64,000 nucleotides of DNA from Antedon bifida. Lineage: Eukaryota > Echinodermata > Crinoidea > Comatulida > Antedonidae. The notes below the pieces were generated by a model. It ran no database searches and was not told the origin of the DNA. It saw nothing but the letters and a program-made list of their open reading frames with translations. The stretch's first letter is position 1; each line of letters starts with the position of its first letter. The stretch lies in the NCBI GenBank assembly GCA_963402885.1, contig OY727097.1, positions 14,632,001-14,696,000 on the forward strand, in the 5' to 3' direction. A program made the translations under genes and the position numbers. Of the stretch, positions 1-64,000 are shown one piece after another.

Positions 1-391
1 ACCATCGAAAATAACAAAGGTGATTCGTCAATACTATGGAAGAAACTAAAAGAGGTCCTTCTAAGCAATACAAAATCAGCCCCAAATTGTATTTCCAATA
101 ATGGAATTACTATCAACAATCCTGACGACATTGCTGATATATTGAATGAACATTTCTCCACAATCGGTGAACGTATGGCGAATGCAACAACCAGTAGTAT
201 ATTTGAATCAAACCAAAACGTCTCTGAGTCAAATTCACTCGAACAATGTATATTGCCAGACATCACAGAAGAATTTGTTCAAAGTCAATATTAGTAATGT
301 CTGCTGGTAAAGCAACAGGTACAGACGACGTCAGTGTAAAAATGCTAAAACTAGCTTACCCACACGTGACAAAGTCATTAACCCATGTCCT
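1..391 (+). pseudogene. Fragment of a non-LTR retrotransposon RT (frameshifted)
   Basis: Frame 1 reads about 97 codons from the window edge, including ILNEHFSTIGERM, a stretch typical of the region before the RT core in CR1/L2-type LINEs, and then stops near 292. The neighbouring frame continues with AGKATGTDDVSVKMLKLA, the RT block written AGKATG.D in related elements. A frameshift separates the two. The fragment ends abruptly where the 5' end of the next LINE begins (GAGAGGGCGC at about 394). Both its 5' part (outside the window) and its 3' part are missing. Confidence 0.75.
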
Positions 392-3300
392 AAAGAGAGG
401 GCGCTGATCAAGCTGCAGCCATCACGTTTTTCTTTTTCTTTCTTCGCTCTCTTCATTTTTTTTTAGTGTGTTTTTTAGTTCGTAGATCCTTTTTGATGTA
501 ATTTGATGATTTTTGATGTTAGTAACTGTACCCGATTGTGCTGTCTCGTGTTTTTAGTCTTGTAAACTGTTTTTTGCGTGTTATACTCTCCGACCAACAA
601 CTTGCAACATAGGCTAGGCTACCCCGCTTCCGGCGACCGCTACAATGTGCAAGCAGAATTCCACCGGCACTCGCTATGATTTAACAACATCTGGAAGCGT
701 GTTCAGAGCTAGGCCTAGAGGAAGGAGAGCAGGGCGGAAAGCACGGCGAAGGATTCCTGTCATATTTAATGTATTCCCGATTGAATCTAAACGGCCTCAC
801 ATTATTAAGGGTAATAATAGAACCCCTGTGAGAACTATTATTCATATTGCAATTTCACAGAAGCAGGATAAAAACAATAGGCTAGCGATAGAGAAGAATA
901 AGCAACAACTTTTGCCTAATTTTTTATTAACGAACGCCCAATCGCTGATCAATAAGCGTGATGAATTTCATCTGTTGATGAATAAGGAATCCGTTAATGT
1001 TGGTATAATTACTGAGAGCTGGTTTTCTACCACCCACCATCAAGACCAACTGGACATACCTGGTTATGCCCTATTCTCCAAATGTCGTGAAGACCGACGT
1101 GGGGGTGGAGTAGCAATCTACACCAAAGATGGCCTCAATGCTCAAGAACTTAAGGTTGCAGCCCCCCCTGAGTTGGAGATTCTTTGGATCAGACTAAGAG
1201 GCACCAGACTACCTAGAGGACTATCGCAAATTGTAGTGTGTGGTATATATATAGTCACAGATTCACCACATCAACAGTTATTGAAAGAACATCTAATCAA
1301 CACAATTGATGAAATTCGCACACGGTCCCCAGATACCGGATTTTGCATAGCTGGTGATTTCAATCGTATGGTGATTGGTGACATTCTTAAAGGCAACGAT
1401 TTTCGTCAAATTGTTAAATTTAACACGCGTAATAATGCTGTTCTTGATCTAATCATTACAAATATGGATGACACGTTTTATACAGCACCATCTGCATTAG
1501 CGCCTATTGGTATGAGCGATCATGTGTGTGTACTATGGAAACCAAAGATCAGACCGCGGCTCAACTCTACAAAGAACATAGTGGTTCGTCCATTTTATGA
1601 ATCAAGAAAATGTGAGTTTGGAAGATGGTTATTAACACAGGATTGGCTTGAGGTGATGAATAGCACTTCTACTCAAGACAAAATGGACGCTCTTTATAAC
1701 ATTTTGAACAGTGCAATAGATAAGTATTTTCCGACAAAAAAAGTAAAAATACACTGTGCTGATAGACCCTGGGTAACTAATTGCATTAGAGACCTAATAG
1801 CTAAGAGGCAGGCCGCTTTTGCTAGGGGGGACACCACACTTTTTAAGAAGTTACGAAATAAAGTAAAACGAGAAATTGAAGTTGCCAAAACTAAGTATTT
1901 TTCAACTAGAATAAGACACCTACGGCACAATGACCCACGAAAATGGCACTCGCAAATTAAAGATTTAACATCATCTAAAATGGGTCGAGATCTAAATATT
2001 AATGTTACAGACATACCCGCCTCTGTTCACATAGGTATCGCCAATGCAATTAATTCCCAGTTTGCTAGCATTAATAATGACATACCCCCACTAGACTATT
2101 GTATTTTACCGGCATATTTGCCATGTAACAGCCCTGTACCGCAAGTTAAAGAATGGGAGGTTTATAATAAGTTAAGAAAAACCAACCCACATAAATCAGT
2201 AGGACCTGATAAAATACCACCCTTAATTCTTAAAGAGTTTGCCCTTGAGTTAAGTGAACCCCTTACTAATATTTTAAATTGCTCATTTAGGGAAGGAAGT
2301 CTCCCCACCCAATGGAAATCAGCTGTGACTGTTCCTATCCCCAAGGTACATCCACCAAAAATTGATAAGTTAAGACCTATCTCGTTAACATCTGCCTTTG
2401 CAAAAGTAGCAGAGCAATTTGTTTGTGAATGGGTGGTATCTGATATCCAGAATAAATTAGATGTAAGACAGTATGGCAATGTCAAAGGGGCATCAACTAG
2501 CCACTACTTAGTACGTCTAGTTCATGATATGTGTGCTGCAGCTGAGGAAGCTCATAACATAGGGACGGTTGTCCTTACGGACTTCACTAAGGCCTTTGAT
2601 CGTATTGAACACAACACCTTAATCAATAAAATCATCGACATTGGAGTCCGTGGGTCAATCGTCCCTTGGATTTGCAGCTTCCTCAGCTGCAGAGAACAAT
2701 GTGTAAAATATAACAACTCCCTATCAAGTGCTATCACGTTAAAAGCTGGTGTCCCCCAGGGGACTAAACTTGGTCCCATTGCATTTCAAATCATGATCAA
2801 TGATGCTGTTAAGGGTGCTAAAACGAATGCTTTAAAATATGTTGATGACCTATCTGTTTATGAAAATCGTAAGATAACACAACCAGGTCACTTGCAGCAT
2901 GATCTTAATGAGTTTCATGATTGGTGTAAAAGGAATGTTATGGACCTGAACCCTGCTAAATGCCAGGCACTACAAATATGTTTTAGTAAAAGGAATATTC
3001 CTGAAAATAAAATTTATATCGGGGGTAACGAACTAGCATTTGTCACCCATGCTAAAATACTTGGAGTCACGTTACAAAATAACTTAAAATGGGATAAGCA
3101 TATTGGGGATATTGTCCTCAAGGCTAATAGGAAGCTTTTCATTTTAAGGAGTCTAAAGAAATTTGGCTTCAACCCTGATGAACTATGCTCTGTCTACTGT
3201 GGGTACATTAGACCCCTCCTTGAATATGCCGATGTCGTATGGCACCCTGGCTTAACCAAATCGCTTAGCAACTCTATAGAATCTGCCCAACGCAGAGCAT

Positions 3301-3745
3301 GCCGTACCATATTGGGAAGGGATTTTAGTTCGTATGACAAAGCTCTAAAGGTCTGTAACATCTCATCCCTCATTGATAGGAGAATAGCTCACAGTCTCAA
3401 ATTTGCCAAGGGAATATCTGAGACTGTTCATTCTGCTGATCTTTTACCGGTGACACGGTTTGAAAGTCATGGGAGGTTGCTCCGTAATAGTAATAACATT
3501 TCACAATTACCATCCAGAACCGCCCGTTTCAGTAACAGTCCAATCCCTTATTTTATCCGCCTGCTTAACGCCTGATCTTCACTCATTTTTGTATCATTTA
3601 TTTTTGTGTATGTTTCAAATTTTGTATATTTTATTGGTCTATGTACATGCATGTAAAAGTTACCCACAATCTGGCCTTTGGCCACTAGTGGTAACTTGTG
3701 GCATGGTGGCGTTTTTTGATGTTTTATATGAAATAAAGAATAATA
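392..3745 (+). mobile_element. CR1/L2-like non-LTR retrotransposon with intact ORF
   Basis: About 250 bp of 5' leader begins GAGAGGGCGC, the same opening as the CR1 element at 11954. One uninterrupted 976-codon ORF follows, then about 170 bp of 3' UTR with an AATAAA at about 3731. The 3' junction lies at 3740-3750, where sequence shared with block B begins. No long poly(A) is present, as is usual for CR1/L2 relatives. No separate ORF1 is seen between leader and ORF2, so the copy may be one-ORF by nature or 5' incomplete. The intact reading frame implies recent insertion. Confidence 0.85.
645..3575 (+). CDS. LINE ORF2: apurinic-type endonuclease plus reverse transcriptase (976 aa)
   Basis: The protein nicks target DNA and reverse-transcribes the element's RNA. 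Endonuclease (about residues 92-300): TNAQSLINK, catalytic-type ITESW (Glu124), AGDFN (Asp238, Asn240), LDLIITN (267-273) and SDH (291-293). RT (about 500-790): KSVGPDKIPPL, PISLTS, VVLTDFTKAFD (Asp646), GVPQGTKLGP (702-711) and the YVDD box (732-735). YVDD with PQGTKLGP marks a CR1/L2-type branch rather than the FADD of classical CR1. A C-terminal thumb-like part follows (GYIRPLLEYADVVW). The N-terminal 60 residues are rich in Arg/Lys. The start is the first ATG of the frame, after the leader. No stop or frameshift occurs, so it may be functional. Confidence 0.9.
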   Translation: MCKQNSTGTRYDLTTSGSVFRARPRGRRAGRKARRRIPVIFNVFPIESKRPHIIKGNNRTPVRTIIHIAISQKQDKNNRLAIEKNKQQLLPNFLLTNAQSLINKRDEFHLLMNKESVNVGIITESWFSTTHHQDQLDIPGYALFSKCREDRRGGGVAIYTKDGLNAQELKVAAPPELEILWIRLRGTRLPRGLSQIVVCGIYIVTDSPHQQLLKEHLINTIDEIRTRSPDTGFCIAGDFNRMVIGDILKGNDFRQIVKFNTRNNAVLDLIITNMDDTFYTAPSALAPIGMSDHVCVLWKPKIRPRLNSTKNIVVRPFYESRKCEFGRWLLTQDWLEVMNSTSTQDKMDALYNILNSAIDKYFPTKKVKIHCADRPWVTNCIRDLIAKRQAAFARGDTTLFKKLRNKVKREIEVAKTKYFSTRIRHLRHNDPRKWHSQIKDLTSSKMGRDLNINVTDIPASVHIGIANAINSQFASINNDIPPLDYCILPAYLPCNSPVPQVKEWEVYNKLRKTNPHKSVGPDKIPPLILKEFALELSEPLTNILNCSFREGSLPTQWKSAVTVPIPKVHPPKIDKLRPISLTSAFAKVAEQFVCEWVVSDIQNKLDVRQYGNVKGASTSHYLVRLVHDMCAAAEEAHNIGTVVLTDFTKAFDRIEHNTLINKIIDIGVRGSIVPWICSFLSCREQCVKYNNSLSSAITLKAGVPQGTKLGPIAFQIMINDAVKGAKTNALKYVDDLSVYENRKITQPGHLQHDLNEFHDWCKRNVMDLNPAKCQALQICFSKRNIPENKIYIGGNELAFVTHAKILGVTLQNNLKWDKHIGDIVLKANRKLFILRSLKKFGFNPDELCSVYCGYIRPLLEYADVVWHPGLTKSLSNSIESAQRRACRTILGRDFSSYDKALKVCNISSLIDRRIAHSLKFAKGISETVHSADLLPVTRFESHGRLLRNSNNISQLPSRTARFSNSPIPYFIRLLNA

Positions 3746-4552
3746 TATTAATGATATATTGAAACATTGTATGTTAATTAGTCACCTTAACCTTACCATA
3801 TACGATGATTTAAAATTCTGAGTTTTAGTATTATAGTATTACAGTTGAAGTTCTGTGAGCGGCCTCCTCCCTTAATATAAAGGCCGTACTTTCATAAGCC
3901 CGTTTGTTCTTCATCTAATTAGTAGACCTCCTGTAAGCAGTCATCTCACGTGAGAGGCCGCGGCAAATTTGGTTACAAGACATTAGATTGTTTGTATGGT
4001 ATTTACCTCCCTGTAAGCGGCCACCCAAAAAAATCGTATTGACTTTTGACAACAAGGCAAGTTTTAGTTAGTGTTTACCGACCGACCGACATAGTGAGCT
4101 GTAGAGTCCGTTTTGCACGCGTCTAAAAATACAATGTTGATACTTATATTGTGCTTTATATATTAGCTTTATTTCGAAGCGGTTTTAAAAATATTCCTGT
4201 GTTTTTTTAGATGAGATGAGAAAACTACACAGATTTTGACCAACCGATTTGTTTGAAAATCATAAATAATACTAAATCATCTGATTATAAATTAAATGGA
4301 GAGTATAGAGGCTAGTTGCGTTCAGAAAGCCGAAAAATATCGTGCATAGCCATAATACGTGATTTTGACCCTCTATCGGCAGAACCTCCTGTAATCGGCC
4401 ACTGTTCAATTCCATAAAGTAATCAATTAATAGGAGTTGATACCTTAGTGCTTATAACAGCCAAGGTCTATAGTCTACTTTAGTTAAGTATAGTAAGTCA
4501 ACATGAATTCCAGAAAAGTGAGTAACCTGCTACATAACAAACACTGAATGTA

Positions 4553-4769
4553 AAAAAATTATTTTGCTCGCAGTTTGTAAATTTGTAATTGTATATTCTT
4601 TATTTTTTTAATGCATTTTTGTATATATATATATTTTTATATTGGATGTTTGTGTAAATTTTGCTCGTTTTGGTATATATTTTATGTTAATGTTACTGGA
4701 CGCAATTCAGTTTTGTACTGCAATGTCTTTGTTTTAATAAACCAGAATAAATAAAAAAAAAAAAAAAAA
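4553..4769 (+). mobile_element. Short poly(A) retroposed insertion with target-site duplication
   Basis: A 217-bp segment ends in AATAAACCAGAATAAATAAA and a run of A. It is flanked by the 7-bp direct repeat GAATGTA (4546-4552 and 4770-4776). Block B has the uninterrupted site (CACTGAATTTATAGTTTTCC). It is therefore a 5'-truncated LINE tail or SINE-like retrocopy that arrived after the A/B duplication. No coding sequence is recognised. Confidence 0.75.
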
Positions 4770-6479
4770 GAATGTATAGTTTTCCGAAGAATGCGCTACA
4801 TGGCTAAATTAAACTAAATTTGAACTCATCAAGCCCAAAGACGTTCATTTTTGTCGCAAATACTGTAATAGCAAATGCAAGCGTAATCAACTGAAAAAAA
4901 GATATTTAGGCCTAGCCTAGATGTCATAAGTAAGTCCATTAATTACAATTGTCACGGCTGGTCTCTTCAGAAAATAGCGAACCTACAAAACCCTCTTGCT
5001 ATGGGCTTGCACTTCACCGTGAGTTCTCCTCGTTAACGCACACCCTGTAACTAAAATGAAATACACATACTCTATGACCCGAAAAAAAATGTGTATAGTG
5101 TGTCTATTCTGTGTCATACAATATTAAGAGCGAATAACCAATAAGTAAAGGTTAATATTCTATTCTGTTCCGTTTATTCAGTAAGGCCTACATTTTACTC
5201 AGATACGTGTTAATTTTCATTATGATCACACGATTACGAAATCAACAACAGTTGACCACATACGAATGACAATCGGTTCTTTTTAGTGGGCTGAATTATT
5301 AACAATAATTGATTTAAACGGCCACCAACTGTCAGTACTCAGTTAATAAAAGTCCAAGTCCCGCTTGTACAGAGAACTTTTACAGATACAATATCATTTC
5401 ACTATAAATCTTTGATATCATGTGTATATAAACAACACTGGATTTGTTTACAATTGTCATGTCACGGCAATACGATTGAGTTTCATAGGAAACAAAGTTG
5501 TAGAGATTATAAGTTTCTGAAATATACTGTAGTGCTGCTGCTGTGTTATCTGAGAAAGTTTATAATCTAATGACATTATGTGTTCAATTATCTTAACACA
5601 AATACCAATTGAAATGCCTTTTAAATATGTCTACTATAATCTTTTCCATACAAACAATGAAAACGCATATCCATCATTACTAAGTAAGGTATCAGGGATA
5701 GGTATATGGCTTCAGGTTGATGTGCGTACTTACATTTTCATCACATTGAACCTGTACGTTCTATCACTTAAACTATTAAGATTACACACCTGTTCATGTG
5801 CGCCATATTATTGCTCATATATTCTTTACCAAAAAAGAAATTTTGCAAGCACGGTTAATGTATTGATTCAACATTACTTTGTTTACCAATTGGGATTGCA
5901 TATCCATGTGAAGTGATAATTATATTAATAAGGTACACTTGCGAAACCAAATTTCCAGATGTCTCTCTGTATGCTGCTACCATTAGCATAAACTGCATTG
6001 TCAACTTTATTCTTGGTTCTTAATAACAACAGGGGCTAAATTTGAACCAGAACACTGGGGTGGTAACCCCATTTCATCACAAAAGATGCCCTTGGTTCTT
6101 TATAATCCCGTTTAAAACTAGTTGTGGCGCAAGGATATTCGCGACAGGGGGATATGCGAGCGAAGCGAGCATCACTTGGCTGATGGCCAGGGGACCGCCA
6201 AGGGGCCCGCGCCCCAGTATGGGTGAATCCCTCGAAAGCAACGTTCTAGCGTTATTTGAGGCCGTTTTAATCAGATTTAGAAGAGGAAACTTTTGTCACT
6301 TTTTATGGCATTGTGGGCAAAATACATTGCACGAGGTCCGATGGTATGCGTGACTGTGTTTAAATAAATGCTTTCAATTTTAAATTTTTTTTATTTAAAG
6401 TTCAGTATAAGTCTATATTTATCGGCTAAATTTTATCATAGAACATTTATACGAACCGCGAACGTATGATGTACCCACG

Positions 6480-7067
6480 CACAGTGGGCAAGAATCAAAA
6501 TTGTGCCGAACGTCCAAAATGGTAAATGTGACAATCCAAACTTGTTAATATTGTGTTAGGAAAAGATATCTTAAATTTTATAAATCCACTAATAATTTTA
6601 TGTTTATGTAATTTTATTAGTGTCTTGTAACCATGGAAACTGTGAGAAACCATAAAATTTCACTTAAAAAGAGCAAAAAAACAACAGTTTTTATAAATTT
6701 GCTGTTATTTTCTTCTAAAATAAAAGCAATGAATTTGATACTGCATGATGTTTTTTTCTGTTATTAATCATATTAGGCAGTAAACATTTTAATTATTGCT
6801 TTATTTTGGGGTTAAAGGTCACTAAATGCACCAAATACAAAAAAATCGTATTTTTAAAATAAAACCATTAAAATAGTTTAGATTCACAAATTTACCAAAA
6901 CTGTTGTTTTTACTCTTTTTAAGTGAAATTTACCAAATATAAAATTATTAGTGGATTTATATAATTTAAGATATCTTCTTCCTAATATCAATATTAAAAA
7001 GTTTGGATTGCCACATTTACCATTTTTGGACTTTTGACACACTTTGAATTGATTCTGGCCCACCGTG
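6480..7067. mobile_element. Inverted-repeat (MITE-like) element
   Basis: The left end CACAGTGGGCAAGAATCAA and the right end, reverse-complemented CACGGTGGGCCAGAATCAAT, start arms of roughly 200 bp that also share GTCCAAAA.TGGTAAAT and the region around ATTATTAGTGGATTTATA. The centre includes TTTGATACTGCATG. Block B (29290-29725) keeps the centre and right arm but not the left end. There is no transposase. The ends suggest a DNA transposon, family undetermined. Confidence 0.6.
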
Positions 7068-7233
7068 CTACGGGCCAAGAGGTATTAATTTTATTATTCT
7101 AATTTTTTTTAATCGGTAATCGTGACCCTTTATAACTTGTTGTTGTATATGATGTGCCAGCGTGCGCGATATTGGTACATGCTACGTTCTAGGCGTTGGA
7201 GTAGTAAACAACCTAATGAAAGTGACAGTGGGT

Positions 7234-8296
7234 CTGTTACTGCTGAAAAATTAAAAATAATCGATTTTCCTAAGTACCACAAACCACAGAATTAACCGCG
7301 TTGCAACTGAAAATTTTCTCCGACGTTGGTAATGGTAATCGCTTTTTAAACAAGGCCAACAGCCATAAGTCGCGTGCTCTCAGAAAAAAATGAACTTTCA
7401 AAAAGTAATGTACTTTAAACATTTTCTGTACATCAAAACAGTTCAAAAAGTACAGAAAAGCGATAAAACGTATAGTGATACCGGACCGACAGACAGACCG
7501 ACAGACACACCGACCGACCGACATAGTGAACTATTGAGTCGCGTCCACGCGATTAAAAACACGTAATCCATACCCACAACGCAGTTCAAGTTATTGAAGG
7601 CCGATGAGAGTTGGTTTGTTTACATCCTATCGCTGCCTAAAACTCTCACATGTAGGATTAAAAATTGAACTCTGACGTAAATTATATATATTATTTGTAA
7701 ATTAAACATCTAGGCCTATTACCGTACCACATACAACAGAACAATGATGTATTAATAAGGGCACGTCGGCGAGAAAGTTCGTTTCGCCGTTGGTTCTTCT
7801 ACTCTAGGGCCTAGCTGGGCTATAATTTCTACCGAAAACAACAGGCCTAAAAAAGGTCATACAAAACATCGTTAGCCTGGACTGGGATGGATGTAACAGT
7901 GTACTTGTAACGTAGAATCCTGGAGTCTCTCGGTATAATTCTCCCGCCCCCCTTCCCCCCTCCCCTCCACAAAATAATAACAATCAAAATGTTATCTCAT
8001 CGGTCCACATCGTTGTTTTGCTGATTATCGTCGATTGCGCAAATAAACAGCATGCTTTGTGAGTGAGGGTTGCCTACTCTAGAGGTCAAAGTGTGGTCAG
8101 TTATCGCTATTTGTATTGCAGCTCAAAACTGCTCCGTAATAATCGATTAAAACAAGAAATAATCGGTTAAAACACGCAATGGATTGAGTGTTTTTAATCG
8201 GTTATTTCATTTTGCGCCGTTTCTGCTGCCCAAAAATAATCGATTAAAAAAATAATCGGTTAATAACCGAATATTCCTGCTCAGCAGAAACAGGCC
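7234..8296. mobile_element. hAT-like non-autonomous DNA element with 8-bp target duplication
   Basis: The insertion is flanked by CAGTGGGT at 7226-7233 and 8297-8304. Block B shows the empty site (GTGACATTGGGTAGACTTG). The ends share CTGTT(A/T)CTGCTGA in inverted orientation, offset by three bases. The 8-bp duplication is the hallmark of hAT elements; the family call is inference. There is no transposase frame. Inside lies a reverse-orientation copy of the GTCGCGTGGACGCGAC / GTCGGTCTGTCTGTC repeat (7440-7555), and AATAATCGATTAAAA / AATAATCGGTTAA motifs near the right end. Confidence 0.6.
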
Positions 8297-8721
8297 CAGT
8301 GGGTAGACTTGTAAATGGTAGTTGCGAATGAATTGCCGTTTCTTACAAAGGGAGCATACGTACCGCCTCTCGTAACTACGCATTTTGGTCCTTGGATGTA
8401 TATAGCATGGCCCTCGGATGTCGACGCGTAAGCTGGTCCAACTTCTAAATATAGAGTTACTGTATAAATGTTTCTTACAAAGGGACACCGCCAGACAAAT
8501 GCGTCCTATCACTAGTAAGTAACTTGATTCACATTTTGGTTCTTGAAACTTTGATACAGCGCAGATATCGACACGTGAACCGCAATGAAAATGAGACGTT
8601 TTAAAATAAATTATTAAATATAATATTAAATATTAGTAGGGCTAATAATAATTTTCCTCAGAAATTATGAGGACGGTACTTCTGCACACGTTTATGAGTG
8701 AGAATCAATAAGGCATTTATC

Positions 8722-8906
8722 GAAAATGCAGACCGTCTTAAAATTACTTAACATGTTTCGAGAAATATATTCTCATCATCAGAACTGTAATCAAAGCCTA
8801 GAGTATTTGTATACCTACTACACAGTTGCGTTTAAATGAGTCAATAATTATCATGAGAATATATTTATCGAAACATGTCACGTAATTTAAGACGGTCTGC
8901 ATTTTC
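8722..8906. repeat. Snap-back inverted repeat (copy in block A)
   Basis: The arms at about 8722-8780 and 8850-8906 (AAAATGCAGACCGTCTTAAA and its complement, then ACATGTTTCGA.AAATATATT) flank a centre of about 70 bp containing ATCAGAACTGTAATCAAAGC. A second copy stands at 30328-30519 in block B, so it predates the duplication. It is a small foldback element with no coding capacity. Confidence 0.7.
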
Positions 8907-8934
8907 ATAACATGTCTTATGATATGTTATGGTC

Positions 8935-9275
8935 TAACCACTGTTAAGATTATTAAATCTTTGGAGGTGTGCTACAACAACTCATTGAGAATATTGCTAG
9001 GCTTTACCTAAGCACTGTAGTGCTAGTAATATGTTTGCCACGAGGAGAATTCCCTCTTTCTACGAGCATGTACGCAAGTGCGTCTATGGTTTTAGATTAA
9101 GAGTTGTGAATTGTGAAATCCACGAACTATTTGTTCCGATATTCAAATCTCTACACTAAGTGGGAAAAAATCCTATTTTAGTTTGATTTTCCGGTTTTGT
9201 ATTATTTGTTGTTGTATATAATAGTATATATGGAATATTTATTCTGAAATAAAGTGATCAAATCAAATCATATAT
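8935..9275 (+). pseudogene. L1-like LINE C-terminal fragment and 3' tail
   Basis: The decayed reading contains KHCSASNMFATRRIPSFYEH. It matches RHCSASIMFVLNDVPSFDEF encoded on the minus strand within 35457-36436, so both belong to one family. It ends in GAAATAAAGTGATCAAATCA. It is absent from block B, which reads straight through (CTTATGATATTATTGATCATC). It is a 5'-truncated insertion after the block duplication. Confidence 0.6.
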
Positions 9276-10151
9276 TATTGATTCTCACTCGTAATTTTGG
9301 TGGTATTATATGTTTATGTAATTAATACACAGTGAAAAAGCTTATTTTAGTATCCTATATATAGTAATACATTTTTCTATAAAATTTAAAGAGAAGATGG
9401 AATTTAAAATCAGTTACAAAAGCCGACGATACGAGAGAATTACAAGTTTGAAAAAACACCCACTTGTTCTTTTCAAAACACATTGCACATCGGCGAGGTC
9501 CGATGGCATGCGTGACTGGCGAAACAACGCAACAAAAATGTTGGCTGAACAAAAATTGCATGTTTTGTTGTACTGTAGGCTTATCAGTAGGCCTACAATG
9601 AAACGTGTATTTTATGTACCCAACGGTACAAAGTGTCATACAAATCGTACATTTAATAATTCGAACAGCCTAGATCGTGAACGTAATTCGTACGCTTTTG
9701 TTGTAGCGTACGTATACACAGTACACGACGTACGCGTCGGTAAATTCGCCGGGGAAGTAACTATACGCATTTTGGTCCCTGGATGGAAGATGTGTATTAA
9801 GCGTAAACCGTGTCATCATGTGTTTGTAATTACTACTTTAATTGTACTGATTGGAATAATTAATCAGTATTTAATAATGCTTGCCCTAATCAATGTTAGT
9901 TACATTGAAAACCTCATCCAAAATGCGATGTAAATCCACTCAACAATTTGTTGAATGGCAAGAGGAGACATGGGTCGGCTAATTCACTTGCTATTGTTTG
10001 TCTTTTTTTAACAATATTTTGATGACGAAGCAACAGTTAGTGTAAAGTCAGAGTGACAATAGTTATAATAATTATTGTTTTAGATTTGTAATAATTACGT
10101 CAAGAATAGCCTCTTCCCTAGTAGCTATGTCAACTACTTGACTTGACTATT

Positions 10152-11662
10152 CTGCCCTGATTTACGAAAGGGCATTATCTCAAAAAATGTAGTTTTGAGT
10201 AAATAAGCAAAACGTGTTTGAGTTTATCTTTAAAAATCTAAAGACAAATTAATGGTTTTTCAGTTATAATAGGTATTAGTACATATATAGAAAATATGTA
10301 ACATGAATTTTATTTTAATACTTTATTTTTTAGGGGGTCAAAATTGAGATAATTCCTTCTTGTAAATTATTCATACTAACTAATAACAATAGATAATTTA
10401 ACAAAAGGCATTATCTCTATATTTACATAGAATGTACACTACAAAACATCTAATAGCACAAGACAAATATGTTGCATTAGGGATAGGTTAAAGTTAAGGA
10501 GAGTGAGTAACATGTGGCCGTTGGGCGAGGGGTGGGGAGGGTGTTTGTTGGGGTGGGGATGGGTTTAGGGGGGCGGGATTGTGGTACTCGCTTTGGAAGG
10601 ATTTCATGAAATTTGATGACAAAAAAATAAAAAAAACATTTATAAAAACTCGATGTACAGTGATTTTATCGTATTTTCTCTCTTGATACAGATTATTGCT
10701 TTATGCATTATATTTACAAGTTTTGTATTTGATATATTTATTCGTTTTCTAACAGATTGCGTACGTTTGAAGTTGGTCGATTTTTCCAAAAGTTTTCTGT
10801 TTGTGGAATCAATTTCTTTATTATGTTGTCTTTTTTAATTTGTGGAATTCCTGTTTTTCTTTAAAAACTCTCTAGACATATAACTGGTATCCATATATTC
10901 ACATTTCCGGTTTAATTTTGTTTCAACTTTTTAAAATAGTACTTCTTTAAATGGAATTCAATGTAATGACTACGCTTGCTTACAGCCACACCCAAAAAGC
11001 TCTATTCAATCAAAATGTAATTCAAAAGACTAAAATACAAATTTCCCAATGCCATTGTTTTATAACAAAAGTTGCTTGACATTGATTTAAATATCAATTG
11101 GAAAACACTACAAATGACCATTGGACTTTTTTTTACATTTTCAACATTTTCAAGGATAATAACGAAGACATAAGTAATAAAAAGTAATAAACTTAGGCCT
11201 ACTCATTCAATAGGCACTTGAAAATGTTCTTTGTAGTCATGTTTTTCCATTTTAGTTTGGTATCCACATAAATTTATGTTAGTGTTGTCAAATACAATAT
11301 TTTGATTAAAAGATTCAATTTATTTTAGTTAACATCTACAAACATAGTTTGAGCGTGGTAATTAGCATGCATAAAGTCAACCTCTGATTGGATAATTGTT
11401 ACTGCTTCAGTGTGCAGTCAAGCGATCATTTCCTGTTGTGTATTGTTTTTTTAAGATAATGCTTTCTGCTGAATTTTTTGTAGGTATGAATAAAGATAAT
11501 GCCCAAGCTGATTTTAATTTTTTAAATATTTTTAATATTTATAGAAAACATTTTTAGTAGCTGTTAAGTTTAAATGATAGATTATACCCTCAAAAGTCAT
11601 GTAAGACAAAAATCTCAATTTTGAAAAAAATTGAGATAATGCCCTTTCGTAAATCAGGGCAG
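10152..11662. mobile_element. Non-autonomous DNA transposon with ~31-bp terminal inverted repeats
   Basis: Both ends read inward CTGCCCTGATTTACGAAAGG followed by GCATTATCTCA. The flanking direct repeat is TATT (10148-10151 and 11663-11666). Block C (about 40870-40905) carries the site without the insert (ACTTGACTTC.GG.GGGCTTGACAAAGTG), which confirms the boundaries. Copies of the GGCATTATCT motif also occur inside (near 10335 and 10405). There is no transposase; the longest frame is 61 codons. A very G-rich stretch lies at 10523-10577. The superfamily is undetermined. Confidence 0.8.
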
Positions 11663-12146
11663 TATTGGGCATGGCAAAGTGCCCTGGTATCTGCACGGTT
11701 AAATCGCATAAAGCATAAAGCAACTATATTCTACAAATAAACATGTCAGGAATAGACAATGTATTCGCTTAGTATATAAATTATACCAATTTCTTTATGT
11801 AAATGCTGTTGTCAGTATACTGCTATTTACGTACATGATACGGTACAGCAACACCTTCGCCGTGATCATGTTTACGATAATATGTAAAAATAATGTAAAA
11901 AATCAGAGATGTTATCTATCGGGTTGCCAGTTATATAGTAAAAACAAATTTTAAGAGAGGGCGCACTAGCGGTGGTTGGTCGTGTTTATGATTTCGTAGT
12001 CTGGAGACCTTTTTATTATCATTATTTTTACACTTTTCGATCGCAAGTATTTTAAAAACATAACGCTATTTGCTCTTTAGCATTATTGCTTGACGGAGTC
12101 ATAGAAAATAAGCCTTTTTGTTCAAGGATTGTTGTGATTTTTAAGG

Positions 12147-13003
12147 ATGGCTAGTGGAGGCTATATTGGAGGTGGTAGTAGGCCTAAGACAGCTCGTAAG
12201 CTTAGGTCGGCGTTAACCCCAGCAGGGGATGATTCGATACCTCATCTAGGCCTATGTGGTAGTTGTTGTAAAGCTGTTGATAATCAATCAGTAACGTGTG
12301 GCATGTGTGGGTTTTGTTTCCATTGTTCATGTCAAGACGTAGGCAAGTCTTTATTTGATGTTATTTCATCTGGTGAACAGGGTCTTCATTGGTAATTGTC
12401 GTACCTGTAATAAGTCTGCTTGTGGTTTTTTGAAAGCGTTGTCGACGATCGGTAAAACACAGGGAAATATTCTCAAAAGACATAAAACGTATAGATGAAA
12501 CTATCACACGAAATTCAAGTGATATTGCTGATCTTAAGGTTAAGGATTCAACTGATAAGATTGATTTGTTGACAGCAATGAATGAGAGATTTGAAGATGA
12601 AGTTGAGAAGGAAAGAAGAAGGTGTAACCTAATGTTATATAATATTGAGGAAAATACAAGTAGTGATCCCATGATCCGCAAACAACATGACTTATCTGTT
12701 ATCCGTTCTTTTTGTAACGGTTCAGTTGATATCGACGCCGAAATGAAAGTTATCTATCGTGTTGGAAAAGCTGAGAAGGATATTAAGAGGCCTTTGAAAT
12801 TAGTTTTCAGAAAGGAGTCTATTAAACGTCAAGTGTTTTCATTAGCAATTCAGAAGGGTTTTGCTGTTAGTAATGATAGAACCATGAAAGAAAGAGAAGC
12901 ATTCACTAAGTTAAAAGGTGAATTAAAAACGCGATTAGATGCGGGTGAGAAAGACATAGTTATCCGAAGTGGGAAGATAGTAAAGTTTTTTCGTTCCCAA
13001 TAA
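12147..13003 (+). pseudogene. CR1 ORF1 (PHD-like zinc finger, coiled/RNA-binding part), frameshifted
   Basis: ORF1 proteins of CR1 coat the RNA. The first part has CGSCCKAV...TCGMCGFCFHCSCQ, a C4HC3-like finger, and is broken at about 12393, one base out of frame before NCRTCNKSACGFL. The second part (12566-13003) holds a charged coil (FEDEVEKERRRCNLMLYNI), then VIYRVGKAEKDIKRPLKLVF and IVIRSGKIVKFF, the fold commonly seen at the C end of such ORF1s. At least one more frame change lies between 12393 and 12566. The start is the first ATG after the leader. Confidence 0.75.
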
Positions 13004-13059
13004 AGAAAATAAAAACAGAAAGTTCTCTAATTTAAAAGAAAGTACGTTTTCCAATCAGA

Positions 13060-15829
13060 AACTTAACTTTTGGTACTCAAATTGTGATGGTTTTCTAAAT
13101 AAGAAGTCAGAGTTACTTTCTTGTTTGGTTTCAGAAAAAGTTGATTTTATTGCATTGACAAAGATTTTACCAAAGCATTGTTTGTACCCGCCACTGATAA
13201 ATGAATTTCGTGTCCAAGGTTACCAAGCATTTTTTTCGAATGAAGATTTTACTTCTGGTCGTGGTGTTTTAATTTATGTCAGAAATGGAATTTCAGTTTC
13301 TCAAATTTTCTTTAAGAAGAATAAGTTTATAGAGTCAGTTTGGGTTAGAGTAAAAGAATTAAAAACGGATTTTTTATTAGGTTGTGTTTACCGTAGCCCG
13401 ACTTGTAGTATGGATAATAACATCAAGCTGAACTCATTGTTCCGTGAAGTATATAAATCATCTTTTTCTGATTTAATCGTTGTCGGTGATTTTAACTTTA
13501 AAAGTATTAACTGGGAATTAATTTTTGTGTCTTCGGAAGATGGAGATTCCAGCAGAAGTTTCTTTGACACCATCAACGATCTATTTTTAATTCAACACGT
13601 TATGGAACCTACTAGATACAGAGAAGGCGAAACACCCAATGTTTTGCATCTGGTTTTTACAGACAAGAGAATACTATAAATGGCATTATGCAGTCTCCAC
13701 CACTGGATAAAAGCGACCATATGATGTTACAATTTTCATTGGATCTTGTAAGAGATGACAGAATTGAACCAAGTATTCGATGTTACAGGCATGGTAACTA
13801 TGATTTGTTGCGCGAGAAAATTGGTTTGGTAGATTGGGATGTGGTTTTCAATGATAAATCAGGTATTCAATCATGGGACGAGTTCGAGCATATACTTGCG
13901 AAGAATATTGATGAGTGTATCCCGATGAGAAAGGTTTGCCACGGAAGAAAACCCCTTTGGATAAACAAAAAAATTTAAAAGCAGATTGCCAAAAAAAATA
14001 AATGTTGGAAACAGTATGTAAAGGCCAAGAGAAAACAAAAAGTATGTGTGTCAGCAAAATGGTCGAAGTTTGTCCAAGTAAGAAATCAAACAGTAGATCT
14101 GATTCGATGTAGTAAATATGACTTCGAAAATAAAATAGCAATTGAGATCAAATCTAATAAAAAGTCTTTTTGGAGGTATCTCAGTTCTCAGATCAAAATA
14201 AAGTCTGGTATACCCAACTTAACTGATAGTAATGGAAGGCATGTGTCTGATGACAAGGATAAGGCTGATTTGCTAAACACGTTTTTTAGTAGTGTATTTG
14301 TCGATGAAAATTTTTCAGAGGATTTTTTATCTCAAGTTGACTTTCCTTGTGACGAAATCTTAAATATTTTATCAACGTTGAATATTACTAAAACAGCTGG
14401 ACCTGATGGTATTCACCCACGCATCTTAGTCGAACTAAAGGATATCATTTGCTATCCTCTCCATATTATTTTTACGAAATTGTTTCAAGAAGGAGCCGTC
14501 CCTAATAGTTGGAAACGGGCTACAGTGGTACCGATTTTTAAAAAAGGAGTGAAGTCTGACCCAAGCAACTATAGACCGGTGAGTTTAACTTCGGTAGTTG
14601 GTAAAATTATGGAGAGAATTATCAGGAAGGAATTATTGGACTTTCTTGAACATCACTAACTTATTTGTTATGAGCAATTTGGTTTCCGGCAAGGTCGTTC
14701 CTGTGCTTTACAATTACTTGATGTACTTGAAAACTGGTTTTTTATTTTGATAATCAGGATTGTTTTGATTGTATCTACCTTGACTACAAGAAGGCTTTCG
14801 ATAGTGTGCCTCATCATAGACTCCTTCTGAAAATGAGTGCATTGGGTATTAGAGGTCAACTTCTAAACTGGTTTCAAGAATTTCCTAACGATAGACAACA
14901 ACGGGTTAGTGTCAATGGATGTGTTTCAGATTGGGCTGATGTTAGTAGTGGTATCCCGCAAGGAAGCGTTGTTGGACCTGTTCTTTTCATTCTATTTATA
15001 AATGATTTACCTTCTGTTATTTCTTCCTCTGTACGCATGTTTGCAGATGATACTAAATTGTATATAGTATTTAACACTGTGAATGATGCTCAAGTTTTAC
15101 AAGAAGATTTAGAGAGAGCATGTGACTGGTCTGACAAATGGCAATTACCTTTAACTAGGGTAAGTGCAAAGTAATGCACTTTGGGAAGAAAAACAACAAG
15201 CATCTGTATATGCCATGCATGGTTTCTTATTGAATGAAGTTAATCATTAAAAAGACCTCGGTGTTACTGTTAACTCTAAACTTGTTTTTAATGTACATGT
15301 GGCAGATGTGGCAATGAGAGCAAATCGGAAGTTGGGCATGGTATATCGAGCTTTCAAGTTTTTAAATATGGATGGGTTTCTTCGTTTATATAAAGCTATT
15401 ATTCGTCCGACCCTGGAATACTGCAACGTTGTTTTTAACTCGCTACATTGCAAGGAGGAAGACCTGTTGGAAAAAGTCCAAGAACGTGCCACCAAGCTTA
15501 TTTTTTCCATTCGTCATTTACCTTATTCAGAAAGGCTGACAATTCTCAACCTACCTACTCTCGCATATAGAAGGCAAAGAGCTCATTTGAAACAGATTTT
15601 TAAAATTTTACATGGAGTGGATAGTATTTCTGCTGATTCTTTTTTTGAGCGTGATGAAGATGTTAGAACACGTGGCCATTCTTTTAAATTAAAATTTAAG
15701 TTCTCACGCACAAATTGGATGAGGGACTCATTTGGTCGAAAAGCTATTATATTATGGAATTCGTTATCGGAGGATGTAGTAGCTTCAAGATCAACCAATC
15801 AATTTAAGTCCAGTCTTGAACGGGCATGA
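13060..15829 (+). pseudogene. CR1 ORF2 (endonuclease-RT), multiple frameshifts
   Basis: Pieces in order: endonuclease VDFIALTKILPKH (the expected catalytic Glu of the TE motif is Lys), VVGDFNFKSINW and DKSDH; a linker; RT with TAGPDGIHPRIL, WKRATVVPIFKKG, RPVSLTS, YKKAFDSVPH, GIPQGSVVGPVLF and FADDTKLY; and the C-terminal part IIRPTLEYCNVVF. Breaks occur near 13678, 13978, 14658, 14800 and 15173. The loss of a catalytic residue and the many breaks exclude activity. Confidence 0.85.
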
Positions 15830-15969
15830 TCCAACCACCCTCTTAAATTTGCGCCATATTCAAGAGTTGATGTAATTATCAAGATAGGCTTATAGGCATA
15901 GCCTAGCCTTGACTCCGGACCCAGCACCGCTGAGCTCCGGAAACAAGTAAACAAGTAAAAACAAATAAT

Positions 15970-16937
15970 ACTAGAATATAAAAAGTACATAATGAAAAAA
16001 GAATACATGGATAACCCCTTCGTTAACGTCTGAACTATACTAATTTTAAATCAATTGGAGCTCATCAGTCACACGTTGTAGTGATTTTGGATTTGACACA
16101 AGAATGTTTGGCAAATCAAAACTGATTACAATCCGATTATCAGGAATCTTAAATAAACAATGAGAGGAAGACGTAAACTTACTGTGAGTTTTTAGCATTT
16201 AAATTATTATAGTATGAGGCTAATTAGACCTATTTTAGTTTAGCGAATTTTGTTTCTCAGGCTTACTCTGCAAACGCAAAATTTTCGTTTAGGGCAATGA
16301 AATCATTAATAAAAACATAACCTTATACAGTATATTTATATTAGTTATTTTTTTTTTTCTCGCTTTACTTGGGCCTATTAGGCCTATTCGTTGATATTAT
16401 TTAAAAAATACTAACAAAGGGTTACTATCGATGGTTTCGCTGTATAGATTAATACTAGAATATAAAAAGTACATAATGAAAAAAGAATACATGGATAACC
16501 CCTTCGTTAACGTCTGAACTATACTAATTTTAAATCAATTGGAGCTCATCAGTCACACGTTGTAGTGATTTTGGATTTGACACAAGAATGTTTGGCAAAT
16601 CAAAACTGATTACAATCCGATTATCAGGAATCTTAAATAAACAATGAGAGGAAGACGTAAACTTACTGTGAGTTTTTAGCATTTAAATTATTATAGTATG
16701 AGGCTAATTAGACCTATTTTAGTTTAGCGAATTTTGTTTCTCAGGCTTACTCTGCAAACGCAAAATTTTCGTTTAGGGCAATGAAATCATTAATAAAAAC
16801 ATAACCTTATACAGTATATTTATATTAGTTATTTTTTTTTTTCTCGCTTTACTTGGGCCTATTAGGCCTATTCGTTGATATTATTTAAAAAATACTAACA
16901 AAGGGTTACTATCGATGGTTTCGCTGTATAGATTAAT
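15970..16937. repeat. Perfect 484-bp tandem duplication
   Basis: Two head-to-tail copies, 15970-16453 and 16454-16937, agree at every base I compared, including a run of about a dozen T and the TTAGGCCTATTCG stretch. The unit begins at the 3' end of the CR1 element. It has no coding content. It is either a very recent duplication or an assembly duplicate. Confidence 0.9.
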
Positions 16938-17381
16938 GTCTGTTTTTACCGAAACTCTCAGATCAACCGGCGGACGCTTTAAATAATGTTGATGATGATT
17001 TCTGACGTGAATGTGTCGTAAATTGGAAGATTTTAAAAATATTTTTTTTTTTTTTTTTAAAAAGAGGCGTATAAAAATTAATTTGCATGATTGATTTTTG
17101 TAATATAAATTATGTAAAAGCGTTGATTCCAGTTGTCATTGTTGAGGCCGACAGATCGAGTATAATGTTATACAGGCCATGATTGTTATTATAAAAATAT
17201 GATATGAAAATAACTATTCTTGTTATGATGTACTATATTGTGTTGAAGTTAACAGAACAATATAAATAGTTCTAATGGTTCTGCTAATTTATTATTATTT
17301 ATATAATGTAGTGACAGTACTTTAGGTATGTTATTACCGGTTCGCCCTTTAAATTTGAAAAAAAATGTTTGTAAAACTTAC
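16938..17381. other. Intron, no feature
   Basis: AT-rich intron with a run of about 18 T near 17041. The last 50 bases before exon 7 carry the ATTACCGGTTCGCCCTTTA motif shared with the exon 5 and exon 6 flanks. Confidence 0.6.
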
Positions 17382-17480
17382 ATTGTTTGTAAGATCCAAT
17401 TTAGCACCTGCCTTGAGCAAAATAGTGCAAACATCTGTGTGGCCCTTACTTGCAGCAGCACCCAAAGGTGTCCATCCTTC
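17382..17480 (-). CDS. Ankyrin gene exon 7 (one ankyrin repeat; last exon seen)
   Basis: This 99-bp exon is bounded by AATATTTCAG and GTAAG. The residues start EGWTPLGAAASKGHTDVC and end GAKLDLTNN. It has the same splice flanks as exons 5 and 6 and shares their intron motif at 17330-17355. It is phase 0 and has no stop, so at least one further exon must lie downstream on the minus strand. I found none between 1 and 17381, where two LINEs and block A occupy most of the DNA. Confidence 0.9.
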
Positions 17481-20400
17481 CTGAAATATTACAAACATTA
17501 TGTTATAGTATTTTTCACTTCACAACAACAAACTATCTAATATTGCACTAAAATCAATCAGATCTGATCATTTATATACTAATTCAATTAAATAATTTAA
17601 TTTATATATGCTACATTGTTAAATTAAATACAGTTTATTAATATTAATGCATTACATACGTATTTTCTTGCATGATATTCTTCTGGATGATACAGTACGT
17701 TTAAACACTTAATAACTGTAGCATTTATACTTTATAAACTGTTACCAATTGTGTAAAATATGGTGGTTCTTTATTTTTTGATTTTCAAAATATTAGATTA
17801 TTCTTATCAGGAGAATTATTCTAAATATACTGTTTCACAATTCCAAATTCTGGAATGTTATGCACCTTTTTATTATAGACCTAATGTGATCAAACATAGG
17901 TCTAATATATTCAGACTAATCAGTAAAAAATAAGAAATGCGTTAGTATTATGTATGTATAATTTCAAACAAATGTAATCCGTACAGTAACAAACCTGTTC
18001 CGAGATTAACACGGACACGCATTTATATCCGATTTTATCAGCAAGCTCTTATTTCAAAATTGTATTGACTTCTGCATTACAAGGCATTTTTTTTTATGAT
18101 TGTAGGAGAGTAAAACGTTACAAACTGTACAAAATACAGATCACATTTTTGTACTTTTACGAATGAATAAAAAAGAATGTAAACATACAACACCGTATTT
18201 AATATAATCAAGAAGTGATAAATAAAGTAAACAATTTATCCAAATGCTTGGTAAATTGTAGATATAGCAGTCGGTGAAATCTTCTACAAATACAATATTG
18301 TGTGTATAGGCCTAAATATAAATCAATTGTGTTATATATATTACTTAGCCTATGTAAATACGTGAACAGGATTGGTTAAAACTGCATCACATGACTACCG
18401 CTGCGAGGATTGTATATATCCTCGAGTACGATGATATTGACGGAGTAATTTTCGGGTAATTATCGCGTCCCTATAATTAAACATATAAAATCCAGCAAAT
18501 TCTCGAGTACGATGATATTGACTGTGTAATTTTAGTGTGGCAACACTCGCGTTTGGCGATAAATAAACAAAAGTCATCTACTGAAACTTGAACTCGCGAA
18601 GATTTATCACACCGTTACAAGACAACGTCTCATTCGTTGCGCCACGCAACTCGCTTGAAGAAATTAATCAACAAAACTTTTTAAACTATCAGGCATATAT
18701 AGAGAGAGTTACGACTTCGCGTTCACGGATTTTAGAAAGTCACGTGGTGTGCACGCAGGCCATGTTTGTGTCCAACTATGCCTATGTAGCGTATGGAGTC
18801 GAGTCATTTGCTTAAAAAATGTATAACATTCACAAGGCTTTAAATATCGAATTTAATATCAAAACAATCAATTTGTTTAAAGGTTTTTGTTAAGATAATA
18901 ACGAAATCATAAAGTTACTGCAAACATGATTTTAAACAACAAAATGTAAAAACAATGCATTACTAATAGAGAACCGCTGTACAAACTAAAAGCGCACGCG
19001 TAGAGCGTGCATGGAGCGCACAACAAGAGCCGTTCCGAAATTGCTATTTTTGTTGTTTTAAATCATGTTCGCAGTAACTTTATAGGCCTAATTTTTCTAT
19101 TATTTTAACAAAAACCTTTAATCAAATTGATTGTTTTAATATTAAATTCGATAAGTAAAGCCTTTTGAACGTTATACATTTTCAAAACAAAAGACTCAAC
19201 TCCATACGCTACATAGGAATAGTTGGACACAAACATGGCTTCTAATCCATTCGAAGTCGTAACTCTCTCTATATATGGCCCTGTACACTATGCATACATA
19301 GCGCCCTCATGTGTTATTAGTTCTCCCTAGATGTGATGAAGACCGTTTGTGATTGGTTAATACTTACGGTAGTAACCTGTTACGCGCGACACGGCGAACA
19401 TCCGTTGATTCGGCTCCTCGAAGAAGACAAATTATTCGGCCTACCTGATAATAATATTGTTATTATTATTAATGTAGGCTTACTGACCTAGGCCTAAGTG
19501 AATATTTTATTGCCAAGGAATCATTAATTAGTAATTATCTGTATATTATTCTTTGCAAGGTAAGGTGAATGCAACGCCTAACTATCAGGCTTATTACAAA
19601 GGAGGCCTAGCTACACTTGACCCAGAAGTAGATATTTAACTTGTTGTTGGCTTTGTAATATAACAGATATCGCCTTTTATATCGATAAAATATAAGATTT
19701 GACAACCCCTTGGGAATTATATATTGTTCGAGGGAATATATTTCCCTCAGCGCTTTGCGCTTCGGGAAATATATTCTCTCAAGCAAAATATCATTCCCTC
19801 GGAGATGTAAAATCTTATATTTAACCTCTAAGCAGTCAATATCTGTATACAAAATCATACTGTCAAATTATAGAAACAGTGCTCATATTCGGAACATGAT
19901 CTCAAAATAGCGTCAAGCATAGTTCATTGGCCTAAATATATGTGGCGGGGCGTTTATTAGAGGGTGGAGGTTGAATATTCCAAAGATGTTTAATGGGGGA
20001 GAGGGCATTTATTCAAATAACTTCGGTAAGCCTAATTGGTATAATCAGTACATTATTTAGTTTAAATCAAATACCAACAATGACATACATCAGTGTACCG
20101 TTTCGGCATAATGAAGACGTTTTAAACGGCATGCAACATGGTCCAAAGCATCCCGAGTCTCATCAACGGCGATACACAAGCAGAAAGCGCGCAACCTGTT
20201 TAAACATAACATCAACTCAACAACTCGGCTACCATTCGGCTATATCGAGGTTTTGCATGTTTTCAAATACATCTATGATGCCTATAATCAGTTCTCCCGA
20301 TATAGGCCTAATGTAATTTTTACCCACGCAATTTCTGATATTTAAAATTGTATATACTGATTTTACAATTTCCCCCGCAATACACTTAGATGGTGTATTA

Positions 20401-23400
20401 TAATTGATTTGATCGTTGTTTTGCAGTATAATTTCATTTTGTTTAACTCAGTCTACACTATCAAACTTTATGTAACAACAAATATGATTTTACAGCGATA
20501 ATTACCGCCACTAACAGGTTTTATGATGTGCTAATGTAAATTAAAATTCTAATTTCAAGTACTTCTTAAATGAACTTGACCTTGCACTTACGAAAAAACA
20601 CCAATAGTTATCTAACAACACATATACCTTACTTTAGCGCAAAACCGAAAGAACGTATGATTATTTAAATATAAAATGCTTAATTCTGGAATAGGTATAC
20701 ACAATGTAAAACGCATAACACCAACTCCGTGTCGGTTCTCACCCTAGCTGTTACATGTGTCTATATGTCTTAAAAAGATATTATTATGGGTTTTTAAAAA
20801 AATTGTCAGATGTCATCGGTATATTTTTATCCGTCGGCGGTAAAGTTATTTCCGGGTTCGTCATCACTTTGCGATTTCTGGTTTGCAACTACAACGTGGC
20901 CGTTATTGGTTGTAGTCACAATAAAACCTCTGTATAAACTCGTGTTTCTCTCCCTAAACGACAAAATGAACTAATTCATATTAACTATTCTGCAGAAGAT
21001 TATGGTTTGGCTATTTAATATTCAGTCGGAGAGCCGCGTTGGGAAATATGACCGTTATCGCTGAATTTTCGACTTCGCATGACGTCATAAATTTTAGAAG
21101 CCCTCTCTCGGCACAGAAGCATCAACGTTTCGCGCGAAAACATTAGCATAAAGTATACGTCATTTAATAGCTGTTTAATAAACATTAGTAGGCGAAAAAT
21201 TAACCATATATGGTAAGATCAGTTCCTTATATGTTTAAGATGTCGCAGGTCACCTAATTTTCTGAATAATTTGTTGGATTTGTTGTCAGCGACAATTTCT
21301 TTCCAAAGTTCGTGTGCGTCCGTCAAAACTGAAGTTTTCTAACAGGTGTTTGTTTACAAATTTTCCATTAGTGGGATTTGCATCCCATACAGTGAATTAC
21401 CAAAAAACCGACGTATATGGATAGAGTAAGTATCAATAGTCTGTTTTACGTTAAAATTGGCTTGAAACCCTATTTAAGCTTCCTATAGCGAACATTTTAA
21501 AAAAGGTCCTCATGTCATATATTGTTACGTCTCGCGGCACTAGTTCCGTCGTGTATGGTGCATGGTGTGTTGATTGTGGTTGTTGTAGGTGAGTATATGC
21601 ACGACCTGGTGGATCGTTGTCGTATTATATCGGCCTAGGCCTAGTAACATGTTCTGTTAATAATTTAAATACTTTAGTTACAATTTAGTATTATTAAAGT
21701 ATCGTTACAATCCTACTCTATATTGAAGATGCATTGGGAAGTTTTAAAAAGATAATTAAGCAAATCGCAGCCTGATACAGGTATAGGCCTACCTATTCTA
21801 TAGTTAAATATTTATTTATAGTAAAATTATTGACAACTGAGGGGTACAATTTATTTATAATATTAATAATTATTACAATAAACAGACATAAGGAAATTTT
21901 GTATTTGCTGCTTTTTCATGGTAGGCCTGTATCTGAAAATGTGTTCAGGTTGTTGAATAATTATACTGTATAACGATGCAATGTTTTGTTCATATCATAG
22001 TGACAATTATTTAAATAGTTTCATTCATTACATTTCAGCTATTCATTTTCATTTTAGGTTTTTTGTTGGTATCAAGACTCGACGATTTTCTGTCTCGTTC
22101 TTCAATAATTATGAGGTTGGACGGTGGAAGCTGTAATGGTTTTCTCGATTTCAATATCATTGCTGCAGCTGATAGTTTTTCATTTTATTCGCTAATAATA
22201 ATATAACATATACATTCATACGCATTCAAGTTTTAGAAGCGTTTCAGATCAGTCAATGATAAGATATAAATTAAGTTGCAATTGATTGATTGATTGATTT
22301 ACTTTATTAACCAGAGTCACACAGATACATACAATATAAACATATAAAACAATCATAAAATCAGTACAACCGTAAGATGCACGTAAGTTAATATGATATA
22401 GGCCTAGCTAGTTTGTTATGTTTGATGAACAAGGTGCTATTTAAATAAAAGCAAGTTTTTATATACAGTAGAAGTATTTACTATTTATATCAGTATTGTT
22501 TGAAAGATATTTGTATTAAAAACTGCCTTTTCACATTCTGTATACGTAAACAAAAAAATTGGTTGCTTGTGTGAAATGCAAGTTGTATCTAATAAAGTAA
22601 TATTTATATACAAGTGTGACATTTACTGCCAGATACTGAAATACTGAGTACCAACCAATCACTGTAACAATACTCAAGTAAATGATGGACTTATATTTTT
22701 ATATCTTGGTTTCAGCTGGGCCCATAATTATCTTTTTTAACAACATGACCATATAAAAATACACGTTTGAGTCTCTGAAACAAACATGCCCGATTTTATA
22801 AAACATTCTCCATATATAAATTGAAAATGGGTTATTTTTTTTTGTTTTTCCATTTATTGTTTTTTTAACAGTTTTTTATTTGTTCTGGGCCTAGTTTCTC
22901 CTTCAGGCTTCTTCAGGCTTCTTCTTGCTTGGTATATGAGCAGAGCTGGGATAGACCTACCACTAAAGACCTAGACTATAGAATACCCAGCTACTATTAT
23001 TAACACTCACTAGGGTAGGCCTACCTATCTATCAGAATTACTCAGCCTAGCTAGGCCTAGAAAATACTATTTTTAGGCCTAGCTAGGCTAGAAATCAAGT
23101 AAGTAATTATAGTAGGTAGCCTTTCCTAGCTCAGAAACCAAATAGAACAATAATCGGGGAGCAAATTGAAATCTTAGGCCTATGACGTAATACACCTGCA
23201 TGAAAACCGTATTGAACACAGACACGATTCGGTCCGGGACGATTCGTACCAGCTTCGTAAAACGTAAACAACGTTTCAAAATGGCGATTTTTCGATCGAA
23301 ACAGAACAGAAATGTAGTAGGTTTGGTTTGATTAGTGGGAGTTGCATCACAAGAAAGCTTAAAATTAGATTTTTATTTTAATAGATAGCTTAATAGTTTA

Positions 23401-26400
23401 TCTTGAAATGATTTTAAATTCGCTTTGAAACCTTATCTAGAAAATATGAAATTTAATGATTTTTGTACCATCATTTAAAAAAAAATTAAAGTAAAAAAGT
23501 TTATACATAAAATAATGATATTTCTTTAAACAAAAAATCTGTGGAATTTAGATCACAGTTTTTATCATTATTTACGCTTGTAGTTCAACTATTGAAATAC
23601 GTTTATTGATTTCATTTAATATCCAAATTATACCATTTTCTAAGTGTACTAAAATAGCAAAAATTCCAACATTTTCCACGAAGCGAGCCCTCACAATGAA
23701 TGAAATCAGTGATGCGTTACCAACGCGGCTTTCCGACTGATTAATGAATGAAAAAAAAGGCTTAGACTGTTTAAAACCTAAGGAACAAATGCCTCATATG
23801 TTTAATAATGTTATCAATTGTATATACACTACGATATACGACGCGACGTTATTATTAAAGTTATAGATTATGTATAAATATTATAACATAGAGCATGGCG
23901 ATTGTAAGCCGACTTAATACCATTGCTGTTCGGTAATACCTATTAATTCATAAAGTTTATAAAATAATCAATTTCAACAGGTTATTACAAAGTGCGACAG
24001 CTCGATTACTACAAAGTGTGACGATTATTACAAAGTGCGACAGTACAAACAGGGTTTACAAATAATAATTATATGCGATGTTTTTTTTTTTCAAGACAGT
24101 ACTTATCAGGAATCGACCATTTATGTCCTTGCTTGAATATCAGGATCATTAATTTGAAAAAAATAATATTAGGTTCGTTGGTGAGATCTTGCTTGAATGT
24201 ATCCAGGTCCAGGGCTTTAAATTATCGCGACTTAAACACTATCTTTGGTTGATCTGACTTCCCAATGTCAATATTAACCCTGATTAAGCAGCGGTGTATG
24301 TTATTACCGGTACGCCCTTTAAATTGTAAAATTAAACGCTTTTTTTAAATCACACTGAATTACAGGCCTATAGCACATATTATTATTAATTTGTGTAACA
24401 CTTACATTGTCCTGAAGATCCAATTTAGCACCTTCTTTGAGCAAAAGGGAGCAAATATCTGTGTGGCCGTTTTCAGCAGCGATGATTAAAGGTGTCGATC
24501 CATTCTGAAATATTACAAACATAGCATTGTTCACTCTACAGCAAGATATTTAATATTGTACTAAATCAATTAAATGTGATCAATTAAACATATTTATATA
24601 ATACTACATTATTAAATTCAATAACGAGTATTAACATTTGATAATGTATTGTATGTATTGCTTGTATAATAATTGTATAGTACTGTAGGCCTACATGTAA
24701 AACAAATAAGTGTTTCTTTGCCTGAAATTTAAACACATTATCCGGTAGTGCTAACTAGTATCAGTGTAATTATGATGAAGTGGCGTTTTAACTGGCAGTT
24801 AGGCCTACAGTTAAAAATATATCCAGGCTCCAAATTATGTTCAGGTAACACATTTTGACTGTTAAATTCTTACTATTGGTTTCATTTTACCGTTACTTAG
24901 AGGGAATACGTTTTTTGAAAATGTTTTAAAATCAAATGGAAATCTCGATTCATATCCATTTATTGTATCATTTGCATAAAATACAGTGTTGCTCTGTAAG
25001 GCACAATACAATAAAAAAACCAGAAAACTGAAATTCTCTAATAACCAGTTTCCTAAAGGCATATGGTTACAATGATTACGGAATCTATTACGAGATGTGA
25101 TGGAACTTTTCTTAGAACGTCAAAATAGTGCATTGGATAGGTGGAATGTGTTTCCTCAGTAAAGTCTCCTATAAAAATGAATCAAATTGAGTTCAATTCT
25201 AAGTACTTGAGTCCTATACGTGAAGCATAATCAACAATACATTTGAGTCCCAACTTATCCTTACATGTGGTCCCGGTAACCCATGCAGCAATGAAAAAAG
25301 TGAGAATACTTTCAATGACCGATTTATATAAAAAAACGTAGGCCTTATGGGAGGAGTAACTTCAAAATATGCAAAAAGTAAAAACGTTGAGCATGCCTTA
25401 GTAATAATACTTATTGTCGTGCCATTTAAGATCTCTAGTGCTTTATTTACAATGTCAATTCCAGAGTGGGTATTTCATATTGTAGGTGATTTACATTTGT
25501 GTGTTATAATTATTTCGAGTGTTTCACCTGCTTTGATAGAAACTATACTGTAATGAGTTGAAAATGTAAACATATTAGTGTATTGGTAAACACATGATGT
25601 ACTGCAAACCAAAATAGTGTATTTGTGCACATAATAGGTAGGTGACATTTGTAATTGAGACCGTTTTATTTGACACGAAAAAGCATGTGAAGTCTTAAAA
25701 AACGTACGTAATCATATAATGTAGTACATTTTGAATGTTGACATGACATGATAAACAATAAATATGTTCCTTCTAACAGAGTTCAACTTAGATTTTTCTC
25801 GGGTTACTTGGATTTCGTTCTTAAATACGGTGTATTGTTGTATTTATTGTAATGCCATGTGTTCTCTACAGGTCGATATTACATAGTTTGGGTGCGGACA
25901 TTTCTCTTAGTATTATTGGGTAACACCGTTGCTTAAAAATATATTGTTTATTATAAAACATAGACCTTTTCAAAAAACTACTTAGTTTATTAATGAAAAA
26001 GATCATAATTAAAATATACATTTGAATTAGCTGTACGTGAGTTCAAATAAAACATCTAAATGAATATGTATTTACAAAAAGCTACAATTATGTTTTCGAG
26101 AATTGTTGTTTTTTTTTAGACCACACTAAGTGGTTGGTGTAACTTCACAATAATGATATATTGAAACAATATATGTTAATTAGTCGTATACATGGACATT
26201 TACCATATACGATGATTTAAAATTCAGAGTTTCAGTATTATAGTATTACAGTTCAACCTCCGTGAGCGGCCACCTCCCGAAAGCGGCCACCTCCCTTAAC
26301 GGCCGTAATTTCAAAAGCCTGTTTGTTCTTCATCAAATTAGTGGACCTCCTGTAAGCAGCCATCTCACACATTAGATTGTTTGTATGGTAAATTTCCTCC

Positions 26401-29400
26401 CGTAAGCGGCCACACAAACAATTTGTATTGACTGTTGACAGCAACAATGCCATATACATTGCTGCAGTCGCGTGCGCAAATTTTAGTTAGTGACCAACCG
26501 ATCGACCGACATAGTGAGCTGTAGAGTTGCGTTTGCATGAGACTAAAAACACAATTTTGATACTTTGTTGTGCGTTATATATTAGCTTTATTTGAAGAGG
26601 TTTTAAAAATATTTCTGTGAAGAACATTCCTGTGTTTTTAGTCGCGTGGACGCGACTCTATAGTTCACTATGTCGGTCGGTTGGTCGGTCTGTCTGTCGG
26701 TCTGTCTGTCTGTCTGTCGGTCTGGTATCACTATGCGTTTTATCGCTTTCTGACCTTATCTTGATATCAGTTTAATCTAGCTAAGTCAATTTTTCACAGA
26801 ATATTCCTTATGGCCAGAAATCGATGTGGTTATGTTTTCACGGTGCGCAATAAAAAATTACGCGGTCTACGCACGATTTAACGAAATCACGTTTGTAATC
26901 ATATCTTCACAACCATAAATCACAATTAAATAAAATTTGGTACTCATAAATTTCAGGGCATAAATCATCATAATGGCAATACAATTACGTGCGTAGCGCA
27001 TGTAACGCATGCGTACGCGCGCTTAAAATTTTCAAAATTTATTTTCGATGAAATAAGAGTACGTTTCAGGCAATTTTAAGCGTTTACAAAATTGCCATGA
27101 GTGCGCAGATTTGTGCGCGCGCACTGCGCGTTAAATGTTATTGCGCACAATTAATCGGCCACATTTCAATTCCATAAAATAAGGAAATTAATTATTAGGA
27201 GTTGAAACCTTAGTGGCTACAGCCCAGGTCTATAGTCTACATTAGTTAATATGGCCAACCACATGAATTCCAGGAGAGTGAGTGACCTTCTACATAACGA
27301 ACACTGAATTTATAGTTTTCCAAAGAATTCTACATTGCTAAATTAAACTAAATTTGAACTCATCAAGCCAAAAGACGTTCATTTTTGTCGCAAATACTGT
27401 AGGAGCAAATGCAACCGTAAGCAACTGAAGAAACGATATTTAGGCCTAGCCTAGATGTAATCAGTAAGCAATTTTGACGGCTGGTCTCTTCAGAAAATAG
27501 AGAACCCTACGAACCCCTCTTTCTATGGGCTTGCGCTTCATCGCGACGAGTTCGAGTTATCCTCGTTAACGCACACCCTCTAACTAAAATGAAATACACA
27601 TATACTCTATGACCCGAAAAATATGTTTATAGTGTGCTGAATTGTGTCTATTCTGTGTCATACAATATTAAGGGCGAATAACCAATAAGTGAAGGTTAAT
27701 AGTCTATTCTGTTCCGTTTATTCAGTAAGGCCTACATTTCACTCAGATATGTTACTTTTCACTATGATCACACAATTACGAAATCAGCAACAGTTGACCA
27801 CATACGAATGGCAATCGGTTCTTTTTAGTGGGCTGAATTATTAACTTCAATTGACTTAAACGGCCACCAACTGTTAGTACTCAGTTTAATAAAACTAATT
27901 CCCACTTGTACAGAGAATTTGACATGAAAACTTTTACAGATAGGCCTACAACAATATCATTTCACTATAAATCTTTGATATCATGTGTTATAAACAACAC
28001 CGGATGTGTTTACAATTGCCATTTCACGGCAATACGGTTGAGTTTCATATGAAACAAAGTTAAAGAGATTATAAGTTTCTGAAATATATTGTAGTGCTGC
28101 TGTGTTATCGGAGAAAGTTTATAATCTAATCACATAATCTATATATAAATTTACGTAAGGGCAAAATTCGGTAAATCGCGCATTATTTATAAATTTACGT
28201 AAGGGGAAAATTTTGTAAATCGCGCGTTATTTCTAGAATGTTTACTCGATGGTGGTATATAAAGTTGATTCATACTTTCGATACTGATTTTAACCACTTG
28301 ATGTAACCCTGTTTACTAATTAAATTTAGTTAGATAATTAGTTATTGACAATTAAAACGAATTTAGGTTCAACGATTTGCCCCAAATAGGGGTGTTTTCC
28401 GATCGTGGTATACACTGTCTAATGGATGTCCTCATGAAAAATGCCTGCATACAATAATACGAGGATACTTCGCATTTACCTGTCTCCTCCCACGATAATT
28501 GTGTTTAATAGCTGAGTACAGTATCATAATGTTGAAGACAGGCCGATTTTCTTTAAAAAATACTATTTTGATAGATTTAATATACGTTTATACAAATGTA
28601 TTGATTTGCGATGAATGGAACATTCCAATCTCTCAGACTACGTACGTACATTTTTTACGCTGAACTTACTGTGTATTCGAGAACCATCATGGACACGACC
28701 TAGATGGTACGCGAGCGAAGCGATAACACAGCAGCACTACAATATATTTCAGAAACTTATAATCTCTTTAACTTTGTTTCATATGAAACTCAACCGTATT
28801 GCCGTGAAATGGCAATTGTAAACACATCCAGTGTTGTTTATAACACATGATATCAAAGATTTATAGTGTATTCAATTATCTCAACACAAATACCAATTGA
28901 AATGGCATGGTTTCTGTGATTAGTTCTTTAGTTCTTTTAAATATGTCTACTATAATCTTTCCCATCTCTTATGAAAATTGTTTTCAATACAATCAATTGC
29001 CTGTTGTAGATGCAAACAAGGAAAACGCTTGTCCATCATTATTAAGTAAGTTTTCATGGATAGTTATTTCTTCAGGTTGATGTACTTACATTTCCAACAC
29101 ATAACCCTTACCTTCTATCACGTAAAGTATTAAGAGTACACACCTGTTCATGTGCGCCATATTATTGCTCATATATTCTTTACCAAAATAATTTTGCAAG
29201 TACGGTAATGTATTGATTCAACATTACTTTGTTTACCAATTGGAGTTGTATATTCATGTGAAGTAAACAAGGTCAACACTCGGGAAACCAAATTTTATGG
29301 AAAAAAGCAATGGATTTGATACTGCATGCCATTTTTTTCTATTATTAACCATATTAGGAAGAAAAAATAAAATTTCAATTATTGCTATATTTTGGGGTTA

Positions 29401-32400
29401 AAGGTCACCAAATACATGCCAAAAATACCAAAAAATCGTATTTTTAAAATAAAACTATTAGAATAGTTTAGATTCACGGTGATTCTAGAAAAAATAACAG
29501 CGAATTTATCAAAACTGTTGTTTTTGCTCTTTTAAAATTGAAATGTCATGGTTTCTATCAGTTTCCATGGTTACAAGACACTATTAAAATTTACCAAACA
29601 TTATTAGTGGATTTATATAATTTAAGATGTCTTCTTCCTAAACAATATTAAAAAGTTTGGATTGCCAAATTTACCATTTTTGGACTTTTGGCACACTTTG
29701 AATTGATTCTGGCCCACTGTGTCACGTGCCAAGAGCTATTCTTTTATTATTCAATTTTTTTTTTTAAATCGGTAATCGTGACCCTTTAAAACTTGTTGTT
29801 GTATATGATGTGCCAGCGTGCTACGTTCTAAGCATTGGAGTAGTAAAAACCCCAATAAAAGTGACATTGGGTAGACTTGTAAATGGTAGTTGCGAATGAA
29901 TTGCCGTTTCTTACAAAGGGAGCATACCACCTCTCGTAACTACGCATTTTGGATATGTATAGCATGGCCCCTGGATGTCGACGCGTGAGCTGGGTCAACT
30001 TCTAAATATAGTTAGTTATAAATGTTTATTACAAAGGGACACCGCCAGATAAGTGCGTCCTATCACTAGTAAGTAACTTGATTCAGATTTTGGTCATTGT
30101 AACTTTGATACAGCACAGATATCGACGCGTGAACCGCAATGAAAATGAGTTTGTGAATTAGACATTTTACTGTAATATTAAATATATTTGTTACTAGAAA
30201 TTAGTTTGATAAAATATATTCTACAAAATTAGTAGGCCTAATAATTGTTTTCCCTCATAAATAAAGGGGAGATGGGGATGGGGACACGTGTCTGTTTATG
30301 AGTGAGAATCAATCAGGCATTTTAATTAAAATGCAGACCGTCTTAAATTACTTGACATGTTTTGATAAATACAGTAAATATATTCTCATCATCAGAACTG
30401 TAATCAAAGCCTAGAGTACTTGTATACGTACTACAACGTTGCGTTTAAATGAGTCAATAATTAGCATGAGAATAGATTTATCGAAACATGTCATGTCATT
30501 TTAAGACCGTCTGCATTTTCATTAAAATAATGCCTTATGATATTATTGATCATCACTCATAATTTGGTGGTATTATACATGGTGTGCCTGTTTATGTACA
30601 GTGAAAGAGCTTATTTTAGTATCCTATAATAATATATTTTCTATATAAAAGAATATGGTATTTCAAATCAGGTACAAAAGCCGACGATCCGAGCGAATTA
30701 CATGTTTAAAAAAATTCGGAAAACACCCATTTGTTATTTTCAAAACACATTGCACGTTGGCGAGGTCCGATGGCACATGCGTGACTGGCGGAACAATGCA
30801 ACAAAAATGAAAAACGAAAATGGCATGTTGTGTTGACAGTGGCAGAATCGGGTGTTTATTTCAAGCTCACATAAACGGGCAATGAAATCCTCGTTATTAA
30901 AAAAAAACATTATTTAAGCTTATTCACTATAGTATATTTAAATTATCTACTTATTAATTTATTTGTATATTGTTTTCTCTTTTTGCTTGGTTAGATAAAA
31001 CATGTTACCGAGAAACGAAAAACATTCTAGTTGAAATTCTTTATGTATACCCACAGATTGCACTATTTTCTGTATACTTAATTAGGTACTCTTTTCGTAT
31101 ACATGTATTGCTGTTGGGAATAGATAAATATTTCACTTCAAATATTTTTCAAAATATTGGTACACAACAATGAAAGAAAAAGCGAAAACAACATTTTTGT
31201 ATTAGGCCTAATTGTCAATTGTTTTATATTATTGTAGATCATTGTTTTCTTTGTTTTTACTATTATGATGCCAATTATATATTGGAAAAAGGATTTTATC
31301 GAGTCGACTTTAGATTTGCAAGTAACAGAGAAGCATTTCTTTGGTCCGTTGTCAGATGGTTATTGAATCTTTGTTGTTGATTTCTCTAATACTTATGTAA
31401 TTAACCACTTTACGTCACCCTGCATTGTAGGTATTAACAATATGTATTAGAACTCTAGTAACTGTCCTTTTGCGATATCTATTTTCGACTCAATGTATTT
31501 CATTTCTTTCATGAATATGAACAGTTTGTCTTAAATGAAAGTTAAATTGAATTTGAATTGCGTGTTTATTGTATTAACAATTGTTAACATTAATCTTATG
31601 AGGGTTAGTTTTATAAGAACAATAGTACTTTTTTTATTTGTTTTGGCAATTAGTGCAAATAAAGCGTAATTAATTCAGCAATCGTCATATTCGATTTGGA
31701 ATACTATACGTCCTGTAAAATGAATAGAATGTTCTCATGATTGTATTGCGGCGCCTTTCCACGTATCATTTTATCGCATCCCATCCTATTACTATTGAAA
31801 CCGAATTGAAACATGTTAACAAGCTGTTTATGATGGTCACAAAATGCCAAGATACATTAAAGAAACGCCCATCGTCAGATATATGTAATGAAAAATATAC
31901 AAACAATGATGTTGCTGTGATGTCGGTGGTGGGTGTTTGGTGTGGCGGCGTTTTCCACTAGATATGAACAAGTACAACACCGTATTTGATATTTTAAAGA
32001 AATGATAACAGTAAACAATTGTATGAAAATGCTTGGTAAATAAATAGTTATAGCAGTCAATGAATTATTCAACAACAAGTATAATTGTGTTTGTGTTATA
32101 ATACAATATTGTGTGTATAAATAGATGTTGCGGAGCGTTAATTAGAGGGTGGATGTTGCATATTACAAAGATGTTTTATGGGGGAGACGGCGTTTATTCA
32201 AATAAATTCGGTATCGCCTAATTGGTATAATCAATACATTATTTAGTTTAAATCAAACACCAAATAATGAAAACCATCAGTGAGCTGTTTCGGCATAAGG
32301 AAAACGTTTTAAACGGCTTGCAACATGGGCCAAAGCACCCCGGGTCTCAATGGCGATACAGTACATGCAGAGTAGCAGAACGTACCAGTTCCAGAAACGA

Positions 32401-35400
32401 TGAAACACGAATTTAATTGAGTATGAAAGCAAAAATAACAACGGACAATGACTAAAAGTTTCCCGAAGAATTGTTGAATTAAACTAAAATTTGAACTCAA
32501 TCATCACCGTGATGAGTTCGGTATATGCGCGTTAACGCACACAGTGTAACAAACATCTTAAAATACGCATATACTCTATGACCTGACAAAAAAAATATTC
32601 ATAGTGCTGAATTATGTATATTTTGTGTCATACAGTATTAAGTGCGAATAACCAATAAAGTTAATGGTGTATGTTTTCTTCGTCAAAAACCCAATGTATT
32701 GTATGTGATATTTTTCTTGATAGTATAATATTCAATTTGTTGGTGGATATGATGCATTCTGAAAGTCCTTTAAAGGTTTTGTTAAAAGAAACATCAACTA
32801 CGATTTAATTTTAAACAATGTTAATATATGTTTTGGTATCGGAAAATGTCATAGTTTTGATGCATTAACTACACTAATTTTGATAGCTAAAAGATGTATA
32901 TTCAACTGTAACATTTCAGAGGACCCACAAATTTAAAGTCATTGTTAAAAGAAATATTAAAATAGAAAAGTATATTGGTTTTGAAAATTATAATATGCAT
33001 GCATATAACCTAAAATGGAAATATTTAGGAGTATATTCTGTCTTTTAACTACTTATGATATGTATACATTTTTGCTTGATTGGGTCTGTATCTATCTTTG
33101 GTTGATCTGACTTCTCAATGTCAAGATTAACCTTGATGGGGCAGCGTTGTTTCGAATCATGTGCAGTTCTCGACAATACAGTCATCCTCACTACAAAGTA
33201 GGCCTGAGTTGGTTCATATAGGTATGTTATTACCGATACGCCCTTTAAATTGTAAAATTAGCACTTTGTTTTAATCACATTGAATTATATAGCACATATT
33301 AGTATTAATGTTTATTAACACTTACATTTAGCTGAAGATCCAAATTAGCTCCAGCCTTGATCAAAATAGTGCAAACATCTGTGTGGCCGTTTTGTGCAGC
33401 TACAAGTAAAGATGACGCTCCAGTCTGAAATATTACAAACATTATGTTATAGTATGTTTCACTCTAAACAAAAGATGTGATCAATTAACAATAACGTTAT
33501 GGATTTAAGTATGCTACATTGTTAAATTAAATAAAGATTAATGTGTTGTATACGTATACATTTGTCTTGCTTGTATAACTTTTATAGTACTTTATAAATG
33601 TAAAACAAGTGTTTCTTTGCCTGAAATGTAAACACTTCATCCGGTAGTGCTAACTAGTCTCAGTGTAAATTATTATAAAGTGTTGACGAGAGGACGTTCT
33701 GCCGATAGAGGGCCAAAATCACGTTTTTTTAAAATTTATTTATTGAATATATCGTAATCGCAGCACAAGGCTGAATTAAAACAATATTAACATGATAATG
33801 TACACATCAAAAGGACAAACAATCTAACAAAATTACAAATATAAAAATATAAAGGTACAAAATTCAAAAAGAATCGATAAAAATATACAAAATTGAAAAT
33901 AGACAAAAAGTAGCATACAAGCACGCGAGCAGAATTTGCACATGACGACCAATAAAACAAGAATCATTTGTCATTAAGGAATTTGGCGAGAAAGGGTATA
34001 GCACTTTTGGCATATCTTTCGGTTCGGTACCTTCATGCCAAATATGTATCTATATCGTTTTGAGAATGACAGAATTATTTTACTACTATACATTGGTTTG
34101 TAAATGAATACGTTTATAAATACTTATTAAGTCATGGTAATGAAAATGAGAAGAAATTACAATAAAGGTGGGTGACTCCCACGAAAGAGCACGGGGGATT
34201 AGAAATTCGTTGGATTTTCTAAGGAGCATACTGTGAGAACGAGAATTAATTAAACCACTCTTTAATGGAATCGGAACAGACGCATCGATGTGCAAATTCT
34301 TTACATAATTTGATTCTTCTCGCATCAAGCGTCTGAAGATTAGTACTTTTAAGTGCGTTAAGATATGTGTCGTACTTAGGTCCCAATATAATCCGAAGCG
34401 CTCTTTTTTTAATTCGCTCAATCATGAGAGACTGTTTTATAGTACTACAACTATGCCACGCTGTTGAGGCATACTCGACAATAGGACGAACGTACCCCAC
34501 ATAAACGGACACCAAATCGCAAGCAGAAACTCTTTCATTCATTCATAGTAACATTTATTTCTTATCATTTCAAAGTAAACATAATAACAATTTAAATATA
34601 AATAATTAAGAGGCAAAACCCAGAAAGTACTAACATTTGGAGGTTTCCCTCCAAAAAAACTTGTGACGGCTAGCCAGTTAAAAAGTTGTAGTCATATTGG
34701 AGTTTAAACAAACCGAAACAAAACAAGACAAACAAACAAGTAAAACAAGACAACGACAAGTTAATAATAATAAAATACTATATGGAAGCACAGAAAACCA
34801 GAATAAACATGTTGTTTTATTATTAGTTATTTATGGAGTAGAATTTGTTTAAGTTTAAAAGAAAATTTATTTTTTGAAGGTGCCAATTTAATTTCGTCGG
34901 GCAGATCATTAAATAATTTGGTGCCACTATAACGGATATTATGTTGCATTAATGTTAATTTGGTAAGGGGAGGGTGGAGGTTACAGGAGGATCTAGTTTT
35001 ATGGGTATGAATAATATTATTTTTTATAAAGCTGCAAGAAAGTTTAGTTGGAAGTAGACAGTTGACATGTTTGTCAACTCTAAAACGCTTGAGACGATTA
35101 AGCATTATAATCTACGACTACTATTAGAAATCATATTGCTAACAAGAGTATCCCATCTTAAATTTTCTTGTATAGGGATACCGATAATTTTTATTTCATG
35201 CACAAAATCCAGCAATTTACCAACTATAACTAAGTTTGGAGGATCGGGAGGGTGTTTTTTAAAACAAACTTGCAAGGCTTCACATTTTGATGGATTGAGT
35301 TTGAGAAATGTTTGACTAGCCCAGTTTTCTAGATCACAAACGTCAGTATCAACAAAAGTGGGATCGCTAGCACGACGGACCTCAACAAGGCTAACATCGT

Positions 35401-38400
35401 CAACATACTTAAATTTAGATGATTGGGCGTTTACGGCAGCATCATTAATTTCATTTCATTTATCTTTTTATTTCGGAATATCATGGTGACATAATATTAT
35501 ATCCATAGCAAAAGAGAGAAAAAAAAATCTTAATCTAACAGCTCATAGAACAAAAACAAAGATATGTAAATATATAAAGTCAATGCAACAAAGCATTCCA
35601 TTGTATGTGCATTCTTGACACATTAAGAACGTGGCGATTAATGGCCATGATCAAGGAATTACTACTTGCGTTCACACGATTTTTAAAACTAAAAACAGAT
35701 TTTCTAATGAACTCATCAAAGGATGGGACGTCATTTAAGACAAACATTATGCTTGCACTACAATGTCTAGGCTGCTTCAGCAGCAAACGTAAGGCATTGT
35801 TATAACATACTTTCAGTGATCTCAGAGTGCTCTTATTATATCTACACCATAAGGTTGAACAGTACATGCTGACACAGTAACTCTTAAATAGATAACATTT
35901 AGTGTTAGTAGAACATTTTCCAAACTTTCTATTTAGAGAGTTGGCCCTAATGCAAATAGATCGATATTGACGTTTGATGTCACTTTCATCACTCAGATTA
36001 TTACTGATCACATGACCAAGATAGGTTATTGAATTATCAACGATTAGAGGTGCCCCATTTAAGGTAATATGTGGAACACCTTTGAGGTTGCGGACTTTCG
36101 GGCAAAATAGCAAGCATTTGGATTTGTTTTCATTAAAAGTAATATCATGGTCACTAGCAAACCCTTCACAGAGTCTAATTAGCCAAAAGGACCAAGTCAT
36201 CGGCAAAGCTTAGGCAATTCAGTTTAAGACTGTTAATTTCACAACCTTCTTTTGACTTAGTCAGTTCAACAGTTAACGGATCAGTGTACAAATTGTAAAG
36301 TAGAGGGGACTTAACGCCTCCCTGGCGAACCCCATTACGAACAGTGAAAGAATCGGAAACGGAACTACCCCATCTGACAACAAATTCCTGATTCCTATAC
36401 CATGACCTCAGTATCTTAACTATAGGTGAAGGGGTACCCCTGTCAATTATAACGTTAAAAATAATTGGTCCAAACTTAGTAGGCTGTGAACATTTCCCAG
36501 ATTTGAATCTGGTAGGGATGTAAGGTTGGAAGGTAGACTGGTAGCTTATGGCGTTCAATCGGGCGGCTATTATGTGAGATTGAGGCAAAACTCTGATTGA
36601 TTGCCTTAGCAATTTCAAAGTGGTCACTTTGGGGGACTCCGGGGACTGAAATGTTGGGATGGGATTGTAATTTATTGCTCATAATTTGGATTCCTTTATG
36701 CCAATTGGATGTATCATTCTTTTTTTAATTTGAAAGGCGGTCTTGATAAAAGGATTTTTTGCTGATTTGATAGAGAAAATGATTTTGTTTCTAAGGATGC
36801 GCCACATGTACGTTTTATTTTGGCAAAAGGCTACTTGGCGCTTTTTAATGAGAATCTTAATTTCTGGGGTCATCCAAGATTTGTCATTAGTATGAATTTT
36901 AGAAGTTTTTAGTGGAAAGTGAGTGTTAAAAGCGCTATTGACTGTACGATAAAATAAATCAGCCTTAGCTTGGGGTGACTTAGCTTCTAGGACTTCAACC
37001 CAAGATTGGCCAGTTATCCACCTCCCAAATTCAAACATACGATGCTAAGGCAGGTCTAAAAATACTTTTCCTAATACTACCATTTAATTTAAGGCCGCTC
37101 GGGGCCTAAAAAACAGGATTATGGTCACTATTACAAATTGGTGCACCAACAACTGGTTTACAATAAACGTTATTAATGTTAGTAACAATAATGTCCAAAA
37201 TAGCAAGTTCACGTGTAGGTGTCACGAACATAGAGTGAGCACGAAATGGGGTTGATATCAACTCTTATTAAAATCGCCTCGATGACGAAACCGGGTATAT
37301 TTTCTTTAACTGATCAGTAAAAATTATGTGGTCAACTAGCACTTGCTGATGTTCAGATTTTGGAGGTATGTAAACAGCACAGACAGCTATCGCAAACACC
37401 TTGCGTGGGAGTCGGTAAGGACGAACATACAGCCACAAACATTCAAGAACATTGGGAATAATAACATCTTTAATCGGCGTTGCATGCAGGGATATTGTCC
37501 GTTACGTAGACGGCAACTCCGCCACCAGTTTTTTCCTCTCTTAATTTAGTGAAAACATTAAAGCCATCAATTGATAAGAAATCTGTCGAGATTGAATTCG
37601 TTGAATTGAATTTGTTTCTGTTATAACAGCTACATCAACAGGGTATATACAGTTATTCCTAATAACGGCTTCTAATTCGTCAATTTTGTTGAGTACGGAG
37701 TGAGTGAGTGTTTGTAAGTAAAAAAACAGGTATACCGCCAACGGTTTTGGGAGCGAAATGAAAAGTGTTCTTACCCAAATCCGCCAGATGCTTGTCTTTA
37801 GAGATCGTGTTTATATATATTAAATTGGCATTAGGCCTACGTATCATGGAGTTGGCATCACGAAAATTAACGATATGTCCATAGCACGAATAAAACAACA
37901 CGTATTCTATTCGTGGTATGTTGAAAAATTTTAATTTAATGATATTATTATAATTATTATTATTGTGACCGAATTAGACATTTGTCATATACGATGATTT
38001 GAAATCAGTTGCATCAGGTTTAGTAGTATGCCTATTATGGTATTATTGTAATCAAATTAACATTTTTTTGTTATATAATACAAATACTGGTACGTAATGG
38101 CCGACACTCCATACTAAACATGGCCATGCATTTAATACTAAACATTGTATTACATTGACATGTCAGAATGTTATAATTTACTTGGTATTGCAACTATATT
38201 AATTGACCAAAAGGTGACATACACTTTTGTCAAATCATATCCTGTTTTGTATCGTTGGATATATTTAAACTATGAACTTATTTTAATAATAATATTATGT
38301 ATGATGTAATTATTATGTAATTATACATTTATCATTAATACTTTCAATGACAAACAAAGAATTACTACATCATACATACATAATGATACATATTATGTAT

Positions 38401-41400
38401 GTATGATGTAGTAATTCTTTGTTTGTCATTGAAAGTATTAAGGATAAATGTATAATTTGTATAGTGTCCCATATCGTTTATGAACGCGTTATAATGTTGA
38501 TTCTGTTTTGGTTCGCTATGTGTAAAAGTGAAGATCAAAATAATTAAAATGTTGGAATTATTCGTGATTTTTGAAATTATAATCATGAATATTGTCTCAA
38601 TGTTAATATTTAAAATCACCTAAAATCATCGATAGAGAACCAGATGTAAACAACGAACGCATCAGAGGCCATTGGATCCGACGACGAGGAATCCAAACCA
38701 TCAACAGAGACAAAGGCGTCCACCCATTCGTGAATGACCCTTTTATTAGACAGAATTGGCTCTCTAGAGGTCAATCTGTTTAATGACATATTTTTAATTT
38801 CTTCTGAAGGAGCTGTCTGAGCAGAACAGCGAAACTGCCAATAGCAGGTTAGTTTCGGTAATTGTTTTTTTTCTTCGAAAATAATTTAAATTCACATGCC
38901 GTATCGTTACGTAAAATACAGAGTGTACATAATCTCCGCGAAACCATAGTAATTATTTCATTAACATGCTTACTAGTATAGGACAAAAATCTGAAAAGAG
39001 GCCTAGAAATAAATATAGGGGAATTGTGGAATGCTAGTAACAGGCAGTCAACATAGCCAGATATCTTATTTAATCTATTCTGATCACTCTAAGCTTTGTT
39101 GACACTTAATTTTTTGCCTAGACTATAACCCACATCAAGTCGTCTTTTAATACTAATACCGGTACGTGTAATTTTCACATGATATCCCGCTTTTCCGCTA
39201 TACCGCATTGACCAAATTCGCTTCACTCGCAACATCTCATCCCCTCCCCTTAAAACTCATGTCTACTATTCTGTTGCACCATGATAGCATGATACATTTC
39301 GAACATTCTTGTTTTAAAGATCTCGATATCTTGTCGCCTCTGCTTATCATTACTGGCTCAAAATAATCCACGTCAACATTGGCAAATGGTGGGGTATCGC
39401 ATGTTTTTACTTATTTTTTATCCTTTCCATATTTATATTTAATTAGAGTTTGCTCCATTATCCAGTAGGATTTATTCAGCTTTGTTGGCATGATATTTCT
39501 ATCCCTGTGACCATACTTGAAATGAGTATCTTGAATAACGAAATCAGCAATAGTTAGTCACATATAAATGAAAATTGGTTGCATTTTAGTAGGCTGGAAT
39601 TGGTTTTACATCCACAAAAACTGTAAGTACTCTGTTAGCTAAAACTTCAGTGTCATCCTTAAAACATCTACCCTTGCGCTTGTTCTTTTCGCGGACGATA
39701 TATTTGGATGGTTAGCGTAGCACATTTTCCAGATTAAAACTTTAAATTTGCGTTACAGTGTGCTGCATCGACGGTCGAAAATAACCGTTGAACAGAAGGT
39801 CATGGAGCTAGATCATTACGTACTTTTCAACACGCCCGGTAATTCATAGAACAAAAGAGTCTAACACTATTAGTGGGTCCTGAATTGTAGGTCCAGCTTG
39901 TACAGCAGAATATCATCTCACTGTATAAACAACAACGATTTATAACAATTACTTCACCTTTAAAATATAGGTCACACCTTTTTTTAAATGGAATTTCAAA
40001 TAGAAATGGTTATTATTGGTTATTAGTTTAGTCAGTGTGCACTCTATACATTAAGCTTAATGCAGGTCAAATTAGCAATTGAGTCATATGTACATCCCTA
40101 CACACAATATGTACATCCCTAATACGTTGTCAAAATATGGTTCTCGGTAAAGTTATCATTTAATACTGTTTAGATTGGTGTTTTTTTCACAGAAATCAAA
40201 TATCGTTTAATTTGCATCAGCTTAATATTATCATCACTTGACCAAAATCATCAAGTCATCAATATTATCTTGGAACTGTCATTAAGCTTATAACAAGTTT
40301 CACCAGTGAGTAGCAATTAGTTACAAGTAATTACACACTGCATTGTTTGCAAACTGTGGTAAGTAATACAACCCAAAAACTGTCATGATATAATTAGGAA
40401 AAGGGAACAAAATGGTTTATTTCCATAATAATAATAATAATATCAACTAAATGAACCTGCTTAATACATTATTAGTCACAGTTTTGTCGTCTGTTGCATT
40501 TCAAACGTTTATTCCAATTGTCCTCTGTTTTTCATTTATATTTTAGTGGTTTGAGACTTACATACTAATTAGTTAGTATGTATCATCCTTCTCATCTATG
40601 TTTCATAGATGAGAAGGATGATACATATATAGCGACAGAATAGTAAATGCAAACGTCTTTAACAAATTAAGAAGAAATTAATTGAGATTATCATGATATC
40701 TGATACCTGATTTGTTTAGTAGATAGTAATTATTAAGTGGATGTGTAGGGTAATTCATATTGTTTCAACTTAGTAACAGTTTATGTATCATCACTACGCA
40801 CAATAGGCGAGTGAAGAGATAGTTACAGGTTGTTTTATATTTGAAATTACTTTAAGTATAGCCTCTTTTCTACTCATGTCAACCACTTGACTTCTGGTGG
40901 GCTTGACAAAGTGTCTTGTATCTGCGTAATTAAAATTCGCCTAATATGAGACAACCACAAGGCTAAAAAAAAACAACTACCGTGGCCTACATACTTCAAA
41001 TAATTATGCCAGGCATAGAGCAAGAAAGTCGATTAGGATAAACATGGAACAAATTCTATCATGTAACTGGCGTGATAGGCAGAGGCAAGGGGACATATAT
41101 AAATTATGCTTAATTCTGAAATACGCGAGCCCAATGAAAAAAACTGTTCTATCGCAGATGTACCGCGAAACGTAGATTTGATAACATCGTCTTCACTATT
41201 ACGATATTGTTCCATATTTCTCTCTTATTATAAACAAACTTCTGATTTCATCTCTAGATTTTCAACCGTCCACGGTATAGAAGTGATTTCCGTGTTGATC
41301 ATATAATTACTTTGCGACTTCCTGGTTTTTGCTCCCCTCCAACGTTTGCCGTTGGCGGCGACATACATTTTGCTTTATTCATGGGCCACGCGTAAAGTTT

Positions 41401-44400
41401 AAGCAAAATGAAATTATACTGCAAAAAATAACGATCAAATCAATTATATTAAAAAATCATCGAAGTATATTGCGGTGGAATTTGTAAAATCAATAAATAA
41501 AATTAATATCAGAAATCGAGTAAAAATTACATTAGTACGAAAGCCTAATCTTGCCACATCATGAATGTAAATGAAATTTCCACATAGCAAAAATAAATAA
41601 ATAAAAACAAAAAATAATTGGCCTAATAGCTACTATCGAGGCATAAGAGACAAGCTGTTATTTTGAATTTAACAAATGGGCAATATGAAATTCGACATTT
41701 GATGGGCCACTGGGGCTTTAGGCGTTCCATGTGGCGGCCGAAATGAACGGCAGCCAATGTGCACTGTATTATTTATTTATTTATTTTTTAATCAGGTAAA
41801 ACCCGGACATAGGCGAATGGTAGCCGAGTTGCTGTAATGTTTTGCATGTGTATCGCTGTTCAGACCCGTGGTGCTTTTGCCCATGATGAAAGCCGTTTAT
41901 TTAAACGTCTTCTATAATAAACGCCCGTCTTCCATAAAACATCTTTGGAATATTCAACCTCCACTCTCTAATAAACGCTCCGCCACATATATTTGTACAC
42001 GCAATATTGTATTTTAATCAAACACAATTCTATTTGTTGGAAAAGGTCGTCACAAGGGGGATACAGCCATTTTACAACAGTAATTGTAACAATATGATGA
42101 ATATGGTTATGGAAGTAGAGAAGAAGTTAGTTTGATTAAGTTTACATTATGTTTGAAACTATCGGCTATACGCGTACACAAAAACGCACTACGTATAATT
42201 CGCCAATGTTGAGGGCGCAAGTTAACTTATAGTTACTGAATGGTTTATTTGTGTTTCTATGTCTTTACAGAGTGCGAGTTTAATATAATTTGAATCACGT
42301 TTATCTAATCCTTAACCTATTTCACAGTTATATGCATTCACGTATAATGTATATATTTGCATTTACAATAATTATTGCCAATGTATTTTTAATGAAATGT
42401 AATCCAAAAAGAACATTCACAAGAGTATAAACACCTACGGCCTACCTTATTCGGAACATTCACATGAGATCCTGCCATAAGCAGAATGGTAACAATATCT
42501 GTACAACCTTTTCCTGCAGCACAAAACAACGGTCCACATCCATTCTGAAATAAATAAAACACGTTTAGGTATTACTATCAACTCAAATTTGTTTCTAATT
42601 TGAATTTAAATTCTACCAGATTTAAATAGTTTAACTATTATTTAGTTAATCGTTCTCTGAAAGATAAAAGCCAACACTGTTGTTGTTAGTTAGTTTATAA
42701 TGTAATGTTCAATTATTAGTAAGAATATAATATATAATATGTAATATATAACATAATATATTATTATTATTATACATTATGGGATTTAGAAACAGGAGTG
42801 TTTACAAGTTACTACATTTTCTCAAATATAAATTTGGCTTTTAAACATGTACGGTATTTAAAAATGTTTTCCAGTCGACGCTGAGTTGGATTGAATGAAC
42901 AACCAACAGTGATGATGATCGAGCCGGACCACCAATTGTTTAAACAATTGGTATTAAAGTACGATTTTTTAACTTAGTTTAGCGCTTTCTCTCTCGAGCA
43001 TTGCTGGAACACCAAGACTACGTAAAAAATAAATTGGATTTTGATTGGTTGGTTTATGCTTGGACTGAAGACAAAACATTAAATTTAATTTTGTTTGTTA
43101 TTATAATTTATAGTTTTACTTATACAATAATTGAAGACGTCGTCGCTTTGTGAGAATTCAAGAAGTAGCAGTGCGTATACTATTTTGTTGTCAAATTATG
43201 ATGACGTAATTTGTGAAACTTTTGTTATCGTTAAAGTTGTAAACGCAGTGTTGACACATATTTCACTGCTATTCGTGTCAATCGTTAACATATCAGTAAT
43301 CTAAAATGCGTCGACATAAAGACCAGTTACCCCTTTTCATACCAATTCGTTGAATCTGCATAACTCAAAGCAACTCAACATCGAATAGAAAACAGGCCTT
43401 ACTCTCGATATTAATATGGCATAATAGGTATTATACTGTTTAATGGACGAGGGAAACATTCACTTAAGACGTGTAAATATATCAGGCATTTATCATTTAT
43501 TCAGTTTTATAGGCTACACTAGTAATTTTGTTGAAAAAATAAAAATAAGTACAATAATTTCGACAAAAAAGTATTTTCGTACATTCAGTTTCTTAATAAT
43601 TGTTACGGGCCTATTTATAAGAGAGATGATAGACCGGTAACGTCTTCTGCTACGTACACCTTAAACATAGGATGGATCTTTTTTTTTCATTTTGGAGGAG
43701 ATGGTAAAAACAGTCCGTCTTCAATTTTCAGGAAGGCATCTCAGAGTTGGAATAAGAAAAAACAAACATATCCATCTAAGATAGTGCACTGTTTTACGCC
43801 GATGATGCAAAATGTTAAGATTACCCTTAATGATGTATATCAGTAACCTTTTTGACATTAAATTGCAAGAACCAACACAAAGCTTTACTGGAATTTCATC
43901 AAATCCACAACACATAATTGTGTCTGGAGTCGGCTTATTAACCTTGACTGATAGATATGTATAACGCAAAAGCGAAAGCTGACATTTTTACAAACATGTT
44001 TATAACACAAATATGAAAAAAAAAGTATTCCTGAAAGTCTGAACCAGATACCATCCCCGGTAATGTACCAAAACACTCGCACCGAGTAAAAATGTTTCAG
44101 AAATCGCTATGTACAGGATGTCTCCCAAATGAATGGCTAAAATGCTAATGTTTCCCCCCTTTTATAAGAAGGGCGAATTTAGAAACCTATATAGATCTGT
44201 CCCATTGAATTCTTGTGAAATACTTGAACGTATCATCATATTATTAATTTTGACAAACATTTATCTTGATATATGTTCAAAATGGTTTTTACACTCTTGA
44301 TACACTCTGAACAGCAGCATTACTTTATGATCTTGTTAACATTCTAAATTGAAAATGACAAATAAACTTTATCATTAAACTTTTGGCCATTGGTTTAGTC

Positions 44401-47400
44401 CCTCATATTTCATCATTGGATTGTTTCTTACTAAGTATGGAACGCGGAGAGTGCTACTTTCGGCGACCTTTTAATGTGCCGCAATAGCAATTAGCAGCGA
44501 CTTTGTTATTGAGAGGCAGCTACACCATCCGGCGACTTGTGCATACGGCATAGGCCTACAAATATTTAATTAATTTAAAAACTGTACTTTAAACATTAAG
44601 AATGCAAAAATGTAGATACAATTTTAATATTAAACCAGCTAAACAGTTAGCATTGTGATTAAGTAGCCACCCAACCGCTTAAACAATTAATGTTTCAATT
44701 GTTAAAATGTCCGGATGAATTGGAGTAAAACATTGTTTTAGTTCAATTCAAAATAAATAAAAATACTAAATAAAATAAAGGCACACCAACTAGTTCTCTA
44801 GTATAAATAGCCATGTCATAGGCTATATTTAAAATAATATAATACTATTAATTTATATTATAAAAAGTTGCAGTCGAATAGTAAGAGTCGCCGCATGAAA
44901 AAGTAGCCTCTGAATTCTCCTAGCCGCAGAAAAAAGTAGCCGCTAATTAATACCAAAGTATCCGAAATGGTAAAGTTGCCGAAAAAATAGCAGTTTCCGG
45001 CGTTCCATACATTCCAGTCTCTTTTCCAAGCTTTAATTCCGTCAGGATTTTTGTCTAACAGAATAAAATATGAGTTTTTTAAGTGATTGAATGACATTTT
45101 GTTGTAAATCTGTGACTGCAGTTGGTAAACAAATGTTTGGTCAACCATTAGCCTTTTGTGATTTTATGGATTTTAGCACCGCGACCTATGACTGCAGTTG
45201 ATACAAAATCTTGCTCATTGTTTTATTTTGGCATATAGGCCTATATTATCCTACTAGGCCTAGAAGAATAAGAGTTAGGCCATATTATATTATATAGGCT
45301 AGGTACTTTGTTAACGTCTGTGTTTTGTATGGTAAATACATATGATATCTATTTAAATTATATTGATGTAGTAGGGAACGAGCGTTTACCTCGACAATAA
45401 GCAATTCAAATTGGAATATCTTAAATGTGAACGTACCGCCCCAAATTCATCAAATGTGCCATGAAAAGGATAGTAATCGGTGATACAATGCAAAACACAC
45501 ACTTGGTTTTGATTAAATTTAATTCAATAGTTTAGACTCATTTTATGACAAGTTTCTCTTTCGGATGTAATTGCCAGGGTTCGAATTGTATTCGATTATT
45601 AAATCAACGTGTCTGTATTATTTGTTCATGTAGTCGACATGTATACTGTTGTACATAGCCCTGTCTACACTTATTTATTTACGCCGAAACTTCACTACTG
45701 TAAAGTAGAACCTCTCATTTGGAACTCCCCTATTCAGGGAACGAGAACTCTGACTGCCAAAAGAAACAATTTACAAAAGTAAACAAAAAAAATTACTAAA
45801 TAATTATATTCATCATTATTAATACAAAACTTTGGTACTTTCTCTGGTTCGAACTTTTTTATTGGCTAATCGTTGGTTAGTCTAAATGTTCAATTCTTCT
45901 AAATGTATTCAGTTAGTCCAGATCAATTATTTAGGAGACAATTGCGGTTTTAAGGGGACAATAACCAACAATTTTCGAAAGGTGAAGTTTCAAAGGTGAC
46001 CTCTTAATAGGTGTTCTTTGTATTCTAAAACCATCTGTGGGCGCGGCCTAGATGGTACGTGAGCGAATTGAGCGTACCAATGCATCTAATATTATTAAAT
46101 ATCGTCAACAAAATGATATTTTACTAATAGACAATGGCTGGCCAGTATAAACATATACATAACCACCAAGTATAATTGTTATTATTGTTACTCACTCTAC
46201 CCAAAGACAATTCCTAAACTAATCGGATAGAACAAACGACAAGAATTACACCAAACGTTGCCACTTTTAAGAATAAATTGAACACCATTAACAATTAATT
46301 TCGTAAAAGCATACTGTTCTATTAATTGATCTTTTTTTATTGTTTGCTCTTTTTGGAAGTCAACAATACTGATAAGATACAACTTGCATTATCACATTGT
46401 TGTCACGTCTATAGTCTTCTGTGGTACACAATACGTATTTGCATATTTTCCACCTGTGGCTTGGTTTAAATAGACGAGGTATTTGTAAAGGGAGGAGTTC
46501 CGGGCAGGAGGTTGTGCACAACGAATGAATAAAGTGAACGGTACCCAGTAAGATGTGTTTTATATTGATTTTAGGAATCTGATTTTGAAATACATTATGG
46601 TGTTTGTTATTACAGTAACAGTTGACGCTGTATACTTACTAGTGATGAGAGGTGGTATTGTTGGTCTGGCTATGATTGTTTTTGCCGAATTGATTAATTA
46701 GTTTCGTGGGGACTCGACGTCGTTGGATATATATGTATTCAGAACTGATTGAGATTATATTCAGAACTATTGGTTCTGGGATTCAGAACTGTGGGTTGTT
46801 GAATTCAGAACTGGTTGGTGTTTGAGGCGGGTATTTTTGTGTGCTGGTTTGGACATTTACGGAATTAACCGTTGGATTGGAAACGGCAGTAGTTTTGTGG
46901 TTGTATATCTTTTGTTAATAAAATATTTCTATTTATTTATCTTATTTTTATAATTGGATATTTCTAATTATAATAATTGTATTATCAGATTTGAAGTTTG
47001 AATGTGAAATTGGCAACATGGCATTTAAATATGATATGGGTGGGTCTGTGTTGAAATATTCAGGGGATGCGAATGATGCTTCATTGCGGGATTATACAGA
47101 ACCTAAAGCCATTTTTAGCGTTGAAAATGAAAATATTTCTAGATATAGAGGAGGAACATAAGAATTATATAACTAAAATACGCGACTTGTTAAAAGCACA
47201 TTTTGAGAGTCAATCCTGGACATGGGGTATTGAATCGCAGTTGTTAACTAGGAAACAATTACATTCAGAAACCATTGATTAATATGCGTCGGATATTATG
47301 TTATGGCGTAAGCAGATAAAGAAATCAGATTCTGAGCTCCTGTCTATTTTATGAGAGGGTTATTGCCGAACATTCGGGTATTTTCGAAATGCTTTAGAAT

Positions 47401-50400
47401 GCAGCTCGGCTAGCCATATTTGTCCAGCGTACTGTGGATGAACCTTCCCCTGGTACTTTTAAAAATAACCATCCGAAGTCCCGTGTTAGTAAAAAAAATA
47501 CAACGCTAGATACGATCGCGGGGATGGTTGCGCAAGTTTCTAATATATTAGACAGCATTGAATCGTCTAGTCGGGTTCAGTGGGTGAATTCTCCTTTTAA
47601 TAGTAATTTTGATGATAGGAAAAATGTCGATAGATCTAGTCGGACATTTAACTCTCGAAATATTTGTTGGCGTTGTGGTTTTCGGGGTCCTATTAGAGTG
47701 ACATATTATGCTAGAAAAGACAGGGATGGCCGTCCGTTAAACTAGAAACCCCGTTTGCAGGTAATCGTTGTAAAACCGTTAGGAACATGTAGGGGACAAT
47801 GCAAATGGGGTAGAAAATAAACATTATCAATATTATAAAAAGTATTTGTCCTAATATTGGGGTAAGACTAAATACAGAAGGCCCATCCGTCATTTTTCTC
47901 GTAATGCTGAATTGCATAACAATAGTAGGGAGGTTTAAGTTGCTTTATCGTGCTTAAATTCAATTTATATTTTTGTCGAAGGTAAACAGGCCAAATGTTT
48001 AGTAGATACAGGTGTCTCTATAAATCTTATTGATCATGATTGGTTGACTAGGAATTTACCTACTGTAGCTTCTAGTCCTAGCTCCGACCAATATGATAAA
48101 GCACAAACAGATAATGGCAGTGATCTTATCATTACTGGGTCTATATCCTTAAAGTTAACAATAAATAATGGTAATAGTTTCGTTGCTCCTATAAACGTTG
48201 CTAGGGAATTGTCTGAAGTTATAATGTTGGGATCTCAATTTTTGCATGACCATGGGGCCAACATTAACTGTTTAACGCGTGTTTTGACTTTACAGAAAAG
48301 GAGTCAAATTCGGGTAGTTGCACGACAGGGAATTTCCGCACGTTCTCAGTATATAGTTGGCCCATACTAGTGCCGTTGAAAGAGACGGGAGCAGCTACGG
48401 TGGCCAAAGCTCTGTTTGAATATGTTATGTGTGTACATGGATGTCCGGAAACTCTGTTGAGTGATCGCGGATCAAACTCTCTTAGTAAGAATGTTCTAGA
48501 AGTATGTAGATTAATACAAATATATAGAATATAAAAATTAAATCTGTAACTCTGATAGAGTGTTCTAGATGGCATATAATAAATAAATGCCGATTCAAAA
48601 TAAGCGGGCCTTCGAGTTGTTAATGAAGGCTTGTCTGACCATTCCAACATTATCTCCATTCTCATTATTTCTTCCACGCTTCGAGCATTAGTCATCTTGG
48701 AAGAATAGCTTTTTCGTCATCCGATCATTATCGGATCTAATCAGATGTGCAGCATAATTTCGTTGCTGGGTTTTGAGGAATGTAGATAAATCACATGTCT
48801 TACATTGTGAATGTCGATGTTGGTGTAATACAGTTTATAACATTCATCATCTAAAGTGTTTTTTCGCCGATAACCATTACGAATCATTCGTCGTAAAAAC
48901 GTACACCATTTCGAATTAACTTTATTTGATTGTGCAGACGTTGCACGTTGAACGTGCATCCAGTTTTGACAATTGAATGTCAATCGACTTCGAATATAAG
49001 CTCGTAGAAAAATCAAACGAGTTTGGAGAAGAATATTGTGATTTAATAAAACATTCTTCATTGACGAAAATTTGTTTTTGACAGATTCGATGCGACTATT
49101 GAATTCCCAGTCTCCTGTGGTATTCTGGTCATGGACGATTTGAGAGCCAAGATAGCGAAAAATAAAATAAATAAATACCAGCGCATATCACCCTCAATAC
49201 AGGAAAGATGCAATGCTGTTATCTTAGAGTGCATTTCGCATTATGTAAATGAATATCATAATGATTGGGATAAATATTTACCGGCGAAACAGTTCGCTTA
49301 TCGTGGAATAGAGTAGCTCCAACTCCAACTCCAACCAACCAACTCTGTTGGTTATAGTCATGTTTACCCTTTATATGGCAGGGAAGCTAGGTTTCCGCTC
49401 GATGTAACCTTATTAAAACAATGCCACTATCCCGAAAAAACATTACGAGATCATATGCATGTGTTAATAAGTCAGTTGGAGATATTTAGAGTTGTTTCTA
49501 AAAATCGAGCTGAGTTGAATCAAGCGAAAATGAAGGAGCGATATGACGAACGCGTCCGTGAGGTAACATATTAGTGGGCGATTCGGTTTGGGTGTATATA
49601 CCTGCGTTACAGAAAGATTTATCGCATAAATTAATGAAATGTTGGTCTGGCCCTTATCTGTTTGTTGAGAAAACGTGGCCTGTTAATGTTCGTGTTTGGA
49701 ACTTAGTTCTGAAAGCACCGGTTCATGTGAACCGGATGAAATTTGCATATAATCGATATGCACGACCCACTAATAATAGTTTACATACGGATCCGGAGCA
49801 AATGAGTGAGCTGCCGGAATTTGAGATCGGGGACTGTCCGGAGGACTCATTTGAGCCGTTAATGGCCACCCATAATTTAAAACGGTACGGAAATACCATT
49901 TAACTTTTCCTGGCATTCCTGAAAGTGAGCAAGAGTTTGAAATCGAAACAATTATAAGAGGACGTTATCGTCAACATTGTTTGGAATACCTGATTAAATG
50001 GAAAAGTTTTCCCCACTCTCGGAATACATGGGAAGCCGTGCAGAATCTGAATTCCACTGCCCTTGAGTACATAGAGAATAATCCTGTAAGGATTACGGGG
50101 AAATGTAAGGTTTGAATTCTGATGATATATAGTGTAGTGGCATGGTATCAAGTAAAATGCAAATGTATGTAAGTCTGTATTTAGATATGTTAAATTCTCT
50201 AAAGCATGCGGTTATTATTTTGTCGGGGCGTATATTTATTGTCTATAAATTAACTGATGACAATTACCGAATTAATTAATATTAGGTGGTGTACAGATGA
50301 CGACCTAATCAATTACTATTAGTATATTAGCTCAAACTGTACGGTATATATGGTATATAATTGGATAATGCGTATGTTGTGATATTAGAAAAGAAAATGT

Positions 50401-53400
50401 TAAAAACAAAGTATATATAATTGGATAATGCGTATGTTGAGATATAAAAAGAGAAAATGTTAAAAAAAAACAAAGTATATATAATTGGATAATGCGTATG
50501 TTGAGATATAAAAAGAGACAATGTTAAAAAACAAAGTATATATAATTGGATAATGCGTATGTTGAGATATAAAAAGAGAAAATGTTAAAAAACAAAGTAT
50601 TATTTTAATTGGATAATGCGTATGCTGTGATAAAAAAAAAAAGAAAACGTTAAAAACAAAGTATATTAGAATTGGATAATGCTAGACATTTTTATCAGGG
50701 GTCAATTTTTGTAGGGTGGGCGTATGTGGTACACGCTACTTATTTGCATATTTTCGTTTAAAATTGGTTTAAATAGACGAGGTAGGCCTATTTGTAAAAG
50801 GAGGAGTTTCGGGCAGGAGGTTGTGCACAAAGAATGAATAAAGTGAACGGTACCAAGTAAGATGTGTTATGTATTTATCTTATCTCGCTGTTTGCGTTTT
50901 TTCACGTTAGAACACGGTATCGTTGAGCTAAACGCAACTCTATTAAACTGTTCGCCGATTGTCCCAACACACTGCGCGTCGATAGCAAGTTAGCGAACGC
51001 CAAGATAATGTAATGCATATTTGCGCAATGTTCTTACCGGGAGTGTGCAATTTAATGTCTACATTTTGTTGATAAGTCAGTCTGTGGAGCACATGCCAAG
51101 GAAGTTAAGAATTATTCTTTTCTTTAGGCCCTATTGTTTTAAACTTTTTAATTTATAAATTACATTCAAGTATCGTACGAAGGAAGACAATTTAAATCCA
51201 CCACTTTTAGATAAGATGATTTGAGCAGAGGCAGATCAACGAAATTATTCTTGATAATAAATAATAACTAACTAGGCCTAAATAACAATAACTGACTAAA
51301 ACCCAACAAATGTGTGTGGTTACATTACAAAATTATAGTGGGAACCGAATACATTTTCGTCGCAACAGCGATGATTCAACTACCGTAATTGTTGTAAAGA
51401 GGGGTGCAAAATTGATAGATTAGCTTTTTGCACTTGGCATGCTCTCTTCCTTGTTCTTCTAATTCATTTATTCGTTTTAAAAATAAACAAAAAAAAACAT
51501 TTTTGTTTAGTTCAAGCAATTTTTACCATTGGAATCTTACCTTTTTATGTATATCTCAATTATAATAATTTTATATATTTTTTTTTCACAAAATTGCTTC
51601 AATCGGGTTAAATTTTTCACTGCACCTTTTGAGGCGAGTTATGAATGTTTGCATATTATATTATTTTTATGGTCAATAAACACTTTAGTTTGCGGAGATA
51701 GAAGTATATAAAATTTCCAAATTTATTAATAGGTAAAATTAAAATACACTTTATTACTTACGTCATTTTTAAGATTAACATCAGCACCCGACTCGATCAG
51801 GTTCTGGCAAACAGTAACATTGTTGTAATAAGCCCCATTTAACAGTGCTGTTTCACCGATCTATTGAAAATATTTAAAAAAAACTTAAAAATTATCTTTT
51901 TTCAAACACCACCAAATATTGAAGAATAATTAATCATATGTCCAATTCAATGTTTCCTTTTATCATCACTAGAGTACATTTTTTCGAATAACTATTATCA
52001 ATGACTAATTTTACTGTGTGTTTTCAAATGTAATATTTTGTGTGTGTTTTTACATCTATATTATTTTCTCTGATAAAAAGTCAATGAATAAGTTGAAGAC
52101 ATTTGTCATGTTTGTTTATTTTAAGAAAGGTGAGCATAATAAAATATTAACAATGCTAATTGTGGATAGACAGGTAAATTAAATGCTTAAAAGTAAACGT
52201 TAAATATGTATTGTCCTAAAAAATAAAAAAAATAGCGGTAATAATCACTTCCGTAGAAAAAAAACATGTTTTCACTTTAAAAAGACAAATATACAGTTAT
52301 ATTAAATGAAGAAACCCATTGGCTGGCAGCCGATTTGACTATTGTTTGCTTTAAATATACAGTTTTCAGCTAAATGATTTGTTCTTGTTCAAATTGTTGG
52401 TCAACGTGAATAAATACTATGTGACATTGAAATGGCATATTCAACAACAACAACAATTAAAAAAATGCTTAGAAGGAAAATATAAGTTTAACTGATGAGA
52501 TTGTTTACTCTGTGAGTAAATTGGTAATTTATTAATGGATTGTAGGCCTATATAGAATACTTCAGTACTCATTTTTACCACATAAGAATTAAGTTGAAAC
52601 ACAAAACTAATAATAATATAAGTTTGCTTAGTCATTAGCTATCCCCATTTACAATGATTATTTTTTTAATCTTTACACAGATTGCATTAACACCAACGTC
52701 GTTGACCGGCAAACAAAGGTTGTGACAAATATGATTTGAATCGCTAGGATATTCGTTTAGTCAAAAGATGACAATAAATGGAATATTCCGATAAAGTTTC
52801 CGTTAACTACTTAGATTATTTTTTTTTAACACTTCCTTTTTTTTTTTGGGGTTTTAAGAGGAATATTTTGGGATGTGTGCTTACAGTTTATATACAAATG
52901 ATTTCTCAGCGGTTTTAGCATGAATATTCACTGGCTTTTTCATCTCGTAAAACGCATTTACAAGATTTTTGTCTGATAATAGCTTAGCGCATGCGCGAAT
53001 CAGTGAGCAGATGAGGTGGTAACAAGCGATTTCATCGATTTTTACGATTTGTACACACAATGTTATATTTTATTATAGACGATGTAGTCCAGAGTAGCAA
53101 CAATATTTGATAAAACGACTTGTCTGGTCTTTTGAATGTCGGGGCGTTTCAAATATTTAATACGTAGTTTTTGAGCCACCCTTAAACTGACAGGAGCTAC
53201 GGGTTTAGCATTATATTGCTGCAATCCCAAGATGATGTGAACATAATCATGAACGAGTTCAGAATAGACAAACATGATTATCGAATGGCCTAGCTTACCG
53301 GTCTAGCCTTTGTTAATGAGTTACATAATAGAGCAGTCAATTTTGCAACTCATCAACAATTCTCACCATCCAAATCGTAAACATTCATTATTTTTATTTA

Positions 53401-55478
53401 TTATTAAACTTGTCCACTCGCCATAGTTATACTGTACTGAATCTATCATCTAGTAATAATAATAGTGTCCTACAAAACTACGTGCAGCACATGGAGTCCA
53501 TGGATGTAGTAGACAAAAAAAACAAGCATGCTACAAAGGACCGATCCAAGTAACATTTTAGCTTTACGAAGTTTACTTTATTATGTTGTTTTATTGTCTT
53601 AAGAAGTGATATAATTTATTAAATAACCAAACGCGGATGACATTATGTATATTATATATTTCCAAGGCATATCCTACCATTGGAAGCGCTGGAGAGTTGT
53701 GCCACTTTGATTTTGCCATCTGGACACTTGACATACATTTTGTCCTTACTTAACAAGAGTGTAAACTATACAAACCGAGATATATTTTAGCTTGCTACAG
53801 ACAAGGCATCTTTTAACTATGTGCATCACATGGAGTCCCTGAATCATTAAATGTAGTAGACAAAAAAAAACAAGCATGCTACAAAGGACCGATCCAAGTA
53901 ACATTTTAGCTTTACTAAGTTTACTTTGTTATATTTTGTATTTGTCTTAAGAAATTATATAATATATTAAATAATAATAATATTATAATTATAAAAATAA
54001 CATAGTTAATATACTTACTGTATCTATGTTATTTTTATAATTTTAATATTGTCCAAGAATACGTATTTGTTTAAAGTATTTATCGTCAAAGAATTTAAAC
54101 ATGGATTACATTTGGAGGCTAAATATAATTCATTCCAATTTCCTGTTGATTGTTATGCTTTTGCTTTTCTTTTTTAGAGTTTATGTTTATTTCATACACT
54201 AAGCTTATATGTTGTGTACATGTGGCAGATTTTGAGAACAATCCTGTTTTATGTAAATGGTGTAGTTGTATTGTAAAACATATCTAAATCATGGCAGTAC
54301 TTTTTTCTCTAATATTTACAGAATTATGATTGAATAATGAACCTAGGATGATTTATTGAAATTCGTAATTTTGTAAAGTAATCCATATATTATAATATAT
54401 TGCTGGAATCGTTATTTGAATAATTTACTATTGCTTATCTTATATACTATATTTGATTGATCACTTAATTTTAAATTCTTATGCAACAAACAATACTCTC
54501 AAAACCATAAATCACACTAAAATTGGATGTTTTCTAATTTTGTATATTTAAATTATTTATTATTATTATTTTCATTATTTTTTTTGTTCTTATCTGCATC
54601 ATTATTTGCATTCATATTACAGTATTTGTACTTTTTTTCTCTTTTATAGGGACAGCACACTTTTACTACAAATGTATATCTAAATGATATTACACAGTCT
54701 GAGGTCAATATATTAATTTATTAGAGATAATATGTTGTTATTGTGTTAACACTCTTTGTATTATTATTATTTACATAGAAAAATAAGTCATAATTGATTT
54801 GTAGGCCTACCTTGTTGTAACAGTTTACAGCCTTTAACTTAATAATATGTGTACAAATATCAATCTCACTATTGTTTGCACTTTCCGGAATCTATGAAAT
54901 ATGAACATATAATATTATTAAAATATATCCAATTGTATATTTAATTAAATCACATGCATTGATATGATTGTTAAACACAAGATCAGAATAGTCTATTTTT
55001 TCAATCGTTGTTTACTAAAAGAAGACATCTCATCCCCAACTTTTGTCAGATTACGTTTTTAACAATATTTGGTAATATTCTAACATATTCATGCATCTGT
55101 ATTTTATATGTACAGTTATAATAAGAGACATAAATAATGATTATGAAGGTGATGATGATGATGATAATGGCGATGGCGATGACGATGACGATGACGATGA
55201 CGACGACGACGATATTGTTGTTATTGTAGAATAATAAAATAGAGTGGAAGAGAGGCAATCAAGAATAACAAAGTAATGCAAATTACCACCATGTTTTATC
55301 GAGGCTAATTCAATAAGTAAATTCATTTGTCTATAATATGCTATACACAGATGGAAGGTACTGTTTTATACGTTTCAACATAATTAAGCTAAATACTAAT
55401 AATTATGATTTTTGTCAGCAGTAGTACCTTTAGGCTATTATGAGCACATAGTTCTAGAAGTTCTTTTTTCAGATCCAT
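17382..55478 (-). CDS. Ankyrin-repeat protein gene (spliced, 7 exons seen, 3' end outside window)
   Basis: Seven minus-strand exons join without a frame break: 55478-55428, 54891-54811, 51860-51762, 42544-42446, 33424-33326, 24504-24406 and 17480-17382, giving 209 codons so far. Every internal exon is bounded by AG at the 5' side and GT at the 3' side, is a multiple of three long, and is phase 0 at both ends. The product is a start peptide, one shortened ankyrin-like unit and five 33-residue ankyrin repeats with the family's TPL, AA..GH.D(I/V)(C/V) and LL..GA.L/V pattern. Ankyrin repeats are protein-binding scaffolds; the partner, cellular location and downstream domains cannot be told from this window. 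No stop codon or terminal exon is seen, so the gene most likely continues below position 1. Exon flanks of the last three repeats are duplicated together with the exons. The function is unknown and I give no symbol. Confidence 0.8.
17481..18691. other. Intron between exons 6 and 7
   Basis: 17481-17720 is related to the upstream flanks of exons 5 and 6 (ATTACAAACATTATGTTATA). 18180-18340 matches 31975-32115. At 18421 and 18502 the phrase CTCGAGTACGATGATATTGA is repeated 81 bp apart. No gene is seen. Confidence 0.5.
18692..19280. mobile_element. Long inverted-repeat (foldback) element
   Basis: Arms of about 230 bp (18692-18935 and 19066-19280) are reverse complements with moderate divergence. 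Shared phrases include ATATATAGAGAGAGTTACGA, CATGTTTGTGTCCAACTAT and ATCAATTTG.TTAAAGG. The central 130 bp is GC-richer. There is no transposase. The 75-codon open frame in the left arm is a by-product. Confidence 0.7.
19687..19822. repeat. Nested palindromic (MITE-like) element
   Basis: The outer arms AAATATAAGATTT and AAATCTTATATTT enclose GAATATATTTCCC and GGGAAATATATTC, which enclose AGCGCTTTGCGCT. The whole 136 bp can fold into one hairpin. Confidence 0.6.
19941..20475 (+). repeat. Dispersed repeat R3, copy 1
   Basis: It starts GGCGGGGCGTTTATTAGAGG and ends around CAGTATAATTTCATTTTG. An inverted copy is at 41403-41988 and a partial direct copy at 32130-32357. It is probably an old transposable element; no ends or coding region are recognised. 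Confidence 0.6.
20476..21019. other. Intron, no gene
   Basis: Part of this stretch (TGCTTAATTCTG and TTTCCGGGTTCGTCA near 20678 and 20850) resembles 41100-41330 in the exon 4-5 intron, so it may belong to the amplified unit. Nothing else is recognised. Confidence 0.4.
21023..23745. mobile_element. Candidate DNA-element ends (inverted repeat 2.7 kb apart)
   Basis: TCAGTCGGAGAGCCGCGTTG at the left and its near complement at the right (CAACGCGGCTTTCCGACTGA) face each other, each next to TTAAT. Related pieces recur inside (GTGGGATTTGCATC near 21371 and GTGGGAGTTGCATC near 23336). There is no transposase in between. It could be two solo ends rather than one element. Confidence 0.35.
22281..22400 (-). 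mobile_element. 3' tail of a LINE (minus strand)
   Basis: On the minus strand the sequence runs into AATAAAGTAAATCAATCAAT with a (TCAA) repeat, the short-unit tail typical of CR1/L2 families. There is no coding part. Confidence 0.4.
23983..24045. repeat. Three short direct repeats
   Basis: TATTACAAAGTGCGAC occurs at 23983 and 24026, with TACTACAAAGTGTGAC at 24007 between them. Confidence 0.6.
24406..24504 (-). CDS. Ankyrin gene exon 6 (one ankyrin repeat)
   Basis: This 99-bp exon is bounded by AATATTTCAG and GTAAGTG. The residues start NGSTPLIIAAENGHTDIC and end GAKLDLQDN, the closest match to the ankyrin consensus in the window. The longer open frame around it runs into intron on both sides and is not the real boundary. 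It is phase 0, with flanks shared with exons 5 and 7. Confidence 0.92.
24505..26149. other. Intron between exons 5 and 6
   Basis: 24505-24780 is the flank shared with exon 5 (GTGTTTCTTTGCCTGAAAT, CCGGTAGTGCTAACTAGT). The rest is AT-rich and holds no recognised gene or repeat. Confidence 0.5.
26635..27155 (+). mobile_element. Helitron-like repeat fragment with palindromic start
   Basis: It begins with the perfect foldback GTCGCGTGGACGCGAC, then a GTCGGTCTGTCTGTC-type simple array (about 26672-26725). Sequence from about 26755 is homologous to 62258-62660 and 63674-64000 (CTAGCTAAGTCAATTTTTCA, CACGGTGCGCAAT, TTACGTGCGTAGCGCAT). It interrupts block B relative to block A. The array head also occurs reversed at 7440-7555. 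Confidence 0.6.
27963..28868. repeat. Inverted duplication with 148-bp arms
   Basis: 27963-28110 and 28721-28868 are reverse complements with one mismatch seen (CCGG against CTGG). The left arm is in its ancestral place (also in block A); the right arm and 28139-28720 are additional. The loop contains a 44-bp-period pair of ATAAATTTACGTAAGG. Confidence 0.85.
30328..30519. repeat. Snap-back inverted repeat (copy in block B)
   Basis: Same foldback as 8722-8906, with arms AAAATGCAGACCGTCTTAAA and complement. Confidence 0.7.
30841..32129. other. Intron, no gene
   Basis: AT-rich. 31975-32115 is related to 18180-18340. The open frames here are short and lack any recognisable domain. Confidence 0.5.
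32130..32357 (+). repeat. Dispersed repeat R3, partial copy 2
   Basis: GGAGCGTTAATTAGAGGGTG to AAGCACCCCGGGTCTC, matching 19944-20165. Confidence 0.55.
33326..33424 (-). CDS. Ankyrin gene exon 5 (one ankyrin repeat)
   Basis: This 99-bp exon is bounded by AATATTTCAG and GTAAGTG. The residues start TGASSLLVAAQNGHTDVC and end GANLDLQLN. NGHTDVC.IL.KAGA is nearly identical to exons 6 and 7. At least 300 bp of intron on both sides also match those exons, including the ATTACCG.TACGCCCTTTA motif about 100 bp downstream. It is phase 0. The likely origin is a recent tandem duplication. Confidence 0.88.
34534..35075 (-). mobile_element. LINE 3' fragment nested with 6-bp target duplication
   Basis: The C-terminal RT tail includes IRYSGTKLFNDLPDEIKLA, a motif common at the end of CR1/L2/RTE-type polyproteins. 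A 3' UTR follows, with an ATGAATGAATGA tail. AGAGTT flanks both ends (34528-34533 and 35076-35081). Removing it restores RFRV-SACDLVSVY of the host LINE in frame. Confidence 0.75.
35457..36436 (-). mobile_element. L1-like LINE, 5'-truncated, nested insertion
   Basis: The minus strand encodes SPIVKILRSWYRNQEF, NGVRQGGVKSPLLYNLYTDP, the catalytic SFADDLVLLA and, after a frame change near 36190, a long C-terminal part (CYNNALRLLLKQPRHCSAS). It ends with GAAATAAAAAGATAAATG. It sits between FNVII and NDAA of the host LINE, with AATT at both joins. It has the same family C end as 8935-9275. Confidence 0.75.
38320..38456. repeat. Near-perfect 65-bp hairpin
   Basis: 38320-38384 and 38392-38456 are reverse complements with one mismatch and a 7-base loop (GATACAT). 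It is not seen in blocks A or B. It could be a young foldback element or yield a long double-stranded RNA. Confidence 0.9.
40561..40627. repeat. Double hairpin
   Basis: CATACTAATTAGTTAGTATG (8-bp stem, 40561-40580) is followed by a perfect 24-bp stem at 40577-40600 and 40604-40627 with loop TTT. It is short and near-perfect, with no evidence of a microRNA. Confidence 0.85.
41403..41988 (-). repeat. Dispersed repeat R3, inverted copy 3
   Basis: Reverse complement of 19941-20475, lying 0.5 kb from exon 4. It contains the GCGTTTATTAGAGAGTGGAGG end and the TAATGTAATTTTTAC end. A TTTA simple repeat at about 41765 is not part of copy 1. Confidence 0.6.
42446..42544 (-). CDS. Ankyrin gene exon 4 (one ankyrin repeat)
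   Basis: This 99-bp exon is bounded by TTATTTCAG and GTAGG. The 33 residues start NGCGPLFCAAGKGCTDIVT and end GSHVNVPNK. The GPL, CAA.KG.TDIV and LLMAG features fit the ankyrin consensus, with Cys for the usual His in GHTD. It is phase 0 on both sides. The intron to exon 5 is 9.0 kb and contains block C and the old LINE at 33735-37905. Confidence 0.85.
42545..44110. other. Intron between exons 3 and 4, no gene
   Basis: AT-rich. It contains a perfect 22-bp palindrome at 42931-42952 (ACCAATTG..CAATTGGT) and TAT-rich simple sequence at 42725-42780. The open frames at 43443-44082 show no domain. Confidence 0.5.
44120..44250 (+). pseudogene. Tiny LINE RT fragment
   Basis: One frame reads FPPFYKKGEFRNLYRSVPLN then CEILERIII, matching the RT block that is usually P(I/V)(F/Y)KKG...YRP(I/V)SL.S...E(K/R)II. 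No other RT blocks are next to it. It is an ancient relic. Confidence 0.5.
44251..45699. other. Intron, no gene
   Basis: AT-rich. 44870-45000 has an irregular repetition of GCCGCA.GAAAAAGTAGCC, which makes the 96-codon minus-strand frame there look repetitive (GYFF). I do not call it a gene. Confidence 0.45.
45700..46080. mobile_element. Possible MITE (pogo/Tigger-like phrase)
   Basis: It begins AGTAGAACCTCTCATTTGGA and includes GGGAACGAGAACTCTGACTG, wording typical of small pogo-related elements. It is followed by GCGCGGCCTAGATGGTACGT at about 46038, a phrase also at 28696-28712. The ends are not exact. Confidence 0.35.
46420..46559 (+). repeat. 5' LTR (about 140 bp)
   Basis: It matches 50725-50868: TGTGGTACAC, ATTTGCATATTTTC, TTTAAATAGACGAGGTA (TATA-like), CAGGAGGTTGTGCACAA, AATGAATAAAGTGAACGGTA (AATAAA signal) and TAAGATGTGTT. 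No matching target duplication was found outside the two LTRs. Confidence 0.75.
46737..46824 (+). repeat. Four 22-bp repeats in gypsy leader
   Basis: ATTCAGAACT starts at 46737, 46759, 46781 and 46803, exactly 22 bp apart. The ten following bases vary. Confidence 0.9.
47018..47745 (+). pseudogene. gypsy gag remnant
   Basis: The reading starts MAFKYDMGGSVLKYSGD, then shifts frame to IEEEHKNYITKIRDLLKAHF, ASDIMLWRKQIKKSDSELLS (capsid-like) and RNICWRCGFRG, the start of a zinc knuckle whose later Cys/His positions are degraded (PIRVTYYARKD). It contains several stops. Confidence 0.65.
47935..48370 (+). pseudogene. gypsy protease remnant
   Basis: AKCLVDTGVSINLID carries the aspartic protease DTG triad (DTGV for the usual DTGA/DTGS). 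IMLGSQFLHDHGANIN follows, typical of retropepsin C-terminal halves. The frame stops at 48368. Confidence 0.7.
48368..49900 (+). pseudogene. gypsy integrase core and GPY/F module, interrupted
   Basis: VAKALFEYVMCVHGCPETLL then SDRGSN (second catalytic Asp region) stops at about 48519. It resumes at about 49165 with ERCNAVILECISHYVNEYHN (third catalytic Glu region), SHVYPLYGREARFP, and GDSVWVYIPAL...WSGPYLFVEK...VHVNRMKFAY (GPY/F). The zinc-binding N end is deleted. Confidence 0.75.
48520..49118 (-). mobile_element. LINE RT C-terminal fragment inside the integrase
   Basis: The minus strand reads LLQTRLIFLRAYIRSRLTFN and CQNW, then FLRRMIRNGYRRK and IDIHNVRHV, as found after the RT core of some RTE-like LINEs. 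It is 5'-truncated and decayed. It disrupts the gypsy integrase, so it is younger. Confidence 0.65.
49927..50115 (+). pseudogene. gypsy C-terminal chromodomain
   Basis: This open frame of 62 codons holds EFEIETIIRGRYRQHCLEYL, IKWKSFPHSRNTWEAVQNL and a final helix ALEYIENN. Compared with chromodomains it keeps the YL(I/V)KWK, the TWE and the NL positions. It is separated from the integrase frame by a stop at about 49900. Confidence 0.75.
50345..50690. repeat. ~62-bp minisatellite, about six units
   Basis: TTGGATAATGCGTATG starts at 50361, 50421, 50485, 50546 and 50609, with a last partial unit at 50672. Units also share AAGAGAAAATGTTAAAAA. Confidence 0.9.
50725..50868 (+). repeat. 3' LTR
   Basis: Counterpart of 46420-46559, with small indels (an extra AGGCCT near 50783). 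The preceding GTAGGGTGGGCGTA may be the polypurine tract. Confidence 0.75.
50869..51761. other. Intron upstream of exon 4 / downstream of exon 3, no gene
   Basis: AT-rich with T runs. Nothing is recognised. Confidence 0.5.
51762..51860 (-). CDS. Ankyrin gene exon 3 (one ankyrin repeat)
   Basis: This 99-bp exon is bounded by TTTTCAATAG and GTAAGT. The 33 residues start IGETALLNGAYYNNVTV and end GADVNLKND. TAL replaces the usual TPL, and the first-helix AA..GH motif is degenerate (GAYYNN). The C-terminal GADVN is canonical. It is phase 0 on both sides. The intron to the next exon (9.2 kb) contains the gypsy element. Confidence 0.8.
51861..52880. other. Intron, no gene
   Basis: AT-rich intron. 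No repeat or domain is recognised. Confidence 0.5.
52881..53330 (-). pseudogene. Unrecognised protein-like sequence, frameshifted
   Basis: One minus-strand frame (open from about 53305; ATG at 53275) reads FVYSELVHDYVHIILGLQQY through KRPDIQKTRQVVLSNIVATL to a stop at 53063. Another frame takes over at about 53059 with IDEIACYHLICSLIRACAKL and LVNAFYEMKKPVNIH, ending in a stop at 52881. Composition and amphipathic spacing look like a real helical protein with one frame break. I do not recognise the family. It lies in the intron between ankyrin exons 2 and 3. It may be a pseudogene or a captured fragment. Confidence 0.4.
53481..53978. repeat. Direct repeat pair of about 150 bp
   Basis: 53481-53632 and 53817-53978 share ACAAGCATGCTACAAAGGAC and CGATCCAAGTAACATTTTAG with a few differences and indels. 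184 bp of unrelated sequence lies between. Confidence 0.85.
53979..54810. other. Intron, no gene
   Basis: AT-rich sequence with T and ATT simple runs. Confidence 0.5.
54811..54891 (-). CDS. Ankyrin gene exon 2 (shortened ankyrin-like unit, 27 codons)
   Basis: This exon is bounded by TTTCATAG and GTAGGCC and reads 27 codons, IPESANNSEIDICTHII followed by KLKAVNCYNK. It aligns with the second helix and loop of the 33-residue repeats (EIDICTHII against HTDICSLLL) but lacks about six residues, including the TPL turn. It is still a multiple of three and phase 0. It may cap the repeat stack rather than form a full repeat. The match is weaker than for the other exons. Confidence 0.6.
55150..55214. 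repeat. GAT/GAC microsatellite
   Basis: (GAT)n passing into (GACGAT)n and (GAC)n, within intron 1. It causes spurious serine-rich frames on the minus strand. Confidence 0.95.
55428..55478 (-). CDS. Ankyrin gene exon 1 (start codon exon)
   Basis: It encodes MDLKKELLELCAHNSLK (17 codons) and ends AAG|GTACTA. The ATG sits in a good context (A at -3, G at +4). It leads in phase 0 into the next ankyrin-like exon 0.5 kb downstream. LLELCAHNSLK resembles the N-terminal helix that often precedes a first ankyrin repeat. A pyrimidine tract ending in AG lies 28 bases upstream of the ATG (AG at 55506-55507), so a 5' UTR intron is likely. It is too short to be identified alone; the call rests on frame, splice signal and position. 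Confidence 0.6.
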
Positions 55479-56185
55479 TTGTAATTCCTATACCGTGTAT
55501 GTATACTAAAAAAAAAGAAGTGGTTAACAATACATATTATAAATTGGTTGTGAAGAATGTATAAAAGCAATACAAACATGGTGTGTAGAGTGTTGAAGTT
55601 CAACTTATAACAAGGACCACCAATTAAACACAATGATATCAAAATAAACGTTCATATTTAGATCTAAAGTGCATCCATAATCATAGTTACCGTATTAGTA
55701 TTTATGATCATTTTAAATACTTGTGGTTCAGAACAGACCAACAATGTTCTCTCCTTCAGAAATGGTTTCAGATTTGTATATAAACTTAAAGCATAATATG
55801 ATCTAAGAGAAAGAATGACGCTCAAAACGGGCGCCACTACAACGACAATGTTTCTAGTTATTGTGCGCAATACTCGTATGGACACCACATTTACTGCTGT
55901 GTTACTTTATTTCTTATGAACTATTCAAAAATTTTGAATTTAAATATTATAGGCCTATATTTTGTAATATAAATTCTTAAAATAAATCATTCTAAATTTG
56001 AATACACAAAACTGATTTATTTTTACAGAAACAGGGGAAATGTTGGTTAAGATAAATATCTGTTGCTTGTATAGCAACATTTGTAGTAGCTAACAAAACT
56101 AACTGTAAGTAATGTGCAAACATTTTACATTAAACACAACCCTATCCATATATTATTAGTAAAGTACGTTTTTACAAGTTACTTT

Positions 56186-56260
56186 TTAAACTCACCTGAT
56201 TTGTGCTGAAATATATGTTTCCTCAATCAACAGTTGACTGTTTTTGTACAGAACACCAGA
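56186..56260 (-). other. Candidate 5' noncoding exon and donor of the ankyrin gene
   Basis: On the minus strand a perfect donor, CAG|GTGAGT, falls at 56196/56195, about 0.7 kb upstream of the likely acceptor before exon 1 (AG at 55506-55507). Splicing these would place a 28-base leader before the ATG. The exon's 5' limit is not visible. The call rests on splice consensus and position only. Confidence 0.3.
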
Positions 56261-58530
56261 CACTATACATTATCATTTGTATAAGCGATAACAAGTACAT
56301 TCTAAAAAGTTGCTGCAACAAGCGTGATTTGTTATTTATTGTTTGCTTTGATCTTATCATAAGGTGATTGGAGCTACACCGATGTGAATTGCCATTTTAG
56401 GTGAGCATAGTAAACCATTATACCGAATTGGTTAACGAGGTCGAAGTACAATTCATAAATGTAAACATACATTTCTCAACCAATAATTCAAATAACAATG
56501 GCTTTTTTTAAATATAATTATAATTTATCGTTCTTATAAGCTAAGTCTCATTTGAGTCTTGGGTAGTGGAGTTGAAAGAGTTGTGAGTTACAACCCTGGT
56601 ACTAGGTCTGGATTAACCAAGCTAAAACTCCATTTCAATTTACATACCGGTAGTTATTTAGGCCTATATATATAGATTTATAGAGCAAATTCCCCAAAAA
56701 ATGGGGTGATAATGAGGTTTTGTTATCACGGCAGTACATGAGGTATAAATTATGAGTTTAAATGTTGACAGTTCTATAACGAGACGGAGTCTAATAGTGT
56801 AGAAGAAAAGAAGTCAATCTTCTGAATGTGGTATATGATATATTATTCTAAGGACTGCAAATATTCTCTCCGTTCAACTAATATAACATATTCATTTTTA
56901 GTTGTACGATTACATAAGTAAGAGGCATTAAAAAAAATAATTATTTCATTTATCTTTATAAATATAATTAAATGAATGCATGTTTGAAGTGTGGATGCAA
57001 AATAAAAAATTGAATAGGCTGCTAAATGTGTTTTTGGCTAAAATAGAACAGTGCCTTATCCTAGCTAATCCACGTATGATGTATGACAAATACTTGTTTT
57101 TCTCATCCAACTGTGAGGTGGTCGTTTCCATGTTTTTGTGATTCCATTTGTAACCTATTCAAAGTGATTATAACAATTAATGTAGGTAAGTATCCTTAGG
57201 AAACAAGGTTTGATGTAAATATCACCGTCTAACATTCTCATTTCCGTTGTACATATAGTACACATTACATATGTTGATTTTGACTTGTATGAAATAAATA
57301 ATTTTAATTTGTTTAACATTTGTTTTCCCATTTTAATAACATGTTATTAAATATGTATGTATACCTGTATGAGGGGTCCCACAAGGTTAGCTTTAGCTAC
57401 ATAGAATAGATTACAATATTTCACAAAACATTAAACAAATTATGGCTAAACGTAGGCCTAGGTGGTTAAAAGAATATTAGATCTTTTTTTAAATTGAAAA
57501 AAAAAGAGTTGGTGCTGTTAAGCCAATCATGGTTCAATTTTGTGTTATAGTTTTAATCCTGCAACAAGTATTATTTTTTTTAATTATTTGTAAAATGATA
57601 ATAAATGTTCTTTAAACAATGATTTAAATATATTTAATGATTTGGTACTTTTACAGAATGTGTAATGATATTAGCTCCGCAGTTACAATTTTCCTATCGG
57701 GCTTTATACCGCTTAGCAGAGTGACGGATATAGATCCGTAAGACGAACTAGAAAATTCATCTTTTTATCTACCAACGATAACACGTTTCAGTTGTTATAC
57801 AGAAGATCAAACACTTTGATATCATTATTTGTAATATGATACAAAGATGACAATTTTTATGAATAATAAATAGTGGCGTGATTTACTGATTGCTTTGATC
57901 CATGTCATAAAGATAATTGGAGCTAAAGACTGATATCAATTTTCTATTTAGTTAAACCGAATTTTAACTACCGGACCCCAAGTAACCCCTAACTTAATGC
58001 GATATTTGGGCTTCAAGTAGAAATAAGTCAAAGCATATATATTTAAGGGATTATTTAAATGGCACTTTTACCCAAGAGTAATCGGTGCAAAAAAGCTAGA
58101 TATTCCCGATGCAGTTATATTTTTCTCGATAAAAAGGCAATATCTATTATATTAAACATACAAAATGAAATTACAGTACACTATACAATATACACTATAG
58201 TACACTAGTATACTACAAACAAAATCAATGTGTCTCCAGTCTACTGCAACTAGCTTCTGACGACCAAAATAACCTCTTTGGTATGAAGCTTAGCCTAGCC
58301 AGCCGATATCGGTCGCCGCTTTACTTGTGAAACGGACTGTGTCATAAGAGAGGTACTTAAGCCTTCCTTTAGTCTCACTTTGCTACCTTTTATCTGGGGA
58401 GTCTGTGAGGTGGTCGTTTTCATGTATTTGTGATTCCATTCGTAACCTATCCAAAGTGATATAGGCCTATCTGATTATAACAATTAATGTAGGTAGGCCT
58501 ATCCTTAGGAAGCAAGGTTTGATGTGAACT
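56210..58530. repeat. Imperfect tandem duplication upstream of the ankyrin gene
   Basis: Two stretches recur in the same order 1.3-1.5 kb apart: 56310-56405 with 57860-57955 (GATTGCTTTGATC.., ATTGGAGCTA) and 57110-57230 with 58405-58530 (CTGTGAGGTGGTCGTTT, AACAATTAATGTAGGTA, AAGGTTTGATGT). It covers the candidate 5' exon. No protein-coding frame is seen. Confidence 0.6.
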
Positions 58531-60474
58531 TCAAAATAATGAAGCTCCTGAAAAATCTATCTATAAAATAAGTTATAAGTTTGGTTTTACAAGGTTCTCT
58601 ATTTTAATAATTGATGAATAATAATTCTAATTCTGCCAAGGACTTTCTATCGGTGGTATATTTGTTAATGGATTATGAGTGAAAAACACATTTTCAAAAC
58701 GTGAAATCTATTCTGATTTGACCAGGTGACATAGGAACATTGGTGTCTTTTAGTTTGACTAGTATTATAGGTTTTACATTTGATAATACCATTAATACGG
58801 TATATTATTATTATTATTGGAGACCAATAATGTAGGTTTTGGTCCTACTTTGGTTTACAATACACCGTAGAGATATAGACGATATTGTTACTACAAAATG
58901 CGTACGTGCATTTGAACACAATAGCTAACAATATCAAAGTACATGTGTATTTATCGCACCGTGAGTCAACAGTCTTCTTATTTGTTAAACGCGTTATCAG
59001 GTTAAGTTCAGTTGAGGTATAGTACTGTATTAATATTATTATTATACAGTAGTCCATTTTACGTACCGATATGTGAACTTATTATATAATTGTGAATCAG
59101 CAACATTCGAAACTAGAAAGCCACTCCGAGAGTGCATACCTCCGCCTACTGTAAATAAGATTTGTGTGATTTAGGCTAATTTCACTACAATCATGTGTAT
59201 GATGTGAGTTTGGTGTAAATATATAACCAGCCTTTCAATAGTTTCAGTTGACTAACATAGAACAGGAACGGCAAAAACAAATGGGTGAATTTTTCTACAA
59301 ACATTTTTCGAGAAAATGAAATTTCAGTTGACTTGTTACTGTAAGACTGCTCGACGGCTTTTGAAAATGTTGTCCTATCTTTTAACAGGTTTGAAAATAA
59401 TACTAAAAAGTGGTCCAGAATTGGGACCGTGGTCCGGATGGCAGATTTAAATGGACTGGTCCTTGACCACTTATCTAACTGTATTTTCATTTTGGTAAAT
59501 ATCTTGGAATAACCTTTTGAGTAATCCTCATGCTAACAAACAAAATTAATAAACAGACAAACACGATCGAACAGGTATGCATAATAACTAGACTTGGATC
59601 ATTTATTCACCAGTCAACGTTTCGATTTTGTCTGGAAATGTTAGCTAAATTATTATTATTTAGCTAAGTATAAAACGCAACATGTCCCAAAAATATTTAT
59701 CTTTTTACTAATTATTATTTCGAAACATGGTCTCGTGACTAGCTTAGAACGTGTGTAAGATAGTTTTGGGAGGAAGTGAATTGTAAATGATTGAACCATT
59801 GAGACGTTTCTGATATTATTTGGCATACGAATACATTTCCGTGAATGTAATCAGTGGGTAATCAAATAGAGTGAGGTATTTTAAAACCGTGAGACTGAGG
59901 TGGTACAACCTAACCGCACCTTCTAATACAAAATGAATAGTGAATCTAGACAATCCTTAAAATCTTATTCTATTTGATTTAATGTAGGTACATGTGGCCA
60001 ATTGCGCAGTAAGACATTTTTATCTATCAATACATGCCGCACTACAAGTAGATAGCGATATAATCGTATCCACGCGCGTCGTATAATTAGTATGTACTGT
60101 AGGCATAAAAATATATAAAAGAAGGCGGATTACTATAAGTAGACGATTGCTATACCGTTAAGCGGTCTTTAAGTTGTAAAGCCTACTCGTACAGAACAGT
60201 CTAAACCCCTGTTTTTGTCAACATGGCGTCGCAGTATTATTGATCGTTAAATACAACATATTGGACGAGTTTTCCTTTTTAGATCATATAATATCGATGA
60301 TCTTATATAGAGATATATTTCTTGCGTAGAAATGTACGTACTCTTATGATTTTTGATTGAACAAGCGTGGCGAACATTACCTTATTTGGTATTATAAGCA
60401 TAAAGTACGCCCTCAATTTTTTACTGTTCACGGTCTTAGCTAAATGTGGGCGTATGTCGACACGGAGCTAATTA
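58531..60474. other. Upstream region, no gene
   Basis: AT-rich, with a minus-strand open frame at 59191-59490 that has no recognisable domain. Nothing else is seen. Confidence 0.45.
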
Positions 60475-60611
60475 GGTTATATGCATGATATGCATATAAC
60501 CTCTTGATTCTGTCAGGATCTTTATTGGTTATCCGCCTCAAGCGGATAAGCCCTTGGAATTGTAGTGTTACTTTTTTTTTTTTTTTTTATTATTCTTCTT
60601 TCTTTCTCAGA

Positions 60612-61220
60612 TTTTGTGCACGCATTTTCTCTTCAACGTGTTAACGTAACATGTTGTAACTTGGTCAACATTTAGACATTTAACTGAAGATGTTCTGCCA
60701 AGCTTTTGGGCGCTTTCAGATCCGCGTAGCGTAAGTCACGCGCGATTTTCTGAAAATCTTAAATCGGTCATAACTTCGAAACCGATAAATATTTTTTAAC
60801 GAAATTTTCAGCCACGTTTTCTTCACATCAATGGCTAACTTTTGGAATGTTTAACAAATTTTTGGAGACTAGAAAGTTTTCGCGTAAATTGCGTTTGAAA
60901 TATTTTACTCTTCTTATTTTGTGCACGCTGTTTCTCTTCAACGTGTAAACATAATATGTTGTAACTTGTTCAGCATTTAGACATTTTACTGAAGTTGTCC
61001 AGCCAAGCTTTTTGACGATGTCAGAGCCGCGTAGCGTAAGTTACGCGTGATTTTCTGAAAATCTTTAATCGGTTATAACTTCAAAGCAAATGAATATTGT
61101 TTAACGTCATGTTCAGCCACATTTGCTTCACATCAATAGTTAACTTTTTTAACGCTACCGCAATTTGTAACATTAGAAAGTGCGCGCGTAAATGGCGTTT
61201 GAAATTTTAAAATGCTTCAA
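60612..61220. repeat. 305-bp internal tandem repeat of the first Helitron-like element
   Basis: TTTTGTGCACGC.TTTCTCTTC starts at 60612 and 60917. Both units contain CCGCGTAGCGTAAGT and GATTTTCTGAAAATCTT. They are clearly diverged. Confidence 0.8.
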
Positions 61221-61910
61221 ATCAATTTCTGATTAAATTAGAGCACGATTCAGGTCATTTTAAGCGTTTAAAAAATTACCACTGGTGCGCACATTTTTAC
61301 GCGCGCACGGCGCATGGAACACGTATGAGCATTTCTTTTACACGATTTGTGTTTTTAAATCTTCGGTTAACAATTTTACGTTATTTTATTCACTTTTCAA
61401 CTTGAAATGGCGTTCTACGAGCACGTTAAACATGACAGGTTGCGCACGAAAACGTCAACAAATTGTGAAAATGTTCCAAAATATGTCTACTTTTAAAAAT
61501 GAAACAGTTCATCAGAATGCAAGGTTACCCCCAGTTTTTATTTTATTTTCTTGCAGTGTATTAATCACAGGTCTAATTTATTATAGTCCTGAATGTTAAA
61601 AAGTGTTTGATTGCTACATTATTTGCATATTAAATGTAATTTTTGAAATAATTATCATCAAACAAACATAAACATATTCAAAAAGTAAAACAATAAACAT
61701 AATGTTTATCTTTTTTCTTTATATGTTAATATATAAAACTTGAAAGTATGCACTTTCATAATATGTAACTGTTTAAAATTTGTGAAGATTTCATCATAGT
61801 AAAAATTATGATTTAAGTTCATTATGTAATAATCAACTTGCATCGAGGGGGTTCACGACATACCGAATGAACGAGGACTCTTTCTTCGGATTGTCTTCAG
61901 CAGGTGCTGA

Positions 61911-61980
61911 TATGGCTCGATGTGTAGTGCAACCGCCTTTGGTATCAGAGGTACCGGGTGCGAATCCCGTCACGGGGAAA
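61911..61980 (+). other. tRNA-like segment (pol III A/B-box-like)
   Basis: TGGCTCGATGTGTAGTGC resembles a D-arm/A box. CCTTT.GGTATC.AGAGG can form an anticodon-like stem. CGGG.TGCGAAT.CCCG forms a T-arm, with GGTGCGAATCC at 61957-61967 as a B box (consensus GGTTCGANTCC). The acceptor stem is not paired, so it is tRNA-derived, not a tRNA gene. Confidence 0.5.
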
Positions 61981-62199
61981 ACAATTAATTAAAAAGGTTT
62001 ATTTGGTTATTACACTTAAAGGGCAGTTTAAATTTTGAATAGCCTACTTTTTTTGGAAAAGTCATAACTTAGAAGTACTTGAATACGCAAGATACGATTT
62101 GTTGCTGGCGGATAACCAAACTCGTCCTCAAGTGACGAGTTTAGATCTAGTTAGGTTATATGCATGATATGCATATAACCTCTTGATTCTGTCAGGATC

Positions 62200-62200
62200 T

Positions 62201-62235
<35 letters not shown>

Positions 62236-62236
62236 T
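62200..62236. repeat. TTTA microsatellite
   Basis: About nine TTTA units just inside the second Helitron-like element. A shortened version begins the third copy at 63644. Confidence 0.95.
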
Positions 62237-63230
62237 TCTTTCCTTAGCACTATTTTGTCCGTGAATTATCTTGGCATCAGTTTCATCTAGCTAAGTCAAT
62301 TTTTCAGAGTATATTCCTTATGGCCAGGAATCGATGTGGTCATGTTTTCACGGTGCGCAATCATAAATTACGCGGTCTACGCGCGATTTAATGAAATCAC
62401 GTTTGTAATCATATCTTCACAAGCATGAATCACTTTTAAACAAAATTTGGTACTCATAAATTTCAGGTCATATTTCATCATATGGCAATATAATTACGTG
62501 CGTAGCGCATATAACGCATGCGTACGCGCGCTTAAAAGTTTTAAAATTGTCCAAATTTATTTTCGATGAAATTAGAGTACGTTTCAGGCAATTTTAAGCG
62601 TTTAAAAAATTGCCACGAGTGCGCAGAATTTTGCACGCGCACTGCGCGTTAAACGTTAATGCGCACTATTTTTTCCCGATTTCTGTTTTACAACCTTTCT
62701 TTAATAATATCATCATATTTGATTCACTTTTCAACTCGAAATTGCGTTATACGAGCACGTCAAAAGTGACAGGCTACGCACGTATAAGTTAACAAAATAG
62801 TGAAAATATGCTAAATTTTAAAATTAATATATATCGTCAGAATGCTGGGGAACACCTATTTTTTATTTCATTTTCTTGAAGTGTATGTATCATATGTATG
62901 ATTTATTATCAAATTAAGAGAACAAAAGTTAATTAAGTCATCATTAATTGCATATTGAATTTAAAAAAATTAATTTTGACAATCAAACAAATTTTGACAA
63001 TTTCTTAGGCCGAAATAACAAACTTAACATTAACTTTCTTTCTTAAGAAGTTCATATATTAAAGTTAAAAGTATATAGTTTGACAGTGCATCATTTTTTT
63101 TAATTTTTAAAGATGTCATCATAGTAATAAATTATAATTCATTGCGGTATGTAATAATCTATCTGCACCAAAGTGGCTACTGAATAGTAAATACACGGAG
63201 GAATCTTTCTACATGTTTTAGTAAGTTGTG

Positions 63231-63295
63231 TATGGCTCGGTGGTCTGTGCTCGTGTTTATGGCATTCAAGGTACCGAGATCGAGCCTCACGTTGG
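63231..63295 (+). other. tRNA-like segment, second copy
   Basis: TATGGCTCGGTGGTCTGTGC and GGTACCGAGATCGAGCCTC align to the copy at 61911 in the same relative place of the next array element, more degraded in the T-arm. Confidence 0.45.
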
Positions 63296-64000
63296 GTAAC
63301 GAAACGAAATAAGATTTTTTTTAATTATTTGTATTGTTTGTTCAATTTTATTTCTTAGTGTATAGATTATACACATGATTTATAATGAAATTTAGATAAA
63401 AAGAAACTTATGTCTTTATTATTATGTAACAAATATGGTTTATGACATTATACGCAGAGGGATCTTTGATCGGATTGCGATACCGGCTATTGTATTTGCC
63501 TTAGCAAGATCTTAGCATATATTATAAATAATTAAAGATTCTGAGAAAATCAATCAATCAATATATCTTTTACAAATCAATTATCTTTATTTTAATCAAA
63601 TGCATATAACCTATAATTCGTCATAGTGACGAATTAAATCTAGTTTATTTATTCTTTCCTTAGCACTATTTTGTCCGTGAATTATCTTGGCATCAGTTTC
63701 ATCTAGCTAAGTCAATTTTTCAGAGTATATTCCTTATGGCCAGGAATCGATGTGGTCATGTTTTCACGGTGCGCAATCATAAATTACGCGGTCTACGCGC
63801 GATTTAATGAAATCACGTTTGTAATCATATCTTCACAAGCATGAATCACTTTTAAACAAAATTTGGTACTCATAAATTTCAGGTCATATTTCATCATATG
63901 GCAATATAATTACGTGCGTAGCGCATATAACGCATGCGTACGCGCGCTTAAAAGTTTTAAAATTGTCAAAATTTATTTTCGATGAAATTAGAGTACGTTT

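Follow-up and report, generated by a model that had tools for sequence, protein, structure and literature searches.

The window, i.e. the whole stretch of 64,000 nucleotides analysed here, carries a row of small ankyrin exons, and the question it raises is whether these belong to one growing gene or to a larger system. The earlier note proposed a single ankyrin gene, located at 17382-42544, that lengthens by duplications of 7-9 kb, each comprising one exon and its whole intron. Four single-repeat exons at roughly even spacing, three of them with common flanks, speak for such growth. A motif search recovered E17, E24, E33 and E42 as minus-strand exons of 99 bp with AG/GT ends and phase 0, each encoding one 33-residue ankyrin repeat, and the description of each exon as one full repeat is thereby borne out. 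The features of the locus are summarized in Table 1.

Table 1. Coordinates of gene parts, array exons and copied segments in the window.
Feature	Position	Strand	Remarks
X1, first coding exon (N-cap start), MDLKKELLELCAHNSLK	55428..55478	minus	51 bp, phase 0
X2, second exon (N-cap)	54811..54891	minus	81 bp, 27 aa, phase 0
E51, first full ankyrin repeat, in constant head	51762..51860	minus	99 bp
E42, ankyrin repeat exon of PNK-ending type, precedes T39	42446..42544	minus	99 bp
T39, terminal exon, codes ILISSMVTGIEISCQQS and stop	39476..39529	minus	AG acceptor
E33, array ankyrin exon	33326..33424	minus	99 bp
E24, array ankyrin exon	24406..24504	minus	99 bp
E17, array ankyrin exon	17382..17480	minus	99 bp
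3.1-kb segment carrying E33	31368..34501	minus	missing in homologous unit at 12.36 Mb
Array block	26151..30835	minus	part 27306-28138 has at least 41 matches on C10
Array block, second copy in window, broken by insertions	3749..9570	minus	collinear with 26151..30835

Proteins of Antedon mediterranea helped to delimit the gene. X1 matches P0004 by tblastn (83% over 18 aa) and has a GT donor, X2 matches the same protein (89% over 27 aa) with both AG and GT present, and T39 matches the end of isoform X2 of that species (P0003; 88% over 17 aa). X1 was located for the window's gene alone, and a terminal exon was found for this gene. From X1 to E17 the exons run from phase 0 to phase 0, so that gain, loss or skipping of a repeat leaves the frame intact. 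Because T39 with its stop codon lies between E42 and E33, the exons E33, E24 and E17 stand downstream of a gene end, and joining them to the head requires alternative splicing; they are then more than a plain run of exons 5 to 7 in a single gene. Homologues of the terminal exon inside the array block (T27, T5, Tm15, Tm42 and Tm59) are without an AG at the T39 position, and in T27, Tm15 and Tm42 an AG occurs some bases later, immediately 5' of a TGA. An Rfam scan of the window at gathering thresholds gave no matches. LINE-like frames occur in the window.

The introns themselves are not copies of one another. Neighbouring introns of the interval are 6.9-9.0 kb long. When same-strand hits at E<=1e-3 are summed, the E42 and E33 introns (each named by the exon that it follows) have 458 bp in common, the E33 and E24 introns 796 bp, and the E42 and E24 introns, the outer pair, 217 bp. 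Reversed-sequence controls for the same three pairs gave 0, 0 and 1 hits, and part of the similarity is a repeat also present in inverted orientation after E42. The large blocks said to recur in the same order in these introns are therefore absent, and whole-intron copying among the exons of the interval is ruled out by the 217-796 bp shared per pair. Common exon flanks were confirmed for E33 and E24 (75% identity over ~500 bp spanning the exon) and for E17 against both (~160-335 bp at 70-81%), but not for E42, whose similarity to the array exons is weak (61-66% identity over 87-216 bp). A long collinear series of seven pieces in order (30835-26151 against 9570-3749, 74-86%) does link two parts of the window, but the second falls outside the interval for which the collinearity was claimed.

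On the wider contig the picture is a different one: the gene in the window belongs to an array of giant genes, arranged head to tail, in a crinoid close to Antedon. The array spans ~5 Mb of contig C10 (11.30-16.35 Mb) in a single orientation and comprises at least 28 head exons and at least 120 ankyrin exons, both counts being lower bounds. This region holds 52 of the 70 head matches and 120 of the 139 ankyrin-exon matches, all on the minus strand, and the 24 X2-like matches on C10 are likewise every one minus. The array thus shows the head-to-tail order, single orientation and single region that define a tandem-array gene family. The heads have a median spacing of 175 kb (range 50-342 kb), and 0-11 single-repeat ankyrin exons were detected after each until the next. 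A single gene is thus replaced by one of at least 28, and with the unlike introns and the terminal exon between E42 and E33 we regard growth of one gene as very unlikely.

Within this array, ankyrin exons duplicate inside multi-kb intron-bearing blocks. Exons were copied together with kilobases of intron in the surrounding 264 kb and farther along the contig; one block copy is a collinear chain of 13 kb, and an exact tandem copy of 5,357 bp was found in which no ankyrin exon was detected. The window intron matches the best four block copies compared, 0.4-2.4 Mb off, at 90-99%. For the block part 27306-28138, where 40 of 139 candidates were scored and window copies counted in, all 41 matches are minus and lie at C10 11.46-16.32 Mb. 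Self-matches of at least 500 bp within the array number 109 on the same strand vs 2 inverted, and those between array and upstream sequence 15 vs 18; the upstream control region against itself is also rich in same-strand matches (94 vs 19). Unequal recombination would be a plausible cause of the block copying. The units measure ~3-14 kb and recur over up to megabases, which is not the next-door copying of one exon and a whole intron; the broader idea, in which ankyrin exons spread along with several kilobases of intron and insertions later strike the copies, holds at the scale of the array.

Dispersed transposons could also generate shared blocks, with the ankyrin exons hitchhiking or present by coincidence. 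In keeping with this, some pieces occur in both orientations (41843-42039 vs 32073-32369, and 148 bp of the block that recur inverted at 28721-28868), ~430-600 of the 833 bp of the block part are weakly matched outside the array too, and the window has its LINE-like frames. However, the 41 scored block matches and 120 array exons share one strand and one 5-Mb region, and only 2 of 111 matches of at least 500 bp in the array are inverted. The transposon account is accordingly highly improbable, and transposons as carriers of the exons were rejected on the one-strand, one-region distribution and the rarity of inverted matches.

The exons of the array are largely intact, and their change is face-specific. 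All 80 array exons examined are open and 79 of the 80 keep both splice sites; they were drawn from 112 further array matches with 12 partial or low-scoring ones left out, so that the sample favours consensus-like exons. One array exon seen, A580790, is without its first residues. Rates were compared in 86 exons out of 87, one being left out for a gap in its aligned row, with A580790 also excluded as broken and E42 as divergent. Contact sites underwent 5.83 changes per site vs 2.59 for introns (p=0.017, or p=0.042 on the whole-sequence tree) and third positions 3.42, so that amino-acid changes cluster on the hairpin and inner-helix face and exceed the intron rate. The array framework is slower than introns by rank test (p=1e-4), with means of 2.46 and 2.59. 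The contact set defined a priori gave a modest result, with a random-set P of 0.047 and rank 2 of 33 circular shifts. Seven hot positions, numbered 1, 3, 7, 8, 11, 12 and 32 in the exon and chosen post hoc on 7 and then 87 array exons, reach 9.71, and the remaining codons 1.29; the head exons alone offer a test that this choice did not influence. The hot codons are fast at their third positions as well (7.57 vs 2.31), as might result from gene conversion or from the replacement of several bases of a codon at once.

The head exons provide this second test in E51 and 16 of the 27 other heads, and all 17 are open with AG/GT. The seven positions chosen on the array have a rate of 2.00 vs 0.31 for other codons in the heads (random-set P 0.0003), and the a priori contact set gives a random-set P of 0.043 and again rank 2 of 33 circular shifts. 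Change is therefore concentrated on the binding face in both exon sets. Contact sites of the heads stand at 1.42, third positions at 1.21, introns at 0.39 and the framework at 0.50, the last not below introns (p=0.27). Since third positions far exceed introns and the framework is not below them, a faster-than-neutral rate in the heads depends on the introns there being slow. These two features of the heads lower confidence in a DARPin-like reading of the locus, also in its stronger form, and raise it for a real tandem gene family under relaxed constraint, whose rapidly changing positions would be no more than sites at which ankyrins can absorb substitutions. A pooled dN/dS-type ratio of 0.87 over seven exons, the broken exon A580790, a terminal-exon copy with an in-frame stop and no AG, and head third positions almost as fast as contact sites all fit relaxed constraint. 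Against it stand the open frames and paired splice sites of 79 of 80 exons, and array contact sites that outpace both introns and third positions; on balance we consider it unlikely.

Relatives indicate what such genes may encode. At least three family proteins of A. mediterranea (P0002-P0004) are present among the named matches listed, most matches being unnamed, and each has three repeats and about 160 aa. A protein search for longer relatives of 224-712 aa that carry the same head gave 35 candidates and none at E<=0.001, and these short relatives count further against growth of a single gene. With few A. mediterranea members listed and no long one found, many copies there may be unannotated, silent or absent. 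The AlphaFold model of P0002 shows an N-cap and three repeats (pLDDT 87.7), 38 of the 50 best listed solved structures nearest to it have DARPin or ankyrin in their title, and its sequence has matches to ankyrin-1/2 in the PDB. The ankyrin repeat assignment thus draws on the motif in the window exons and on the PDB matches and predicted fold of P0002. An NLR protein would carry a NACHT or NB-ARC domain next to its repeats; in the three relatives, the Pfam accessions among the precomputed domains we take to be ankyrin only.

The A. mediterranea models labelled isoforms X1 and X2 share the head and first repeat and have a different last repeat and end; the labels are predictions, and we took the two as one gene. 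They suggest exon choice as in Dscam or lola, with one head spliced to alternative downstream ankyrin cassettes and ends, and the phase 0 of the exons fits this, as do the ankyrin exons that go on for ~190 kb past T39 with no detected head before 14.34 Mb. The isoforms are only predicted, however, and the downstream exons may belong to genes with lost or undetected heads, which leaves exon choice of this type a possibility that is less likely than not.

The explanation we prefer, and judge fairly probable, is a natural DARPin-like recognition repertoire encoded by a diversifying head-to-tail ankyrin array. Each gene would open with a head that stays constant and consists of the repeat E51 preceded by the N-cap exons X1 and X2; the 0-11 detected single-repeat exons would follow until the next head 50-342 kb on. 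Exons move in multi-kb blocks containing intron, and the copies afterwards gather insertions. Splice sites, reading frame and framework are preserved and, by the rate comparison with its caveats, the concave face takes most amino-acid changes, above the flanking-intron rate. The products would probably be small ankyrin-repeat-only proteins of DARPin build whose surfaces would make up a recognition repertoire, possibly with an immune or self/non-self role, and exons may be chosen by splicing. A stronger version is doubtful: a germline, fast-turnover library of stand-alone ankyrin binders, with constant heads, more than 100 splice-combinable one-repeat exons, selection on the binding face and a second diverged array on another chromosome, C7. 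Such a library would be the ankyrin-based equivalent of recognition repertoires of the antibody, VLR or Dscam type. No account of such an array was present among the matches listed (titles and abstract openings in one open-access library).

DARPins are laboratory libraries randomised at positions 2, 3, 5, 13, 14 and 33, and the repeats of DARPin D12 differ among themselves at these same positions. The A. mediterranea relatives resemble DARPins in having an N-cap and about three 33-residue repeats in about 160 aa, and the variable residues here likewise lie on the hairpin and inner helix. Four of the seven fastest positions correspond to DARPin-randomised ones, but the variation here is natural and genomic and also reaches DARPin positions 1, 9 and 10. 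Dscam, lola and protocadherin resemble the array in having a constant part and a tandem series of exon cassettes; here heads also recur every 50-342 kb, and exon choice is putative. In vertebrate ankyrin genes such as ANK1, many exons likewise encode a single 33-residue repeat; these are single conserved genes, unlike the diversifying multigene array of the crinoid. ANK, TPR and WD repeats of Podospora fungal NLRs show repeat-number polymorphism and concerted evolution, the variable ANK sites lying on the concave face, in its hairpin and inner helices (PMC4986451). The crinoid array resembles this pattern. The Podospora repeats are part of NLR proteins (PMC4986451), and here each repeat has its own exon, kilobases from the next, with ankyrin-only relatives. 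Zebrafish NLR-B30.2 genes are described as a large immune-type family on one arm of chromosome 4 with exon shuffling between members and no clear distribution pattern within the chromosome (PMC4852459). Concentration of a large family in one region and shuffled exons are common to both, whereas the zebrafish family has other domains and is not made up of single-repeat ankyrin exons.

If this reading is true, the genome of an animal that lacks adaptive immunity contains a natural counterpart of engineered DARPin libraries, with the binding face diversified and the ankyrin framework kept fixed. One-repeat phase-0 exons with kilobase introns would give recombination large, frame-safe targets, so that the dependence of repertoire growth on exon layout can be tested. 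Exons that are present in one and absent from the other of two closely similar units would offer a way of dating exon gain and loss. In one such unit, at a distance of 2.3 Mb, the segment carrying E33 is absent and 31367 joins 34502 directly, which constitutes one clean presence/absence event.

Ankyrin genes lie head to tail on contig C10 of Antedon bifida (genome 315.6 Mb in 27 contigs; window at G000:C10:14632001-14696000), and what the earlier note took for one lengthening gene is instead an array of heads and exons over megabases, so that the finding grows to a diversifying megabase array. All head and exon counts are lower bounds. A head query, the second coding exon X2 plus the first full ankyrin repeat E51, gave 70 matches in the genome, all on the minus strand: 28 E51-like and 24 X2-like on C10 at 11.50-16.35 Mb, one on C16, and a diverged group of 17 (35-43%) on C7 at 11.96-18.07 Mb. 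An ankyrin-exon query gave at least 139 matches (150 of 368 candidates scored), with at least 120 on C10 at 11.30-16.31 Mb, all minus, and at least 5 off C10 and C7, three of these on the plus strand. Neighbouring heads on C10 lie 50-342 kb from one another (median 175 kb), and each has between 0 and 11 detected exons (121 exons including E42). C7 holds a second, diverged set, its 17 head-like matches sharing a region with 10 of at least 14 ankyrin-exon matches (12.96-18.06 Mb), of which 4 more lie at 27.364 Mb; all 14 are minus. No description of this array was found in the literature searched, which was limited to one open-access library.

The closest named proteins are three uncharacterised ones from Antedon mediterranea (56-61% identity, 64-72% of the query covered). 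Because the terminal exon T39 sits between E42 and E33, the simplest transcript is predicted to be X1-X2-E51-E42-T39, encoding 127 residues. Two predicted A. mediterranea models, isoforms X1 and X2, share the head and first repeat and then diverge, which fits alternative use. E33, E24 and E17 may be spliced to the window's head, may come from headless remnants or may be alternative cassettes. The protein search found no longer family protein, which suggests short products. A second T39 copy at G000:C10:14630657-14630710 has an in-frame stop and lacks the AG acceptor.

Exons of the ankyrin gene and other elements in the window
Feature	Window position	Length	Strand	Description
X1		51 bp	minus	first coding exon; phase 0, GT donor
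X2		81 bp	minus	second coding exon; phase 0, AG/GT ends
E51, E42, E33, E24, E17		99 bp each	minus	one 33-residue ankyrin repeat apiece; phase 0, AG/GT
T39	39476-39529			C-terminus and stop; 88% identity over 17 aa with end of A. mediterranea isoform X2
Open frame	618-3575	985 aa	plus	presumably LINE-like, by family resemblance; ends near block end at 3749
Broken frame	12434-15829		plus	downstream of E17; presumably LINE-like, by resemblance
Broken frame	35580-36678		minus	in intron after E42; presumably LINE-like, by resemblance
Tandem pair	15966-16937	484-488 bp		exact
Inverted pair	27963-28110, 28721-28868	148 bp		99.3% identity; within block

The proposal that 17382..42544 grew by duplication of one exon with its whole intron captured a real trace of exon duplication and misdescribed its unit and scale. 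E33 and E24 have about 500 bp around the exon in common at 75% identity, E17 has a shorter flank in common with both, and E42 is weakly similar to the other exons. The introns are not copies of one another: same-strand matches between the three pairs total only 458, 796 and 217 bp, part of them supplied by a repeat also found inverted. The single long collinear series joins 26151-30835 (the block) with a second copy of the block at 3749-9570, outside that interval.

At least 41 matches, all on the minus strand of C10 at 11.46-16.32 Mb, were found to an 833-bp stretch of the block (40 of 139 candidates scored); a 148-bp part of this stretch is also present nearby in inverted orientation, and upstream sequence weakly matches a short part. 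Seven other copies were fetched and match the window's intron piecewise; the best four of them, 0.4-2.4 Mb away, do so at 90-99%. A unit at 12.345-12.365 Mb carries pieces of 96.7-99.6% identity to window 25.5-38.1 kb. There, window 31367 abuts 34502, leaving out the 3.1-kb segment with E33; 26011-27151 is also missing, and 6.5 kb is inserted at 29.6-29.9 kb. The E33 segment difference is the clearest single event, either the gain or the loss of an exon.

When the window was extended by 200 kb of flanking sequence and compared with itself, matches of at least 500 bp within the array part were 109 same-strand versus 2 inverted. Between array and upstream sequence they were 15 versus 18, as expected of dispersed repeats. 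The upstream part against itself gave 94 versus 19 and therefore has same-strand repeats of its own. A 13-kb collinear chain in the array (85% identity) pairs E33, by position, with an exon at 14594690. An exact (100%) adjacent tandem copy of 5,357 bp at G000:C10:14601810-14612519 is either a very recent event or an assembly artefact.

All 80 fetched exons are open, a property that the protein search favours; 80 have AG and 79 have GT, which it does not favour. Among 87 exons there are 71 distinct peptides, and amino-acid changes cluster at positions 1, 3, 7, 8, 11, 12 and 32. At the six contact sites, chosen a priori as the positions randomised in DARPins, the permutation P for amino-acid changes is 0.028 and Fisher's test of amino-acid versus further codon changes gives 0.010. 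Rates were taken on an intron-flank tree of 86 exons, as changes per site at codon positions 1 and 2, with third positions separate and gene conversion outside the model. Contact sites reach 5.83, other codons 2.46, introns 2.59 and third positions 3.42. Contact sites exceed introns (p=0.017, or 0.042 when the tree is built from the whole sequence); their random-set P is 0.047, and they rank second among 33 shifts. Other codons fall below introns by rank (p=1e-4), with close means. The seven positions, chosen post hoc, reach 9.71 against 1.29 in all codons outside them. These rates support a binding-face rate above neutral in array exons.

In a separate set of 17 head exons, changes again gather on the binding face: contact sites show 1.42 changes per site, above the introns at 0.39 (p=3e-4), and the other codons, at 0.50, do not fall below the introns (p=0.27). 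At the seven array-chosen positions the rate is 2.00, compared with 0.31 elsewhere (p=4e-6 versus introns; P 0.0003 in the random-set test); positions 11 and 12 show little variation here. The apparent excess over the neutral rate in heads holds only against introns, because the third-position rate in these exons (1.21), itself far above that of introns, comes close to the contact-site rate. Fast third positions, in heads and in the seven array codons (7.57 versus 2.31), may stem from replacement of entire codons, from gene conversion or from constraint on the introns.

The AlphaFold model of the A. mediterranea relative P0002 (pLDDT 87.7; alignment of five rows) has an N-cap and three ankyrin repeats. 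In its second repeat, helix 1 spans exon positions 5-11 and helix 2 spans 15-23. The seven fast positions all belong to the hairpin, to helix 1 or to the residue that directly follows it; helix 2 has none. DARPin or ankyrin appears in the title of 38 of the 50 solved structures listed as nearest, partly because the PDB is rich in DARPins.

Multi-kilobase pieces with single exons have been copied segmentally, in one orientation, over 5 Mb; the exons are frame-neutral, their splice sites conserved and their amino-acid change face-specific. Unequal recombination would account for the copying, the function may be a binding repertoire, and the setting could be immune or self recognition. The variable face resembles that of the ankyrin repeats of Podospora NLRs, in which variable positions are reported to map to the hairpin and inner helices on the concave side, together with polymorphism in repeat number (PMC4986451).
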